Positions 1 through 64,000 of a stretch of 64,000 nt of DNA are shown one piece after another. A model generated the notes under the pieces. It was not told where the DNA came from, did not search any database, and was given only the letters and a program-made list of their open reading frames with translations. Location: NCBI RefSeq assembly GCF_032854445.1, contig NC_088295.1, positions 15,487,385 through 15,551,384 of the forward strand, in the 5' to 3' direction. This DNA comes from Liolophura sinensis (taxonomy: Eukaryota > Mollusca > Polyplacophora > Chitonida > Chitonidae). Within the stretch, counting starts at the first letter, position 1; each line of letters opens with the position of its first letter. A program made the position numbers and the translations under genes.

Positions 1-1129
1 ACAACAAATGTTTTCAGTGATGCAGTTATCATTTGGTTTTATTCCCAGCCATTTTAGATCTGCATTAGTGCCTCTGTGTTGTTGTGTGTTTAAGAAGGCA
101 GAAAACATCGTGTTTCCATTGTTAGTCAAGCGCGAACTTCACCATGCCTTGGTTCAGCCATCAGCTAATGGTTTTGGCAGAATCGAAACACATCATTCTT
201 TGACCACTTTGAAGAAAGTCAGGAATTGATTCACAAATTTCCTTGAATACATTAAAAACGCTTGTATGAATTAACTGAGGTCTCAATAGCAACGTGTTCA
301 AGACATTGTGTCACTAATGATTTCATGCTCAGCTGGACCTTTCCAAAGCAATATTGTATATGGGTGTGAGCATTAATCAGGCTTCAGCCAGATTTGTCGT
401 ATTTATCCCAGCATTTCCGGAAGTCCCTGCTTGTAATTTTAGTCCACGCTGGCATGTTGCCTCCTGGTAATGACTTTGTCTTGGGAATACAATGCTGGCT
501 GTTTTATTCCCTCTCAATGCAGATGGCCTTTTCATGGCTTTGATGTGCTACTTTACGTTTGATCAGTCTGACATTTATTCTAAATTATTAGTTCATCAAC
601 AGCTGCCTTTAGTAATTATTGTTCTTTAGTCATTATAATTATTTTTCCATTTTCAGTCTGGTAGTATGTGGTTTGTCCCGGTAACAGGGATCTGTTTGCC
701 TCATCAACCACTAGGGAACCACATTTGCCATTTCCCAGGAGTCTGTGGAGCTGTATTTATATTCTCTGTATAAAAATCAATAACCTTCTGGCCACATATT
801 TGCCATTGATATACCTTCAAATTCATTGGCCTTTCTCCAGCAGGTATTAAATGTTTTGTCAAAACAAAACATAGGAAACATTATAATTTATATAACCTTA
901 TAATGCACTAAGCCATTCAGGCTTGAATCCCGACTATATCTGTTAGGATTATTTGTTTTTATTGTGTTTCCAAGCTTTGCTTGGAAGACTATTGTTCTTC
1001 CTCAGATTATGTTTCTTCTCCTTTGACACCTTTTTTAAAATTTTTTTTTGTTTTGTGAGAAAACTGCGTGTCACAGCTGTTCACTTTCTACACGCTACCT
1101 GCTTGAATATAAAACTTTACCCACCTGTG
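1..1129. other. non-coding DNA, no gene recognised
   Basis: AT-rich sequence with only short chance ORFs. I see no exon with matching splice sites and no recognisable protein. It is probably part of a long intron or the upstream region of the SDR42E1-like gene whose exons begin at 15988. Confidence 0.4.
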
Positions 1130-1925
1130 ACCCACTTTTCGGTCACAAAAATCTAAAAAAAAAACTTCTTCTCCAGAACTGCTGATCCCATTGCATTGAA
1201 AATTGATATGTATGTACAAGACTACTGGGGGTATCAGGATTGAAAATTTTGTGCAAATCGGTTGAGAAATGTGGAAGCTCGCTATTGGTCGTTTTAGTCA
1301 GGTGATGACCTGTGGAGGAATTTTGAAAAAGCAAGATATCAGTTAGATGTAGTTTGGCCTGCTGAAAATACAACCGTGGTTTTATTTTTTTCCTACGATG
1401 TATAGTTTTTCTTTAAATTGCAATTATAGCTCAGTTTTTTCAAATGTCACATGACCGAACACCCTGATAGCTATGAAGCTGAAAATTGGTCAGTGGATAG
1501 ATCAAGTACAGATCTTTATTTTGGACTGCGTAGCTACGACTGATTGTGTTGCCATTAAAATGCGTTTAAAACTTGTTATGTTATTCATAGTCAGCTGGTA
1601 AAATTGCAATATCTCTAAAACCGGTGAAGGTGGAAAAAGCAAAACAACATTGGGTAACATGGGGACTTCAAAGTGCCAAATATAGTAAATCAGCCTTTGG
1701 ATAATTTTTCAAGCACTCCAACTCCGGCATTTATTAAGACACTTCAACGATTTTCCCCATACATACAGTACACACTCAGCCATTTTCAGCTTCATAGCTT
1801 TGGCGGGTTTGTGTCACGTGACCTCCAAATATGGGGGGAAATTGTATTTTTTTCAGCCTTAAGGGCAATTCGCGACAAAACTGTGCATCAGACATAAATA
1901 AAAAGACCAGATTAGTGATCAGAAC
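1130..1925. repeat. diverged partial copy of the 2.78-4.19 kb inverted-repeat element
   Basis: Several blocks match the element at 2785-4190. The block around 1165-1300 (cttctccagaactgc ... gaagctcgct) matches the element's middle at about 3465-3580. The block 1670-1900 (gtgccaaatatagtaaatc, then ccaaatatggggggaaattg) matches its left arm at 2837-3010. A copy of the terminal motif gaagctgaaaattgg lies near 1475. The order is rearranged or truncated, so this is a degraded relative rather than an intact element. No transposase ORF is visible. Confidence 0.55.
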
Positions 1926-2784
1926 ATCAAACTATGCCAAGTAGCATACTTAAATTATTTAAATTCAGAAAATTTTAATCACGTGACAGATTTGGTAAGC
2001 TGGGATCGAACTCTGACATGACTAACTGCCTGAGCGATACAAGCCTGGCGTGATCTGCCTAATGTCAATTTCCTGACATCAGTCATCTTCACGGTTCAAC
2101 TGCCCGAGACACATCTGCGTCATACCACACAGCCGGAAGACGGTTAGCATTTAATTCCTTCTGTAAATAGGCCAAGTCGGGGAAAATTTTGCTAGCATCT
2201 CTTTTACTATCTACTCTATTATATATGTAACTAAGTTCAATAGACAGTTGCAATTTTTACTTCAAATTTCCTTACACATTTTCTATACACTTATTCCTTC
2301 AGAGAGCATAAGTTATTGGTTGAAAATAAATACATAACCAGATACACAGCTTTGAAACTTTCAATGCGACCTTACACCGTGTATCACTGAGGCAGTTGGC
2401 GAATAGATCTATTCCCGCGAATAGATCGGCAAGATTGATGATACTGCACTATACCCATTGAGAAACAGCGATCCCTTCTCAGACTTATCATGCCTTTTTT
2501 TAAGAAAAAGCGCAAAAAACATGGCCCCTGAATCCATTACCTGCCATGCGCAGCATGACTGCTTTACTAAAAGCTCGGCTGTTGTCATAAAATGAACACC
2601 TGGACCAGAGCACATGTAGATGTCTGTCAATCACCGGGGCCTGGTTAGCTTGTAGTAAAGAAAGACAAGCTTTGCGTAAAACAAAGCTGACTTTCAGAAA
2701 TACATGCACAGCATTGGGCTGCAATGGCACTGGGTGACTTAGTTGCAACTGCAGTGATAATCCAGAGAACATATACATCATACA

Positions 2785-4190
2785 TATTCTCCATAGCCAT
2801 TCATACCTTGTATTACACTATGTAGCTTGAATATGTAAATGTGCCAAATGTGGTAAATCTGCCTAAATTCAACATACATACAGTACGTGTATAGTCCTTT
2901 ATATACAGCGATTTTCAGGTTTAGAGCTGTAAGAGTGTTTTGTCACTTGATCTGCACAAATGGGGGGAAATTGTGCTTTTTCGCGTTTTGATTGCAATTT
3001 ACGACAAAAATATACATCGCAAGAAAAAAATAAAAGCGGATTTGTGATCGCACGTTGGGTGGCATACTTATTATTATTACAATATTTCTACATTAATCCT
3101 AGTCAGGAATGGGTTGCCTAATATGAATTATGCCTAATTTTTTTTGCTGGTATTAGACAAACTTGGGGTCTTTTCAGAAGAGCATAGAACTAAAAGATTT
3201 GAATGATCTGTGGTGGAGAAAGTGGAAAGTTTTTTGTGAGTGGATGCTAAAAGCTGTGTACAGATTGCTTGGAAGCCATGTAACTGCATGCAGTTCTAGT
3301 TATTATTAATAACTGTACCGAGTTTCTAGCGAAATTGCTCAATTTGTTTTATGAAATTTTAATATGTTTGTTTGTATGACTTGAAGTTGTACATCATAAC
3401 TTTTGGGTAGAAATGGTCACGTGACTTGGCAGCCTGTTTGGATTTTCATGAAAACTTAAAAAAATCTTCTCCAGAACGGCTAATGTGAATGAGCTGAAAT
3501 TTTAACTGCAGTGGTATAAAGCCTAGGTATATTCAGGATGTGATTTGCACTTTCTCCATTGAAAATTGTACAAGCTCGCTGCTGGGTGAAAACGTGAGTA
3601 AAAAATTTCTACACTTCCAAAGATGATGTCTGGCAAATATTTCTGTCCGATGCAGTTATGGACGCTGATTTCGAACATGCTATTTTAGCAGAACTGGAAA
3701 TGACGTTATCAAAACTGGAAGTGGGTACATCTCCTTAACCAATAAAGCTAGAAAAGCAATCTTAAGGCCTAACATCATCTTAAGGCAAGCAGACAACTTC
3801 TACATACCCGGAAGTGACCTCAGCAAACTGTAAGTAGTACATGCCAAAAAAAAACTGCCTTTTCTATGTCTTCAAAATTGAAAAACTTCTACTTCTTCTG
3901 TATTTTTATCGCAAATTGACATGTTAACGCGAAAATTGCAATTTCTCTCATTTTTGGTTAAATTCAGCTTTGGTCTCTCATTTTAGGTGTAAAGCTGAAA
4001 ATCGCTGTATTTAAAGGGATCTACATGTACTGTATGTATGGTGAAAATCTTTGACCTGTGTCAAAAAACGCAGGCCATGCATACTTTCGTATAGTGTGCA
4101 AAGGCAGATTTAGCACATGTGCCAGATTGACAAGCTATATAGTGTAATACAATGTATGAATGGCTATAAAGAATATACACTTTCTAATTA
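2785..4190. mobile_element. non-autonomous DNA element with long inverted repeats
   Basis: The left arm (about 2785-3035) and the right arm (about 3885-4190) are inverted copies. Both contain, in reverse orientation, tagccattcatac, tgtattacactat, aaatctgcct, acatacagta and cagcgattttcag. The arms are about 250-300 bp and clearly diverged, so the insertion is old. The interior has no ORF of transposase size, so the element would need help from elsewhere. The superfamily is unknown and I could not define a target-site duplication with certainty. Confidence 0.65.
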
Positions 4191-4195
4191 ACTTG

Positions 4196-6320
4196 GTGTG
4201 TAATGGATCATAAAGACACAATTTAATTAACCAAAGGTGATGTCACCTAGGCTGGAAATACTGGCATGAACCCCGGCATCGCTGCTTTAGCAGCTATATT
4301 TGGTATTATTTTTGTCATGATCATTCAGCTGCTGCAATGTTAAGAAATTTCTGGTGTAGTTTAAATAAATGTGTATTATATAGTTCATGTGAAAAGTAAT
4401 GTGTACAGGTATTATTACATCAGTATGTGTATTAATAATAGCTTTGTTATAGTGTGTTATTTCCTGAAAGGTTCTGGTTAAAAGAAAATTCCATTTGTCA
4501 GGCGCTGGTACCTGTGGGCAGTGGTGCATGTATCCTTAATTTCCTGATTGGGTATGCATCTTACTATTGAATGATTCCTAGGTTGAGGTTTAGTGCCATG
4601 CTAAAAACATTTTCACTTGTGACAGCAGTTAGATTATGAGGAAACCAGAATGCTCTCTGGAAACCACTGATTTTTTCAAGTACCTGACAAAAGTCTAAAC
4701 GAATCTGCCAAAACAGTGAGAGCTGGATTTGAACTCATAACCACAATGGTAAGGGACCTAATAGTCACATTGAACCATCTATTTACATGTGGCTGTTTAA
4801 GAAGATAAGATGTATCACATGGAAGCATATGTAAATGAAAACATTTCTGTTAGTCTGTATTTGTGCCATGGATTTCTAAATTATGGCGATAATATTGCTC
4901 TTAAGGAAAGATTACATGTATGTATGTCTATCAGAGTTGATCATTACTTAGAGGCATATGCCATAGATGGAAGCAAGAGTTAACTCCTGGCGTGCAGCAA
5001 TTCCTCTTACAGCCAATCATCACGATCGTATGTTACTCACACTTTCCTTAGCCAATTACATGCCTAAATACCTCTGATGCAATGTTAAACTGTAATACAA
5101 GAATCAATGAGGATAATATCCCAGAGCTAAAACCATTAAGTGCTACCCGAGTTACATGCAGGCCTGTACAGTCCGTATTTATCTGTAACTGCTATAGGCA
5201 AATGTTAACCATATATTCTCCAGTCAACCCATCAATTCACATGTTAGCTTGTGGGTCAATATGTGAAAATGCATTTAGAACTGAATTTAATTATTGTGAG
5301 GAAGCAAGGCAATACCTACTTATCTACATCTTGTCTGAAATCCTTTCAGATGGTTGCAGCTCAGCATGCACAACAGCTATAAAGCTGTAGTTATGTACAT
5401 TTAATACGTGGGCAACTTTGGGCACGTAAAAATGTACAGCTTTTCCTTTTTAGTATTTGTGTTATCAGTATAAGAGGACAACATATATTAAGGTATGAGT
5501 TTGAGTGTCTTAAACAGATTGGACTTGAAACTTATACCATGCACCATTCGTATGGAAGAAAAAGAATGGTCAAGGGAGGCGACTGTATCGCTTGCATAGT
5601 GCATAACCTGAAGTTTTCACACACTCACCTTGTGCTCAGCATCCCATACCCCAGCCCATGCAGCCTGCTGGTCAGATCGGTTAACTTTTACTGTTTAGTT
5701 CCGGAATAGCTGTATTCTCCAGACAGAAAGCATCCTGTACTTGCCAACAGGGTAGGCACGGTGATGTAGGTAGATGTGCAGTAGAGACTTGTGTCATTAA
5801 GGAAGAATTGTAGCTAAACTGTTTGCAGAGGCTTATTGTAGGAGTGTTATGTTCTTGGATGCTGGGTATTGATTCTCTCGATCACACTGCCTATCATTGC
5901 TATAGCCACCGTTTACCAGTCCATCATAGGACTGGCTGCCATAACAAAATAGCCATTGTCCAAGTGGATTTAACCACTTGAGCGGCAAACTTTTCTCGTC
6001 TTTATTTGTAGGGATTCACTCCAGATGATGAAGTCATTTATTTATGGTCTTGACGTCCTAATCTCCAATTGTCCGAGGCTGTCTCTTCAATCCTTCCTCC
6101 CCATGTCAGTCCACCCAACTCTTATCACATTCACGAAAACTGTATATACTGTTTTCTCCTCTACATGTATGTTCCTTGGAAATAACAAAACTGTTGCACC
6201 AAAAAGATTATTAATATCAACTGTTTTGGGAGACTTGTGGCATTTGTTGTCTAAGAATATCTGTTAGTGTTATTAAATTTGTTATTTTTGCTTAGATACA
6301 TGTATTATAGAATCTGTGTC
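4196..6320. other. non-coding DNA, no gene recognised
   Basis: ORFs here are short (at most about 100 codons), lack recognisable domains and have the composition of the surrounding AT-rich DNA. No tandem array or element boundary was seen. Presumed intronic or intergenic. Confidence 0.4.
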
Positions 6321-6321
6321 T

Positions 6322-6347
6322 GTTTTTTTTTTTTTTTTTTTTTTTTT
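6322..6347. repeat. poly-T tract
   Basis: An uninterrupted run of about 26 T. It could be a reverse-strand poly-A tail of a retroposon, but I see no recognisable body attached to it. Confidence 0.9.
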
Positions 6348-6687
6348 AAAGTGAGGTCTCCTTGACATGTTTCAGTTGCTTGTATGGAGATTTCCACTTC
6401 TTGAAAAACAATTCAGTTTTGTTTTGATAACTCCAAAAAAAAAACATTTGCAAGTTTTCTTTTACTAAATATGTGTATTATGGTACATAGGCCTTTTCTC
6501 CTTGCCATTTTCATTTCATGAAGGGACCCTCAACCACTTTGGTAGAAACATTGTTCTCTGTCCCTTACCAATAAGGCATGTCTGTGAAGTTCATTCAAAT
6601 TTTTGTCAGGTGCCTAGCAAAGGGAATTAATGTAATAATTTTTTTTTTTCACTTTTAAACCCCACTAGTAACAGCAAAAGAGGTATA

Positions 6688-6818
6688 TTATTTGATTGGT
6701 GTTTTACGCCGTACTCAAATATATATCACTTATACGACAGCGGCTAGCATTATGGTGGAAAGAAACCAAGACAGACAGAGCTTGCCACGTATGGACGGAG
6801 AGGAAGCAAGCATGAGCT
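6688..6818 (-). mobile_element. 5'-truncated SINE with 13-bp target-site duplication
   Basis: On the minus strand the sequence ends in the family tail (gagtacggcgtaaaacacc followed by an AT-rich end). It also contains the body words that pair with catgctngcttcctctccg. The same 13 bases, caaaagaggtata, lie at 6675-6687 and at 6819-6831, immediately flanking the copy. That is the signature of target-primed insertion. The tRNA-like head is missing, so the copy was truncated on insertion. The clean duplication suggests a fairly recent event. Confidence 0.85.
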
Positions 6819-7180
6819 CAAAAGAGGTATACACTAAATAAGTTTATAAAGTTGACATACATTTTTTGGTTGATTTGTTGTCTGTTTAAACCCAATTTTC
6901 TGAGTGGCTGCAACATGTTAAGTAGTTTGACTGATTTATTTGATTAGTGTTTAAGGCTGCACATGACACATTTTCACGGCAATGATTCTGTAAATTGAAG
7001 GTGGAATACAAACAAAAAATGTTTCAGGTACTGACATGTAGCCATTGCAATGCCCCCTACAACAATGCTCATTTTCCTCATTAAAAACTTTTAATTTGGT
7101 CAACTGTTGCAGGATTATCAACAGACATACGAGTTTTTCATCTGCAACAAGATCGATTACAGACTTTCTGTCTTGGAACT

Positions 7181-7780
7181 TCAAGGTGGAGAAAACATAA
7201 AAATGACATGAAGTTGAGATGAAAGTGTGCGAAAAGTTAGTCCTAAATGCAGTCTTTGATATTTTTTCCGATTTTTCCTTAAGGAGAAAAAGACACTTGA
7301 AATTAATTTTTGTATGGTGGGTATTTAGGACCACCTTTTGGTATTTATAGTCTTTGTTTAATAATGTCATAAATGAGGATGTAAGACAGGTTTAATAAAT
7401 ATTTTTGCACTAGAATTTGTTCTTTTCAGCTTACAAATGTATTAAACCTCAAATTGGATCATATTTATATTTTTAATATGTTCATAAATATTATCATAAT
7501 TTAGGTTAAATGCATATTTTTCGATATAAACAACAAATATATATTGAAATAAATTTATTAGACAAGCATGACATCCTTATTTAGAAAATTATTATGCGAC
7601 AATGATAAATATCAAAAGTTGGTCCCAAATACCCACCGTACAAAAATATTTTCAAATACCCTTTTCTCTTGAAAAAAAAAAATCCAAAAAAATATTAAAG
7701 ATCATATTTGCAGATAAGTTCTGACGCCCTTTCATCTGATTTTGGCATCATTTTTATGTTTTCTTCTCTTTTAAGTCACC
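7181..7780. mobile_element. foldback / MITE-like inverted-repeat element
   Basis: The left arm at about 7181-7355 is an imperfect inverted copy of 7598-7780, around a spacer of about 245 bp. Matching words include gagaaaacataaaaatga, gtatggtgggtatttagga and ttttggtatttat, each found in reverse complement in the other arm (for example ccaaatacccaccgtac). The transcript of either strand could form a long hairpin. No transposase or other coding sequence is present, so it is non-autonomous. Its superfamily cannot be assigned from sequence alone. Confidence 0.7.
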
Positions 7781-7784
7781 TTTT

Positions 7785-10700
7785 GTAATTCTTAAAATCG
7801 TAATATTATATTAATATTTCTTTAATGATATATTGATGGTCTTTCTCTTTGGTTCATCTCATATTTCAATGTTTATTGACATGAATGGATTGAAGATGAT
7901 ATATGACTTTGGATCCCCTTCTGTCTCAGTCCTCCGTTATGTTGGACAGAAAGTTCCAGCTCGGCCACATTACTGTGTTCAACCTTGTTTTCCCTCAGAC
8001 ACAGTCTGTCATGGACAACATGAGTTCTTTCCAGAGAAGAGTGCCAACATGGAAGACAATGGTGTGAGGTTGAATGGCAGACCTGAGAGGATTCAAAGAA
8101 TTACTGGCAGAGGTCCAGCTGTCTGGAAAAGAAACTGGTCACCTTTTTTTGATTGAAAGGGAAAACTGAAGGGTCAGCCAAATCTCTAATATTAGGGCTA
8201 TAATGGTAAAGTCTGACAGTGATTGCCATGGAAACCAGTAGGTAGAAAAACTGGTGCTGATTATAGGGACTGAGGATAGTTACTGAGTTGTCTGAAGGCC
8301 CAGTTGAAATTCCTTGAATTGTCATACACAGGCGCTGTAATAATGAGTGTGTATGATAGTCTGTCATGCTCAACCTCTGTGACCAGACTCTGCTCAACCA
8401 ACAGCTCTCAAATCTAATGCTGCCCCAGCTTTTTCTTGATTGCCTGTTTCTGTAATGACCTCTAATTCCATGACCCTATCATTTTCCTTCAGCTCTGGTG
8501 TGGCATTTCACATATCCCTTTTCAGAAAGCCATTTATTCAGTCCGTCTGTCCGACCATACTCCCTTTCATGTCATAACTGTCCAGCGGTAGTTCTCATTT
8601 GGTGTGACCAGGGTCAGTAAATCATTCTCTAATTGACCGGTATGTCCACTACCTTGTCCACTCAGATAGCCCTCTGCCTAGGACCATCAGCAATGACACT
8701 TTACTACGTGATATAGGTCTGAAAAGTATCCCTTCCAAAGGACACAAAATAACTAACTTGTCTGGCAACTTTCTCCACAAAAATGATTATGTTTTTATCT
8801 TCCCATACACTACCCTCTGATCCGCTGTGACGAAAACTTTAATGTACTTCATGACAGGTAGCATATTAGTGTTTGATGAATATTTATGATGAGTGTTCAT
8901 AATTATGATGGTTGTTTTGGGGATTAATTGTTGTATGGTTGGAACTGCCTTTGTTGCTACACCGTGTCCACCAATTACACTTATAAACTTGCATTCAGAC
9001 TATTTAATTCTCTCATTCTGGGATTATTTTCTGTCTGAGATTCTACAGTGGGTATGTGAACTATATCAGTATCGCAAAATAAAACATCTTGTTTGGCTCA
9101 CATGAATTCCATCCTCCTATAAGATATTGCATGTTTCCATGAGTCCAAATTGAAATTTGCAATAAAATAAGAAAATGTAATTCCTTAAGAAAATGTAAGA
9201 TGTTTGTAAGTTCAGAATGTGCAAATCAGCACAAAAGTAGATTTTTGACAGCACAACTGCCTTGACAATATGAAGAATACCATTCACCCAACACTGCGTG
9301 TGCAAATAACACCCATTTGCAGTAAAATCCATTTGAGAATATTGTGAATCCATGAATAGTGTAAAACGAGATTCCTTTATTTGCATTAAACATACATTGT
9401 TTATGTAAGTACATGAAGAGTTTGCTCTGTTTAGGATTCTGATGGTATTGAGTGCTGATGGTCATGTGATACTTTGTCCATTATAAATCCCAGAGTTACT
9501 GCCAAGTACACATGGATTCACGGAATTTGCTGTATACTGTGACTGGGTCATTGTGCTTTGTTTTTACTGGAAATGGGATTGCATTGTACAGGATTGGTGT
9601 AGTTCCAAAAATGCTGAAATGCTATAGTAACATGGAGACAGAGATTGATATGAGGCCTTTGATGTCTGCCGCCTGTCAGTTTGCCCTCCATGACAATCCA
9701 TCCACATTGCTGACAATCATTGCTCTTGCCTTTTGTCTCAGGAGCTACATGAATTTATGATAGTTGTAATGTTAAGCTGGAGTTTTGTACCAGTTCTCGG
9801 AGGGAATTAGGCACAGACTGGTGAATAAATAGCCAAATGATATAGCATTTCACCCGTTATTTAAACAAAGAAAAAATTGGTGCTTTTCCTAACTAAATAG
9901 TTCCTGATTTGATTTAATTAACTTCAGATTATCCCAAGTGGATTGAGCCAAATAATCTTGGAAAATTTAAATGTATGTTTTAATTGAATGCCTTTATTGA
10001 AGGACAGGAGATGACTTCACTAGAGCAGGCTTGAACTGAAAGACCAATGTTGACGTAATGTACAAAACATGACCTTTCTTTTTTTATGATACGTGGACAG
10101 TGATTAAAATGATCACACAGGGAAAATGGATATGTTAACAGACATCCTTACAATGTTAGTGTTATTTTAGTCAATCAAATGGTTTCAGACTAGACCAAAA
10201 AATGCTCTGATAATGATCCTTTGCTTCTCCCCTTTCTCCAATGAGGAGTTGCTCCACGAACAGCTTGACGTCATCATCAAGCAGGTTGTTATTCCTACAG
10301 TAGCATCAAAGGTATTGTCAGCTGACCAAACTAGGCACTGATCCAGAGAGATAGACTTGTCAAGAATACGGATTCCATCTCTAAGTTTGGCGATGCCTAC
10401 TCAATATCAGTACATCTCCACTCAATCATTGCTTAAAAATCAACATGTATGTATTTGGATAAATAAATGTGATAGAACCATTTAAAGCCTTGGTCTGGCT
10501 ATATGCATTTTCACCTCAGAAGATCAGATGATTATGGTTGATTTTTTTATTAGTTATATTATTTATTTAATTATTGATTTAATGGATTAATTTCAGGAGG
10601 TAATTAAATGCAGTACTAAAGAACTTTTCACCTTATATTGGACAGCAGTCCAGTTTGTGGGTGAATGAAATCCCAGATATCAGACACATGCCAAAGTAGA

Positions 10701-10900
10701 GAGAGCTGGAGAGCTAGGGTTTTGTGGAATCGGTGGGACAGGCTAATTGGTTGCATAAAGACCAAAGCTTTCACAAAAAGGAGCAATATTTGTGAACCTT
10801 GGGTATTCTGAACTCCTTATGCCCTTTAAACTCTTCTTTATTTGTTTCTTGAACGATCATTGTGATTTCAGTTAGTGAAACTTCAGTATGAAGGATGTAA
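7785..10900. other. non-coding block with slightly higher GC; two orphan exon-like segments
   Basis: Mostly unique sequence. Two short segments look like exons. The first, 7999-8061, follows a pyrimidine tract ending in CAG and is 21 open codons ending before GTGTGA. The second, 10246-10311, is 22 open codons reading as ELLHEQLDVIIKQ..., between an AG and GTATTG. Neither matches SDR42E1 or any family I know. They may be chance, exons of an unrecognised gene, or conserved non-coding DNA. Confidence 0.3.
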
Positions 10901-10907
10901 CTTGATG

Positions 10908-11418
10908 CAGTTACATATACATGTGCAGCACAGAGAGTGTGACTCAGATCCAGTTGAGAAGTTTGATGTTTTTGATTAGTTTTGGTATGTGTGCATGATG
11001 ATGATCACATTTATGGTAGTCCAAATATTACTATTACTGAGGGATTATTTCACGCACTTGTACTAGCGTCATAAAAGAGGTTTAGAATTGTTACATGTAC
11101 ATGTGCAGCACAGAGAGTGTGACTCAGATCCAGTTGAGAAGTTTGATGTTTTTGATTAGTTTTTGGTATGTGTGCATGATGATGATCACATTTATGGTAG
11201 TCCAAATATTACTATTACTGAGGGATTATTTCACGCACTTGTACTAGTGTCATAAAAGAGGTTTAGAATTGTTACATGTACATGTGCAGCACAGAGAGTG
11301 TGACTCAGATCCAGTTGAGAAGTTTGATGTTTTTGATTAGTTTTGGTATGTGTGCATGATGATGATCACAATTATGGTAGTCGAAATATTACTACTACTG
11401 AGGGGATTATTTCATGCA
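10908..11418. repeat. 180/181-bp tandem repeat, about 2.8 copies
   Basis: The word atgtgcagcacagagagtgt recurs at 10921, 11101 and 11282, giving periods of 180 and 181 bp. The copies are nearly identical, so the duplication is young or homogenised. The third copy breaks off at 11418 where a C-rich tract begins. Each unit begins with palindromic tacatgtaca-type sequence. There is no coding content. Confidence 0.95.
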
Positions 11419-11437
11419 CCCCCCCCCCGCCCCCCCG
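11419..11437. repeat. poly-C tract interrupted by one G
   Basis: A run of C with one G, directly at the end of the truncated third copy of the 180-bp array. The minus strand is G-rich and could form a G-quadruplex. Confidence 0.9.
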
Positions 11438-14150
11438 AATTAATGAATAGTGTTAGTTAATTATATGTGTACTCATGGGTCAGAAAAATATGGCTAAGGA
11501 AGGAAATAGCCATGTTCATACATAGGATGTAAATGTGTCAGAGATGAATAGTCTTGTTGTGGAAGAAAAATAGACTACCTTAATCTATCAAATATAAGTA
11601 AGTTACGTTACTAAAAACTAGACTATACATACATATCAGATTAGCCTGAAATAAATCAGTATATTTTCTGCATTTTTGTAATTAATGATAAATCTATGCG
11701 ATAGATTTCTAGATTTAATATCATCTTTCTGGGAGAGCAAGCCCTCATAGGACATTACAGTATATGTGGTACTTACTCACTTTTTTTTTCTTTGTTGAGC
11801 AGATTTCATGTGCATTGACTTCATGTATTTATCATGTCATGAAGTGAAAATATCGGTGTGTATGTGGTATGATTGAATTCCTGACTTCAGCTTGACAAAC
11901 TGGACATTTGCAATGCTCACTAATTTCCCTGCAGATACCACTCTACCATATTACCCTGTAGCTTTTTATCCCGGGCTCCATTTAGTTAGAGTTTGAACTG
12001 TACAAACAAACCATTTCCTTTCCTCAATTCAAAACAGCACTGTCATTTCTGCCAGATCTCTAGCGCTTAACTTCTTATATGACTACTGTAGAGTTTAATC
12101 AAGAATCTTGACAAAAAGTGCAGTTGGAATTGGCCTAGTGGTATTGGAATGAGTCAGCTTGTGGGGAGGCTTGCATAGCAGTGTAGGGTGGCTGCCTGGG
12201 ATCAGTACAGTCAGGAGCAAGGCCAACAAGCTCTGTCCCTTTCACACTTGTTGATTACTTTTTACTGAGTCCCTTTTATCACAGATGGTGATGCCAACTG
12301 TTGCAGTGTCCATGTATATAAAGATCGTGTTGTACAAGTGTTACCATATTGCTTGCTATTGTCTGATTACTTACTCTTGGTACATTTTTGGTTTAGAACT
12401 CCACTATCATTTTTAGAGTAGCTAGGTCATAAACATTGGTCTTATGTCCTTGAATGATCTTTGCTGTCATTTTGAGTTCAAAATGAAAATTTAGGTCTTC
12501 AATTCTTGTACATGCCGTTCAGTGATTACACGTCTTTGTTTTAGCACTTGGAGTTGTATTATTGAAACTGACACTGGTTGATGTAATGAATTGTTATCTT
12601 TGAATGGAATTTGATGCGTAAGTATTTTTTTTTCTTAGGTGTTTAGAGCTAGAACAACAGTACTACACCGTGTACTTGCTCATTATAGTTTCTGGACCTC
12701 CTCTGTGATTTCGTTATAGTTGGGCTGGTTATTAAAATCTTAAAGCCTGAGCATTGATTCAGTTGTATACACAACTGTAGGTTGAACAGCTGCGGTTATG
12801 TGCAGCTATTATCAGCATCATGTACGGCCGTTCAGATGTCGCTCTCTGCTGCAATTGGTACTCTAGCGGTTCGAGACCTGACTAACGTGCGGATCAGTTG
12901 GGTCGGGCTAACTCGGACATCTCACACCACCCGTGAATTACGGCAAGGTCTGCAGCTTTACTGAGAAAACACAAATCCCACATCCTTCTTAGTCTAGGAT
13001 TTATAGGTTAGTGTTGTTAGTGACATGTTCTATTGTTGGGGATTGGGTAGGTCTGGCATGAGGCCAATGTGGATGATGATGATGCAGGGCCAGCAATCAG
13101 TGGATTAAAATCACTGGCATCAGACGACCACTGCCAGCCACGATCTGCTCTATGTCTACATCTCTGCTAGGTCTACTATTAACTTGCCTACTGCTCCTCT
13201 TACCCTACATATATATGTATCTCATTAATGACTATGGCTCAAAACTGATCCATGCTTTCAGCTGGCACACATGTAATTTGAGTAACAGTGTGACACTAAT
13301 TTGATATTCTTCTGTAATAATTGTCAGATGAGATTATCTATCAAGAGATGTTCTCCTCTGTTGTTTCAACACTTTTTTAAAAATAATATTTGTAACAGTT
13401 TCTTTTTTCAGGTGGAAATATTGTCAGACAATTTGGTATTGTGAAAGCCTTTAGAATCATTTTTTTGTGTTTCTTTTTGTTTTTGTTTTTTTTTTGTGAA
13501 AAATTCTGCACCTTTATCCAGAACTTTTTAGCATCTGAGAACTTGTGCAATGGAAGAGTTTGGTCTTTGTATGAACAGTGTAACAAAGATGGATTAGAAA
13601 GAAAAATAGAAGTTGCCTGTAACCCAAGCCACATGCAGTTGTGTACATGCTGTAGTGAAATTTAAAGTTGTGCATTCAGAGATTTGACATTTGATGGAGG
13701 TAACCGTATTTATGTCTTGACAGGTGATACATCATTGTGTTTTTTTTTCTTGCTGTAAAAGTTGTTTTGTGCACATAGAGATGGTGAGCCTGCTGTGGAA
13801 TGTGTATTGCTTCTCACTAGTAGCAATTCACTACAGTCACAGCTTAAACCATCATCTGTCATATTGATTTGGAAATTGGATCAAAGCAGGATTGTTGCCA
13901 TTTTGTTATTTCACACAAGCAAAGAGAAAACAAACAGCATTTTCCTTCTGTTCCTGGGACGTAGTATTTATGATGAAAGTTTGATCTGATTGGTTGTATA
14001 TTGATTTTAGTGTTGATTTTGGCTGACCTCGGTGACTTCTGAAGTGTTCGTATGAGTTGATAGACCAGTGATAGATTGACAAGAAAAAGAGCTTGCCTAG
14101 CCATCAGGCTATAATCGGCTTCAAGTCTTACCTTGTTACTGACAGAACCT
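11438..14150. other. non-coding DNA, no gene recognised
   Basis: AT-rich unique sequence with a short GC-richer patch at 12790-12960 that contains a box-B-like word (ggttcgagacc). It may be a worn tRNA-derived fragment. ORFs are short and unlike known proteins. Confidence 0.35.
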
Positions 14151-14179
14151 CCACAAATGTACAGGAAGTTTAGAAACTA

Positions 14180-14520
14180 ATCTTCATCATGCAAACGGAA
14201 CATTAATCTCTTTAATTGTGGCAAATCGCCGCATTGTGTGCTGAATGCCATCATAAGAGGCTTTACGTATGCTGTCTGCCATGGTGCCGACCCTCATGCT
14301 CTCAACCATTAAGACGCACCTTGGCCAGAAACCAAGCGCTCAGCTCTCCAACATTCGCAGCTTTTTTGCTAATTGCTTGTTGAATCAATTAATTTTGAGC
14401 TTCTGTCTTTGCTTTGGCTCCGGTTCTTTTTTGTAATAAACCTAGTAATGGTCTGATCAGAAATAAATTGGGTAAATCTAACAATCGTCTATGATAAGCT
14501 GATGTGAGATATGGTTACAC
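14180..14520. promoter_or_regulatory. candidate intronic regulatory block
   Basis: A stretch of moderate GC and high complexity, free of the repeats around it. It is dense in homeodomain-type cores (ctaat, taattg, attaag, caattaatt) and has no open reading frame. This composition is typical of conserved non-coding enhancers in animal introns, but conservation cannot be tested here. The call is a hypothesis. Confidence 0.2.
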
Positions 14521-15987
14521 AAGCAGGACCCTGTCATATGTGTGTAACTGTTGTAGATGTACCAATGGGATGATGGTGTCTGTGGACATATAATCATATA
14601 ACAGGCATGAATATGGCCACATTGATTACCCAAGTTCACACAATTTTATTTCCCCTGGCAAATTATGAGTCTGTTTTTAACTATATCCCAGTGTCAGTTT
14701 AATTAATTACTTATGCTTTTGCAAGGAAAAACCTGAACACTTTTTATTTTGATAAAGTATCTGTACACAATGCCGCTTTCCCAGATGACCACTTAGAAAC
14801 TTAGATGTGCACAGACATCTCTTTGAATGCACCGCAGGAAACAAAAGAAGATTAAAGCCACCCTTTATAATACCTGTATGACATGCCTTAGTAATTCATG
14901 TGATATAATAAGAATTTTTTTTTCAGCTTTGCCTTGGTTAAATGCACGAACATTAATTCCCTTGCAAGCATTTTTGCAGCCAATTCACTCACGGAATAGA
15001 ATGATATTTACTGTGAAGTGGACAGAAGGAAGGGATAGTAAATGTTGAATCTGATATACACACGAAACGTAAACCTACAGTGTAACACAGGATAAAGCTA
15101 TAGTTTATACCAGTCCGTATTGTCATTGTGGTTGGAAATACCTGGACAAAGATCAAATGTAATTCCTAAAAAGTCAGAATCTGAAGTCTGACCAAAGATG
15201 TCATTGTCATGATTCGGAACTTCAACATCATTCACTGTGGGTTCAAATTGATATGGCAGTATATTTACTTGTGTGTCACTAGAACCCACCTCGAAAATGA
15301 CATGGTTTTGATACAAATTCCTAGGTCGTATGGGCCAGCTAGACCTGAGTTGGCCATCTATGACGCCACCCTCTGAGCTTTACTGGGCGACCAGCTGGAG
15401 ATCGGCTAGGGTAGTAAATCTATTGTTTTTGATGGATTTGAAGTTGTAATTATCCTTCTCAGAGGCCCTCGTGGTAACATATTGGTAAACAGGTTATAAT
15501 CTTCATGCTAAGGACAATTAGTTAAATCTGGACACTAATCCTTTAAGGTGCAAAGTTATTTGCAGATGTACCTGTGCACTGTGGACAAAGCACATGTTAG
15601 GCTAGGTATACACTGCTACAAAATAACCCAAGCTGCTGAGGCAAACAAGGTTTAGTTACTTCAACAGTTGGCTTTGATAATTGTGCAGCATAAAGTCATA
15701 AATAGAGAAAAAGTTTACTGTCGGGAGTTCATTTCATCTCTCAGCAGTGAGGTCATGGGTTTAAATTTTATTCTGGATGACATGCTGTACAGTGCTCGGC
15801 CGTGGGCAGTTTTCTTGTGCTTGTACTTGCAAAGAGGTAACTCTAAATTACAGTACTACTGACTAAGTTAACATTGGGTACAATGATCTGACAAGACTGC
15901 TATAAATTCATGTGAGGTTCCTAGGTTCCATTTTATTCAGAACATAGCCTCATGGTCTTATAACTAGCTGTCTTGTTGTTGCTATAG

Positions 15988-18900
15988 AGTTACCTGGAGA
16001 TGGGGATGTTCAGGTTCACCTATGGCAAGTCCACTAACCTTGTAGACTTCCTCCATGTGGACAACTTAGTGCAGGTGCACTTTCTGGCAGCTCAAGCCCT
16101 AACTCAGGAGAAGGGATATGTGGCAGTAAGTTTATGTCTTATTTTAAATGAACACCACATAATAAGTACTTTCTTGAAAAATGTCATTGCTTTCATCAAG
16201 AGGGTTAACCTAAAATTTATGGGAACATCTTGAAAAGTTTGAAAAGTTGGTGTGAAAAAAGTGTTTCTGTGAAATAGGCCAATCTGAACAGATTATTTTG
16301 GAATCGGGGAAAGTATTCCTCATGCATCCACAACTCAAGTGCACAATATTCATTTTCATTGCAAAATTGAGTTAAAACAAGGCACATGCTTAAATTGTTA
16401 CTGATATCAGGAAAATTAAAAACATGCAGTACAACATGCTCAGTTGGAAGTGCGACTTAGGAGACTGCTATATTAGTATTCCACTAGTAAGCTTGTACAA
16501 ACAGACATTAGCAAAAGGATGTTCATCTGTTGTGGTCTTGCAGAGTTGTGTCCCTTTAACACATGTTCCAGCTCGAACTTTTGACCGGATGGTTTTATAT
16601 ATTTTCAGGCTGGACAAGCATATTTTATCTCGGACAACAAACCAGTCAATAATTTTGAATTTTTCCGCCCTCTGGTAAGAAAAACATATCATAAATAGAT
16701 TTTTAGGTGAAAATAATGTGTACAAGCAAGTTGAGACGCCAGAATCTGGATAAATAGGTTTACTGTTAACTTTAGCCCTTGTTCTTAATTTCTTTCAGGG
16801 TCCTCTTTGGCCTCCTTAGTTAGCATGCCAGCATGGCGCAATGGCCCAGAAGCCTCTCACCTATGCGTTTGCTTTGAGTTCAAGTTTAGCTCATGCTGGC
16901 TTCCTCTCCGGCCATACCTGGGAAGGCCTGCAAGCAACCTCAGGGCACTGTCCGGTTTCCTCCCACCATAATGCTGACTACCTTTGTATAAATGAAGTGT
17001 TATTGAGTACGGATTGAACACAATCAGATAAATAAATTAATCATTTTTTTTGTAGTAATAAGTACTTGTACTTCAATTTTCATATGGGACTTCTAAGATG
17101 ACTCTAATGGTATGATATATTGTTGGAATTTAGCCCAAGATCTTAGTTCTTGTAAAATGGAATTATTGGGTAAGTTGGGATTAGATGTAAATGTATGATA
17201 CTGTGTGAAATGAAAAGTAAATATCTTAATGTATGTGTAGAATATCCTGGATTTAGTACATGTTTCATAAAGTAACTTATTGTGATTTATTGTGTAATAT
17301 ATTATTGAACTTAAATATGTCTAGTAGCAGATTACAGTTAAATATATGGTGAGATCTAAATGAAGTGAATCAAAATGGAAGGAAATGAAATAATACAGAT
17401 GTGATTTACTGCACAGGTTGAAGGTTTAGGGTATGATTTTCCATCCATCAAACTACCTATGATATTGGTCTATTTTCTTTGGTAAGTACATTAAGCATGA
17501 ATTCTTTTGTGTATGTGTGGTAAGTGACCTAATGCATAGATATAGTTCAGGATCAAATAATGTTGGATTAAATGTGTGAAATATGAAACGTTTCATGCAC
17601 TGAGTGCATAAGGTTTGTCAAACTGTCAATCAATGTAAGGGCCTTGTAAAAGTTACCTTTTGAAATACAGGCTACCTTTATTGTACAACCTGATTACTGT
17701 TTATTGCAAAATAAAATTTTAAGTTGTTTTGAAATTAGTTTTAAGGAAATATAACTGACCCTCCAAAGCTGGTTTCCAGTAGTTCTAATCCATAACTGAC
17801 CTCCCCTGTTACCCCAGTCCATCCTGTCTCTTGCCATACAGCTTTGTAGCAAAGCTTGTCCTACACTGATCAACATTCTCTTACCAGTCTTAATAGCTTG
17901 ATGATAATTTAAAGAGGCTTTTTATTGGTCTCACTAGATTCACATCTACCAACTCAATAGATTGTGATCTGTTCAAAGTTCATTTTTAACCGTACATTTA
18001 TTTGTATGACTTGAATATTGCGTCTACATCCAGGGTAAAATGAAATCTGCTTTATTATGCAAACTGCCAAACCAACAACAACAACAAAAGTGTTCAACGT
18101 GGACAAAATTTGATAACTGGTACTGAATTTCTAACGTGAAATATACGTATATGGAACATCATGAAATGACATTATGGAACATCATGAAATGACATTATGG
18201 ATCATCATGAAATGACATTATGGATCATCATGATGATAATTGTTATAGAGCATAGACCTTAGCAGAACAAATTTCACCATAAAATTGTATGGCTAGAGCT
18301 GGGCTGAACATAAAAGTGTACTGAGCAACAAAGCTGTATTGTTATATAATGGAACTACATGCCATCAGCATCTGTGGCTTGCTATATTCAGATGTGTTAC
18401 AGGTTTTACCTCTCCAAGGTTGCACAGTCTTGTATGTTATATATATCACATGTTTTTCCTCCCATTATCTTTCAGCCTATCTAACAGAATGGTTACATTT
18501 CTTTATTGGTCACATTTACAACTTTCAGCCCATGCTCACCAGAACAGAGGTGAGTAGAATTTTTAGTTCAAGGAGTTGTTCCCCTTTAATGCAGTGTTTA
18601 ACAGTGCTGAGCAAGTTTGCTAACCAGTTTTCACTATTATGAAAGAAAGAAGATTAAAATTACGTAACAATATGAATGTAAGATCTCAATAAATAGTACT
18701 TGTTTCTCAGCTTTTGTCTGCCTTTTGTAAATGTTTGCTAATTGGGAGCAAATGTGTGTTGGTCTGTAATTATTTTCTTGTTAACCTGTTTTTTATCCAC
18801 CCCTCATTGTTCATCCCATAGGTGTACAAGACAGGGGTGACCCATTACTTCAGTGTGAAGAAGGCGAAGAGGGACTTGGGTTATACCCCTGTTCGTCAGA

Positions 18901-19052
18901 ATGATATGGGCGGGATTGTGGAATATTTCCGTAAAACGGGTCATACGCGTGCAAGGAAAAGGGGGTCTGATGGCCGACAAATCCTGATAAGTCTACTTCT
19001 GGCCATTCTGTGTGCCATCGCCATCATGGCATTTATACCTGTGGTTGTTTAG
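15988..19052 (+). CDS. SDR42E1: SDR42E1-type 3-beta-HSD-family dehydrogenase, 3' exons (partial)
   Basis: Five coding exons: 15988-16125, 16609-16674, 17417-17481, 18476-18549 and 18822-19052 (stop TAG), all with AG/GT borders. They encode about 190 C-terminal residues of a family member that is about 393 aa in vertebrates. Diagnostic stretches, in order, are LVDFLHVDNLVQVH, AGQAYFISDNKPVNNFEFF, VEGLGYDFPS, HIYNFQPMLTRTE and VYKTGVTHYFSVKKAKRDLG. The C-terminus is a hydrophobic anchor (ILISLLLAILCAIAIM), fitting an ER-type membrane enzyme. Members of this extended SDR family use NAD(P) and resemble 3-beta-hydroxysteroid dehydrogenases; the true substrate of SDR42E1 proteins is not established. 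The Rossmann glycine motif and the YxxxK catalytic pair belong to upstream exons that I did not find between 1 and 15987. The junction of exons 3 and 4 as written here is out of phase by one base (donor phase 2, acceptor expects phase 1). An extra T in TATTTTCTTTG would explain it. Confidence 0.93.
16823..17040 (+). mobile_element. near full-length tRNA-derived SINE (intron of SDR42E1-like gene)
   Basis: The head has a box-A-like word (tggcgcaatggcccag) and a box-B-like word (gagttcaagtttagc). The shared body follows (catgctggcttcctctccgg, ggtttcctcccaccataatg), then the tail (ttgagtacgg..., then aaataaatt). It is the most complete copy of the main SINE family in this window. It sits in the sense orientation in the intron between the second and third exons listed for the dehydrogenase. 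Confidence 0.85.
18150..18236. repeat. 23-bp tandem repeat, about 3.8 copies
   Basis: The unit tatggaacatcatgaaatga (+cat) starts at 18150, 18173, 18196 and 18219, all 23 bp apart. The last two copies carry atc for aac. It is intronic. Confidence 0.95.
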
Positions 19053-20118
19053 ATTTTCAAAATGTATAAGTATTTTAACTTTTATGCAATATTTATGCCA
19101 GTTCTTACCTGTAAGCGATTTTTGTTTTCGTCTATTATAAGATGTAGGTATTTGCATTTTACCAATGATTTATTTAAACTTGAAACTGAAACCTGTATCT
19201 CCTTGCCACTAATATTTTCAATGGTTAATACTCCCTGGAGAACCAGATATGTTACAGCAGTAGTTGAGTATAAATGAACTGCTCTTCCTTGTGTTTTTTG
19301 TGTGATGAACTTTGATTGAACATCAAGTGTGGTCCTGACCCACATCAGTTGTATATAATATTTAGACAGAGTGTAGTTCAGTGAAACTTGTGAATATCAG
19401 ACCCTCTGTATACTGGAATCCTGTCAACACCAGCCGCCTCAATATACAGGAAGCTGTCAACTCGGAACACCGGATGTATTTATAAGCCCCTTTTTGTACA
19501 AGCATTGATAATCAGATCTGTGAAAACCGAAACTGCGCTGCATGTTGTCTTTGCAGAACTTTGTGTGTGTGCACAGTACGTGTCCAGCCGGGTCCCCTTC
19601 AGCCAACCAAACCAACACTAATCCCGCATGCAATGACTTAAAGCCCCTTACCCACTGTAGTCTTGTGCTGATAAGGGTTTGTTTATGCTGTCTTTTTTAA
19701 GTAACAAACAAACAAACCAATAAATTGTACTTGTACTTGAAAGCAACTTAAAAAATACAGCATGACATAGCCGCAATCGCTTCAAAACACATCACTGAAA
19801 GACTAGCAAAGTTGTGCAGGATCGGGATGTCACTCGTCGATAAGGTTTTTTTCGTTAAATGCAAAAAGTTGAAATGTTGATAACTAAGAAAAGTGAATGA
19901 ATGGACTGTCTATTCATATTTGTGGTTGAAATACCTGCACATGTTAAATAAGATTATATTGGCTGTTCATTGGCTTTCTCATTTGTTGTAAACACAATGC
20001 ATGTAGGCCTATACATGCAACTCCCGATAAAGTGTTAAGACTGGGTTCTGTAGCGTGAGTTAGGTTGAAGGTTTAAGACAAACATAGAGTTCTCAGCAGA
20101 GCTGTGTTTTAAAATTGG

Positions 20119-20177
20119 CATGTTGACATTTAAGCTAGGTTTATGGGAATGTTGACATTTAAGCTAGGTTTATGGCA
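20119..20177. repeat. 30-bp direct duplication
   Basis: atgttgacatttaagctagg recurs exactly 30 bp apart (20120 and 20150). It is two copies only, in the 3' flank of the dehydrogenase gene. Confidence 0.9.
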
Positions 20178-21360
20178 TGTGAATGTAAATGCAATCTGTT
20201 AATCAGACTGAAAAGCATTACCCAGGCCTGAGAGGTTTGCATGCTTTTATAAATGAACAGAAGTTTACACTGCACTTTATCCACCAAATTTCAAAGCATG
20301 CAAACATTTATATTTATTAACGAAAAATGTTTTGTATAAATATGGCTGTTTTCTAAATACTGCTTCTTCCATTGGCTGACACGATTGACATTGATATCAA
20401 GTATGGTACAGACATTAAGTCAGCAGGTGTTACATCATTCATTAAATAGGGTATTGCATTAGAGTGCAATGGATTTGTTTGTTTTTTTCTCTAAGGGATG
20501 TGGGGCACAGATTGATAGGCATGTGTTTATAATTTGTTTATTCATGCATGTGTATTTACCTTGTATGCTGAAAATTAACAATATGAAGTTTCTTACTGGG
20601 TAAGTACAGGGTAGATTTGTTCAACACTGCTAATTTTAACCATGAAAATTCCAAAGATTTGTCATGTGTAAACAAGATGTAATAAAAGTGCTGTCCTGAT
20701 ATTCGTACAAAAACTGTTGTCAGTTAAAACCTAAAATCATTTGTTGATGTCTGTATTTATTTATTTGTATTATTAACTCTGTACTGGGGACTTTTACAAT
20801 GATGACCAATTTAATGGACCAAGCTTCCCTGGGGTATTCCACCACCCTTCACCAGGGACCTGGAAGATCTCTTGACTAAACTGCAGGCTTTATTGGAAAA
20901 AAGAACATTTGGCATTATTGAAAGGCCTGATAGTAAGTCAACACATGAACAGTTTGAGGCACTGAGGACCCTGACCATTAACTTCATTCATTGTTAAGTG
21001 CTTTATGTTTTAACTAATCAGTTTGTTCTGAGTTTATTTTTGTCATACCTCACTTGTTGTAATAACTGCAGAAAACAGTTACTTTATTTAATTTGGTGTG
21101 AATGGTACTTGTAGGTCACTGGTTTTAAGTGGAATGAGTGTTAAGACATTGAAAACATTCAAAATTAAAGCGGCAGTAATACATTTATTCCCGTCTTTGC
21201 CTCCTTTTCTTGCAAATTTATGTGCACATTTTGGCCATGGCTATATGGTGATTCCCCTGTCTGACCATCAAGCAGAATATAACTGTTTTTGAAGGTCTTC
21301 AGGTTTTTCTTGGATGTAAAATGTTTTAGTGTCCACTTTGATATGATTGACCACTGGGTG

Positions 21361-21592
21361 TCTGTTCTTTCATCTTCTGTGGTATTCAGGATTTTACCAT
21401 AGTTGTACTAAAACAGATGCAGTATCTGAGAACTTTATAGTGAGACTATGGTATCTGTTGTTCTGTGGTATTCAGGTTTTTACTGTAGTTGTACTAAGAC
21501 AGATGCAGTACCTGAGAACTTTATATTGAGACTACTGTATCTGTTGTTCTATGGTATTCAAGATAAGCTTTTTACCATTGTTGCAAAATGGA
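21361..21592. repeat. 86-bp tandem repeat, about 2.6 copies
   Basis: The word ggtattca preceded by ttctgt or ttctat starts units at 21375, 21461 and 21547, all 86 bp apart. Copies share gttgtactaa, acagatgcagta and gagaactttata. The period is not a multiple of three, so the overlapping ORFs are chance. Confidence 0.92.
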
Positions 21593-23259
21593 TGCTTCAC
21601 TTTCTGAATACTCAGTGTTACGACTGGTGTCAACTTCATTTCTTTTGTGGTTGTTGTGTTTTATCTTGTCTCCCATTATCACCTACACATACTGTAAATC
21701 TTCAACCTGTTCAAAAACTAAAGCACTTTTTTCAGTGGAATTTATCCATACAATTAGTATGAAAATGATGCTAAACATGATTTATTTGTGTTATGAAATA
21801 TACAAGCTTCATAAAACTGTGCAAATTATTTTCGTACTCTTCACAATTCTCTCAGGATGTTTCAAAATGTAGGTCGCAGAGGTGGTTGAAAAGATTGAAG
21901 TATTAGGATACGTATATGAATGAATGAGTGAATGATTATAGCTATATGCCTCTTTGGCAGTGTTATAGCTATATCGTGGCGGGAACGTGTATGTATGGTA
22001 AAATATGTAAACCACTGCATACTTCCATGGTAACGTCATGTTTTAATAGTTTCAATCACTTCCTTTGTGCATAATTGTGACTTATTCTCATGGTATCATT
22101 TCTTTCTGTTGACCTTTTGACGGTTTCCCGACACAGTTTTGACTACTGTGATTTGTCTGTTATGTGTATATCGTGGAAAATTGTGATAATGCCAATGACA
22201 AGTTGCCTGAGAAGTACGAATTATATTTTGTGTTGGTGTGTATCTGACTTCGGCAGTTTGTTTCAATTAGTAACAACTTTCCTACGTGTATTAATGAACA
22301 TTTTTTATTCTCATGGTAATGTTGAGAAATGATATGTATTTACAAGAGTATTTACTGATTGGAATAGCAGAAATATGATTAAAACCAGGAAATTCATTTT
22401 GTCATATAATATCAAATTTTAATTCTTGAGGTTGATTTAAATGAACTTAGATGTTGCCACAGTGACCATGGCTGTCTTTAGTGAGACACATGTGATGGAA
22501 GTTCTCAGTCAGCCCCTCTGACCTGTTTAGAGCTATTCAGAAACTTGCTGGATGATACATAGGTACATCTTTGTATATATGCCCGTCAGACACATGTGAT
22601 TGGCCAGTGTGTAAGGCTTTGTATGTAGACAATGGTTATCTCTCTTAGCTTTGAAAGGCTCAAGGCCTTGTATATGTAAATACATGTACATGTAACCTCT
22701 TATACATCCACCTGAAAATACAAGTGTCACATGTGGGATAATTTTCTACAGGTGACTATAGAAGTGTGACCCACATATATGTCTTCACATGGTTTGTGTA
22801 CTCGGGCTATATTTTGAGAAGCTTACATATGTACTGTGTCATCTTGCTCGTGACAATTTGCAAACTGTTCAGTCTTTTTTGGATAAGGTGTAATGTATAT
22901 GTATTTGTCTGTGGCCAATGTTGTGCAGTACTTGTGTTTGGGATCTTTAGGACGCAAACTAAAATGTCCAATGTGTTCAATGTGTACAGTGTGTGAGGTT
23001 TTTGTCTGTGACTAGAATACTGATTCCCTCTTATTCGGAGCATTGTATTGTTTTTTGGAAGGTGTTTACAGGTTCTTTTGAAGGATAGGATGATATTTGA
23101 TTGCAACATTGTCGGCACCAAACTTTATATTTTTTAAAAAATGTTTTTTTGTTTGAATTATTATGGCGGTATTAATATGTAATGTTTATATAGGCTTACA
23201 ATTGCCTTTGTATTAATCACAATCACACAAACCATTGGACGTGCTTGTCTGATGCTCTC

Positions 23260-23265
23260 AATAAA
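23260..23265 (+). terminator. candidate poly(A) signal
   Basis: AATAAA followed by a strongly GT-rich segment 20-45 bases later. It is the best-formed cleavage signal downstream of the dehydrogenase stop codon, though 4.2 kb away. It could instead end an unrecognised transcript. Confidence 0.3.
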
Positions 23266-24964
23266 ATACACTAATGTTTGAACAGTTTTGTGTTGTTTTG
23301 TCAGTGACTTTACTGTTATCAATAATAATACATAATTAATAAAGCTAGATCTATAGATTGTAGGTTTTTACATTGAATGGGCTAGAGGGCTAGTAAGCAT
23401 TAAAAAATGTTAAAGAATTGTCTCAGTATTGGATCTATTATTAAAGTATTATTAATTTTTTTAATCTGGCTTTAGTTTGTGCAAGGCAAGCAACATTGAT
23501 TTGTATCAGTTGATAACTGAATGAAATACCTGCAGCACCTGTAGAAGACTGAGTTTTCTTTTGTGTGGGAGTGCTTAAAAAGATTCCTACTGATTTCACA
23601 AATAGTTGACTAGTTTTAGGCTGATTCCAGTGTGTCCTCTAGTCACTTATGTGCCAGTAAGTAGTTAGCCATGATCAGATCATTCAGATGGGTTGTGTGT
23701 TTTTGTTATTACAAGCATTGCTGTAAGCCATTCACATATATTAGCCAGGTTGTATTTGGCTGATGAATAATTCTGACTTGATGTTCTGGGTCTAAATGGA
23801 GGACCATAACTATACACTGTTTTTCACAAGGAATTCGCGGATAGGATTACGAGTTTCTGGCAGCTATAGGGAAGTACGAGTCTTTGTCAAGTATTAATTG
23901 AAGTACCGGTACAGTTGTAGCAAACAGCTGGTTTAGATATTTTTTTAACAAATAAGAGGCGATTTCACACGGTGGTATCGAGTGCACGGACCTTTCAATC
24001 GTTGTACCTGTGTTTACCCTACCCAGCTGACGGGAATGCAGCGCGCGGCACGTGTCAATAGGACGTTGGACTCTGATAACCGTATCAGCAGTTCATTCTT
24101 GATACTTTGGTGTGCCGGAAAAAAATTGTCATCACAGACTAAAATAGGACGTGATGTATGTTAGTGAGGTTGTGTGCAGCCGTGAATGACGGATGGGAAA
24201 TGAAATTCCTGGCGGTGTATGTGACCTGAAAATGTCAGGCTACGTAGAGCCCAACTCTAGTTGTGCCTCTGATTTGACCACGGTATGTTAATAAGCCTGC
24301 GAGAGATCCACGGAAAGCAACCACAAGTCTGCTCAGTCAGACCAACTGCGCTTTGGCCAGGAAAACCCCCGCCACCACTGACAGTAGATCTGAAGTAAAA
24401 AACTGTTCCCCTGCATGCCACTGATGACCGTGGTACAGCCGTCATTAATAGCCTTCGGCGATTTGGACCAAGTCTGTAGAAGATACGGTTTGTCAGTTCC
24501 TTAGCTAACAGGCAGTGATGTGCCGACACAGGGAGGAAGGGATACTTGCTGAATGCAGGCTGTAACACGGAGGCTATGTACAGGTCAGGGTAAGTCGACG
24601 TAAGGTACAGTAGACAAGTGTTAAACAGTGTGACCGGTTGGTGTCCCTGCCCCCGACCGGTCTACGCTATGACTCCTGCATTCATTACTAGAAGACGCAG
24701 TTCACTTCTATACCATGTATACTCTGCTAAGAGATATGCCTGTTTAGAGGACTGCATTGGCCTAGCTGTCCCGAAGGTTGATTACATCTCTTATGTAGGC
24801 CTACATATTAAGACAGACATTCCTCGAGATATCGTCTGGTTAACACGACTGTTCAATCAACACCAAGTAGGCCTATATTTCCTGCTGAGCGTTTTAGTAA
24901 ATGTCTTGGGGCAAATAAAAACCACATAACAGCTATATGCAGTAGCTGTAGATCGTCTCGTATC

Positions 24965-25453
24965 CTAGCTTCTGAAAAGAAGTAGGCAGGGACCCAGTTT
25001 TATTCGTCTGCTGACGAGCACATTTTCACGTTGACCGGCCATACTGTTCCCTTTATTTCGGCTATTCGCGTGTGGGGATATGTAACGAACAGTAATTAAT
25101 ATAAATACGATGGAAGGGTCGAGGTAATCCGAATCTGGAAATGAACCTAGTTTGGGATAAATCAATAATACCGTTACCCCTCTGAAATACGCTGCTGCAT
25201 GGAGGTCAATGGCTCCGCCAGCCCTACATCCTACCTCTATAAGAGACAACCTCTTCCCTATATGACCGTTGCTAAAGTATGGTATCCAGTGAAATTGGTT
25301 TTTCAGTGTAGTTTTCTCACAGTACAACACAATTTCAAGCTCTAATCTGCCTAATTCAATTCTGGTTTGTTTTTCTCTGGGACTTAGGTCCGTCTGAAAG
25401 CCCATCATTCCCATGGGATGCAGTGTCCGTCTTAATGTGTATCTCATATTCAT
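24965..25453 (-). CDS. 162-codon ORF of unknown status
   Basis: Begins MNMRYTLRRTLHPMG and ends at a stop at 24965. It has no signal peptide, no convincing membrane segment and no known motif; one moderately hydrophobic patch reads GGAIDLHAAAYFRGVTVLLI. It is the longest uninterrupted frame in the 24-29 kb interval. At this length in GC-richer DNA it may be chance. No flanking splice sites or poly(A) signal support it. Low confidence that it is a gene. Confidence 0.12.
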   Translation of the reverse strand: MNMRYTLRRTLHPMGMMGFQTDLSPREKQTRIELGRLELEIVLYCEKTTLKNQFHWIPYFSNGHIGKRLSLIEVGCRAGGAIDLHAAAYFRGVTVLLIYPKLGSFPDSDYLDPSIVFILITVRYISPHANSRNKGNSMAGQRENVLVSRRIKLGPCLLLFRS

Positions 25454-26874
25454 AATTACAATATTTATTCAACCTCATAAAGACACTTCAGCTGAAGTCA
25501 TCTGACAAATTGTAGAGTCATGTTTTTAAACCAGTCTGAGGCTTGTATATCGGCACGTCCTCTTTGGTTGTGTTCGTGTCATGCTATTGGTATACGGTTA
25601 TGACTTGCACACACAGGGGCTGTTGAAGTCGGATAACCAGGTATATTTGTTTGCTAATGGAATACGTCGAAATATAAGATATTAAAATTTTACTGTTTGA
25701 TTTATAATAGACCACAAGCTGTATGAGTTGTGTTATGATGTAAATTGTCTACTTTTAAGAACAGAAGTTATTCTTCTGCAGGCTAAACTTGTATTTGAGA
25801 AGTCCTGTGTTTTTTGTACAGCTATAGCATGCAGTGACCTACCGTAAGTTGGGCTAAGTTTGAACATGCCTTCATGGAATTCGAGTCGGTCATGTAAAGC
25901 ACCGATGTGTATACATATCTGGAAGTTGTATATCTGCCTTCATCACCAGTTGTATACTAATATAAGATATTAGATATTAACCTTAACCACGGCATGATTC
26001 TGTAGTCTGATGAAAATAGTTCCGTTTTTTTTTTTTTTTTTTGTAGTAGTGGCCTTTCGAAAGAATCCACTCGCATCTGATGCAGGCGAACGATCTATTT
26101 ATTGATAGCCAGTTGTAGAGTTCTGAGAAAACCATAAGTCATCATACTTGTGTGCATGTCATATAATTTTCACAATTTTTAAGAAATTATTCACACATCA
26201 AGAGGGCAGATTATGCCTTTAGGTCAATGTTGGAAACAATGCTGATCTAAGCTAGCCTGGTATAATGTGCGTGTTATACATACGCCTATAAGCCTTTTTC
26301 CTCAAAACATGTCATAAACGCCGACTGGATGGATGCCAGTCCCGTGATTGCTAGAGAAGATGCTTTATTTGATAACCGTTGAGTAGTTAACACATGAAGA
26401 ACCTTCACTGCACACATGACAGGTTTCAGCACGATCTTTGCACTTTCATTCATTGAAGCATATGGATGAGAAACCGTATAAGAATTTTGTATGGATGATC
26501 ACTGTGTGCAGCATCGTGTTCATGCTCCATCTATAAAAACGATTAACCAATGGCGATTTGTGTCTGTAAGGTTAGGACTTGAAACAACACTCAAGTCCAT
26601 GGATAATGGTTCCGGTGTATTAGGACTATTTTCTTCCATTGTTCTTTGGCATCTGTGTTGAAAGTGGTTTTGTAAATAGGTCTTGCGGTTACTGACCTCT
26701 GTTGTGGCTGACGATTGGTATATGTAGGCCAACTTCAGACGAACTTGTAGTGTCACAAATATACACCTATAATACACAGAGTTTACCGAATTGTGTGATC
26801 GTCACGCGGGTTTGTTTGCCCCGCTACGAAGAAGGTGCGGGGTGCCACGCACACTCGATACTGCTATCTCGCTT

Positions 26875-26979
26875 AATGATTGACTTGTATTGACCGAGAT
26901 GGATGTCGTATTGATGGAGTTGGAAGTCGTATTGGACGAGGTGGAAGTCGTACTGAACGTGTTTAAAGTCGTAATGACC
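26875..26979. repeat. 21-bp tandem repeat, about 4-5 copies
   Basis: Units share the core agtcgtattg or a close variant (gatgtcgtattg, gaagtcgtattg, gaagtcgtactg, aaagtcgtaatg), 21 bp apart. The period is a multiple of three, so a plus-strand frame reads as a seven-residue repeat (xVVLxEx). No other evidence of coding was seen. Confidence 0.7.
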
Positions 26980-28984
26980 AAGGTTCCACAATGCGTGCCG
27001 TGGTGGAGTTGCAGCGCGGGTAACATGAAGCATGCAAGCATCTGCCTTAAGGAAAAGAATGACTACCCCAGAGGGCATTGCGTTATATGTCATAGAGCGT
27101 GTGCCGCTCTCTATACGTTTGCTGTATATCACCTCCACCACGTAAAAGTTGTACCGAAACAACGGCATTGGGGGTCACGGCAGGAAGTGATATCAGAAAA
27201 CACAAAACCTCTGTCTCAACCTTGGTTTTTGTTAATTTTAATACACCTGCACTCGCTGTGGTAAGGGCAGGATTGAAGCGATCTTAAAACAACACTTGGA
27301 CTATGACATACACAGTAACAGATAAAGATATAATATTAATCGAGAGTTTTCACATTGCTTCGGTCATCTTTTCCGGATACCATCGCTCTCTATATTGTGA
27401 CCAGGCACTACATCTCTTAGTATACAGATGCATGAATCATCAACTGCATCGGAACATGGAGCACATTCCAAGGTACTGATCTATAGGTATCAAGGCGGAG
27501 GGAGATGTGCGAACTGGAATTTGTACCTCATTCTACCCTTCTCCAAACAGTCAAAAAAAATCCAAAAATTTTCTACATATACCACTCTCGCACGTACACA
27601 CAAATAGGATTTATGTGGGTGATACTCTGGAATGGATCTTGCGTTAGTTGTGTGCAAGGTGCCACATTATCTCTAGTGTAGTGTGGAAAAAAAACAATTA
27701 TCGTGTTGAATAGCATCACGGAAGTTACCATGCACTATTCGAGAAAGCGATAATAGTACTATATAGGCTGTCTTGTAGTTCAGCTCCGTGGAAACTCCGT
27801 TGTCTGAGCAAGGGATGCAAATTTAAACGCCAGACATGGTTGAACACACAGAGCTAGATATGTGGAATTTCGCATGCCGAGCTTCAACACAAAATATATT
27901 CCGTATAGGATAAAACTTTACCGTTCACTGTAGAAAGGTATAATTCTTATAACCGTAGTTCAGGTTACATTTCTGTAATATTTTGCATTCTGAAAGAATG
28001 AACTATCATCTGAACGATAATTGTCTATTTTAGGATTTAGGTTAGAAAATTGGTAGGGAGTTGTAAGCGTTAACTTTCCTTATCTTGACTGTGATACACT
28101 GGCATGACCTCTCATATAGGGCTATCACACTATCATCGTTTGCTCTGTTTTTACTCTGTATAATGGAGTCTTTTTCATGTGGTATTCATGTGTATAAACA
28201 AGGATCTGCCGGTGGACTATGAAGCCCCGAGGCATACTTATCGTTGCATAGGTTTTCATGATTTGTTTATTTAACGTTTTTTTTTTGTAGACCAGTCACT
28301 TGTAATAAATTTTAATTTTCATCAGTGCATATTTTCTTTAGGAAATACTGCTTCAGCACTGGTGCTAGGGAGCGTGTAGGTTGCTACTGCTTAAACATTT
28401 ACATGAAGACATTTACATTTAGACACACTGAGGTAAAATGGACAAAGAAGCCGAATTTCACCTGTTACGTGACCAGTTGTCAACTACCACACAGTCATCA
28501 CTCTTCTGGTTTTACTCTTTATGCTGTTATATTTTATACTAAAGTTTTAACGACCATTAGGTAACCATGCATTATGTACAGCATGCGTAAATCCTTGCTA
28601 GTTTACTTCCGGGTTTCTCCATGTATTGTATACATGCACACTGTAACCATATGAGACGGTAAAATTACAGAATTTAATGGACTCAAAAGGGAACACATTT
28701 GGTTATTATTGTAGCGAATTGAGTTACCGGCCCTTACATGTTTTAAAGAAGCTTAATATCGCCCATGGCGATAATAAAACTACTTTCCCTGGTAAATACT
28801 GTGTTGTTTTCTTCATCAGTGCTTACCCTATTGTCAAATTTTTTGGTATTGTCAAATACATGATAGATTTCATGTTTTGCGGGACGTGTATTAGGTGTTT
28901 ATTCGTCAGTCGTGTGGTTGGATTTACTGGTTAGGACATCCATGTTTGGTAACTTATCGTGTGTGGTTATCACGTGACATAAAA

Positions 28985-29020
28985 TATAAAAGCCGGGAAA
29001 TTTGAAGGCCTAGGGAGAAG
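28985..29020 (+). promoter_or_regulatory. TATA-box promoter candidate
   Basis: tataaaag at 28985-28992 is a perfect TATA box, with a purine-rich start-like region about 28-32 bases downstream (gagaagacagcggg). No recognisable gene follows. The next ATG is quickly followed by a stop. It may drive a 5' UTR exon of an unseen gene, or be chance. Confidence 0.25.
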
Positions 29021-29554
29021 ACAGCGGGAGCTATGTGTCGCTATCCTTGACAGCCCTGGGCGAGAGTGCCGTTAGGCCGGGAGAGATTTTTATGCACGTT
29101 AGTAAATACCGTGGAACCCTGCACAATACCTTCACTGGGAAGCTCCGTAATTCTGTTCACGTTTGTCGTGGATACACACTGCTTGACATGTAACCGGGTT
29201 TGGACGCTTTGACGTACAGAAACCAATCTCTGACAAAGCACGGGTATCTTGCGGTCAGTCACCGACGTTCGGTGTGCTACGTGAAACAGTTGAGGGGAGT
29301 TTGACATATTCAGCAGGCTCTCTATAGGCTGTGTACATTCTGAATAAACCACTCCGATTTGTTCTGTGTTCATCTTTATTGCATTACAGTTGGTCGTTTC
29401 AGCGTTCTCCTCCAACCCTCTTGACCACACCAGATCAGTTTGAATTAAAATTCCGTCGTGACTAGGCCGGTGCCTAGTGCGACCAGTTGCGGAGAAGGTA
29501 ACCCTGGTTCCACTGATACGCTTGTTGTATTGTGAATGTTAGCAGGCCTTACAC
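29021..29554. other. unassigned sequence
   Basis: Moderate GC with a minus-strand 129-codon ORF (29041-29430) that lacks any domain I recognise. It lies between the TATA candidate and the compound transposon. No splice signals support it. Confidence 0.3.
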
Positions 29555-29717
29555 ATAAGCCGCGTTTAGACTACAGCCGGGCCGGGCCCATTTTAGCAGG
29601 GTCGCGCTTGATCAGGGCCGAGCCCCCTTGACAAGTACCGTTTACATTACACGCCTCGCTGGCGGGCCAAATCCATTATCACAAACAGGAACGACAACTC
29701 AGGTTGAGTTGGGCTAT

Positions 29718-30002
29718 TTATTTGTGGCACTCTTCAGACATTGGAGGTACAAACACTTTATTCAGCTGCGAAAATGGCGCTGCCAGTAGTTGTAAGGCAA
29801 AGATACAGACGGCCTTTTCGAAACTCATATACATCCACCCGTATGATGTTCTCGTTGAATTATTTTCATAGCCAGTCTCGGAGAATTCGTTTGCAAATTC
29901 GCCCCAAATAGCTAATAGCTGTTCTGTCTCCTCTTTTGTCCAAGTAGCGCCACGATTTGTTGACATATTTAAATTCTTATTGTTCGAAAAAAAGTGCGCC
30001 AA
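29718..30002 (-). pseudogene. broken Myb/SANT-like transposon protein, copy in arm A
   Basis: Reads MSTNRGATWTKEETEQLLAI from an internal Met (codon at 29964-29966), preceded by 12 extra codons. It continues to WGEFANEFSETG and then to an unrelated middle, before rejoining the shared end (LLAAPFSQLNKVFVPPMSEE) and stop. The WTxEETExLL...W pattern is the first helix of Myb_DNA-bind_4-type domains. The rest of the three-helix fold is replaced or deleted, so DNA binding is unlikely. Same-sense relative: the plus-strand copy in arm A'. Confidence 0.6.
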
Positions 30003-30452
30003 TTGAAAAGCCGGAAGTGGAAGTTGCCTTTAAGCATGAGCAGTTAAGTCCTCTGAGCGGGCCAGGCACGGTGACGCGTTTACACTACACGTTTGGCTAG
30101 CCGAGCCGAGCTTCAGCTGGGTCGAGCCTACCTCTCATGAGCCCCGTTTACACTACCGCTTTTCAACCGGGCTCGGCCCTGATGGGGCACGGCCCGGCAA
30201 AAAATTGGGTAGTCTAAACGGGTTAAGCGTACTCGGCACCGTGCCAGATTTGACCGGGCCGAACCCCTCAACGAGAGGTAGGCTCGACCCAGCTGAAGCT
30301 CGGCTCGGCTAGACAAACGTGTAGTGTAGACGCGTCAACGTGCCTGGCCCGCTCAGAGGACTTAACTGCGCATGCTTAAAGGCAACTTCCTCTGACCTTC
30401 CACTTGCGGCTTTTCAATTGGCGCACTTTTTTCGAACAATAAGAATTTAAAT

Positions 30453-30692
30453 ATGTCAACAAATCGTGGCGCTACTTGGACAAAAGAGGAGACAGAACAG
30501 CTATTAGCTATTTGGGGCGAGGAAAACGTGCAGGCGCAACTTGAGAGCGCTCGTCACAACCACAAGATTTTTGAGCAGATCAGTGCATCCTTGGCAGAGA
30601 AGGGCGGATTCGACTTGCAACTACTGGCAGCGCCATTTTCGCAGCTGAATAAAGTGTTTGTACCTCCAATGTCTGAAGAGTGCCACAAATAA
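30453..30692 (+). pseudogene. truncated Myb/SANT-like transposon protein, copy in arm A'
   Basis: 79 codons. Residues 9-30 (WTKEETEQLLAIWGEENVQA) and the following QLESARHNHKIFEQISASL match the first two helices of a Myb/SANT-like DNA-binding domain, with Trp9 and Trp21. After EKGG the domain's third helix is missing and the frame jumps to LQLLAAPFSQLNKVFVPP and stop. Such proteins usually accompany Harbinger-type transposases, which need them for nuclear import and end binding. This copy is too short for that. It keeps residues that the arm-A copy has lost. Confidence 0.65.
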
Positions 30693-30989
30693 ATAGCCCA
30701 ACTCAACCTGAGTTGTCGTTCCTGTTTGTGATAATGGATTTGGCCCGCCAGCGAGGCGTGTAATGTAAACGGTACTTGTCAAGGGGGCTCGGCCCTGATC
30801 AAGCGCGACCCTGCTAAAATGGGCCCGGCCCGGCTGTAGTCTAAACGCGGCTGTTGAGGGGTTCGGCCCGGTCAAATCTGGCACGGTGCCGAGTACGCTT
30901 AACCCGTTTAGACTACCCAATTTTTTGCCGGGCCGTGCCCCATCAGGGCCGAGCCCGGTTGAAAAGCGGTAGTGTAAACGGGGCTATAA

Positions 30990-31355
30990 TCTGTTTTAAT
31001 CTGGTCTTGCAGTGGAACTGTAGGCTTGGTGACCACCTACTGTTTTAATCCACCGCAACGCTGCATATCAGGACCAGTCATGTACGTTATTGTTAGAATT
31101 GTATGTCTGTAAACCTTGTTAAAACTTTTTTGCTATGCTGTATGTTTTTGTATAAAAATGTACTGTCACTTGTCAAGTAAACCAAGAGCCCCGGAACCAC
31201 CGACTCTGCGATACAATTGTGCCATAGCTGAAGTTACATCAGCTAGTGTGAATCTGATTACAAATTGTGACCGGCATCACAATACGCTACCAAAACATAC
31301 AGGCACACGCTACATTATATTAGTATATAACCAAGGTTAAGAAGGGTCACGAGGT
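30990..31355. other. unique spacer, no gene recognised
   Basis: Short AT-rich interval between the compound transposon and the next SINE. No ORF or repeat was supported. Confidence 0.4.
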
Positions 31356-31361
31356 CACGTA

Positions 31362-31672
31362 GCATTGCCGATAGCACAGTTGGTAGAGCGTTCCCGTCGG
31401 GGGAGGCAGATCCTGGGTCAATCCTAAGACCTTAAAGACAAGAAGTTGTAACTAGTGCAACGACTGATTGACCCGTATTAGTATAATAGCTCGGGCGGGG
31501 CGGCTTACTTGCCTTTGGCAAGGCGTCTCAGTGAAGTAGCACAAGATAAAAGAGCGTTCGAAATCCGTCCTGCAAAAACGAGGGACATTAGATGCACTCC
31601 AAGGACTCCTTCGTCGTCATATGACTGAAAATTTGTACGACGTTAAACCCCAAGCACTCACTCGCTCACTCA
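31362..31672 (+). mobile_element. full-length tRNA-derived SINE, second family
   Basis: Box A tagcacagttggtagagcg and a box-B-like gggtcaatcc lie at the right spacing. A different body follows, ending cgtcgtcatatgactgaaaa, tacgacgttaaaccccaa and (ctcactcg)-type tail repeats. The tail differs from the gagtacggcgtaaaacacc tail of the main family here, so this is a separate lineage. It is not a functional tRNA gene: there is no acceptor-stem pairing. Confidence 0.8.
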
Positions 31673-31983
31673 GTCAGGGTGGAAGGGATGATAAGTGGGA
31701 AAGTAAAAGCTCTCTGCTAAGGCTTGACTTAAAATGTTGCCATGCATCGTCACAAGATAAGTGGATAGGCGGTATGTTTAGCAGAGCGAAGGCAGTGCTG
31801 TGAAAAATACAATAGAAAAGTTTGGAGTGTAAAACATCGTGTCTTCATTGTATGGATGGTAGCGGCTTTACGTCGTATGCCTTCATCGATATATGGTGCG
31901 TATGTTAACTAGCTTGTGACCGGATGCTAATATACCTCAGTTAGTGTGAAGAGACATGTACATTGCATACATGTAAACGGCAG

Positions 31984-32110
31984 CATGTGCCGCTCCCTCT
32001 CTCAAGATCACTACCAGCACTAGACAAGCTTGACCTTTGGAGCCTGAGCGAGCCACTGGTGTCCTTGCGCGGGCCTATAATCAGCATTCATCAATAAAAC
32101 TGTGTCACGT
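31984..32110 (+). repeat. half copy of the 37.6-38.0 kb MITE family
   Basis: The words agatcactaccagcac, caagcttgacctt and ataatcagcattcatcaata match, in reverse complement, 37810-37960 (ataaaagcttgaccttagag, taatcagcattcagcaata). It is a dispersed fragment, with only one terminus seen. Confidence 0.55.
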
Positions 32111-32324
32111 GATTGTTAGAATATACTTTAGGCACACTGTAGATAGAGAGAAATGCTTGTACATCAAGCATTAATGGAAACATTAAGTATAGACAGAGAT
32201 TTTGTATCTTCTGTGATCACTTCCTGCCTCATCACTGTGACCCCAGGGACCTCGGCGTTGTTCAGTCACACATTCATGCATCAAAGTGCAGAGATGGGGG
32301 GAAATACAGTTATAAAGAAGCCCC

Positions 32325-32420
32325 GACTGTCTCCGGCAACCTTCTGTTCGTGGACTTCCCCCAGACTCCGTCCAGTTTCTTGAAATATTTTTGAGTATAC
32401 TCCAATCAAATAAAATCAAA
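32325..32420 (+). mobile_element. degenerate SINE 3' end, main family
   Basis: cgtggacttcccccagactc, then cttgaaatatttttgagtat, then ccaatcaaataaaatc parallels the main family's 3' half. It is too worn for boundaries or target duplications to be defined. Confidence 0.5.
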
Positions 32421-32424
32421 TGAG

Positions 32425-32925
32425 TATTATCTTATGTCAGGGGATATCTGAGGCGCAGATCAAACTAGGTGTGAAGACTTTCACTTCAGGCAATTACGCA
32501 ACAACTAGCTGTCATAAATTATACATGGCTTGCGTAACATGCTAAAAGCAAATATGTCATTATATTGCTTGATTGAAAGATGATTATTATTTGTCTGTGT
32601 TATGTGATTTTGATATACGGGGATTTTTGTTCGAGCATCGAGATTAGTATGGTATGGAACTTTGACACACGATTTCCACCTCCACGTGCTGATCTACAGT
32701 CTATTACATAAGCTCCCTAGGTTCTGTACATCGGCAGAGTCCCACCTGTGATGAGTAAGTGACATCACTCACAGTATAACTAACCTCAAACGCACGTGTC
32801 TTTAATTAACAACAATCACCAGACGGCATTTCGGTAGGATAGGGAACGGATTAGACAGATGATTGTTATATACAGTATTACCATGGAAACCTGTTGACAG
32901 GTAGTTAGGGTGTGTGGTGTATCTC
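32425..32925. other. upstream region of the first two-pass membrane gene
   Basis: Unique AT-rich DNA without ORFs. It is the presumed 5' regulatory region for the TATA/Inr promoter at 32930. No individual site can be defended. Confidence 0.3.
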
Positions 32926-32929
32926 TTAG

Positions 32930-33013
32930 ATAAATAAGCAACTCTGTCGGCGAGTCTGGTCAGTTAGAGATAAATCCGTGCATCAATCCATCACTGTAAT
33001 CGAAGCTGTTTTG
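32930..33013 (+). promoter_or_regulatory. TATA/Inr promoter and 5' UTR exon of first two-pass membrane gene
   Basis: ataaataa (32930-32937) lies 31 bases before an initiator tCAGTT whose A is 32962. That is standard core-promoter spacing. From there to the donor ttttg|gtaagt (exon end 33013) there is no ATG, so this fits a non-coding first exon. The acceptor tgtttgacag at 34521, four bases before the ATG of the gene, is a natural partner. It implies an intron of 1508 bp. Transcript data are needed to join them with certainty. Confidence 0.45.
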
Positions 33014-34521
33014 GTAAGTACATAAGCACTAAACTGCGTATAAGATCGAAGGCGCTCAGGTGTTCACTGATCGACAGACAGGTGGTCCACTGGGTGGTGG
33101 TATGATTTACCAATGATGACGTCTGTGAAATACGAAACTTAAGGGTTAAATTCTGCTTAAATTCATAAATTTATCTACATGTAATTGGACAGAGCGCGGC
33201 AGGTATAGGTTGTGTATTCAGATGACGCGCTAATGCCCATGGTAGTTCCGAATGCCTGGTAGTGTCTAATATTGGAGAGAGGGATATCTGCATGGAATGT
33301 TGTCAAGAAGATCATTTAAGTCATTTTGGAATCATTATTATATGATATCCATGCCGTTATTCGCCACTTGCATGATGGAGGTATATGTGGCTGACTTTTA
33401 TGGACACCACCACCTCCCCCCCCTCCCACCCCCACCCTGTGATAATTTACAAAGGTAATCTATGAAGTGATCTGACATTTCTGATTTGCTATCATCATCA
33501 TCGTGTGTAAGCTTAGTCGTTTGCTAAGTTGTGCGCATGACTGTATACCTAAATGCGTTTCCAAGCGATTGGCATGATATTAAAGGGTCGGTATAATGCG
33601 CCTATAGTAACCGTATGAGGTTGATGTGTTTTACAGTATTTAATAGTTACATAAATAGTTTTAAATTATTTATTTCAGAATTTATAGTTCTATTACTTGT
33701 GCATCAGTTATCATCTCGAGTCTTTGCGGAACACCTCACAGTCTATACCAAAATGATCGCGGCTGTTTTTAAGACATGCTTGGTCAGCAAACTTGTCAGT
33801 CTTGTGGAAGAATATAACTTTGGGAGATTTTTCTCGTTAATGAATTAGCTCCGCTGTGGTAAATGTATAGTGCCCAAAGGAGGAGCCTGGTGGCTTCCTG
33901 GCAGCAATGTATAATGGGAGGTTGAACACAATTATATCGTGTAAATAAATTTGTCATGGCGAACACGACAGTCTATATATCAAATACATATATTCCTATT
34001 CACGGAATGAGTAAGAAAGCATGACTTGCTGCATTTTCACTCTTATGTCTGATGAAATATACTGTTCTCGTTGATTTGACAGTTTGTGAATTCACATTAA
34101 TGCATGCTAGGTAAATGTTTTGATATATCTTTTACGTGGCTATATGACTATGCTCCAATACGTTGTTGTATGAAGTAGACCATGTATTCATGTTCCGTGT
34201 TCTTCATTCTTGATAGGTAGGCTGAGAGCAAAAATGGCGGTGTATGCATGTATGTGAACCTGATAGGAAACTCATTTAAGATCTGTTAAAATATTTATCC
34301 CGAAAGTAACTGGGTAGATTATCCAGCTATTATTATAGGGTTAAGCTAATGCAAACGCATGTGTAGTCTACTTGAATGTGGATTCAGATGCGTTATGTAA
34401 TGTTTAGTTTATCTTTAGTAAAGATATTGCTCGTTAATGTCATATTGAAGTATGAAATAGATATACGTGTATATATGTATATATTGGTGAGGATAAAATT
34501 CTGCTTGTTTTTGTTTGACAG
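33014..34521 (+). other. probable first intron of the two-pass membrane gene at 34.5 kb
   Basis: Bounded by GTAAGT and a pyrimidine-rich acceptor. It holds a C-rich tract at 33405-33439 whose complement could form a G-quadruplex. Other ORFs are short and chance-like. Confidence 0.35.
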
Positions 34522-34525
34522 GACG

Positions 34526-35176
34526 ATGGCTTACCATGGGAACTGCTGTGTGTGCGCCCTGACACTCTGTCTGTGTGTGTTCGGCAGTATGTCCACATCC
34601 ACAGGCGTCTGCCTCCTTCTTAGTTACAAGAAATTTGGCGGTATGTCTTCAACGGAGCGCACCTTTCCGACCGGGGACTGGACGAAAGTTGCCGGCATTG
34701 TCATAAGCAGTGCTGGTGCTGTTATGTTCATTAGCGGAATTCTGTTAGCCTTCTGCTGTCTCACTACTGGTATGACCCCGAAGTCAAAAGAAAAATCACA
34801 TAACAAATACGAGATTTTTCACAACGATAGCGAGGACCAAACTGAGAAAAAACAGGAATCCGAAAAGTGCCAAACTGAACGGAAATCCAGAACGAAGTCG
34901 TCCGGAACTGTTGATGTAAAGAGTGTATCATTTGTGGACTGTGCTTACGACGTGGCATTTATAGAGCAGGAAAACACCGGTGCTAAGGCTCTCCAACAGC
35001 CATCTCCGAAGCGAAATGATGGGGTAGAAAACAACGCCATTGAGTGTGTATCGGAGGGCGAGACTTGTACAGACCTCGACATGGATAGGGAGCCGCGGAT
35101 AGAATATCCCAGTGTTAATCTCGACGCATCGAAGACGTTCCCAGATGTCCATAGATACCACAGCGTTACCATATAA
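34526..35176 (+). CDS. two-pass membrane protein with CCxC motif, family member 1
   Basis: 216 aa in one exon whose acceptor AG is at 34520-34521. Met follows four exon bases; the frame is open upstream only across the intron, so the Met of MAYHGNCC is chosen. Cys7, Cys8 and Cys10 open TM1 (about 8-33, with further Cys 15, 17 and 29). Gly20, Thr26-Gly27, Leu32 and Phe37 keep the family spacing. The loop holds Trp52, TM2 is about 55-78 and ends in FCC, a likely palmitoylation site. The remaining 138 residues are hydrophilic, Lys/Glu/Ser-rich, with a small basic patch (ERKSRTK). Topology is inferred as cytoplasmic N and C termini. The loop is six residues longer than in the other two members. 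I do not recognise the family. The layout resembles TMEM171/TMEM200-type proteins, but without supporting identity. Confidence 0.8.
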   Translation: MAYHGNCCVCALTLCLCVFGSMSTSTGVCLLLSYKKFGGMSSTERTFPTGDWTKVAGIVISSAGAVMFISGILLAFCCLTTGMTPKSKEKSHNKYEIFHNDSEDQTEKKQESEKCQTERKSRTKSSGTVDVKSVSFVDCAYDVAFIEQENTGAKALQQPSPKRNDGVENNAIECVSEGETCTDLDMDREPRIEYPSVNLDASKTFPDVHRYHSVTI

Positions 35177-35251
35177 TTCCACATAAAGTGCCAAATACAG
35201 TAGGGAATTGTGCAATACTCAAAGATAAAATGCATGGATTGACATCATTTT

Positions 35252-35257
35252 ATTAAA
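35252..35257 (+). terminator. candidate poly(A) signal (ATTAAA)
   Basis: Common variant hexamer about 75 bases after the stop codon of family member 1. The downstream GT-rich element is weak, so usage is uncertain. Confidence 0.2.
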
Positions 35258-35460
35258 ATCTTGATATTAACCTGTTTTCGCCGCGATATATAGCTGCATA
35301 ATATTCCTGATGTGAATTGCGTAATATTATAGTGATTAATTCCATGGTAATATTGTGTTTGGAAGGAAGAGAATTATTGTTATCACAGTTGCACGTACAT
35401 ATATTCATGATGCACTTAATCCGCAGTAACACTGGATCGTACATCTATATGATTTCTGGG

Positions 35461-35653
35461 TCCGTCTCCACAAAGCTGCTTGTGACTTAAGTCAAACTTT
35501 AAAACCTCTTCAAATTGATTATTTCTTGGTACTGAAAGTTGAAATTTAGACACATTTGTCTTGAGAAAACATTGATAAGGCGGGGAACAAAATACGCGTT
35601 AAGATCGTATTCCCAATTTTTGACTTAAGTCAGAACTGGCTTTTTGGAATCTG
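35461..35653. mobile_element. MITE with gacttaagtca in both termini
   Basis: The left end tccacaaagctgcttgtgac and the right end (reverse complement tccaaaaagccagttctgac) are each followed by ttaagtcaaa. This gives inverted repeats of about 30 bp, 190 bp apart. There is no coding content. It lies just downstream of family member 1. Confidence 0.7.
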
Positions 35654-37587
35654 TATCGTGAGGTGAACCGACACCACCAATCATCTGCTGGCACGATCAT
35701 TAGCACTGCACGACCAATCGTGTGCCTGCGTCATTCCCGATCAGCCACGACAGGTGGTGCAACCATGCTCAACTGGTGGTACGACCTTTCTGCGACCAGT
35801 AAAGCTCGGCATAGTGGAGAGCATAAGACACGACTTAACTCAACCCAACGGGTCGTACAAGATTCACCCAAGACGCTGAAGGTCATATGGAGTTCATACA
35901 CTTAACGACTTCAGGACAACTCCAGTTGAGTTGCGTCGTTATTTATCATATATAAGCTTTTACAAGCCGACGCAGCAGTCTGGCTGAGATGAGCTAGGCT
36001 TTAAGCTTCAGTCGTTATGTGCATGTTGGTTTAATCCACAGTCGTACGGCCATCAGCCACTGGGATCATCAGCATACGACCAGTTAGGCTCTCGTGCATA
36101 CAGAGTATTATGATTTGAAATCGCAGGTCAGAAGTTTTGTATATCATCACCCAGGACTTCTGCGGAAAATCACACCATCTGTCTACGATCTGTCCACGAT
36201 ACCAACAATTCGGTCGTAGTTAGGTGATACATTGATCGCAGGAATGAATGGTGTCATTACCACACAAGCCTTCAATGGTATGAGATACATTATGTCCCAT
36301 CGATATGAAGCTACCTGGTCTTTAACGGTAAAGCAGGTGATATTTTTAAGCTATTTATTGACCATTTTGTGTTCATTTTATACCAGAACAAGTGTCGTAT
36401 GGCAATTTTGGACCATAACGGTTTCTGAAACTTAAATATAGGATTTATCTTTTTATATTTGTGCGTGTCTTTATGAAATGACGGTATCCTTGTTCAAATC
36501 CGGAAAGGGAATGAGTGTAGATAAGTGTATGTTAGGTATGGATAAGTAACGATGTGTCCAGGGTATTTGTAAGTGTCATGTATGAAGGACATTTTAAATG
36601 TAAACACTCTCCATGAATGGATGAACATGCGTGCATTCTGTTTCGAAATATCCATTGAGAGTGTGCTAGAGTTGCTATATTCACATTTTCGTTTGACACA
36701 AATTATAGGTTGATATTTTCCCTGCATGGTATATAGATGGCCCACACAGGACTGCGAGCCATATTGGTATAGATTCCTAACGTCTTTCACTTTTCTTGGT
36801 AATACATACGTGTAGAGTATACCACTAGTGTAAATGTTGTTTACAATTTTACTTGGCAAAAATCTCCGCATGTGCAATCACAATATAGTATACTGATTTA
36901 TAATGATATGACGGTGGAGTTTGACTTGTCTTTAGCGCTAATAGACATGCAGCCAGTCAGCTACTCCTGACTCTATATGTCCGATAATGTACAGCGAGGG
37001 ATTCTACTCCTTGCTTTGTTGTCCATTCTTCACAAGCTCTTATCGATCCATGTTATATAGATGTCTTCCCAGTGAGATCTTTGATCTTTTGTTGCTCACA
37101 GGTATCAAACTTGTTGCATGGCGTCTTGAATAGACCTGTGGTTCTATAGTTCATCCATAGCTGACCAAACTCTTACGATACCACAGGTTTGTACAACATG
37201 TGGTAACACAACCAGATTTATCCAAGGTTGTCATGACAACCTTATGCCTGGTCATGAAAGAGTCACTGTGTACTGAAGATGCCGTCTCAGCGGAATGGTA
37301 AAGTTCCATCATCAGCACTTCATGGCAACTCCTACCACTCGAATTTTTGTTTCATCTTGCAGAATACTGGTTATGGTGGGTTTTTTTGTGGTTAGCCTAC
37401 ATTTGTTATATTTTACAAATGTGTGAAAGAGCAGTGTGATGAGAGTTGTGAACTTGTATCATTTCAATACGGATAATTACAACAAAGACATTATAATGTT
37501 GCATGTATTTTTGTTGACCGGGTTATAATAGTATTAAACGCTTTTACAGGACGTGCGACATCATACACCCTAAAGGCATCGGAAATT
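35654..37587. other. intergenic DNA, no gene recognised
   Basis: The 35660-36230 part is GC-richer and repeats words such as cgtacgacc and cgaccag, suggesting a worn mobile fragment. The rest is unique AT-rich sequence. No supported gene. Confidence 0.35.
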
Positions 37588-37977
37588 ATACTCCTTATGC
37601 GCATGCGCCGCTCCCAACGTTCTTTACATCACCGCCACCTCTGGCAAATTTTGTATATAAATCTTGAACTACGCCGAGGTCACTGCTATGGTGATAAGGC
37701 AGGAATTGATGTAAGAAAACACCACAACTCTTTCTAATGTTTCTAATAATACTTTATACACATACATTCTGTTTACCTAAAGCACGCACAACATTTTTCT
37801 AATCAACACCTGAAACAATTTTATTGCTGAATGCTGATTAACTAATCTACGAGAGGACACGGGGGGTGGGGTTAAGCGTGAACAGTCCTACGTGTCGCGC
37901 GCAGGCCTCTAAGGTCAAGCTTTTATAGTGGTAGCAGTGATCTAAAGCGAAACAGTCGCATGCGCTGTAAGGAGTAT
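37588..37977. mobile_element. MITE with GC-rich palindromic termini
   Basis: Left atactccttatgcgcatgcg and right, in reverse complement, atactccttacagcgcatgc form the terminal inverted repeats. Similarity continues inward (ctttacatcaccgccacc against ctttagatcactgctacc). It is about 390 bp with no ORF. A half copy lies at 31984-32110. Confidence 0.65.
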
Positions 37978-40430
37978 GACTGGGTATTGGAATTAAAACC
38001 ATCAGTTTATGTACGATATTCTTGTGACATGGTTTTACATGTCCTGCTACTTAGTTACTAGGGTTAGAAGATGGAAGGGTCAACAGAAATTAGTATTCAC
38101 TCAGAAATCATTGTGATTAATTGTAGCATTTATACTAACCGATTATGTATATACATTTATTCTTTTGTACCGTGCAGGTGTATGATAATGTCTCCACACA
38201 AAATTAGGGACATCACAGCTGAAGAGATAGAGGTGTGCTGAAAGCAATTTGACAGACAATAAGTATTATTAAGTTTGTGTTTCAATATTTTGGTATGTTG
38301 AGCCGATTAGCCATGAGGGCGTTTGACATTCCATCAAGATAAGATTTTATATGGTAACAGAAGAAAGTGAAACAGGTTTTGTTTACATTCTACAGACAAT
38401 AAAGTTCGTTCGTGATGATTGGAGGGTTGCATTTTCTGTCATTTGCATTTTACAGGCTGCACATTGTTTGCTTTCGATAAAAGTTGAAGGTTGCTTTTAA
38501 AACTAGAGAGGCCTAAGACAAATGTATCGTGTTACCTCGCAGACTTATCGCCATTAACAACTCTTGGTACTATATGGTATTACACTGGCTAAATGTGCCT
38601 GCATACGGTCCTGTTTGTAATCGTTGTCGATTCCGGTACTATCTCGAAAGAACTTTTGCCCTGTCTCTGACTACCTCTAACAGAACATAAATGTTAAACA
38701 GCTTATACTCAGTGAAAAACATTTTAACTGTAGCTGTGTTTGAAGTTGATTGTAGCTGTGTTTGAAGTTTAATTGTAGCCGTGTTTAAAGTTTAATTGTA
38801 GCCGTGTTTAAAGTGTAATTGTAACTGTGTTTGAAGTTTTGGCTTCAGTTTTAAAACATTTGATATATATCGGCCTTGGTTCCCAGGGACTGTCAGGCCC
38901 TTCAAAAAATCAGGTAGCATCTTCGAATCCAGCTGTCGCTACTATAGCTGTGATCAAGTAAGGCGGTGGCGCCAGGCACCTTGCGAAGAGCGGATTTATA
39001 CTCCGGACACATTGGTTTCTCCCACCCATAAACATGATTGATCACATTCACATAAAAAGCATGAGAACGACGTAAAGCACCGGTGAAATACAGGAACATC
39101 GGTGATCGAAAAACGACAAGAGCGATAAAACCAAAATTTTCATGAAGGTATAAGAGAAGGAAATTTTTATAATAGTTCATGTAACGGTAGGGGTGATGAC
39201 CTCACTATGAATTCCCTATCACGTGAGCACTTGCAGATTTACATCACACGGACACCGTTATTTCCCTCCAACTTAGAAGCAAGTTCAAAAACCCTGCAAA
39301 TAACTGTTGATAATCAGGCATGTAACGAAGACGAGCTCGGCATACTTGTGGGGTGTTTATTTTTGCTGGTCCCGAATGTGACTGCCGAGTTTAGTTTTCC
39401 GAAACGCAAATCTAGTTCACGGGTCACTGAATATAAAAAATAAAATGGTGAGTGGGAGAAACGTTCCCTGGCCGATGTCACAGACAAGGTGTACTGCTAC
39501 ATGTGTAACGGTCCTGAGTTTTAAATCTCAGTATATCGCAAAGCATGCCTTATTTTTTTTACAGGAAAAGGATTAATTTAAAGCATAATAACTTAACTTG
39601 ATGGAAAAGCAAATTGGGGTTGTGATATTTGGGCTAAACGTTCTTCAATTACTCTATACCAAAATTATTCCAAGCTAAATTTCAGAGAGTATGTCTGCTC
39701 ATTACAACAAAAATGGAATCTACATGTAGACCGGAATCAAGGATTACGAATCCAACCCATATACATGTAGGCTTCCACTTACATACGCTTTCATGATTTT
39801 ATACCTGGGACGTTATTTTCACTATTGATTACCCATTTTGAGACACGAAGTAAATCAGCGCACACAACCATTGTGAGCCAAATTCCAGAGACTGACCTCA
39901 TAGCACAAGGGCTGGAGGGCGCAAGCGCTGCTAAGACAAATAGTTCATACAGGTTACCGTGAAATAATGAGGGAGCGGATCATTTGAGGCAACGATATGT
40001 AAGGGACGCTACTCTCATGGGAGAATTGCCGATAAAGCCCGGTGAGTTGTATCCCTTTTCTTCATTTCGGGTCAAATCAATTGTGCATATCTTCTTGTAC
40101 CGGTCTGTTTTAGTTCAGATTTAGTGTAATAAAAAATCCCGCAGTGTGATAATTAGTGCCATTACTGCATGTTAACCATACTGTAATCATTATAGTGTAT
40201 TACATAATAGGTATAGTGATTATCCTTTTTGTGCTCATTATGTAATAACATTTATTTACATCCGCAGAGATTTCTGGTGTTGACTAAAAAATAGTTCTCG
40301 TTCTTGAAACTAATGGCCGTTCATACGACTGTGGATTTACATGTACCTTGAGGTGATTTGTCAGGAACCTGACTAAGGAACTATGTGAGGTTTCCTATAT
40401 CCATGTATTTAAACACACTAACATTTTACA
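37978..40430. other. intergenic DNA with a worn dispersed repeat
   Basis: No gene recognised. The minus-strand ORF at 38902-39180 (92 codons) overlaps a sequence that looks like a known-type dispersed repeat (gggtgggagaaacc, cgcaaggtgcctggc), so I do not call it a gene. Confidence 0.35.
38729..38842. repeat. 23-bp tandem repeat, 5 copies
   Basis: Units of tgtagctgtgtttgaagttt (+aat) start at 38729, 38751, 38774, 38797 and 38820. The spacing is 22 or 23 bp. Confidence 0.95.
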
Positions 40431-40436
40431 AAAGAA

Positions 40437-40591
40437 ATCTTACTATAGATATCCGGATAATGACAAATTCTTGAATTTGAGGATTGTTTAAACTTAATCA
40501 GGAAGACCAAACTGTCTTACCATAGATATCCGAATAATGATAAATTCTTGAATTTGGGATTGTTCAAGCTTAAACAGGAAGTCCAAACTGT
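40437..40591. repeat. 77-bp tandem duplication
   Basis: Two copies sharing atagatatccg, taatga, aaattcttgaatttg and ccaaactgt, starting at about 40438 and 40515. Divergence is about 10 per cent, including a one-base deletion. Confidence 0.93.
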
Positions 40592-40604
40592 AAGCAATGT
40601 ATCA

Positions 40605-40785
40605 AAATTATTTCATTTATACGACGGCGGCCAGCAGTACGGTTAAAAGAAACCGAACTGCAGTTTGCAGAGCTCCCCACGTAGGCCTACATCTGGGGAA
40701 GAAGCTAGCATGAGCTGAACTCACAGCAATTGCAGTGGCTCGTGGATCATTGTTCCGCGCTAGCACGCTAAACGCCTACCTGATA
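40605..40785 (-). mobile_element. SINE, main family, with part of the head
   Basis: The minus-strand copy includes the complement of tatacgacggcggccagcag, tagcatgagctgaactcac and a tRNA-head remnant (tagcgcggaacaatgatcc). It has lost the characteristic tail end. Confidence 0.7.
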
Positions 40786-41280
40786 TAAGATCAGAGGATA
40801 ATGAGGCATGACAATTGGGGAAGGACGATATGTTTTTATCGTGGCCATACATGTACATGTATCGTGAATTCAGGGGTATTACAATTGGGGCGCATAGAAA
40901 CAAATGCTCAGAAACATGTTTGGGGCAGGCCTACCCTTTGTGTAGTACATGTTACTTGGCAGATAGCACTCGGTCATTATTACTCATACTGCAATGGCAT
41001 TAGCGGTAGCAAATGCTACTAGTGTATTAATTATTACATTATGGGATTTTATTCCACATTCTTGGATAGCTACGTTATGAAAGATTTTACATCCATGAGG
41101 TTGAAGAGGTGACCAAGCATTAATTATGGTACATGTATACTTCTCTCAATCAATTTAACTTTTATTAATCGAGGAGACAATTCTGCAAGACCAAAACTGG
41201 AGAGGAATAATGAATGGATGATTGGCGTTTCAGTTACGGGTAATTAGGTTTGTGTATGTATACTGTGTCTTCTGATGAGC
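40786..41280. other. unique DNA, no gene recognised
   Basis: Contains the ACATGTACATGTA word common in this genome. No coding or repeat structure was supported. Confidence 0.35.
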
Positions 41281-41283
41281 ATT

Positions 41284-41545
41284 GCGAGTTCATGCTGACA
41301 AAGAGCTGCCGCCTCTGAGGTGTCATGTGGAAGACACTAGACATGACACCTCACCTGGTTACCTTATACTAAATCACATTATACTGTCACCGGGCCAACC
41401 AATCCATGCTCCAACCCATCAGTGCTGGGTGCCAATTGAGCGAGGCAGCAACAACTACCATTTTTAAAGTCTTTGGTTTGATCTTGGGCCTCCCAACTTC
41501 GAGGTGGACGCTCTAACCATTGGGCCACCGAAACGGTCAGCTGGA
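41284..41545 (-). mobile_element. tRNA-derived SINE, third family
   Basis: On the minus strand the head reads ggcccaatggttagagcgtc (box A), then caagatcaaacc (box B region). The body follows (aaagactttaaaaatggtag, ctgctgcctcgctcaattgg, ggttggcccggtgacagtat). Head and body differ from the other two SINE families here, so three lineages have inserted in this window. Confidence 0.75.
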
Positions 41546-42038
41546 GGAGATGGGCGAAAAGATACATGTATCAACATCCCCACCCAAAGGTACAGACCTG
41601 CCCCTCGGCTCCTTCCCCAATGGTTTTCACTTCAAAAAACTATGAATACCGTCTCTGAAAAACAAATTAACATTTTGGAAAAGTTTGACAAGTCCAACTG
41701 AGCATGGGAAAAGATGTTGAAAATGTCATCCAAAACTGTCACTATGTATCCCGCAGTAATTAGGAGTTGGCCGGGTTTGTGAATAAACATGAACTGCCCC
41801 CAAGTCTGGCAGTTATGTAACGTGAATGGAAGCGACTACTCGTGAATGATTGAATGGATGAATGAATGAATGAAAGAATTGGTGATTTAATCTAGCATCA
41901 TTTGACAAACGTGCAGCACGAGATAGGTAAAACCACGCGGCATTTGCCTTTCACATGAACTGAAATAATTCGGAGACTGTATCTTGACAAAATAGAGGCG
42001 TTACTGAGAAATATAAAACAAGCCTCAAAAATGAAATT

Positions 42039-42160
42039 ATTTATTTATTTGATTGGTGTTTTACCCCGTACTCAAAATATGTCAATAAGACGGTGGCCAG
42101 TATTTGTGATGGGAGGAAACCAGACAGACCCCAGGGAGCCCCACCACCATCTGCAGGTCA
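42039..42160 (-). mobile_element. 5'-truncated SINE, main family
   Basis: ttatttgattggtgttttac, then cccgtactcaaaatatg, cggtggccag and gatgggaggaaacc mark the family in antisense. Short similar flanks (atgaaatt at both ends) may be the remains of target duplications. Confidence 0.8.
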
Positions 42161-42164
42161 AAGA

Positions 42165-44240
42165 TGAAATTTAAATAAATTGTTGACTCATCAATTACTC
42201 ATTACCATTAAAACCATATTCCCCTTTTTGGAGCTGCTTTTCAGGTATCTTTTAACAATGGATGGTTCAAGTTTCGCTGGTATATCCTTGCAATAAAACA
42301 CACATTTAGCCCTAATATAAACAGATAGCTACAAGTACGGGGCTAAGCATGTCGCTGTTTATTGTGTTGTATAGGTGCATTCATGCAGTTTTGCTGTAAG
42401 ACGAAGCTTTAAATTTGGACAGTTTATTTGCTTGATAGTATTGTTGAACACCAAAGACCGATAACCCTTGTTGTGTTCGTGAAGAGTGCTTGAAGACAGG
42501 CAATACAGAAATATCATTGAGAATGTGTTTTAAAGCCTATACCTGTCGCCTAAACAAAGAGTTGCATGCCTTACCCAAAAGGTATAAGCTTGAATTAAAG
42601 GTGCATCCATAAACGTTAACATGAAGAAAGAATCCATTCCTGCATAATTGTGTAGTTGGTGACAAGACACAGTTCATCCCTCCATTTAACATGTATTCGA
42701 TACACTTCATAAATCTCGCCAGTGGAGGCAATCCTACATGTTAGCCATGGATTAGTCACCATGTGGACTAACTATGAGAATAACAATCACTATTTTTATG
42801 TCCTCTTCCTGACGTCAACACTTTACTTTTTCAAGGTTATAAATGAAGAATTACTTTTACTAATTTGTTTACATCTAGTGTGATAAAGGAAAATGTATAT
42901 ATAGTGTAAGAATTTACGACCAATTAAACTTGCTACAAGTGTGTTGTTTTCCGGTTGGAGCAAGTGTGCCCGGAACCTGGCGAATAGGGAGGCTTTTCTA
43001 TAATATCTCTCCGGTTTTCTGTTTGGTTTATTGTAGGGTGCATTCTCAGTCAACAACGCGAATTCCGTTACACGAGCTTAAAAAATAGGCTTACTCATTT
43101 TAGAAGATTCGCCAGATAGTTATACTGCGCATACACCTATATATTATAGCGGTGAATAGATAGAATATTCTGTGAAGTTTTCCACCATCCATACTTGCTG
43201 TCCCAGCTAGAACACATGTATTATACTGAACGTGGAGATATGGGACAAAGAGTGCTTGGCTTTTCCTTGGTTTGTTTGAATATAACCTGAGGAGACCATC
43301 AAAGATTTCTGACAAATTGTTTCTGATAACCAAACAAGGTGTAGTGATTATCGTTTTCAATCTCTGTCAGTGTATATTAGAAAGGCTGCTAAAGTTAGAA
43401 AGTTCGATAATATGATCTGTGTGTTTCTAATGTGGTGCGTGCTGTGTGCGTTTTGATCTGTCACTACTTGTCAGTACGTTGATAAAAGAAGGTACATAAC
43501 TGACGTTCCCCCGAACGTGGTGGTGATCGGGACTTAAACAAACACCCGTGGAGTCCCCGTATACTAAGTAGGGCATGGGTCGATAGGGCCTGATTGAACG
43601 CCCATAGATTCCTGGCCCGCTCACACAGTAATAGGACGAAGCGTGTGGGATCGGGCCAGTATCCCGTTAACCAAGGACGGTGGAGTGGAACAAAAGGCCC
43701 ATGACTTTGCTGTGCATGGTCTTATATCGGCTTGCCGAGCTGTGAGCTGGGTGAAGCAGACTGTGAAGCAGTACGAGGCTTGGACATGTCACGAGAGATA
43801 TGACGGGGTGTGTCCTAGGGCAGGTACTCACATGGGACGGGGAGTTACATACGATCTGAGATCTCCAAGAGTAGCATCCGGCAGCCCAATAGGTGAGTCC
43901 TCTTTACACTGACACTTGCCTTCCTTATACACAGCATGGGCAGCCAGCCTGGGGGATAAACGCCTGTGTCCAGCGATGTACCAGGACAGGTGATCTAACA
44001 AAGCTAATTTCATAACGTATAAGCTAATTTCATAGCATAACGAGCATGACGATAGGTGACTCAAACGCAAATATTTGTAATATATAGCGTAAGTCAGTTT
44101 CATTTTCTACAGCAAACATGCATGTTATTCTGCTGGAAACCCTATCAATGCCAATGTTCATAATGGTCGTGTGTTCAAACCCAGCTATCACTATTTCGGC
44201 GGCGGCTTTACCCGTGAGGTACGACAAGGAAGTCATATAG
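42165..44240. other. intergenic DNA, no gene recognised
   Basis: The 43430-43900 part is GC-richer and has an 89-codon plus-strand frame ending near a donor-like caataggtgagt. No domain is recognisable and the segment could be an old repeat. The remainder is unique. Confidence 0.3.
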
Positions 44241-44245
44241 CTGTT

Positions 44246-44430
44246 TAGCAAATTGCAGGTCCATACGTAACAAATTGCGGGTCCGTATGTAGAAAATTGC
44301 CAGTTCGTATGTAGCAAGTTTCATGTTGGTATAGCAAATTTCATGTTCGTATGTAGCAAATTGTAGGTCCGTATGTAGCAAATTACCGGTCCATATGTAG
44401 CAAATGGCAGGTCCGTACGTAGCAAATCGT
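44246..44430. repeat. 22-bp tandem repeat, about 8 copies
   Basis: Unit tagcaaattgcaggtccgta (+tg), with copies diverged by up to about 30 per cent (caggtcc, cagttcg and catgttcg variants). It is an old minisatellite. Confidence 0.93.
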
Positions 44431-46714
44431 TGTATCGCCCATACGTCAAAGCTGCTTGAGCATTCCTCGCACAATGATGCTTCGTTAATTATTCACGCAC
44501 ATTCTGAGTTACATATTCTCAGGTGTGAAAGTTTAACTAGCCGAAGTTGGTCGGTTAATGACAAGTCTGACTTGACGTGAAGCTCGAGTTTCTGTGGGAT
44601 GAACGTGGATAATTTGGTGTGCAAAGATTTGGGATACTCAGGTTTGGTATACGTATTGGTGGTGACTTGTTAGGGCTCAGGGTTTGTTTTATCGTACACA
44701 TCCTTTATACTGGATTCGTGCTTTTGCTTGAAGCTCCTCGTGAATTCCTCAAAGGTTTGTGAGGTAATAGCTAGACGAGCACGCATGTGTTGACTTCTCG
44801 GCCAAGACTGTGACTATAAGGAATGGTTGTGACTGTTTTGTGTGGCCTTTCCATTGGGGTAACCTCAGCCGAGATGAGTGTATACCTATGTTGTAAAGGT
44901 TGTCATGGTTCACTTGACCTGTATTGTGAAATCATCCTGATATACTGGATATGTGAACATACTATATCGGTGGGTAGGTCAGCGGGTTCGTCCATTGTCG
45001 TTGATTGCAATAGTCAGACTTCACAACTCATCGCACAGTGGCGTCATCTCCGTTATAAAACTGCGTTACGTATGAAAAGATGTTCAACTTAAGCAGGGCA
45101 ATAAACGGTTGAGTTGTTGATTGATCTCTCCTTAAACTAAAACGTTAAATTGGTTATTTTGCCTTCAAATGAGGATTTCGTTGAGATATTCTAGAATAAA
45201 TGAATACTTCGTCATGCATCATTGTGCAGGACTATACAAGGACGGACATCAATGCTTTATAGTGATGAACAATCATACTGAAGGCAACAAACACCTTCAA
45301 GTCAGAACTTTAAATTGTCCGAAGTTCATATAGTTTTCATTTGGACATTCTCTACCTGTATTTATAATTAATAACTACCGAGGCGGACTGATGACAAAGG
45401 AGTATGATGATATAATTTAATAATCTTGCTTGGAATTCAGCTAGCCAAGATTGCCATGTTCTATTGATCAGATATATATTGTGTAAACTCTGATATCAGG
45501 GAATCATTAATAGGTAACGTATGTATGTCTCACTGAAAAGGGCCAGAATCACATTATTAATCACATTTAACTGTTAAGATAAACTCAGGGATGGTTTTGT
45601 GCAAGAGAAAACTGGTCAGAAATAGTCTTCAGAAATCGTCTTAATCTTAATCTTCAGAAATAGTCGATAGCTTCGGCAAGTTAACATCTAGGCCCTAGAT
45701 CGTGTCAATAAGTGGAGTTGTATAACCAGAAATAACTTCTCTTATGATACCTTCAAACACACAGATAAACATTTAGCGCGAGGTCAGGCATTATAATCCT
45801 ATAACATTTTATTAACCAAATTTTGCGAGGTAAGTATTTAATCCTGCCCCTTCAGTTTTCAAAACGTGTCTTTCAGAAAGATATTGCGAGAAGGCCACAC
45901 TAAAACAGTAGAATTCGCGAAATATTTTGCCAACCCGCATGACAGTTGGCGTTTATCTCACCTCTAGGCGACCTCAGGAGGTTTTCAGAATCATACGTCT
46001 AGAGATTTACTTTCAATCATATATAAACAATCATATATGTTGTCAGTATATATATGTTGTGATATATTCTTGACAACACCAATCCAAAAAATCAATTCTG
46101 ATATTTCACCAAAAGAATAAACAAACAAAATTAATCAGAAACGAAATAAAGGCATATTGTACATACATACTCTGTACAGGACATCTATTTTTTTTATCAA
46201 AGAAATATTCAAACTGTCCCTTTCGTTGTTATTTGGACCAGATAAAAGACGAACCCGTCAATGAGCTGTGTCTCAACACGCCCAGAGGGTTACGCAATGC
46301 GTAAGGCTGATTTCACAGATAAGCTAAAACATTTTCAAACATTTGAGCACGGTGCATTGACATTGGATCTGTTGAGTTATTCATTAGGCAGCACGCCAAT
46401 TGACCATCTGAGTAGGGAACATTAATGACAGTATGATTCTGTTCGCACGACCGTTTTGAACTAAAGCCTGCTATGCGCGCAACAACATCTTTTTCTTGCG
46501 TATGTAATTATATAACTGTGCTGAAAGCTTCTCTTATCTCGCTTCATTCGCCTTATCTTTGAAAGCCCTTATAAATAAATGTGTCACGCAGTCTTAATTG
46601 GATTAGAACAAACAATAGTGAATATATATGGTTTTCAATATGCAAATGACACAAGACCAATATATACTATAGGATAACCCTCAACGCAACCTATATTTGA
46701 TTAACATAATAAGG
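44431..46714. other. intergenic DNA, no gene recognised
   Basis: Short ORFs only. The frame at 44823-45092 contains CCKGC, but it lacks the Gly, Thr-Gly and Phe spacing of the two-pass family and is not counted as a member. Confidence 0.35.
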
Positions 46715-46752
46715 TACTATACTATACTATACTATACTATACTATACTATAC
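46715..46752. repeat. (TACTA)n microsatellite
   Basis: About 7.5 perfect copies of a five-base unit. Confidence 0.97.
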
Positions 46753-46834
46753 CCTAAGATAAACGCAATTGACTGACATTCACCATTTAATTCACTAGAT
46801 ATAATTCAAATTTGAAAGCGATTGTATGGAATTT

Positions 46835-46905
46835 GATTAGATTATATTCTTTGAGTGCGGTGTAAAAGACCCACCAAAACAAAATAAACAAACAGGCCGG
46901 CTGTT
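46835..46905 (+). mobile_element. degenerate SINE tail, main family
   Basis: attctttgagtgcggtgtaa, aagacccaccaaaac and aaataaacaaac follow the family's 3' end. The head and body are not visible. Confidence 0.5.
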
Positions 46906-48314
46906 TACGACATATTTACTTTCAGTAGACCTAACTATAGATATATGCTTGACATGTTTATTAAATTTTATATGCATGTAAAAACTTGTGTTGATTATGC
47001 TATGGACTTTTTCTGTACTTGTACGTCATCAAGAGCATCGAAGGGGAGGGTGAAGGAGACAGCAACTAATATTGCTTGACGAGGATGGCGTCACAGGCAC
47101 AATTGCGCGTACTCGTTGATATATACTCGGGCTATAATAGTGAACAGTGTTGGCGCCTGGCAATGCCAGGCTGGTCGTGGATGGCGGAAGGATGTCTACA
47201 ACATAGGCTAACCATGCTGTTTTCATGCAGTACCAGCAACTGTAAATCAATTAAATGAATTACTGACATTGATTTAAGAAGTAAATTCTTTTTGGCACGA
47301 CATCCCCATACCCATAAATACTGTGTCGTTTGGCAGTGGGTTAAATTAGTCACGATGATTGACAGAATATTTGTGTTCTGCAACAGTTTCGAGACACATA
47401 GGATACCTTTTTAATATATTTTGTCAGTTTTATAATGGGTCTCTCTATCAAGCGAGATAATAGCACGCATCTCGCACAAGCACGTAATAGTAGTTGATGA
47501 AAGGTGAAAATGATGTGACGGTTTGTTGCATAATTTAAATATATGCTTTCGTTTCGCATGAAAACGAAACTTTCGCTTTTGGAACTGAAATATTTTGCCA
47601 AGGATGATTAATTTTTGTGTCGAGATAGAAATATTGATGTTAATAAGTAGATTTGCATGCTTCCTTGATTTTCCAGTACATGTGGATCTAAATGCTTCGT
47701 TTAATGATCCATTTTAGCGTTTGTTAGCATTTCTGTTAGCAGTGGCCAATATACTACACCTTGGTATTGCGTGCGAGGAATGATAACGACATGAGCATAT
47801 CGGCTTCTAATAGACATCATTATTCAGAGGCCCTGATAGCATTATCTATGATGATACATAGGGATATGATCATTGTTAGCCCCAATTCATCGCGGTTCAA
47901 TCTCTGCATATCAACTTATCGATTGCTGAAATCCTTTAGCCGTATCAATGGTTTGAAAGGCAATTGACATCTCCGCTACATCTTGTTTGTCGAGTACAAA
48001 TGCGACATATATATTTATAATGGCCGCAACAGAACAAAATAGAAGGCTAGCCTAACGCCTACATCAACTTTGGGAAGGTAATGGAATATGTGATGTTTTT
48101 GCTCGAATTTGAAAACAAACCACTATAAGCCCTCTGAAAAATATGATTTTTAATAGATATTGATATCATGATGTATCTTTCATGTGTAATGAAGTAACTA
48201 AACAATCCAGTCAAGGTGACAAGCAACATATTAGTTCTTTAACACGAGCCTTCGCCATATCACACAGAATTAGCTTTTATAGAGTTTTAAAAGGTAATTA
48301 TGGATTTCCTTTTC
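46906..48314. other. intergenic DNA, no gene recognised
   Basis: AT-rich unique sequence with no supported coding or repeat structure. Confidence 0.4.
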
Positions 48315-48520
48315 TCTTGAAGCTAATTCACAGTGTCTGTACTTCGTATATTTAGTTCACAATTGCCATATCACTTGAAGCTAATTCACAGTGTCTGTAC
48401 TTCATATATGTAGTTCACAATTGCCATATCCCTTGAAGCTAATTCACAATGTCTGTACTTCGTATATGTAGTTCACAATTGCTATATCCCTTGAAGCTAG
48501 TTCACATTTTCTATATTTAA
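48315..48520. repeat. 58/59-bp tandem repeat, about 3.5 copies
   Basis: The word cttgaagctaattcac (or a close form) starts units at 48315, 48374, 48432 and 48490. The fourth copy decays after ttcacattt. Confidence 0.95.
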
Positions 48521-49668
48521 TTCAGAACTTTTGTACCTCCTATAAAATACATGTTGTTCAGAATTTCTTTATCTCTTGCAGCTTTTGTAGTTAACATATT
48601 AACAGTACACACATTTACATGGGTAACGCGCATGGACATGTTCCTTGGACATCAGTATAATCAAACACACCAACTCATCACTTAATTGACCGTAAACTGA
48701 CCGTGTCATGGAAGTATTGAACGTTTCAGAAACGTTAAGCCTTACAGGTTTATTAGAAACCTGGCCATATAAATTGTTAGGATCACAAAAATGTAAAACG
48801 GTAAGTAGACCCATTCACCAGAATCTATCTTATCTCATTGGACATATCCACCATCATTGTTAATAATGGCACATAAAGTCCTGATAATCAATGACCAGAG
48901 ATTGCTAAAAACTGTGACGCGTGTCCTTATTACATTCATCTGCGGTATGTAGAACGATCTTTAATTAGGTCTCCGAGATGCGGTTGTTTGCAGATATGGC
49001 TATAGCAACCACATCAACGATGTCAATTGCTTGTCAAAACATTGTATCACTGATGTGGTAAGTGGAGTGTGATCATGGTATTTCGTCCTCTTCGAGGCAT
49101 GCGCATAACAGACCCAACGATTTAGGATAATTTTGTCGCAGCATATGCTTGTTTCGGAAAATATATTATAGGTTAAATGAAGTTTTTATGAGAGACCTGA
49201 AACAGCTTGGATAAGACCAGCAAGATGCACCATAATTTTCATTCCTAATTCCACTCTTATCTACAAGCGACTAAACTATGGATGTGTAAGACCATATACA
49301 AAATAATGTGCTTGTATCTAAGTCAGATAAGGTACCAGAATTAGTTCAAACGATTTCTGTACAAATATATATACTAACTCACAGGTCAGGTATATATTGT
49401 CAGGTTTTTAGGTGCAAGTGGAACACGTGATTTGGTTGTTGACAGCATATGGCCTATTTGATTTGTGGCTGCTGAAGACATGCTGTAATGCAGGGCAGTA
49501 TGATATCAGGGTGATTGTTCACTGTAACATTGTCCTCATATTATACATTGTAAATCAATGAGGTTTATAAAAATAGGATTTCAGCGGGCAATACATAATC
49601 CCAATATTATGTCCCAGTTTTTAGGAATAAAAACTCATAGTTTTAGCTTTAATGTTTATTTATGTTTT
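48521..49668. other. intergenic DNA, no gene recognised
   Basis: Short ORFs and no repeats with clear boundaries. Confidence 0.4.
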
Positions 49669-49829
49669 ATGATTATTTAACCAATCATGATATGATTATT
49701 CAACCAGTCATGATATGATTATTCAACCAATCATGATATGATTATTCAACCAGTCATGATATGATTATTCAACCAATCATGATATAATTATTCAACCAGT
49801 CATGATATGATTATTCAACCAATCATGAT
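49669..49829. repeat. 23-bp minisatellite, 7 copies, dimeric higher order
   Basis: Exactly seven contiguous 23-bp units (atgattattcaaccartcat +gat). Copies 1, 3, 5 and 7 carry ccaatc; copies 2, 4 and 6 carry ccagtc. The array therefore grew as 46-bp dimers. The a-type units contain the palindrome ATCATGAT, which the g-type units lack. Confidence 0.97.
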
Positions 49830-52686
49830 ATAATTCCAAACATATCCATCAAAATTTACTTGGTGTTATATGTTGGTTGTGTATTAGTTAAATCAAATAT
49901 CACGTCCACCTGTTTTGTCTGATGGATTATATTGCATCCCGACGATATTACGAAAGTCGGCAACAATTCCTTAGAAGTGAAAGTGTATATCTGTTTTACT
50001 TACTGACATGCATAGAACGCAAATATATGTATTTGGACGAAGAATTATCGATTTAATCCCAATAGCTGTGTTCAATAAAACGCCTTTGGTGTTTAATATT
50101 TCGGTTATTAAAAACCAACAATTATTAGAGTAAACAAGCTGATTTATCCATTTTTTAACGGCCACGTCCAGCAAACATTCATCACAAAATGTCGAGTGCG
50201 AGTGTTTACAGAGATCTAGCTAAGCTCTTCAAGTCTGTGTACATGGGAATTGGATTCACAGTTCATTGTGTTCAACAGGTCTAAGTCTTCAACGCATTCA
50301 AATCGGGACGGACTTATACTTAATTTCCCAATGTCCACTGTCTCGACTGTTGGAAAAAAGTCCGCTTTGGTCAGTACTCAAGTCTCGGAACATTCAGCCC
50401 ATTCATAAAGATATCACGCGGACAACTGATTTTCTCCCAGTTAGGCTTAAACTGTATGGAAAACACAAATTGTGGGATCTTAAGTCTCATTTAAGTAAAT
50501 TGTACTTTGAAATATTGTGACTTTGTTAAAATTTTCTCGTAAACGTTTACCGAAAAAGGTGCAGCTTAGCTTCACATAAAAGCGTACGTTTACTTTTGTA
50601 ATGTATATAGCTTGGTATACTTTTACCGGTCAACTGTAAACCTTTACTGAAGCATTTACTAAAAAAAAAAATGCAGCATATATATTTGTAGACCTCATTC
50701 TTGCATGCTGCAGTCGGCTTACAGGCCTATTTGCTTTAGGAAAGTAGTGATTTAATATACATAATTTAACAAAACACATTCATCTTAAATGGCCAAATGT
50801 AAACGTTCAGTTATTTGGGTGGAGAGTGAGATATACCCGTACCCGAACATGTGCATGTTTACTGACCCTTACTTACCCAATGTATCCGATTACTATTTCA
50901 AGTAAAAACACCTTAGTAGTTCATCGTATAAATGTGGAATGTTTGCTATACGAGGTAAACAGTTACACAATATATGTAAACGTACACAGCATTTGCTGAA
51001 CGTTTACTAGAAATTCTACCAGTGCAGTTGCCGAAAAGCCCACCAATAATTAAGAATTTAGCAGCCACCTATCATGTATTGTGGCGGACACCTTAAACAT
51101 GCGGAAACACACAGTTTTATACAGGTATATGTTGTGAGTTGTACAAATACTAAGGAATAGGTATATCCATTCCGTGCTGAAAATTTATATTTCTCTTCTG
51201 ATCAGTACCGTGAATATAGCCCAAAACCAACTGTGACACTACTAGGTAAGTAGTGTCCAAGCTAGTTTTGGGATAACTTCCGGATATCGCAATGACATAA
51301 GTAAATATCGGCATGTACCCTAAATCAGCAACTTTTCGCATATGAAAGAGCAACTTTCAGTGCAATTTATGCATATTTAGACCATTTTTTTTTACATATT
51401 TTTGATTTTTGAAACAAAACTACAGTGGTTGTCTTGGCCAGTTTTAAGGCGTCGCAAAAAGTATGATTTTATCACTGAAAACAGAATAATGCCTTCAGAA
51501 TATGCAAGCATGCCGAAAGGTTGAAGAATTACAGTATATGTTGTTCATGTTATAACCCTATGCCTTGCGGAGGTAAAGGAAGCGATATCAGAACAGAATA
51601 ATGCCATCAGGATGTTCTTGAATACACACTTTGCAAACTTTGGCCTTCCTGAATTATGTATGTTGTCATACTATAGCAGTACCAACCCACCCTTTGCCGA
51701 AATGTGGAAGTTGATGGCCTCCAAATGCAACAAAGAATGACAGGTATTAGGCATTTCTTTCAGGAGATTTGTCGAACAAATTGGATTTATTACCACAAGG
51801 AGAGATATGTAGGCATAAATACACGTCACATGTAGGATAGTTCGGTATATTGCGATCCAAGTAATTATGGCCAATTAACAGTGTCAAAATTCAAGCTATC
51901 AAGGCGGCGTGTATGGAAACGACCTTTGTACCAATACAACAGTAATGAAATTTGTCATCTAGACTGGTATACACGTGTCGTGTGCAGACTTTCTGGTTAT
52001 TCTTCAGACAGAAAAATACTCTAACTGAGGTAAGTTGACAAGAGGCTGTATTTCACTGGTTATGTGTGACCGTTTGCCAACCATCATGGCTGCTCTGGTT
52101 TTACTCTCTATGGTATAGTCTTTTATTTATATTCCTACAGGAAATCCAAATTATGGATTTTTCGTTATTTTCACACGAGATTGGCTATTGTGTACAGTGA
52201 GATCACTTCTGACATCATGATTGAAAGAAGTGTACTGTCAGTGTCGAGGTAGTGGTTCCATAATGGTTGACCATGCGAAATATTCTTCTCGGCATAAGCT
52301 TAGCGACCGTGTGAACAATACACTTACGAATTTCACGGGTTTTCTTTGGGAGGACCGTTGCTAGTCACAACATGGGACATGTGTATTCCGTTGCTGAACT
52401 GAATAAAATTGTACACGAGGTTTACCACAATGTTGAGTATAGAAGTGCAGTGAAGCCATATTTGCAACAATACGTCAGTAAGGAACTGCTGTTCATGCAG
52501 TTTTGTAAAATGTATCCCCAGCATGCTTCACATTTTGTAGAGCTTTGAATGTAGGGATTATTGGAGGTTTGAGTTGGCCTAATGCCATTCGTCTCTGGAC
52601 AGGACAATACAAGGCAACGCCAGGTCTGCACTCACACGAAAGCTCACACGAAATCTTATACGACTAAGTATAGATATGTGAATATA
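49830..52686. other. intergenic DNA with a possible MITE and a possible 5' UTR exon
   Basis: At about 50525-51035 the ends share aattttctcgtaaacgttta and, inverted, aatttctagtaaacgttc. This suggests a worn inverted-repeat element. At about 51968-52028 a TATA-like tatacac precedes an exon-like stretch ending ctgag|gtaagt. That could be the first exon of the gene at 55557. Both are tentative. Confidence 0.25.
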
Positions 52687-52688
<2 letters not shown>

Positions 52689-52771
<83 letters not shown>

Positions 52772-52772
52772 G
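52689..52772. repeat. (TA)n microsatellite
   Basis: About 84 bases of alternating T and A with one slip (taatat). It can form cruciform or unwound DNA, and the length is likely variable. Confidence 0.97.
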
Positions 52773-53029
52773 GTCAACCAGACAGATACAACATATGCAT
52801 GTATACGCTGTACACATATGTGTCACTTATGCCGACTTAAATCATGTGTCATTTTTCTGTGGAATTCATGGTTTCATTTGGGATTGACTGGCATGCTCTG
52901 GAATCCTCAGACTAGGATGCGTGGTGAGATGATGGAATATGCCCTTTCCACAACTCTGGTGCAATTTAAGTTGTCTTAAATTTATGACGGATTCTATCTT
53001 ACAAAGACTGGCTGTGGAGGGTTGTGTTG

Positions 53030-53092
53030 ACGGGGGATGTGGGTGGAGGATTGTGGTGGGGATGGGGGGTGGGGTGGCGGTGGTGTTTGGGG
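53030..53092 (+). other. G-rich tract, quadruplex-prone
   Basis: Repeated G runs (gggga, gtgggtgg, ggggatggggggtgggg, tttgggggtg) on the plus strand. It directly precedes a SINE body, so the tract may have replaced the SINE head. Confidence 0.6.
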
Positions 53093-53275
53093 GTGTTCAG
53101 TTCCAGTTCATACTGGCTTCCTCTTCGGCCGCACGTGGAAAGGTCGGACAGCAACCTGTGGATGGTCGTGGGCTCTGCCCGGTTTCCTTTCACAAAACGG
53201 TGGCCACCGTCGTATAAGGAAAATATTCTTGAGTACCTCGTAAAACCCCGGTCAAATAAATAATAAATACAAAAG
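53093..53275 (+). mobile_element. SINE, main family, head replaced
   Basis: ttcatactggcttcctcttc, ggtcggacagcaacctgtgg, gggctctgcccggtttcctt, cgtataagg, ttgagtacctcgtaaaaccc and an aaataaataataaat tail. It has the full body and tail but no tRNA-like head. Confidence 0.85.
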
Positions 53276-54219
53276 ACTGGGGGGTTCGCACTGTGTTATA
53301 ATGCCCTTGTTGGTGTTGGCAGATCCAAACATAAGATACATGCATAGTGACTAATTAAGTGCAGTGGGTTTCACGATGTATGAAACCCAGATTGCTAGGC
53401 CTGGGTGATGTTATTCTCAGCAGTTCAGAGTCGCGTTCGCATATCTTTGAATATGGCATGAGTCGCTAAATCATAAATTATCATATTAATTTATTTGACA
53501 ACCATTCTCTCAATGGTTTTAAATATTACATTAATTGCGCTTAGAATATTTAAATAAATTGATTCACGTGAAAGGTGGTGTAGTCATTACTAGATAACGT
53601 TAATGCTTAGTTTACTGTCTCATCAAAAAGTATCCTGCCTGTCATTAGGATGTGTTATTCCACCTTTTCTTTGTTGAGTTTCCTTCGTCAAATGGCTCTA
53701 AACAATGAAGGGAATGTGTCAGACGAAAATATTAATACATCCGCATTTAACCCATTAACAGTCGCTTACTTTTGTGAAGTCAATGGCTTGTTTTTAGAAA
53801 GGTCATTGCATTATGCGTGCATGTTTGAGCTGGCATGCAGCATTCGTAAGATCAATGTTCCTGAATTGTATATAAACAAACGAAACATGATTTCCCAAGG
53901 GTGCTCTGCCCGTGCTGTGCGACTACCCATTCTCCAGACTACCGATATTTCACCGGTTCTGCCGTTGTTACATATCACGTGGAGCGTAACGCCAACCCAT
54001 CAAACTGACTTTTTGACCGTCACAGCACGTCCGGTGATGCTGTAGCTACTACCTGGTCTGTCAGTAGGCCTCTGTCCTTTTTTAAAACCGTTACTTGGCT
54101 GTGTCGGATATGAGGCGAATTCATAGATTGAAGCGTGTGTATGCCATAAACATAACACAGTTCAACCTTCTAGAAGTATCTTCCAGAGAATGAAAGCCTA
54201 AAGAAATGTCACATGAATC
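53276..54219. other. intergenic DNA, no gene recognised
   Basis: The plus-strand frame 53650-54045 (131 codons) starts at an ordinary ATG but has no domain, signal peptide or splice support. Treated as chance. Confidence 0.35.
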
Positions 54220-54580
54220 ATTAGATGAATATATAAGCAAGATACAACTTTGAATCCAAGCTAATACAATCATTAGACGGACATGTAACCAAGATACAAC
54301 TTTGAATCCAAGCTAATACAAGCATTAGATGAATATGTAACCAAGATAATACAACCATTAGATGAATATGTAATCAAGATACAACTTTGAATCCAAGCTA
54401 ATACAAGAATTAGATGAATATGTAACCAAGATACAACTTTGAATCCAAGCTAACAGAAACATCCGATGAATGTATGATCGAGGTACATCCTTGAATCAAA
54501 GCTTATGAAATTTTTAGATGAAAATGTTTAACCAAGACATATCTTTGAATCTGTGCCAACGGAACCATTCGATGAATATT
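54220..54580. repeat. 52-bp tandem repeat, about 7.5 copies
   Basis: Units share ttagatgaatatgtaacc, aagatacaactttgaatcc and aagctaatacaa. Starts are near 54220, 54272, 54324, 54357, 54409, 54461, 54513 and 54567. One unit is shortened to 33 bp. Copies diverge toward the 3' end. Confidence 0.93.
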
Positions 54581-54642
54581 TATATGTCCTGTTGTATTAT
54601 AATGAACATTCATAAGCCTATGCCATGCACACGTATTTTAGT

Positions 54643-54775
54643 TCATGGTCGTGGGTTTTCCCCGGGCTCTGCCAGGTTTCCTCCCACCATAATGCTGGCC
54701 GCAGTCGTATAAGTGAAATATTCTTGAGTGCGGCGTAAAACACCAGTCAAATAAATGAATGAATAAATAAATAGA
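54643..54775 (+). mobile_element. SINE 3' half, main family
   Basis: catggtcgtgggttttcccc, gggctctgccaggtttcctc, ccaccataatgctgg, ttcttgagtgcggcgtaaaa and an (aatg)/(aata) tail. The 5' half is missing. Confidence 0.85.
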
Positions 54776-55404
54776 TATTTAAGTTCAAAACCCAACTTTG
54801 CCATATCACATTATTATGTTAAAGTCGTAAGTATGCTGTAAATTATGCAATAACGGGTGTAGATCATAACCATTGACCAGTAGTGTCTTTGATAGGAGAT
54901 ATACTTGCGTGCAAATACATGTGTATTTAGTGTATTATACACACAGTTATAAAAGAGATTTTAGTCATGCTTGTTGACCTGCATTTCGTCTTGCAAGTAG
55001 CGTGATTGTGCCTCATCAACCTTGCACCATTGGTGTTGACGTAATTCTGCATACGCCAGTAATCAATATAGTTGTGAAGGTTGTGGGATACGGATTTGGC
55101 TTGGCGTCGTTCGGGAGCTCGCCATAACCCATCGATTGCTCTTTACACATGCTTTATATATGTATTAATCCACATGCAATTTGGCTATTCTTATGCAATG
55201 AGCCAGTCGCTGGTAGGATAGTTTATGAGCTGCAGGGTGCCGATAAGTACGGTGCATTGGTGAGAATGACAGTAACTGTTAATGAGCTGCCAGGACACGT
55301 ACCGATTTTTAGAACTAATATAATTTTGGATGTCAAAAGTTTGCTTGTAGGAATATACTGTGGTCGTGACATTTCTACAGTGTTACAAGAACTGTGATGT
55401 TGAA
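54776..55404. other. intergenic or intron DNA, no gene recognised
   Basis: The segment around 55085-55200 (gcttggcgtcgttcggg, cgccataacccatcgattgc) recurs diverged at 56645-56750 (ggctagtcgccggtcgg, cgccataacccatcgattgt). A direct repeat therefore brackets family member 2. Confidence 0.45.
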
Positions 55405-55535
55405 CTGCCTTCCACTCTGGTTTCCTCCATCCGTAAATTCTAATTGACCGTCTTCATGTAAGTGAAAAATTCCTAAGCACGGTGTTGAACACTAATCAAA
55501 CAATCAGTCAGTCAATCAATCAATCATTTGATCGA
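55405..55535 (+). mobile_element. degenerate SINE 3' half abutting a splice acceptor
   Basis: cttccactctggtttcctcc, atgtaagtgaaaaattccta, gcacggtgttgaacact and a (caat)n tail ending about 20 bases before the acceptor of family member 2. It sits where that intron's branch point should be. Confidence 0.65.
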
Positions 55536-55556
55536 TCTCCATCTTGTTTGTTTTAG

Positions 55557-56438
55557 ATGTCCGAGGAAGAGGGTATGCAGACTCACTGTTGCTGCTGTGT
55601 TTCAGGGGTTCTCCTCACCTTTCTCGGAATTTCGCTGCTTTCCACAGGCATCTCTATGGTCCTGGATTATGGCGCCTTCGACGTGAGCTCTCTGCCCTCG
55701 GGCTGGCAGAGCTCCGATGGGCAGCGGAATCTCGGTATTATTCTGATCTTTGCAGCTGTTCTGTCTCTCACCATCAGTGTGGTGGCCAGTGTGCTGTTCT
55801 TTACCAGTTGTTACAAGGGTCGCACAGGGTCACATGACAGCGAGACGGGAGCCAAGGGACCTAACCCCGTAGAGGAATCGCCATCAAAGCTAAGTGTTGT
55901 GGTAACTGTGGCAAAACCCTCTGATACGACATCGACTAGGTCGTCACATCGCCGCAGCAAAGGGAAGCATGGCAGGAAAAAATCACGAAAGCAGGCCCTC
56001 GTTCAGTTGGAGACTCACCACGAGAGTATAGAGGAACACTATGATTACCCGCAAGGCAGAGACACTCGCAGCGCTAAAAGACGCTCCGCCAATTCCGCGC
56101 ATTTACGAGAAACACAGAAGCTAGAATCTGGCTGCGCCGTACTACCTGATCACATGGACGGCGGGTCAGACGCGGTCAAACCTGTCACTAATCTACCCCC
56201 TTTACTCATAGCTTCTGCACCGGAGGAGTTCTCCATCAATGATGCTGACAATACTAGCTTAGCCAAATTCAACGAACCGGAAGTGTTTCGGTTAAGTCCA
56301 GAGAGAATGTCCAGTGAGGGCAGTGTGTCTATCATTGCCTCCAGCAGTACTGAAGACACTGTCCGTCCATGGCCCAGTCCGCGCGATACTGCACAGCAGG
56401 AAACGTTTGACAGAGAACTGTCTGATATCCTCAAGTGA
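55557..56438 (+). CDS. two-pass membrane protein with CCCC motif, family member 2
   Basis: 293 aa in one exon. The ATG is the first codon after the acceptor (tgttttag), so an upstream coding exon remains possible. Cys11-14 open TM1 (about 12-36). Gly24, Thr30-Gly31, Leu36 and Phe41 lie at +13, +19/+20, +25 and +30 from the first Cys, as in the other members. The loop has Trp50; TM2 is about 59-82, followed by Cys85. The tail is 207 residues, hydrophilic. It has a dense basic patch at about 128-145 (two Arg-Arg-Ser or similar), RRS again at 175-177, and an acidic, Ser-rich last third. RRxS sites suggest basophilic kinases could act on it, but this is inference. It probably sits in a membrane with both ends in the cytoplasm. 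Function unknown. Confidence 0.85.
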   Translation: MSEEEGMQTHCCCCVSGVLLTFLGISLLSTGISMVLDYGAFDVSSLPSGWQSSDGQRNLGIILIFAAVLSLTISVVASVLFFTSCYKGRTGSHDSETGAKGPNPVEESPSKLSVVVTVAKPSDTTSTRSSHRRSKGKHGRKKSRKQALVQLETHHESIEEHYDYPQGRDTRSAKRRSANSAHLRETQKLESGCAVLPDHMDGGSDAVKPVTNLPPLLIASAPEEFSINDADNTSLAKFNEPEVFRLSPERMSSEGSVSIIASSSTEDTVRPWPSPRDTAQQETFDRELSDILK

Positions 56439-59400
56439 GTCAGTTTCCATGTCCCCTGTTCAAACCTGGAAGTTCTGGACCAAGCAATCTGTGATAATAT
56501 GGACGCCATGCGTCTGTCTCCGACCAAGTGTGATCTCACCACATCCATATCCCAAACAAGGTGCTAAAACAAACAAGTAAAACGTCTGTAAAACCGGCCT
56601 GACTAAATTGTACCTTTTTGTAGGAAGTTTATAGGAATATGGATTTGGCTAGTCGCCGGTCGGTAGATCGCCATAACCCATCGATTGTCCCTTATACATG
56701 CTTCATTTACGAATTAATCGATATGCGAATTGGCCAATCTTATGCAATGGTTCTTGAAAAAAAACACATGTCCTTGTCACTGGCATGCGAAACATTTTGG
56801 ACATGCATTGGAAGGCCGAGTAAAATTCCACACGTCATGCCAAAGCAATTTGTAAAGTTGCGGGGGATTACATTCAGCTGTAAATTTAGCTTGATTTTCC
56901 GTTACCGGTGACTGCGAAGTGCCCGTATATATACGGGCTTTGAAATATACCACTCCTGATACCACTCCTGTTTGACAAGATCATAATTTTACGACCAAAA
57001 GCTGAACGGTTATGTAGTTCAGTTTGTTGACTGCTTGTATACTACGCACAGCTGATTTTACATAGGTTTAAGATCAGTTATTAATTATTAATATTTGGTA
57101 CAAGTTGTTAGTATTCTTGAATTTATTTCCTTTTTTGTGATCGCCAACTTCGTCGTTAAAATTTGATAAACAGGGTACTGGATGATCTCCTTGTGGTCTT
57201 TTATTGTCTACGCCTTTCCGTATGACGTATGTGGGCAATTATTGGTTGTAATACATGTGTTCAGCGTTTTGAACCTGTTTCAGTCACGCTATGTAAACAA
57301 GTAAAGAAAGAAAACTGTCTAGCGAGTTAGATCTTATACATTTAGACACATGCAAAGGGCAACCCCACAATGCTGCTCACTCCGGTGTCACGTGATACAA
57401 CGAGGTCGTCGCCAAATCGATGAAGACATGCTCACGCCCGCACCGACAGCGCACAGAATGGCCCGGAAGCGATAAACGTTGTCCAGGGATACCAAATGTA
57501 AACAGTACTGTATAGCTGAAAACACAAGCAGTCACAAAAATTATTTTACGTTCCATTTCTCAGATTAGACAGTGGTTTGTACAAAAGATCAGATTAATCT
57601 ATAAATCTCCATTGGTGATACTATTCAGGTATGAAGTGTGGTTTCTATATGTATCTCTAAAGAAACGGGCTATTTTGTTTTTTCCTTTTTTGTTTTTGTT
57701 TCTTTGTTTTTGTTTTCAAAGAACTTTCACACATTACATGTCTGCATACACCAGCACTAAACGAACCAGTTCTTATCAACAATATGTCATTTATGCGCAA
57801 GTCTGTCTAATATGTATATCCGGATAGTTCTATAGGCAGTCATTCAGGATTTTATTCAGGCAACTAATTCGTACGGCTTACTGCACTGTTAATTAGTCAC
57901 ACAGAGCATTATTCATTTTACGAAAACATATTGCCTTTACAACAATAAACAATTTACAACACTAAACACATAAGTTGTTATAGTAGTTACAGAGTAAAGA
58001 AGAGACACTGATCAGTTTAATCTATGCCATTCTGGTATTTATTTCAATGCATTTTTAATTACCGGTACCCTTTTGGAGTGTCGAAACTCCACGATAGTTT
58101 TAATTCTATCAACGTTCAATTCTGCAGTTCCTGTTTAGCATGTGGACAAACTTGTTGATACACGTCTTAATGTTTTGTTTCGATCATTCAGTGGTTTAAA
58201 TATGTCGGTAGCCATTGTTTCGCTGTAGTGACCTCAGTAAAATATTTAGCTGTGCACATTCAGCTAAAATTACATGTCCAGTATTGTTTTGGTGGGGAAA
58301 AAAGACGGTGAGAGCTGTCGCCCTTTATGACCGCAGTTGTTTGTTCTGTGCAGTCTTACCAAATGAGACCTAGGATTTTACCAAATTCCTATAACCTACA
58401 CCAAAGATCACAACAACCCCGCTGACTTACATTTATTAACTGTACTTGAACTCTTTATCAATGTCAAATGTCAAAAGCTTAATAAATTAAACGATACGCA
58501 ATTTTCAGATGGTTATTCAACGTGGAGTACTTATTTGTAGTGGATGTTTATTTGTTCACGTGCAAACGTGTTTACTGCACTCGTACAGGACCCCGGGCTA
58601 AAGTATTGCTCGAAGATTGCATTTCTAGGGTAGTCGTATATAGGGTAACGCTCAACCACTGTTAATATGTAACAAAGTTGTCATTTTCATATGTGATAAT
58701 TATATTTTTTGAGCACATTTTATTTTACCATCGTTTTCTAGGTCTTGTGGATAGAATAGCATTGCTCATCAAATATACTGCTGTTATGTACATGTACAAT
58801 GAAAATATTTGTCACTGAGTTTTACTCGTTATATCATTAATTTGACAGTGTTCAATGTGAGCCAGTGTGATAACGAAACAAATGAACAAATCGTTAGTCC
58901 CAATAGGCCTGCTGATGTTTTTTTTTTCTCATCTCTATTTTGGAGTTCTTTTTGAGAGTACCTTGTTTTATTTTTCCTTGTGAATCAAAATCGCAGAATA
59001 CTTTCTATCAGTGTAAGCGTGTGTAAAATGTGCTCGTATTGCTGAAGGTGTCATGGCAGTTTCCGGAGACGTTTAAAGAGTTCTATAATGTCAATGCAAA
59101 ATATGTATTTATTAATTCTACTTTTTACAGTATTTCGGTGATACAGCTATATGTGATATCTCATCCGTCCACATGAATTAATTGTTTTTTCACAGTAATG
59201 ATGTTTCATAAAATATATATTCCCGAGTTTAGTAAACAAACTGCTTTGTATCGAACATGGGATTACGATATTCCAAGTATCTACTAGTATTTACTGATAG
59301 ATGTTGGTATATAGGATCACAGTTTCCTGTGCATATTGATAATCAAATTAGCTTTGCTTCTTATTTATTTGCTGTCGGTTAGACCACCATTGATCTGTCA

Positions 59401-59640
59401 GCTAGTAAATTTCAGATGCTTATACATGCTTAAAGAAAATCTTGAATATGTCTACGCAAATAATAAAAGATTACGAAGAACGTCTTTGTTATAATGTAAT
59501 GTTATTTCATATTTTTGTAGATGATTGCATCTCTTTTGAGTTTTTAAAGTTGTTTATTTGTTTTGCTTTTTATTTGACTTCTTTCTGTGGCCTAATTGGA
59601 GCAAGATCCGAATAAAATTTGTGATGCTCAAACTTGTCTT
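56439..59640 (+). other. probable 3' UTR and flank of family member 2
   Basis: No further coding exon. The first part includes the copy of the 55.1-kb direct repeat. The sequence then stays AT-rich with no repeats until a poly(A) signal near 59613. If transcribed to there, the 3' UTR is about 3.2 kb. Confidence 0.35.
59613..59618 (+). terminator. candidate poly(A) signal
   Basis: AATAAA followed by a T/GT-rich stretch (cttcttgggttttgatttag) 30-50 bases later, the expected downstream element. Another AATAAA lies near 59461. Confidence 0.35.
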
Positions 59641-62600
59641 CTTGGGTTTTGATTTAGTTTGTAAATTCTTGGGTTTACTGCAACGAATTATTTAAAGCGA
59701 GAGGAATGGGGAGCATCAGGCAATATGCAGGTGAACTGAATGCATGAGGCTTTCGTTACAGTAAAAGAATAGGTACATAGAAGGTAGTGAAAGGAAAAGC
59801 CCTCAAATCGAAGGAGGCATCACTAAACAGACCACTTAAAACTATGTATAAATATGCTTTAATTTACTTTTTTAGGTTTTTGTGAAAAGAGTGAAAGACG
59901 TTCAAACATTTGAATTCTATGGTGGGCTTTATGAAACATATTATCAGAGGTTAGTAACTCTGACGTCACAGAAAGTTTATCCAACTCTAATCACGACACT
60001 GAATGTTGGAATAATTTTGTTTTACCCATGAGTAAAAGATTACTGGAATAATGTTCCTCAAAATTCATTCCTTCTGGTGAACATGAGGAAATAAGGGTGA
60101 TGTGATGTCAGAGTTCCTAGATACCGTCAGTATTGCTCATAAACGCCGATTATTTTGAATATAGTATTCAAATATTTGAATGCCTGTCAGCACACGTAAA
60201 AAATCTAAAGAAAATTAAATAAAGTTTTCAGTTGCCTGTTTGATGAACCTTACTTCTTATTTTAATTTTCTTCTTTCTTTAATAATTAACTAATAAACAG
60301 ACTTCTATATCAACTTCTGTAAGCAAATATTTACTAATAGCTAGCAAATATTTCAGGATGCGCATTTAATTGCATCTTTGTCAGCCTAAGTATACAAGTT
60401 TCAGTTTGCGTTGGTACTGTTCACAATGATACACGACAAACACCAGAAATGTTCTACATATAGGCGCGTAAATTCACCCAGTATACAATTTTTTCTAATC
60501 TAGTTTATTAGTTGTCGTTAGTCAAATAAACATGTTAGTTGCGCTATGATTCCAACGTGACAGTTTTATCATAATCGATGAAGAAATCTCTCAGCCCAGA
60601 TATTTCTTTTTAACATAACCCATTACAGAATGGAGGAATGGTTACATGGCTTATCGCCACATAGATAATATTTCAGCCATATTGCGGCGAAACATGGAGT
60701 AAGCTCCAACGAAAGTACAAACACGCAGAAATTCTGACTAATACTGTCCATCAGATGAAAAGAATAGACAAGGGACCCGACAGTGCCATCAATCATTGAT
60801 TTCCTGCGGTATCAGGAGACATATTTGGTGGTGTAGGGGTGTCAAATTTCCATTTCATAGTGGATATTACACATGCCAGTCACGTACTCGTATACAGGGA
60901 GATAAATCTTGCAAATGATAAATGCAATGTAGCCTGTAATATACTCGCTCACTCACTGTGAAATACCAGTACTGTATTAAAGAATACCTTGATGATTCTA
61001 AATATTCCATACACATTTCCCTATAACATTGTCATAATCGAAATAAACTGCGTGGCACGTAGAGTCAAAGTGTTAACAATAGGAGTTCGGTGGTTTACAT
61101 TTTCAGTGAATACAACTGAACACGAATTCGCTATATTTTAGAACAAATAAGTGCCGTTTAACACATTGTAACATATTTTTGTAGTTGAAGTAATTAATCT
61201 AAATTTTGACACATTTTATAAGGTGTGATCAGTGTGTGTGATGATAATTATTGAAGCATATAAGCTGTGGACAGCGCTTGTGTGGCCGTTTGCAGAATTT
61301 AACCTGCGTTGAAGATGACTTGTCATCGACCAATGTGATGGGTGTAGCTGTATGTCACACATCAGAATGTTGGTCAGTAACGTGCTGTCCGTTTAAGTGA
61401 AATATTATTGTGGTTGGCGTTAAACAACAACGAAATAAATAAATAATAAGTACATTCCTCAACCGATGATTCGCACGTACAAGTGGCAAAATCATAATAA
61501 TTTTTCAAGAAGTATAACACAGGGTTAAGACCTTCAACAAACGACTTTTATGCCAATTGGCAAAACATATATCAAAACTGGACGTATCTTTAATATAAAT
61601 AAGAGAAAGCCCAACATACATCATTAACAAATGAAACAACACGAAGAAATCATGGATTTTGCATATAGTATGTTGCCTAAACATCACAATGCAATTCCAA
61701 AATGTTGTAGTATTTAACGGATATTGTATAAATGCAAATACTGTTTAATCACTGAAATTTTGTATACAAAAGTGAGACAGATAATTGAGCTGGATATACT
61801 CTCATTTACACCCTTAGCACATGTTCAAGGATGTTGCCCGATACTTTTACGGCTTCCCGTCATTTAAATCTGTAAGGCATTCAAAATACAATAAACAGTG
61901 ATTATTTGCTTGTTGTTTGGTTTCGTACTGAAAGACTTTTTAACTTACAGGACGGTGGTTTGGTTTCAAGAATGGGTGGGGAGGGGGAGAGCAGTAGGTT
62001 TTTTTGTCAGAATAAAACACCTCTACCTTTGGCCAGTATCTAACAAACTTTCCTACACCTGACGTACAGATGTATTCTGTATTGGTGAAAGGTGAGCCAT
62101 CTCCATCGAAGTTCAAGTAAGACTGTTCTTCCACATGTTATCGCTACCTAACATACAGGTATCATTATACTAACATACAGAAATGAAACAATTCTGAAAG
62201 ATGCATCTAATTCTGACGCATTATTATGACAATAATGGTTGTCGGTGATATAGTAAACTAGTGAACTATTTGTAAATTTATACTGTATGTTTATATGATT
62301 TTCGTGTAATGTCGTACTCAAGAACCTGACTGAATCGCTGATGATCATTAGATCCATTTGCACGATTGCTGTTTCAGTGATAGGTGTTTAAATTCTTCAA
62401 TAACAAAGTGCCCAAATCACAATGTAATATCCGCTAAGACCAACATCAGATATTAAACTGCAACTCTTTGAAGCGAATGTTACTCGACTTAACTTCGTCT
62501 CGAAAAAATCGAGAATCATCCAGCGTAACCAGGCTCTTCCTTGTGATTTGCGTTGGGCTGTGTACTGCATGGAGTTTGGCACAAGTGTCAAATACTGGTA

Positions 62601-62916
62601 AGATCATTTGGCACTGGATGGAATAGAGGTGGTTATATACATTGTCTTCATTACACTATAGATATGGTACTGAGACATGGGCATGATATACAAAGGGGTA
62701 AACAAATATAGCTGAGGACAGTAAATTTCTACGAAATACAGACATTTTTACAACTTTTCTCAAAGCTATCAAATAATTGCCTTTGACGTATCCACGAAAG
62801 TTACACCATTCAGAAGTGACACAGATAGGACACAGTGGAGGAAACAAAGCATGTGAGGTTGATGGATGATTCACCTCCTGATTTAAATAAATAACAAAAG
62901 CGCAAAATTTACGGCA
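59641..62916. other. region between convergent family members 2 and 3
   Basis: It holds a worn SINE tail at 61310-61445 (cgtgctgtccgtttaagtga, ggttggcgttaaacaac, aaataaataaataa). There is also a minus-strand side that should contain the 3' UTR of member 3. No gene recognised. Confidence 0.35.
61310..61445 (+). mobile_element. degenerate SINE, main or second family
   Basis: gtccgtttaagtgaaatatt, then attgtggttggcgttaaaca, then an AAATA tail. Recognisable only at its 3' end. Confidence 0.5.
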
Positions 62917-63993
62917 TCACCGATTCTTAAAGGTTATCAGTTCCAACTGTTTCCCTTTGGGGGACTCTGGATGAGGCTCTAACCATCCTGTCTTCCTCCG
63001 ATGAAAATGTCTGTGCCTTTTGTGTTTGCTGGGAACCTTTTTCTTCTTTGGGGACACGGATTTCCTCACAGCGCCTTTGGTCTTGCTGGGTTTAACCCCT
63101 TCCTTCACCACGCCGGGTATTTGTCCATTTTCTACACAGCCTACTCTGTTGTATGTCCTGTAGTTACCGGTAAAGTATATCATAGCTACCAATACCCCGA
63201 CAGCAATAGAGGCGAGTCCAATACTTAATAGCACATAGCCAAACATTAAGCTGGCCTGCGTCATATCCCAGCGTGGGGAAGAACTGTCACCAGGGAAGGT
63301 GTGGTGGCTTAGCACAATGCAGCAACCTGTGAAAAACAGGCTAAATCCAATAAGAGGAAAGAAAACCCCAACTGAGCACCAACAACACTCATACGCTCCT
63401 GCATGGTTACGTCTGAACTTCTGCAAAATAAAACTCATAACATTTAGTAAAATAGTAAACCCGTTGGTAAAGATATATGTTGGTCGTTTGACGTACTGGT
63501 TTTCGTTGGTAACTCAAAATGAGAAATGGCAATGGTGTTATATCGACTCCATGAAACAATGTTCTCGAAATGATTTGCATCGAATACTGACGGTTACGTA
63601 TTTATCTGCCTATGTAACTTCTTGGCGCACCTTATAATGCATACATAACCATGTGCATGTACTGCTGGGAACATTCAATATGTCAGACATGACGAAATAA
63701 ATGATTTGGTAATGTTATAGATCATATCACATGTCGTAGAAGATGACGCGTTGTTGGGAAGCATGGTTCCCAACATTACCTGGATAAACACTGTAATACT
63801 GGGCACAGTAAAAACTGAAGATAATAAAGGACAACCTACCCTTCTTCCACAACACTTTGACCCTGCCATATGTATCATTTGTAGGATAAATTGTCACCAC
63901 TTTCGTAGAAAAAAATGATGTACACCAGTTTCTCTTCACCAAAACATGGGCTTGTATAAGACTTACCATTTTTGCCTTCCAAAACAACGCCAT
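62917..63993 (-). CDS. two-pass membrane protein with CCWC motif, family member 3 (two exons)
   Basis: The exons on the minus strand are 63993-63967 (MALFWKAKM, then GTAAGT) and 63420-62917. They join in phase 0 through acceptor ttttattttgcag, giving 176 aa. The first exon may extend past the window end. An in-frame ATG at 63438 would lie inside the intron and is not preferred. Cys21-Cys22-x-Cys24 opens TM1 (about 22-46). Gly34, Thr40-Gly41, Leu46 and Phe51 keep the family spacing. Trp60 is at +39 as in member 2, and TM2 is about 66-92. The tail is short (about 80 aa) and very basic between residues 115 and 152 (KPSKTKG, SPKKKK, KHKRHRH), ending in LITFKNR. It is the shortest tail of the three. 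Likely membrane protein with cytoplasmic termini; function unknown. Confidence 0.82.
63421..63966 (-). other. intron 1 of family member 3
   Basis: 546 bp between donor ATG|GTAAGT (complement at 63961-63966) and acceptor TTTTGCAG (complement at 63421-63428). No ORF or repeat of note. Confidence 0.55.
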
Positions 63994-64000
63994 TCTGCCT

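What the first reader, a model, noticed from the sequence alone, without database searches (positions are those of the whole stretch)
34526..63993. Undescribed three-member family of CCxC two-pass membrane proteins
Three ORFs at 34.5 kb (+), 55.6 kb (+) and 62.9-64.0 kb (-) align without gaps from the first Cys over 31 residues. All have CC-x-C, Gly at +13, Thr-Gly at +19/+20, Leu at +25 and Phe at +30, then a Trp-bearing loop and a second membrane segment. I cannot name a family. Seen: the spacing. Inferred: common descent by local duplication and membrane topology. Clustered Cys at the membrane edge suggests palmitoylation or metal/disulfide chemistry.
Basis: partly seen in the sequence, partly recalled or inferred. 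Interest (0 to 1): 0.72.

Follow-up and report, generated by a model that had tools for sequence, protein, structure and literature searches.

The report
Three related two-pass membrane protein genes
A probably animal stretch of DNA carries three old, neighbouring copies of a gene for a small membrane protein with two membrane-crossing helices and a cysteine cluster at its start; the copies are real relatives, but no named family could be matched to them here and their job is a guess.

Summary
Three ORFs, A 34526-35176 (+), B 55557-56438 (+) and C 62917-63420 (-) with a probable first exon at 63993-63967, share a module of about 78 residues: CC-x-C, helix, loop of about 20 residues, helix. The stated spacing is exact. 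A profile of any two modules finds the third among 1656 ORFs (E 3e-11 to 1e-5); 0 of 2000 locally shuffled versions reach the real score in each of six set-ups. No fourth copy was found in the window. No Pfam or NCBIfam family reaches its cut-off, and PDB searches gave nothing significant. Viral and prokaryote contigs gave no relative; eukaryote sequence, where relatives would be, could not be searched, so 'undescribed' is untested. Best reading: an old local duplicate family of N-in/C-in helical hairpins, probably palmitoylated at CCxC, acting as accessory or clustering partners of larger membrane proteins, in the manner of barttin or NRAC. Topology, lipidation and function are inferred; charges leave A undecided. 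The tails are not shown to be related. Dispanin membership fails on loop motifs and exon structure. A sound but fairly ordinary finding: unnamed two-pass families are, to my knowledge, common in animals.

The parts
34522..35176 (+). Gene A coding exon: acceptor-like TTTGACAG before 34522, ATG at 34526, 216 aa, stop codon ends at 35176
34544..34777 (+). Gene A two-helix module (CCVC ... GMT, residues 7-84)
55557..56438 (+). Gene B coding exon: acceptor-like TTGTTTTAG directly before the ATG, 293 aa
55587..55817 (+). Gene B two-helix module (CCCC ... CYK, residues 11-87)
63967..63993 (-). Gene C probable exon 1 (9 codons, phase 0, donor GTAAGT); inferred
62917..63420 (-). Gene C exon 2: acceptor TTTTGCAG, module and basic tail, stop codon 62919-62917; spliced protein 176 aa
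63157..63387 (-). Gene C two-helix module (CCWC ... NYR, residues 43-119 of the stop-to-stop frame)

Best explanation
Shown: three paralogous ORFs, each with a module of CCxC, hydrophobic stretch, short loop, hydrophobic stretch, followed in the same open frame by a polar tail. Inferred: the frame is one exon that begins just before the module; both ends lie in the cytosol and the loop outside; CCxC at the cytosolic edge of helix 1 (with further Cys at the end of helix 2 in A and B) is S-palmitoylated; the helix pair, with its conserved Gly and Thr-Gly positions, packs against itself or a larger membrane protein (channel, receptor or transporter) and steers its clustering, surface delivery or gating, while the divergent tail binds cytosolic partners. 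The copies arose by old local duplication and diverged in the tail, which suggests different partners.
For: Module homology. Hydrophobic stretches. AlphaFold2 models: helices 9-41 and 53-97 in C, 3-40 and 54-91 in B, ten-residue means of 73-94 inside the helices and lower at their ends; tails mostly 38-53, apart from a C-terminal helix in B at 59-79. Charge: first 60 tail residues K+R 19 against D+E 2 (C) and 15 against 5 (B); N-terminus of C 5 against 1; loops of B and C net negative. Precedents, read as passages: barttin has an 8-residue cytosolic N-terminus, two helices and a large cytosolic tail (PMC6427064), and deficient palmitoylation lowers its channel's current (PMC9409123); NRAC is two-pass with both ends inside and binds CD36 through helix 1 (PMC12436663); the CC motif of IFITM3 is palmitoylated and induces clustering (PMC3282796).
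Against: Charges do not settle topology for A (loop 4 against 2, first 60 tail residues 12 against 12), and B's N-terminus is acidic. The models rest on three sequences, pTM 0.42 and 0.34, so helix packing is unsupported; A was not modelled. There is no evidence on partners, transcripts or lipidation. CC motifs need not mean palmitoylation: the dispanin paper notes them in bacterial members, which it says are not palmitoylated. Tail homology is not shown.
Confidence: 0.4

Rival explanations
1. Self-assembling hairpins that shape or cluster membrane directly (as dispanins/IFITM do), with no dedicated protein partner.
For: Short hairpin with a Cys cluster and conserved Gly and Thr-Gly; palmitoylated CC induces clustering of IFITM3 (PMC3282796 passages).
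Against: Not dispanins by descent as far as tested: both helices lie in one frame, and the G-D / A-x6-A loop motifs are not shared by the three. That does not exclude a similar way of working.
Confidence: 0.2
2. A diverged branch of a known animal two-pass family (for instance TMEM51, TMEM61, TMEM200, TMEM171 or barttin) that HMMER cannot reach.
For: Same overall plan: short N-terminus, two helices, long tail (barttin passages; the TMEM names and plans are recalled). Very weak Neurensin/TMEM74 score for C, 10.3 bits against a cut-off of 27.7.
Against: None of these is listed for three proteins or three modules at E up to 10, within HMMER's filters; I did not check that the library holds each model.
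Confidence: 0.2
3. The ORFs are pieces of larger multi-pass proteins (claudin-, PLP/M6- or tetraspanin-like), with further helices in exons not recognised here.
For: Splice acceptor-like sites precede all three modules and C already needs two exons; a donor inside a tail cannot be excluded without RNA. A weak TMEM175 score (E 0.054, 14.4 bits against a cut-off of 25) lies on the - strand just downstream of C's stop.
Against: Open frames run on to stops: 266 aa stop-to-stop for A and 293 for B, beyond the longest ORF (220) in 100 order-2 Markov sequences of 64 kb; C's 198 is within that range. No claudin, PLP or tetraspanin family listed at E up to 10. On both strands of 54500-64000 the TMEM175 score was the only one at E up to 0.1.
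Confidence: 0.12
4. The CCxC faces the lumen or outside and makes disulfides or binds metal.
Against: It would place the basic tails of B and C outside, against the positive-inside rule; the residues on either side of CCxC are not conserved ligands.
Confidence: 0.08

Closest known systems
[quoted passage not shown]
   Same: Short N-terminus, two helices, long tail; in barttin the ends are cytosolic and deficient palmitoylation lowers channel current (PMC6427064, PMC9409123; passages)
   Different: No sequence match found. CCxC precedes helix 1 here. Analogy of plan only
NRAC (C14orf180)
   Same: Two-pass, both ends inside, small outer loop, an orphan by BLAST; helix 1 binds CD36 (PMC12436663, passages)
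   Different: Large N-terminal and almost no C-terminal part, the reverse of these proteins
Dispanins / IFITM (CD225)
   Same: Two helices and a double Cys at the first one (PMC3282796, start of abstract and passages)
   Different: Dispanins have a splice site between the helices and an intracellular basic loop with G-D and A-x6-A; not shared by the three proteins here
Neurensin/TMEM74 (PF14927)
   Same: C scores 10.3 bits
   Different: Far under the 27.7-bit cut-off; not listed for A or B

Membership tests
Dispanins / CD225 | G-D and A-x6-A in the loop between helices (PMC3282796) | tested here: not met
   By reading: A has GD in the loop and an A-x6-A at the start of helix 2, C has GD only, B has neither; no shared motif in 3 of 3
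Dispanins / CD225 | Splice site between the two helices (PMC3282796) | tested here: not met
   Both helices lie in one uninterrupted frame in 3 of 3 genes
Dispanins / CD225 | Match to the family's profile (CD225; name recalled) | tested here: inconclusive
   Not listed for 3 proteins or 3 modules at E up to 10, within HMMER's filters; presence of the model in the library was not checked
Barttin | Match to the barttin profile | tested here: inconclusive
   Not listed at E up to 10; presence of a barttin model in the library was not checked
Barttin | Two helices, cytosolic ends, palmitoylated Cys | tested here: inconclusive
   Two helices predicted; topology only by charge, lipidation not testable
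Barttin | Binding and activation of a ClC channel | not testable with these tools
   No partner data
   Neither listed at E up to 10, within HMMER's filters; presence of the models in the library was not checked
Neurensin/TMEM74 (PF14927) | Gathering score 27.7 bits | tested here: not met
   C 9.8 and 10.3 bits; A and B not listed
Lophotrochozoan-restricted family | Orthologues in lophotrochozoans only | not testable with these tools
   No eukaryote collection is offered and no genome is held

The most novel reading that the evidence does not exclude
A lineage-restricted, locally duplicated family of palmitoylated two-helix accessory subunits, each copy tuned by its tail to a different channel or receptor: an invertebrate counterpart, by convergence, of barttin-type subunits.
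Probability: 0.2. Interest if true: 0.5.

Novelty: new member of a known kind. Interest (0 to 1): 0.25.

Why it matters
If the family proves unnamed across molluscs or lophotrochozoans, it adds a defined module (CCxC-x9-G-x5-TG-x4-L-x4-F, then a loop and a second helix) that annotators can use, and a small clustered set on which to test whether orphan two-pass proteins act as partners of channels and receptors.

Tried and rejected
Chance similarity of two hydrophobic helices: rejected by segment-wise shuffles, 0 of 2000 in each of six set-ups. A fourth copy in the window: none at a significant score among 1656 ORFs of 25 aa or more; the next ORF scores E 0.26 with the profile of all three. Prokaryotic or viral relatives: 80 and 32 stretches matched short peptide patterns, none confirmed by tblastn at 1e-3; distant relatives that lack those exact patterns would be missed. 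Pfam: the best scores of the three proteins were TctB for C (E 0.023), Trp_oprn_chp for A (0.049) and New_glue for B (1.8), all under their cut-offs; modules alone no better. Solved structures: none for B; for the profile, substance-P receptor at E 0.99-1.2, taken as chance; A and C were not searched singly. Foldseek, model of C only: 222 PDB matches at E up to 10, 0 at E up to 0.001 (50 rows seen); the best, dCTPase at 0.17, superposes poorly (rmsd about 15.6), and hairpins of alpha-pore-forming proteins (SmhB, AhlB) follow at E 0.63-2.1, which I read as a generic helix-pair match. Shared tails: B-C score reached by 46 of 2000 full and 423 of 2000 local shuffles, A-B by 1164 and 1131, A-C by 40 and 20; not shown for B-C and A-B, suggestive at most for A-C. 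The codon score is circular (trained on these ORFs) and weak for C, 15.3 against 20.8 for a repeat-rich stretch. Papers: eight searches showed no paper on this family in the rows listed, which were only the top rows; the library lacks most subscription journals.

Full report
What is there. The window holds three open reading frames that stand out. A (34526-35176, +) encodes 216 residues, B (55557-56438, +) 293, and C (62917-63513, -) 198 stop to stop. A and B also begin right after acceptor-like sequence: at 34522, four bases before the ATG, and directly at the ATG, 55557. So each module probably sits in one exon with its tail, behind an intron. No RNA evidence was available.

Is it more than chance? 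Yes. Offsets 0, 1, 3, 13, 19, 20, 25 and 30 are identical in all three, as claimed; five of them lie beyond CCxC, where shuffles give 0.32 on average (p 5e-5). The pattern occurs in 3 of 1656 ORFs of 25 aa or more, against 13 matches for CCxC alone. Profiles of two modules find the third at 3.1e-11, 1.5e-6 and 9.5e-6, with the best unrelated ORF at 0.043; a single sequence is weaker, A finding B only at 0.024. Shuffling each target within its helix, loop and helix, with or without CCxC held fixed, never reached the real score: 0 of 2000 in each of six set-ups, the nearest being 16.7 against 21.2 bits for A. No fourth copy was found.

Coding quality. A's open frame (266) and B's (293) exceed the longest ORF, 220 aa, in 100 order-2 Markov sequences of the window; C's 198 does not. 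The stronger argument for C is its homology to B. The codon score is circular and I give it no weight.

Age. Identities are 24-31%, and the repeat search at 60 nt or more lists no DNA repeat joining the three. Common descent is well supported and the duplication is old. A and B point one way; C is turned towards B.

Shape. Hydropathy gives two membrane-length regions in each; in A the first is weaker and broken, peak 1.84. AlphaFold2 gives two long helices in C (9-41, 53-97; mean pLDDT 62.0, pTM 0.42) and in B (3-40, 54-91, plus 275-292; mean pLDDT 55.7, pTM 0.34), with confident helix cores and mostly low-confidence tails. A was not modelled. The alignments had three sequences, so packing is open. 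Foldseek with the model of C found no PDB match at E up to 0.001, which says little for a hairpin.

Topology. Tails of B and C begin strongly basic (15 against 5, and 19 against 2 charged residues in the first 60) and C's N-terminus is basic (5 against 1), so N-in/C-in is likely for them; A is undecided (loop 4 against 2, tail 12 against 12) and B's N-terminus is acidic, 0 against 3. With N-in, CCxC lies in the cytosol at the membrane edge, where palmitoylation is likelier than disulfides. A and B also have Cys at the end of helix 2.

Known families. No Pfam or NCBIfam family reaches its cut-off. I considered dispanins most seriously, since their first helix bears a CC motif, and rejected membership on two features read in PMC3282796 (passages): the loop motifs and the splice site between the helices. 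Their profile was not listed either.

Mechanism. The best analogues are of plan, not descent: barttin (PMC6427064 and PMC9409123, passages) and NRAC (PMC12436663, passages), both two-pass partners of a larger membrane protein. I commit to a palmitoylated hairpin acting as an accessory or clustering subunit, at 0.4.

Context. The source is probably a lophotrochozoan, and I would guess a mollusc, from a SINE-like core found four times; that link is recalled and was not confirmed by papers or viral contigs. No genome is held. Long Pfam scans covered both strands of 35200-44700 and 54500-64000, and the + strand only of 9000-24500 and 25000-34500; twelve other single ORFs were scanned; the rest was not scanned. 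They gave one 3-beta-HSD-like exon and one Myb/SANT-like domain, plus scores under cut-off, and no named neighbour close to the three genes.

Verdict. 'Undescribed' is unproven, because the collections on hand hold no eukaryote genomes. Unnamed two-pass families are, to my knowledge, common in animals, so interest is modest.

Noticed in passing
29558-30985: A nest of near-perfect inverted repeats (244 nt 99%, 133 nt 100%, 121 nt 96%, 94 nt 100%) overlaps a Myb/SANT-like DNA-binding ORF at 30396-30689 (+) (PF13837, 1.1e-7 alone; 1.3e-5 and just under cut-off in the longer frame). It looks like a recent mobile element.
   Followed up: partly
15988-16230 (+): Exon-like stretch matching 3-beta-HSD/SDR (PF01073, 2.6e-5, 23.8 bits against a cut-off of 22 in the longer frame; 0.00045 and under cut-off alone).
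   Followed up: partly
6720-6754 (-), 16967-17001 (+), 40607-40641 (-), 54688-54722 (+): SINE-like core found four times with up to 3 mismatches, mean 0.00 in 100 shuffles; recalled as typical of molluscan genomes, not confirmed.
   Followed up: partly
55085-55200 and 56634-56749: A 116-nt direct repeat, 81% identical, flanks gene B.
   Followed up: no
10910-11404, 48304-48521, 49645-49858, 54164-54537: Tandem arrays with main spacing of about 181, 58, 23 and 52 nt.
   Followed up: no
35159-35173: Gene A ends in HSVTI, which resembles a class II PDZ-binding end (motif recalled, not tested); B and C do not share it.
   Followed up: no
about 62699-62857 (-): Weak TMEM175-like score (PF06736, E 0.054, 14.4 bits against a cut-off of 25) just downstream of gene C's stop.
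   Followed up: no
63239-63637 (+): A 132-aa frame antisense to gene C scores E 0.0062 for a PH-like model (PF23634, 16.8 bits against a cut-off of 27); probably chance.
   Followed up: no
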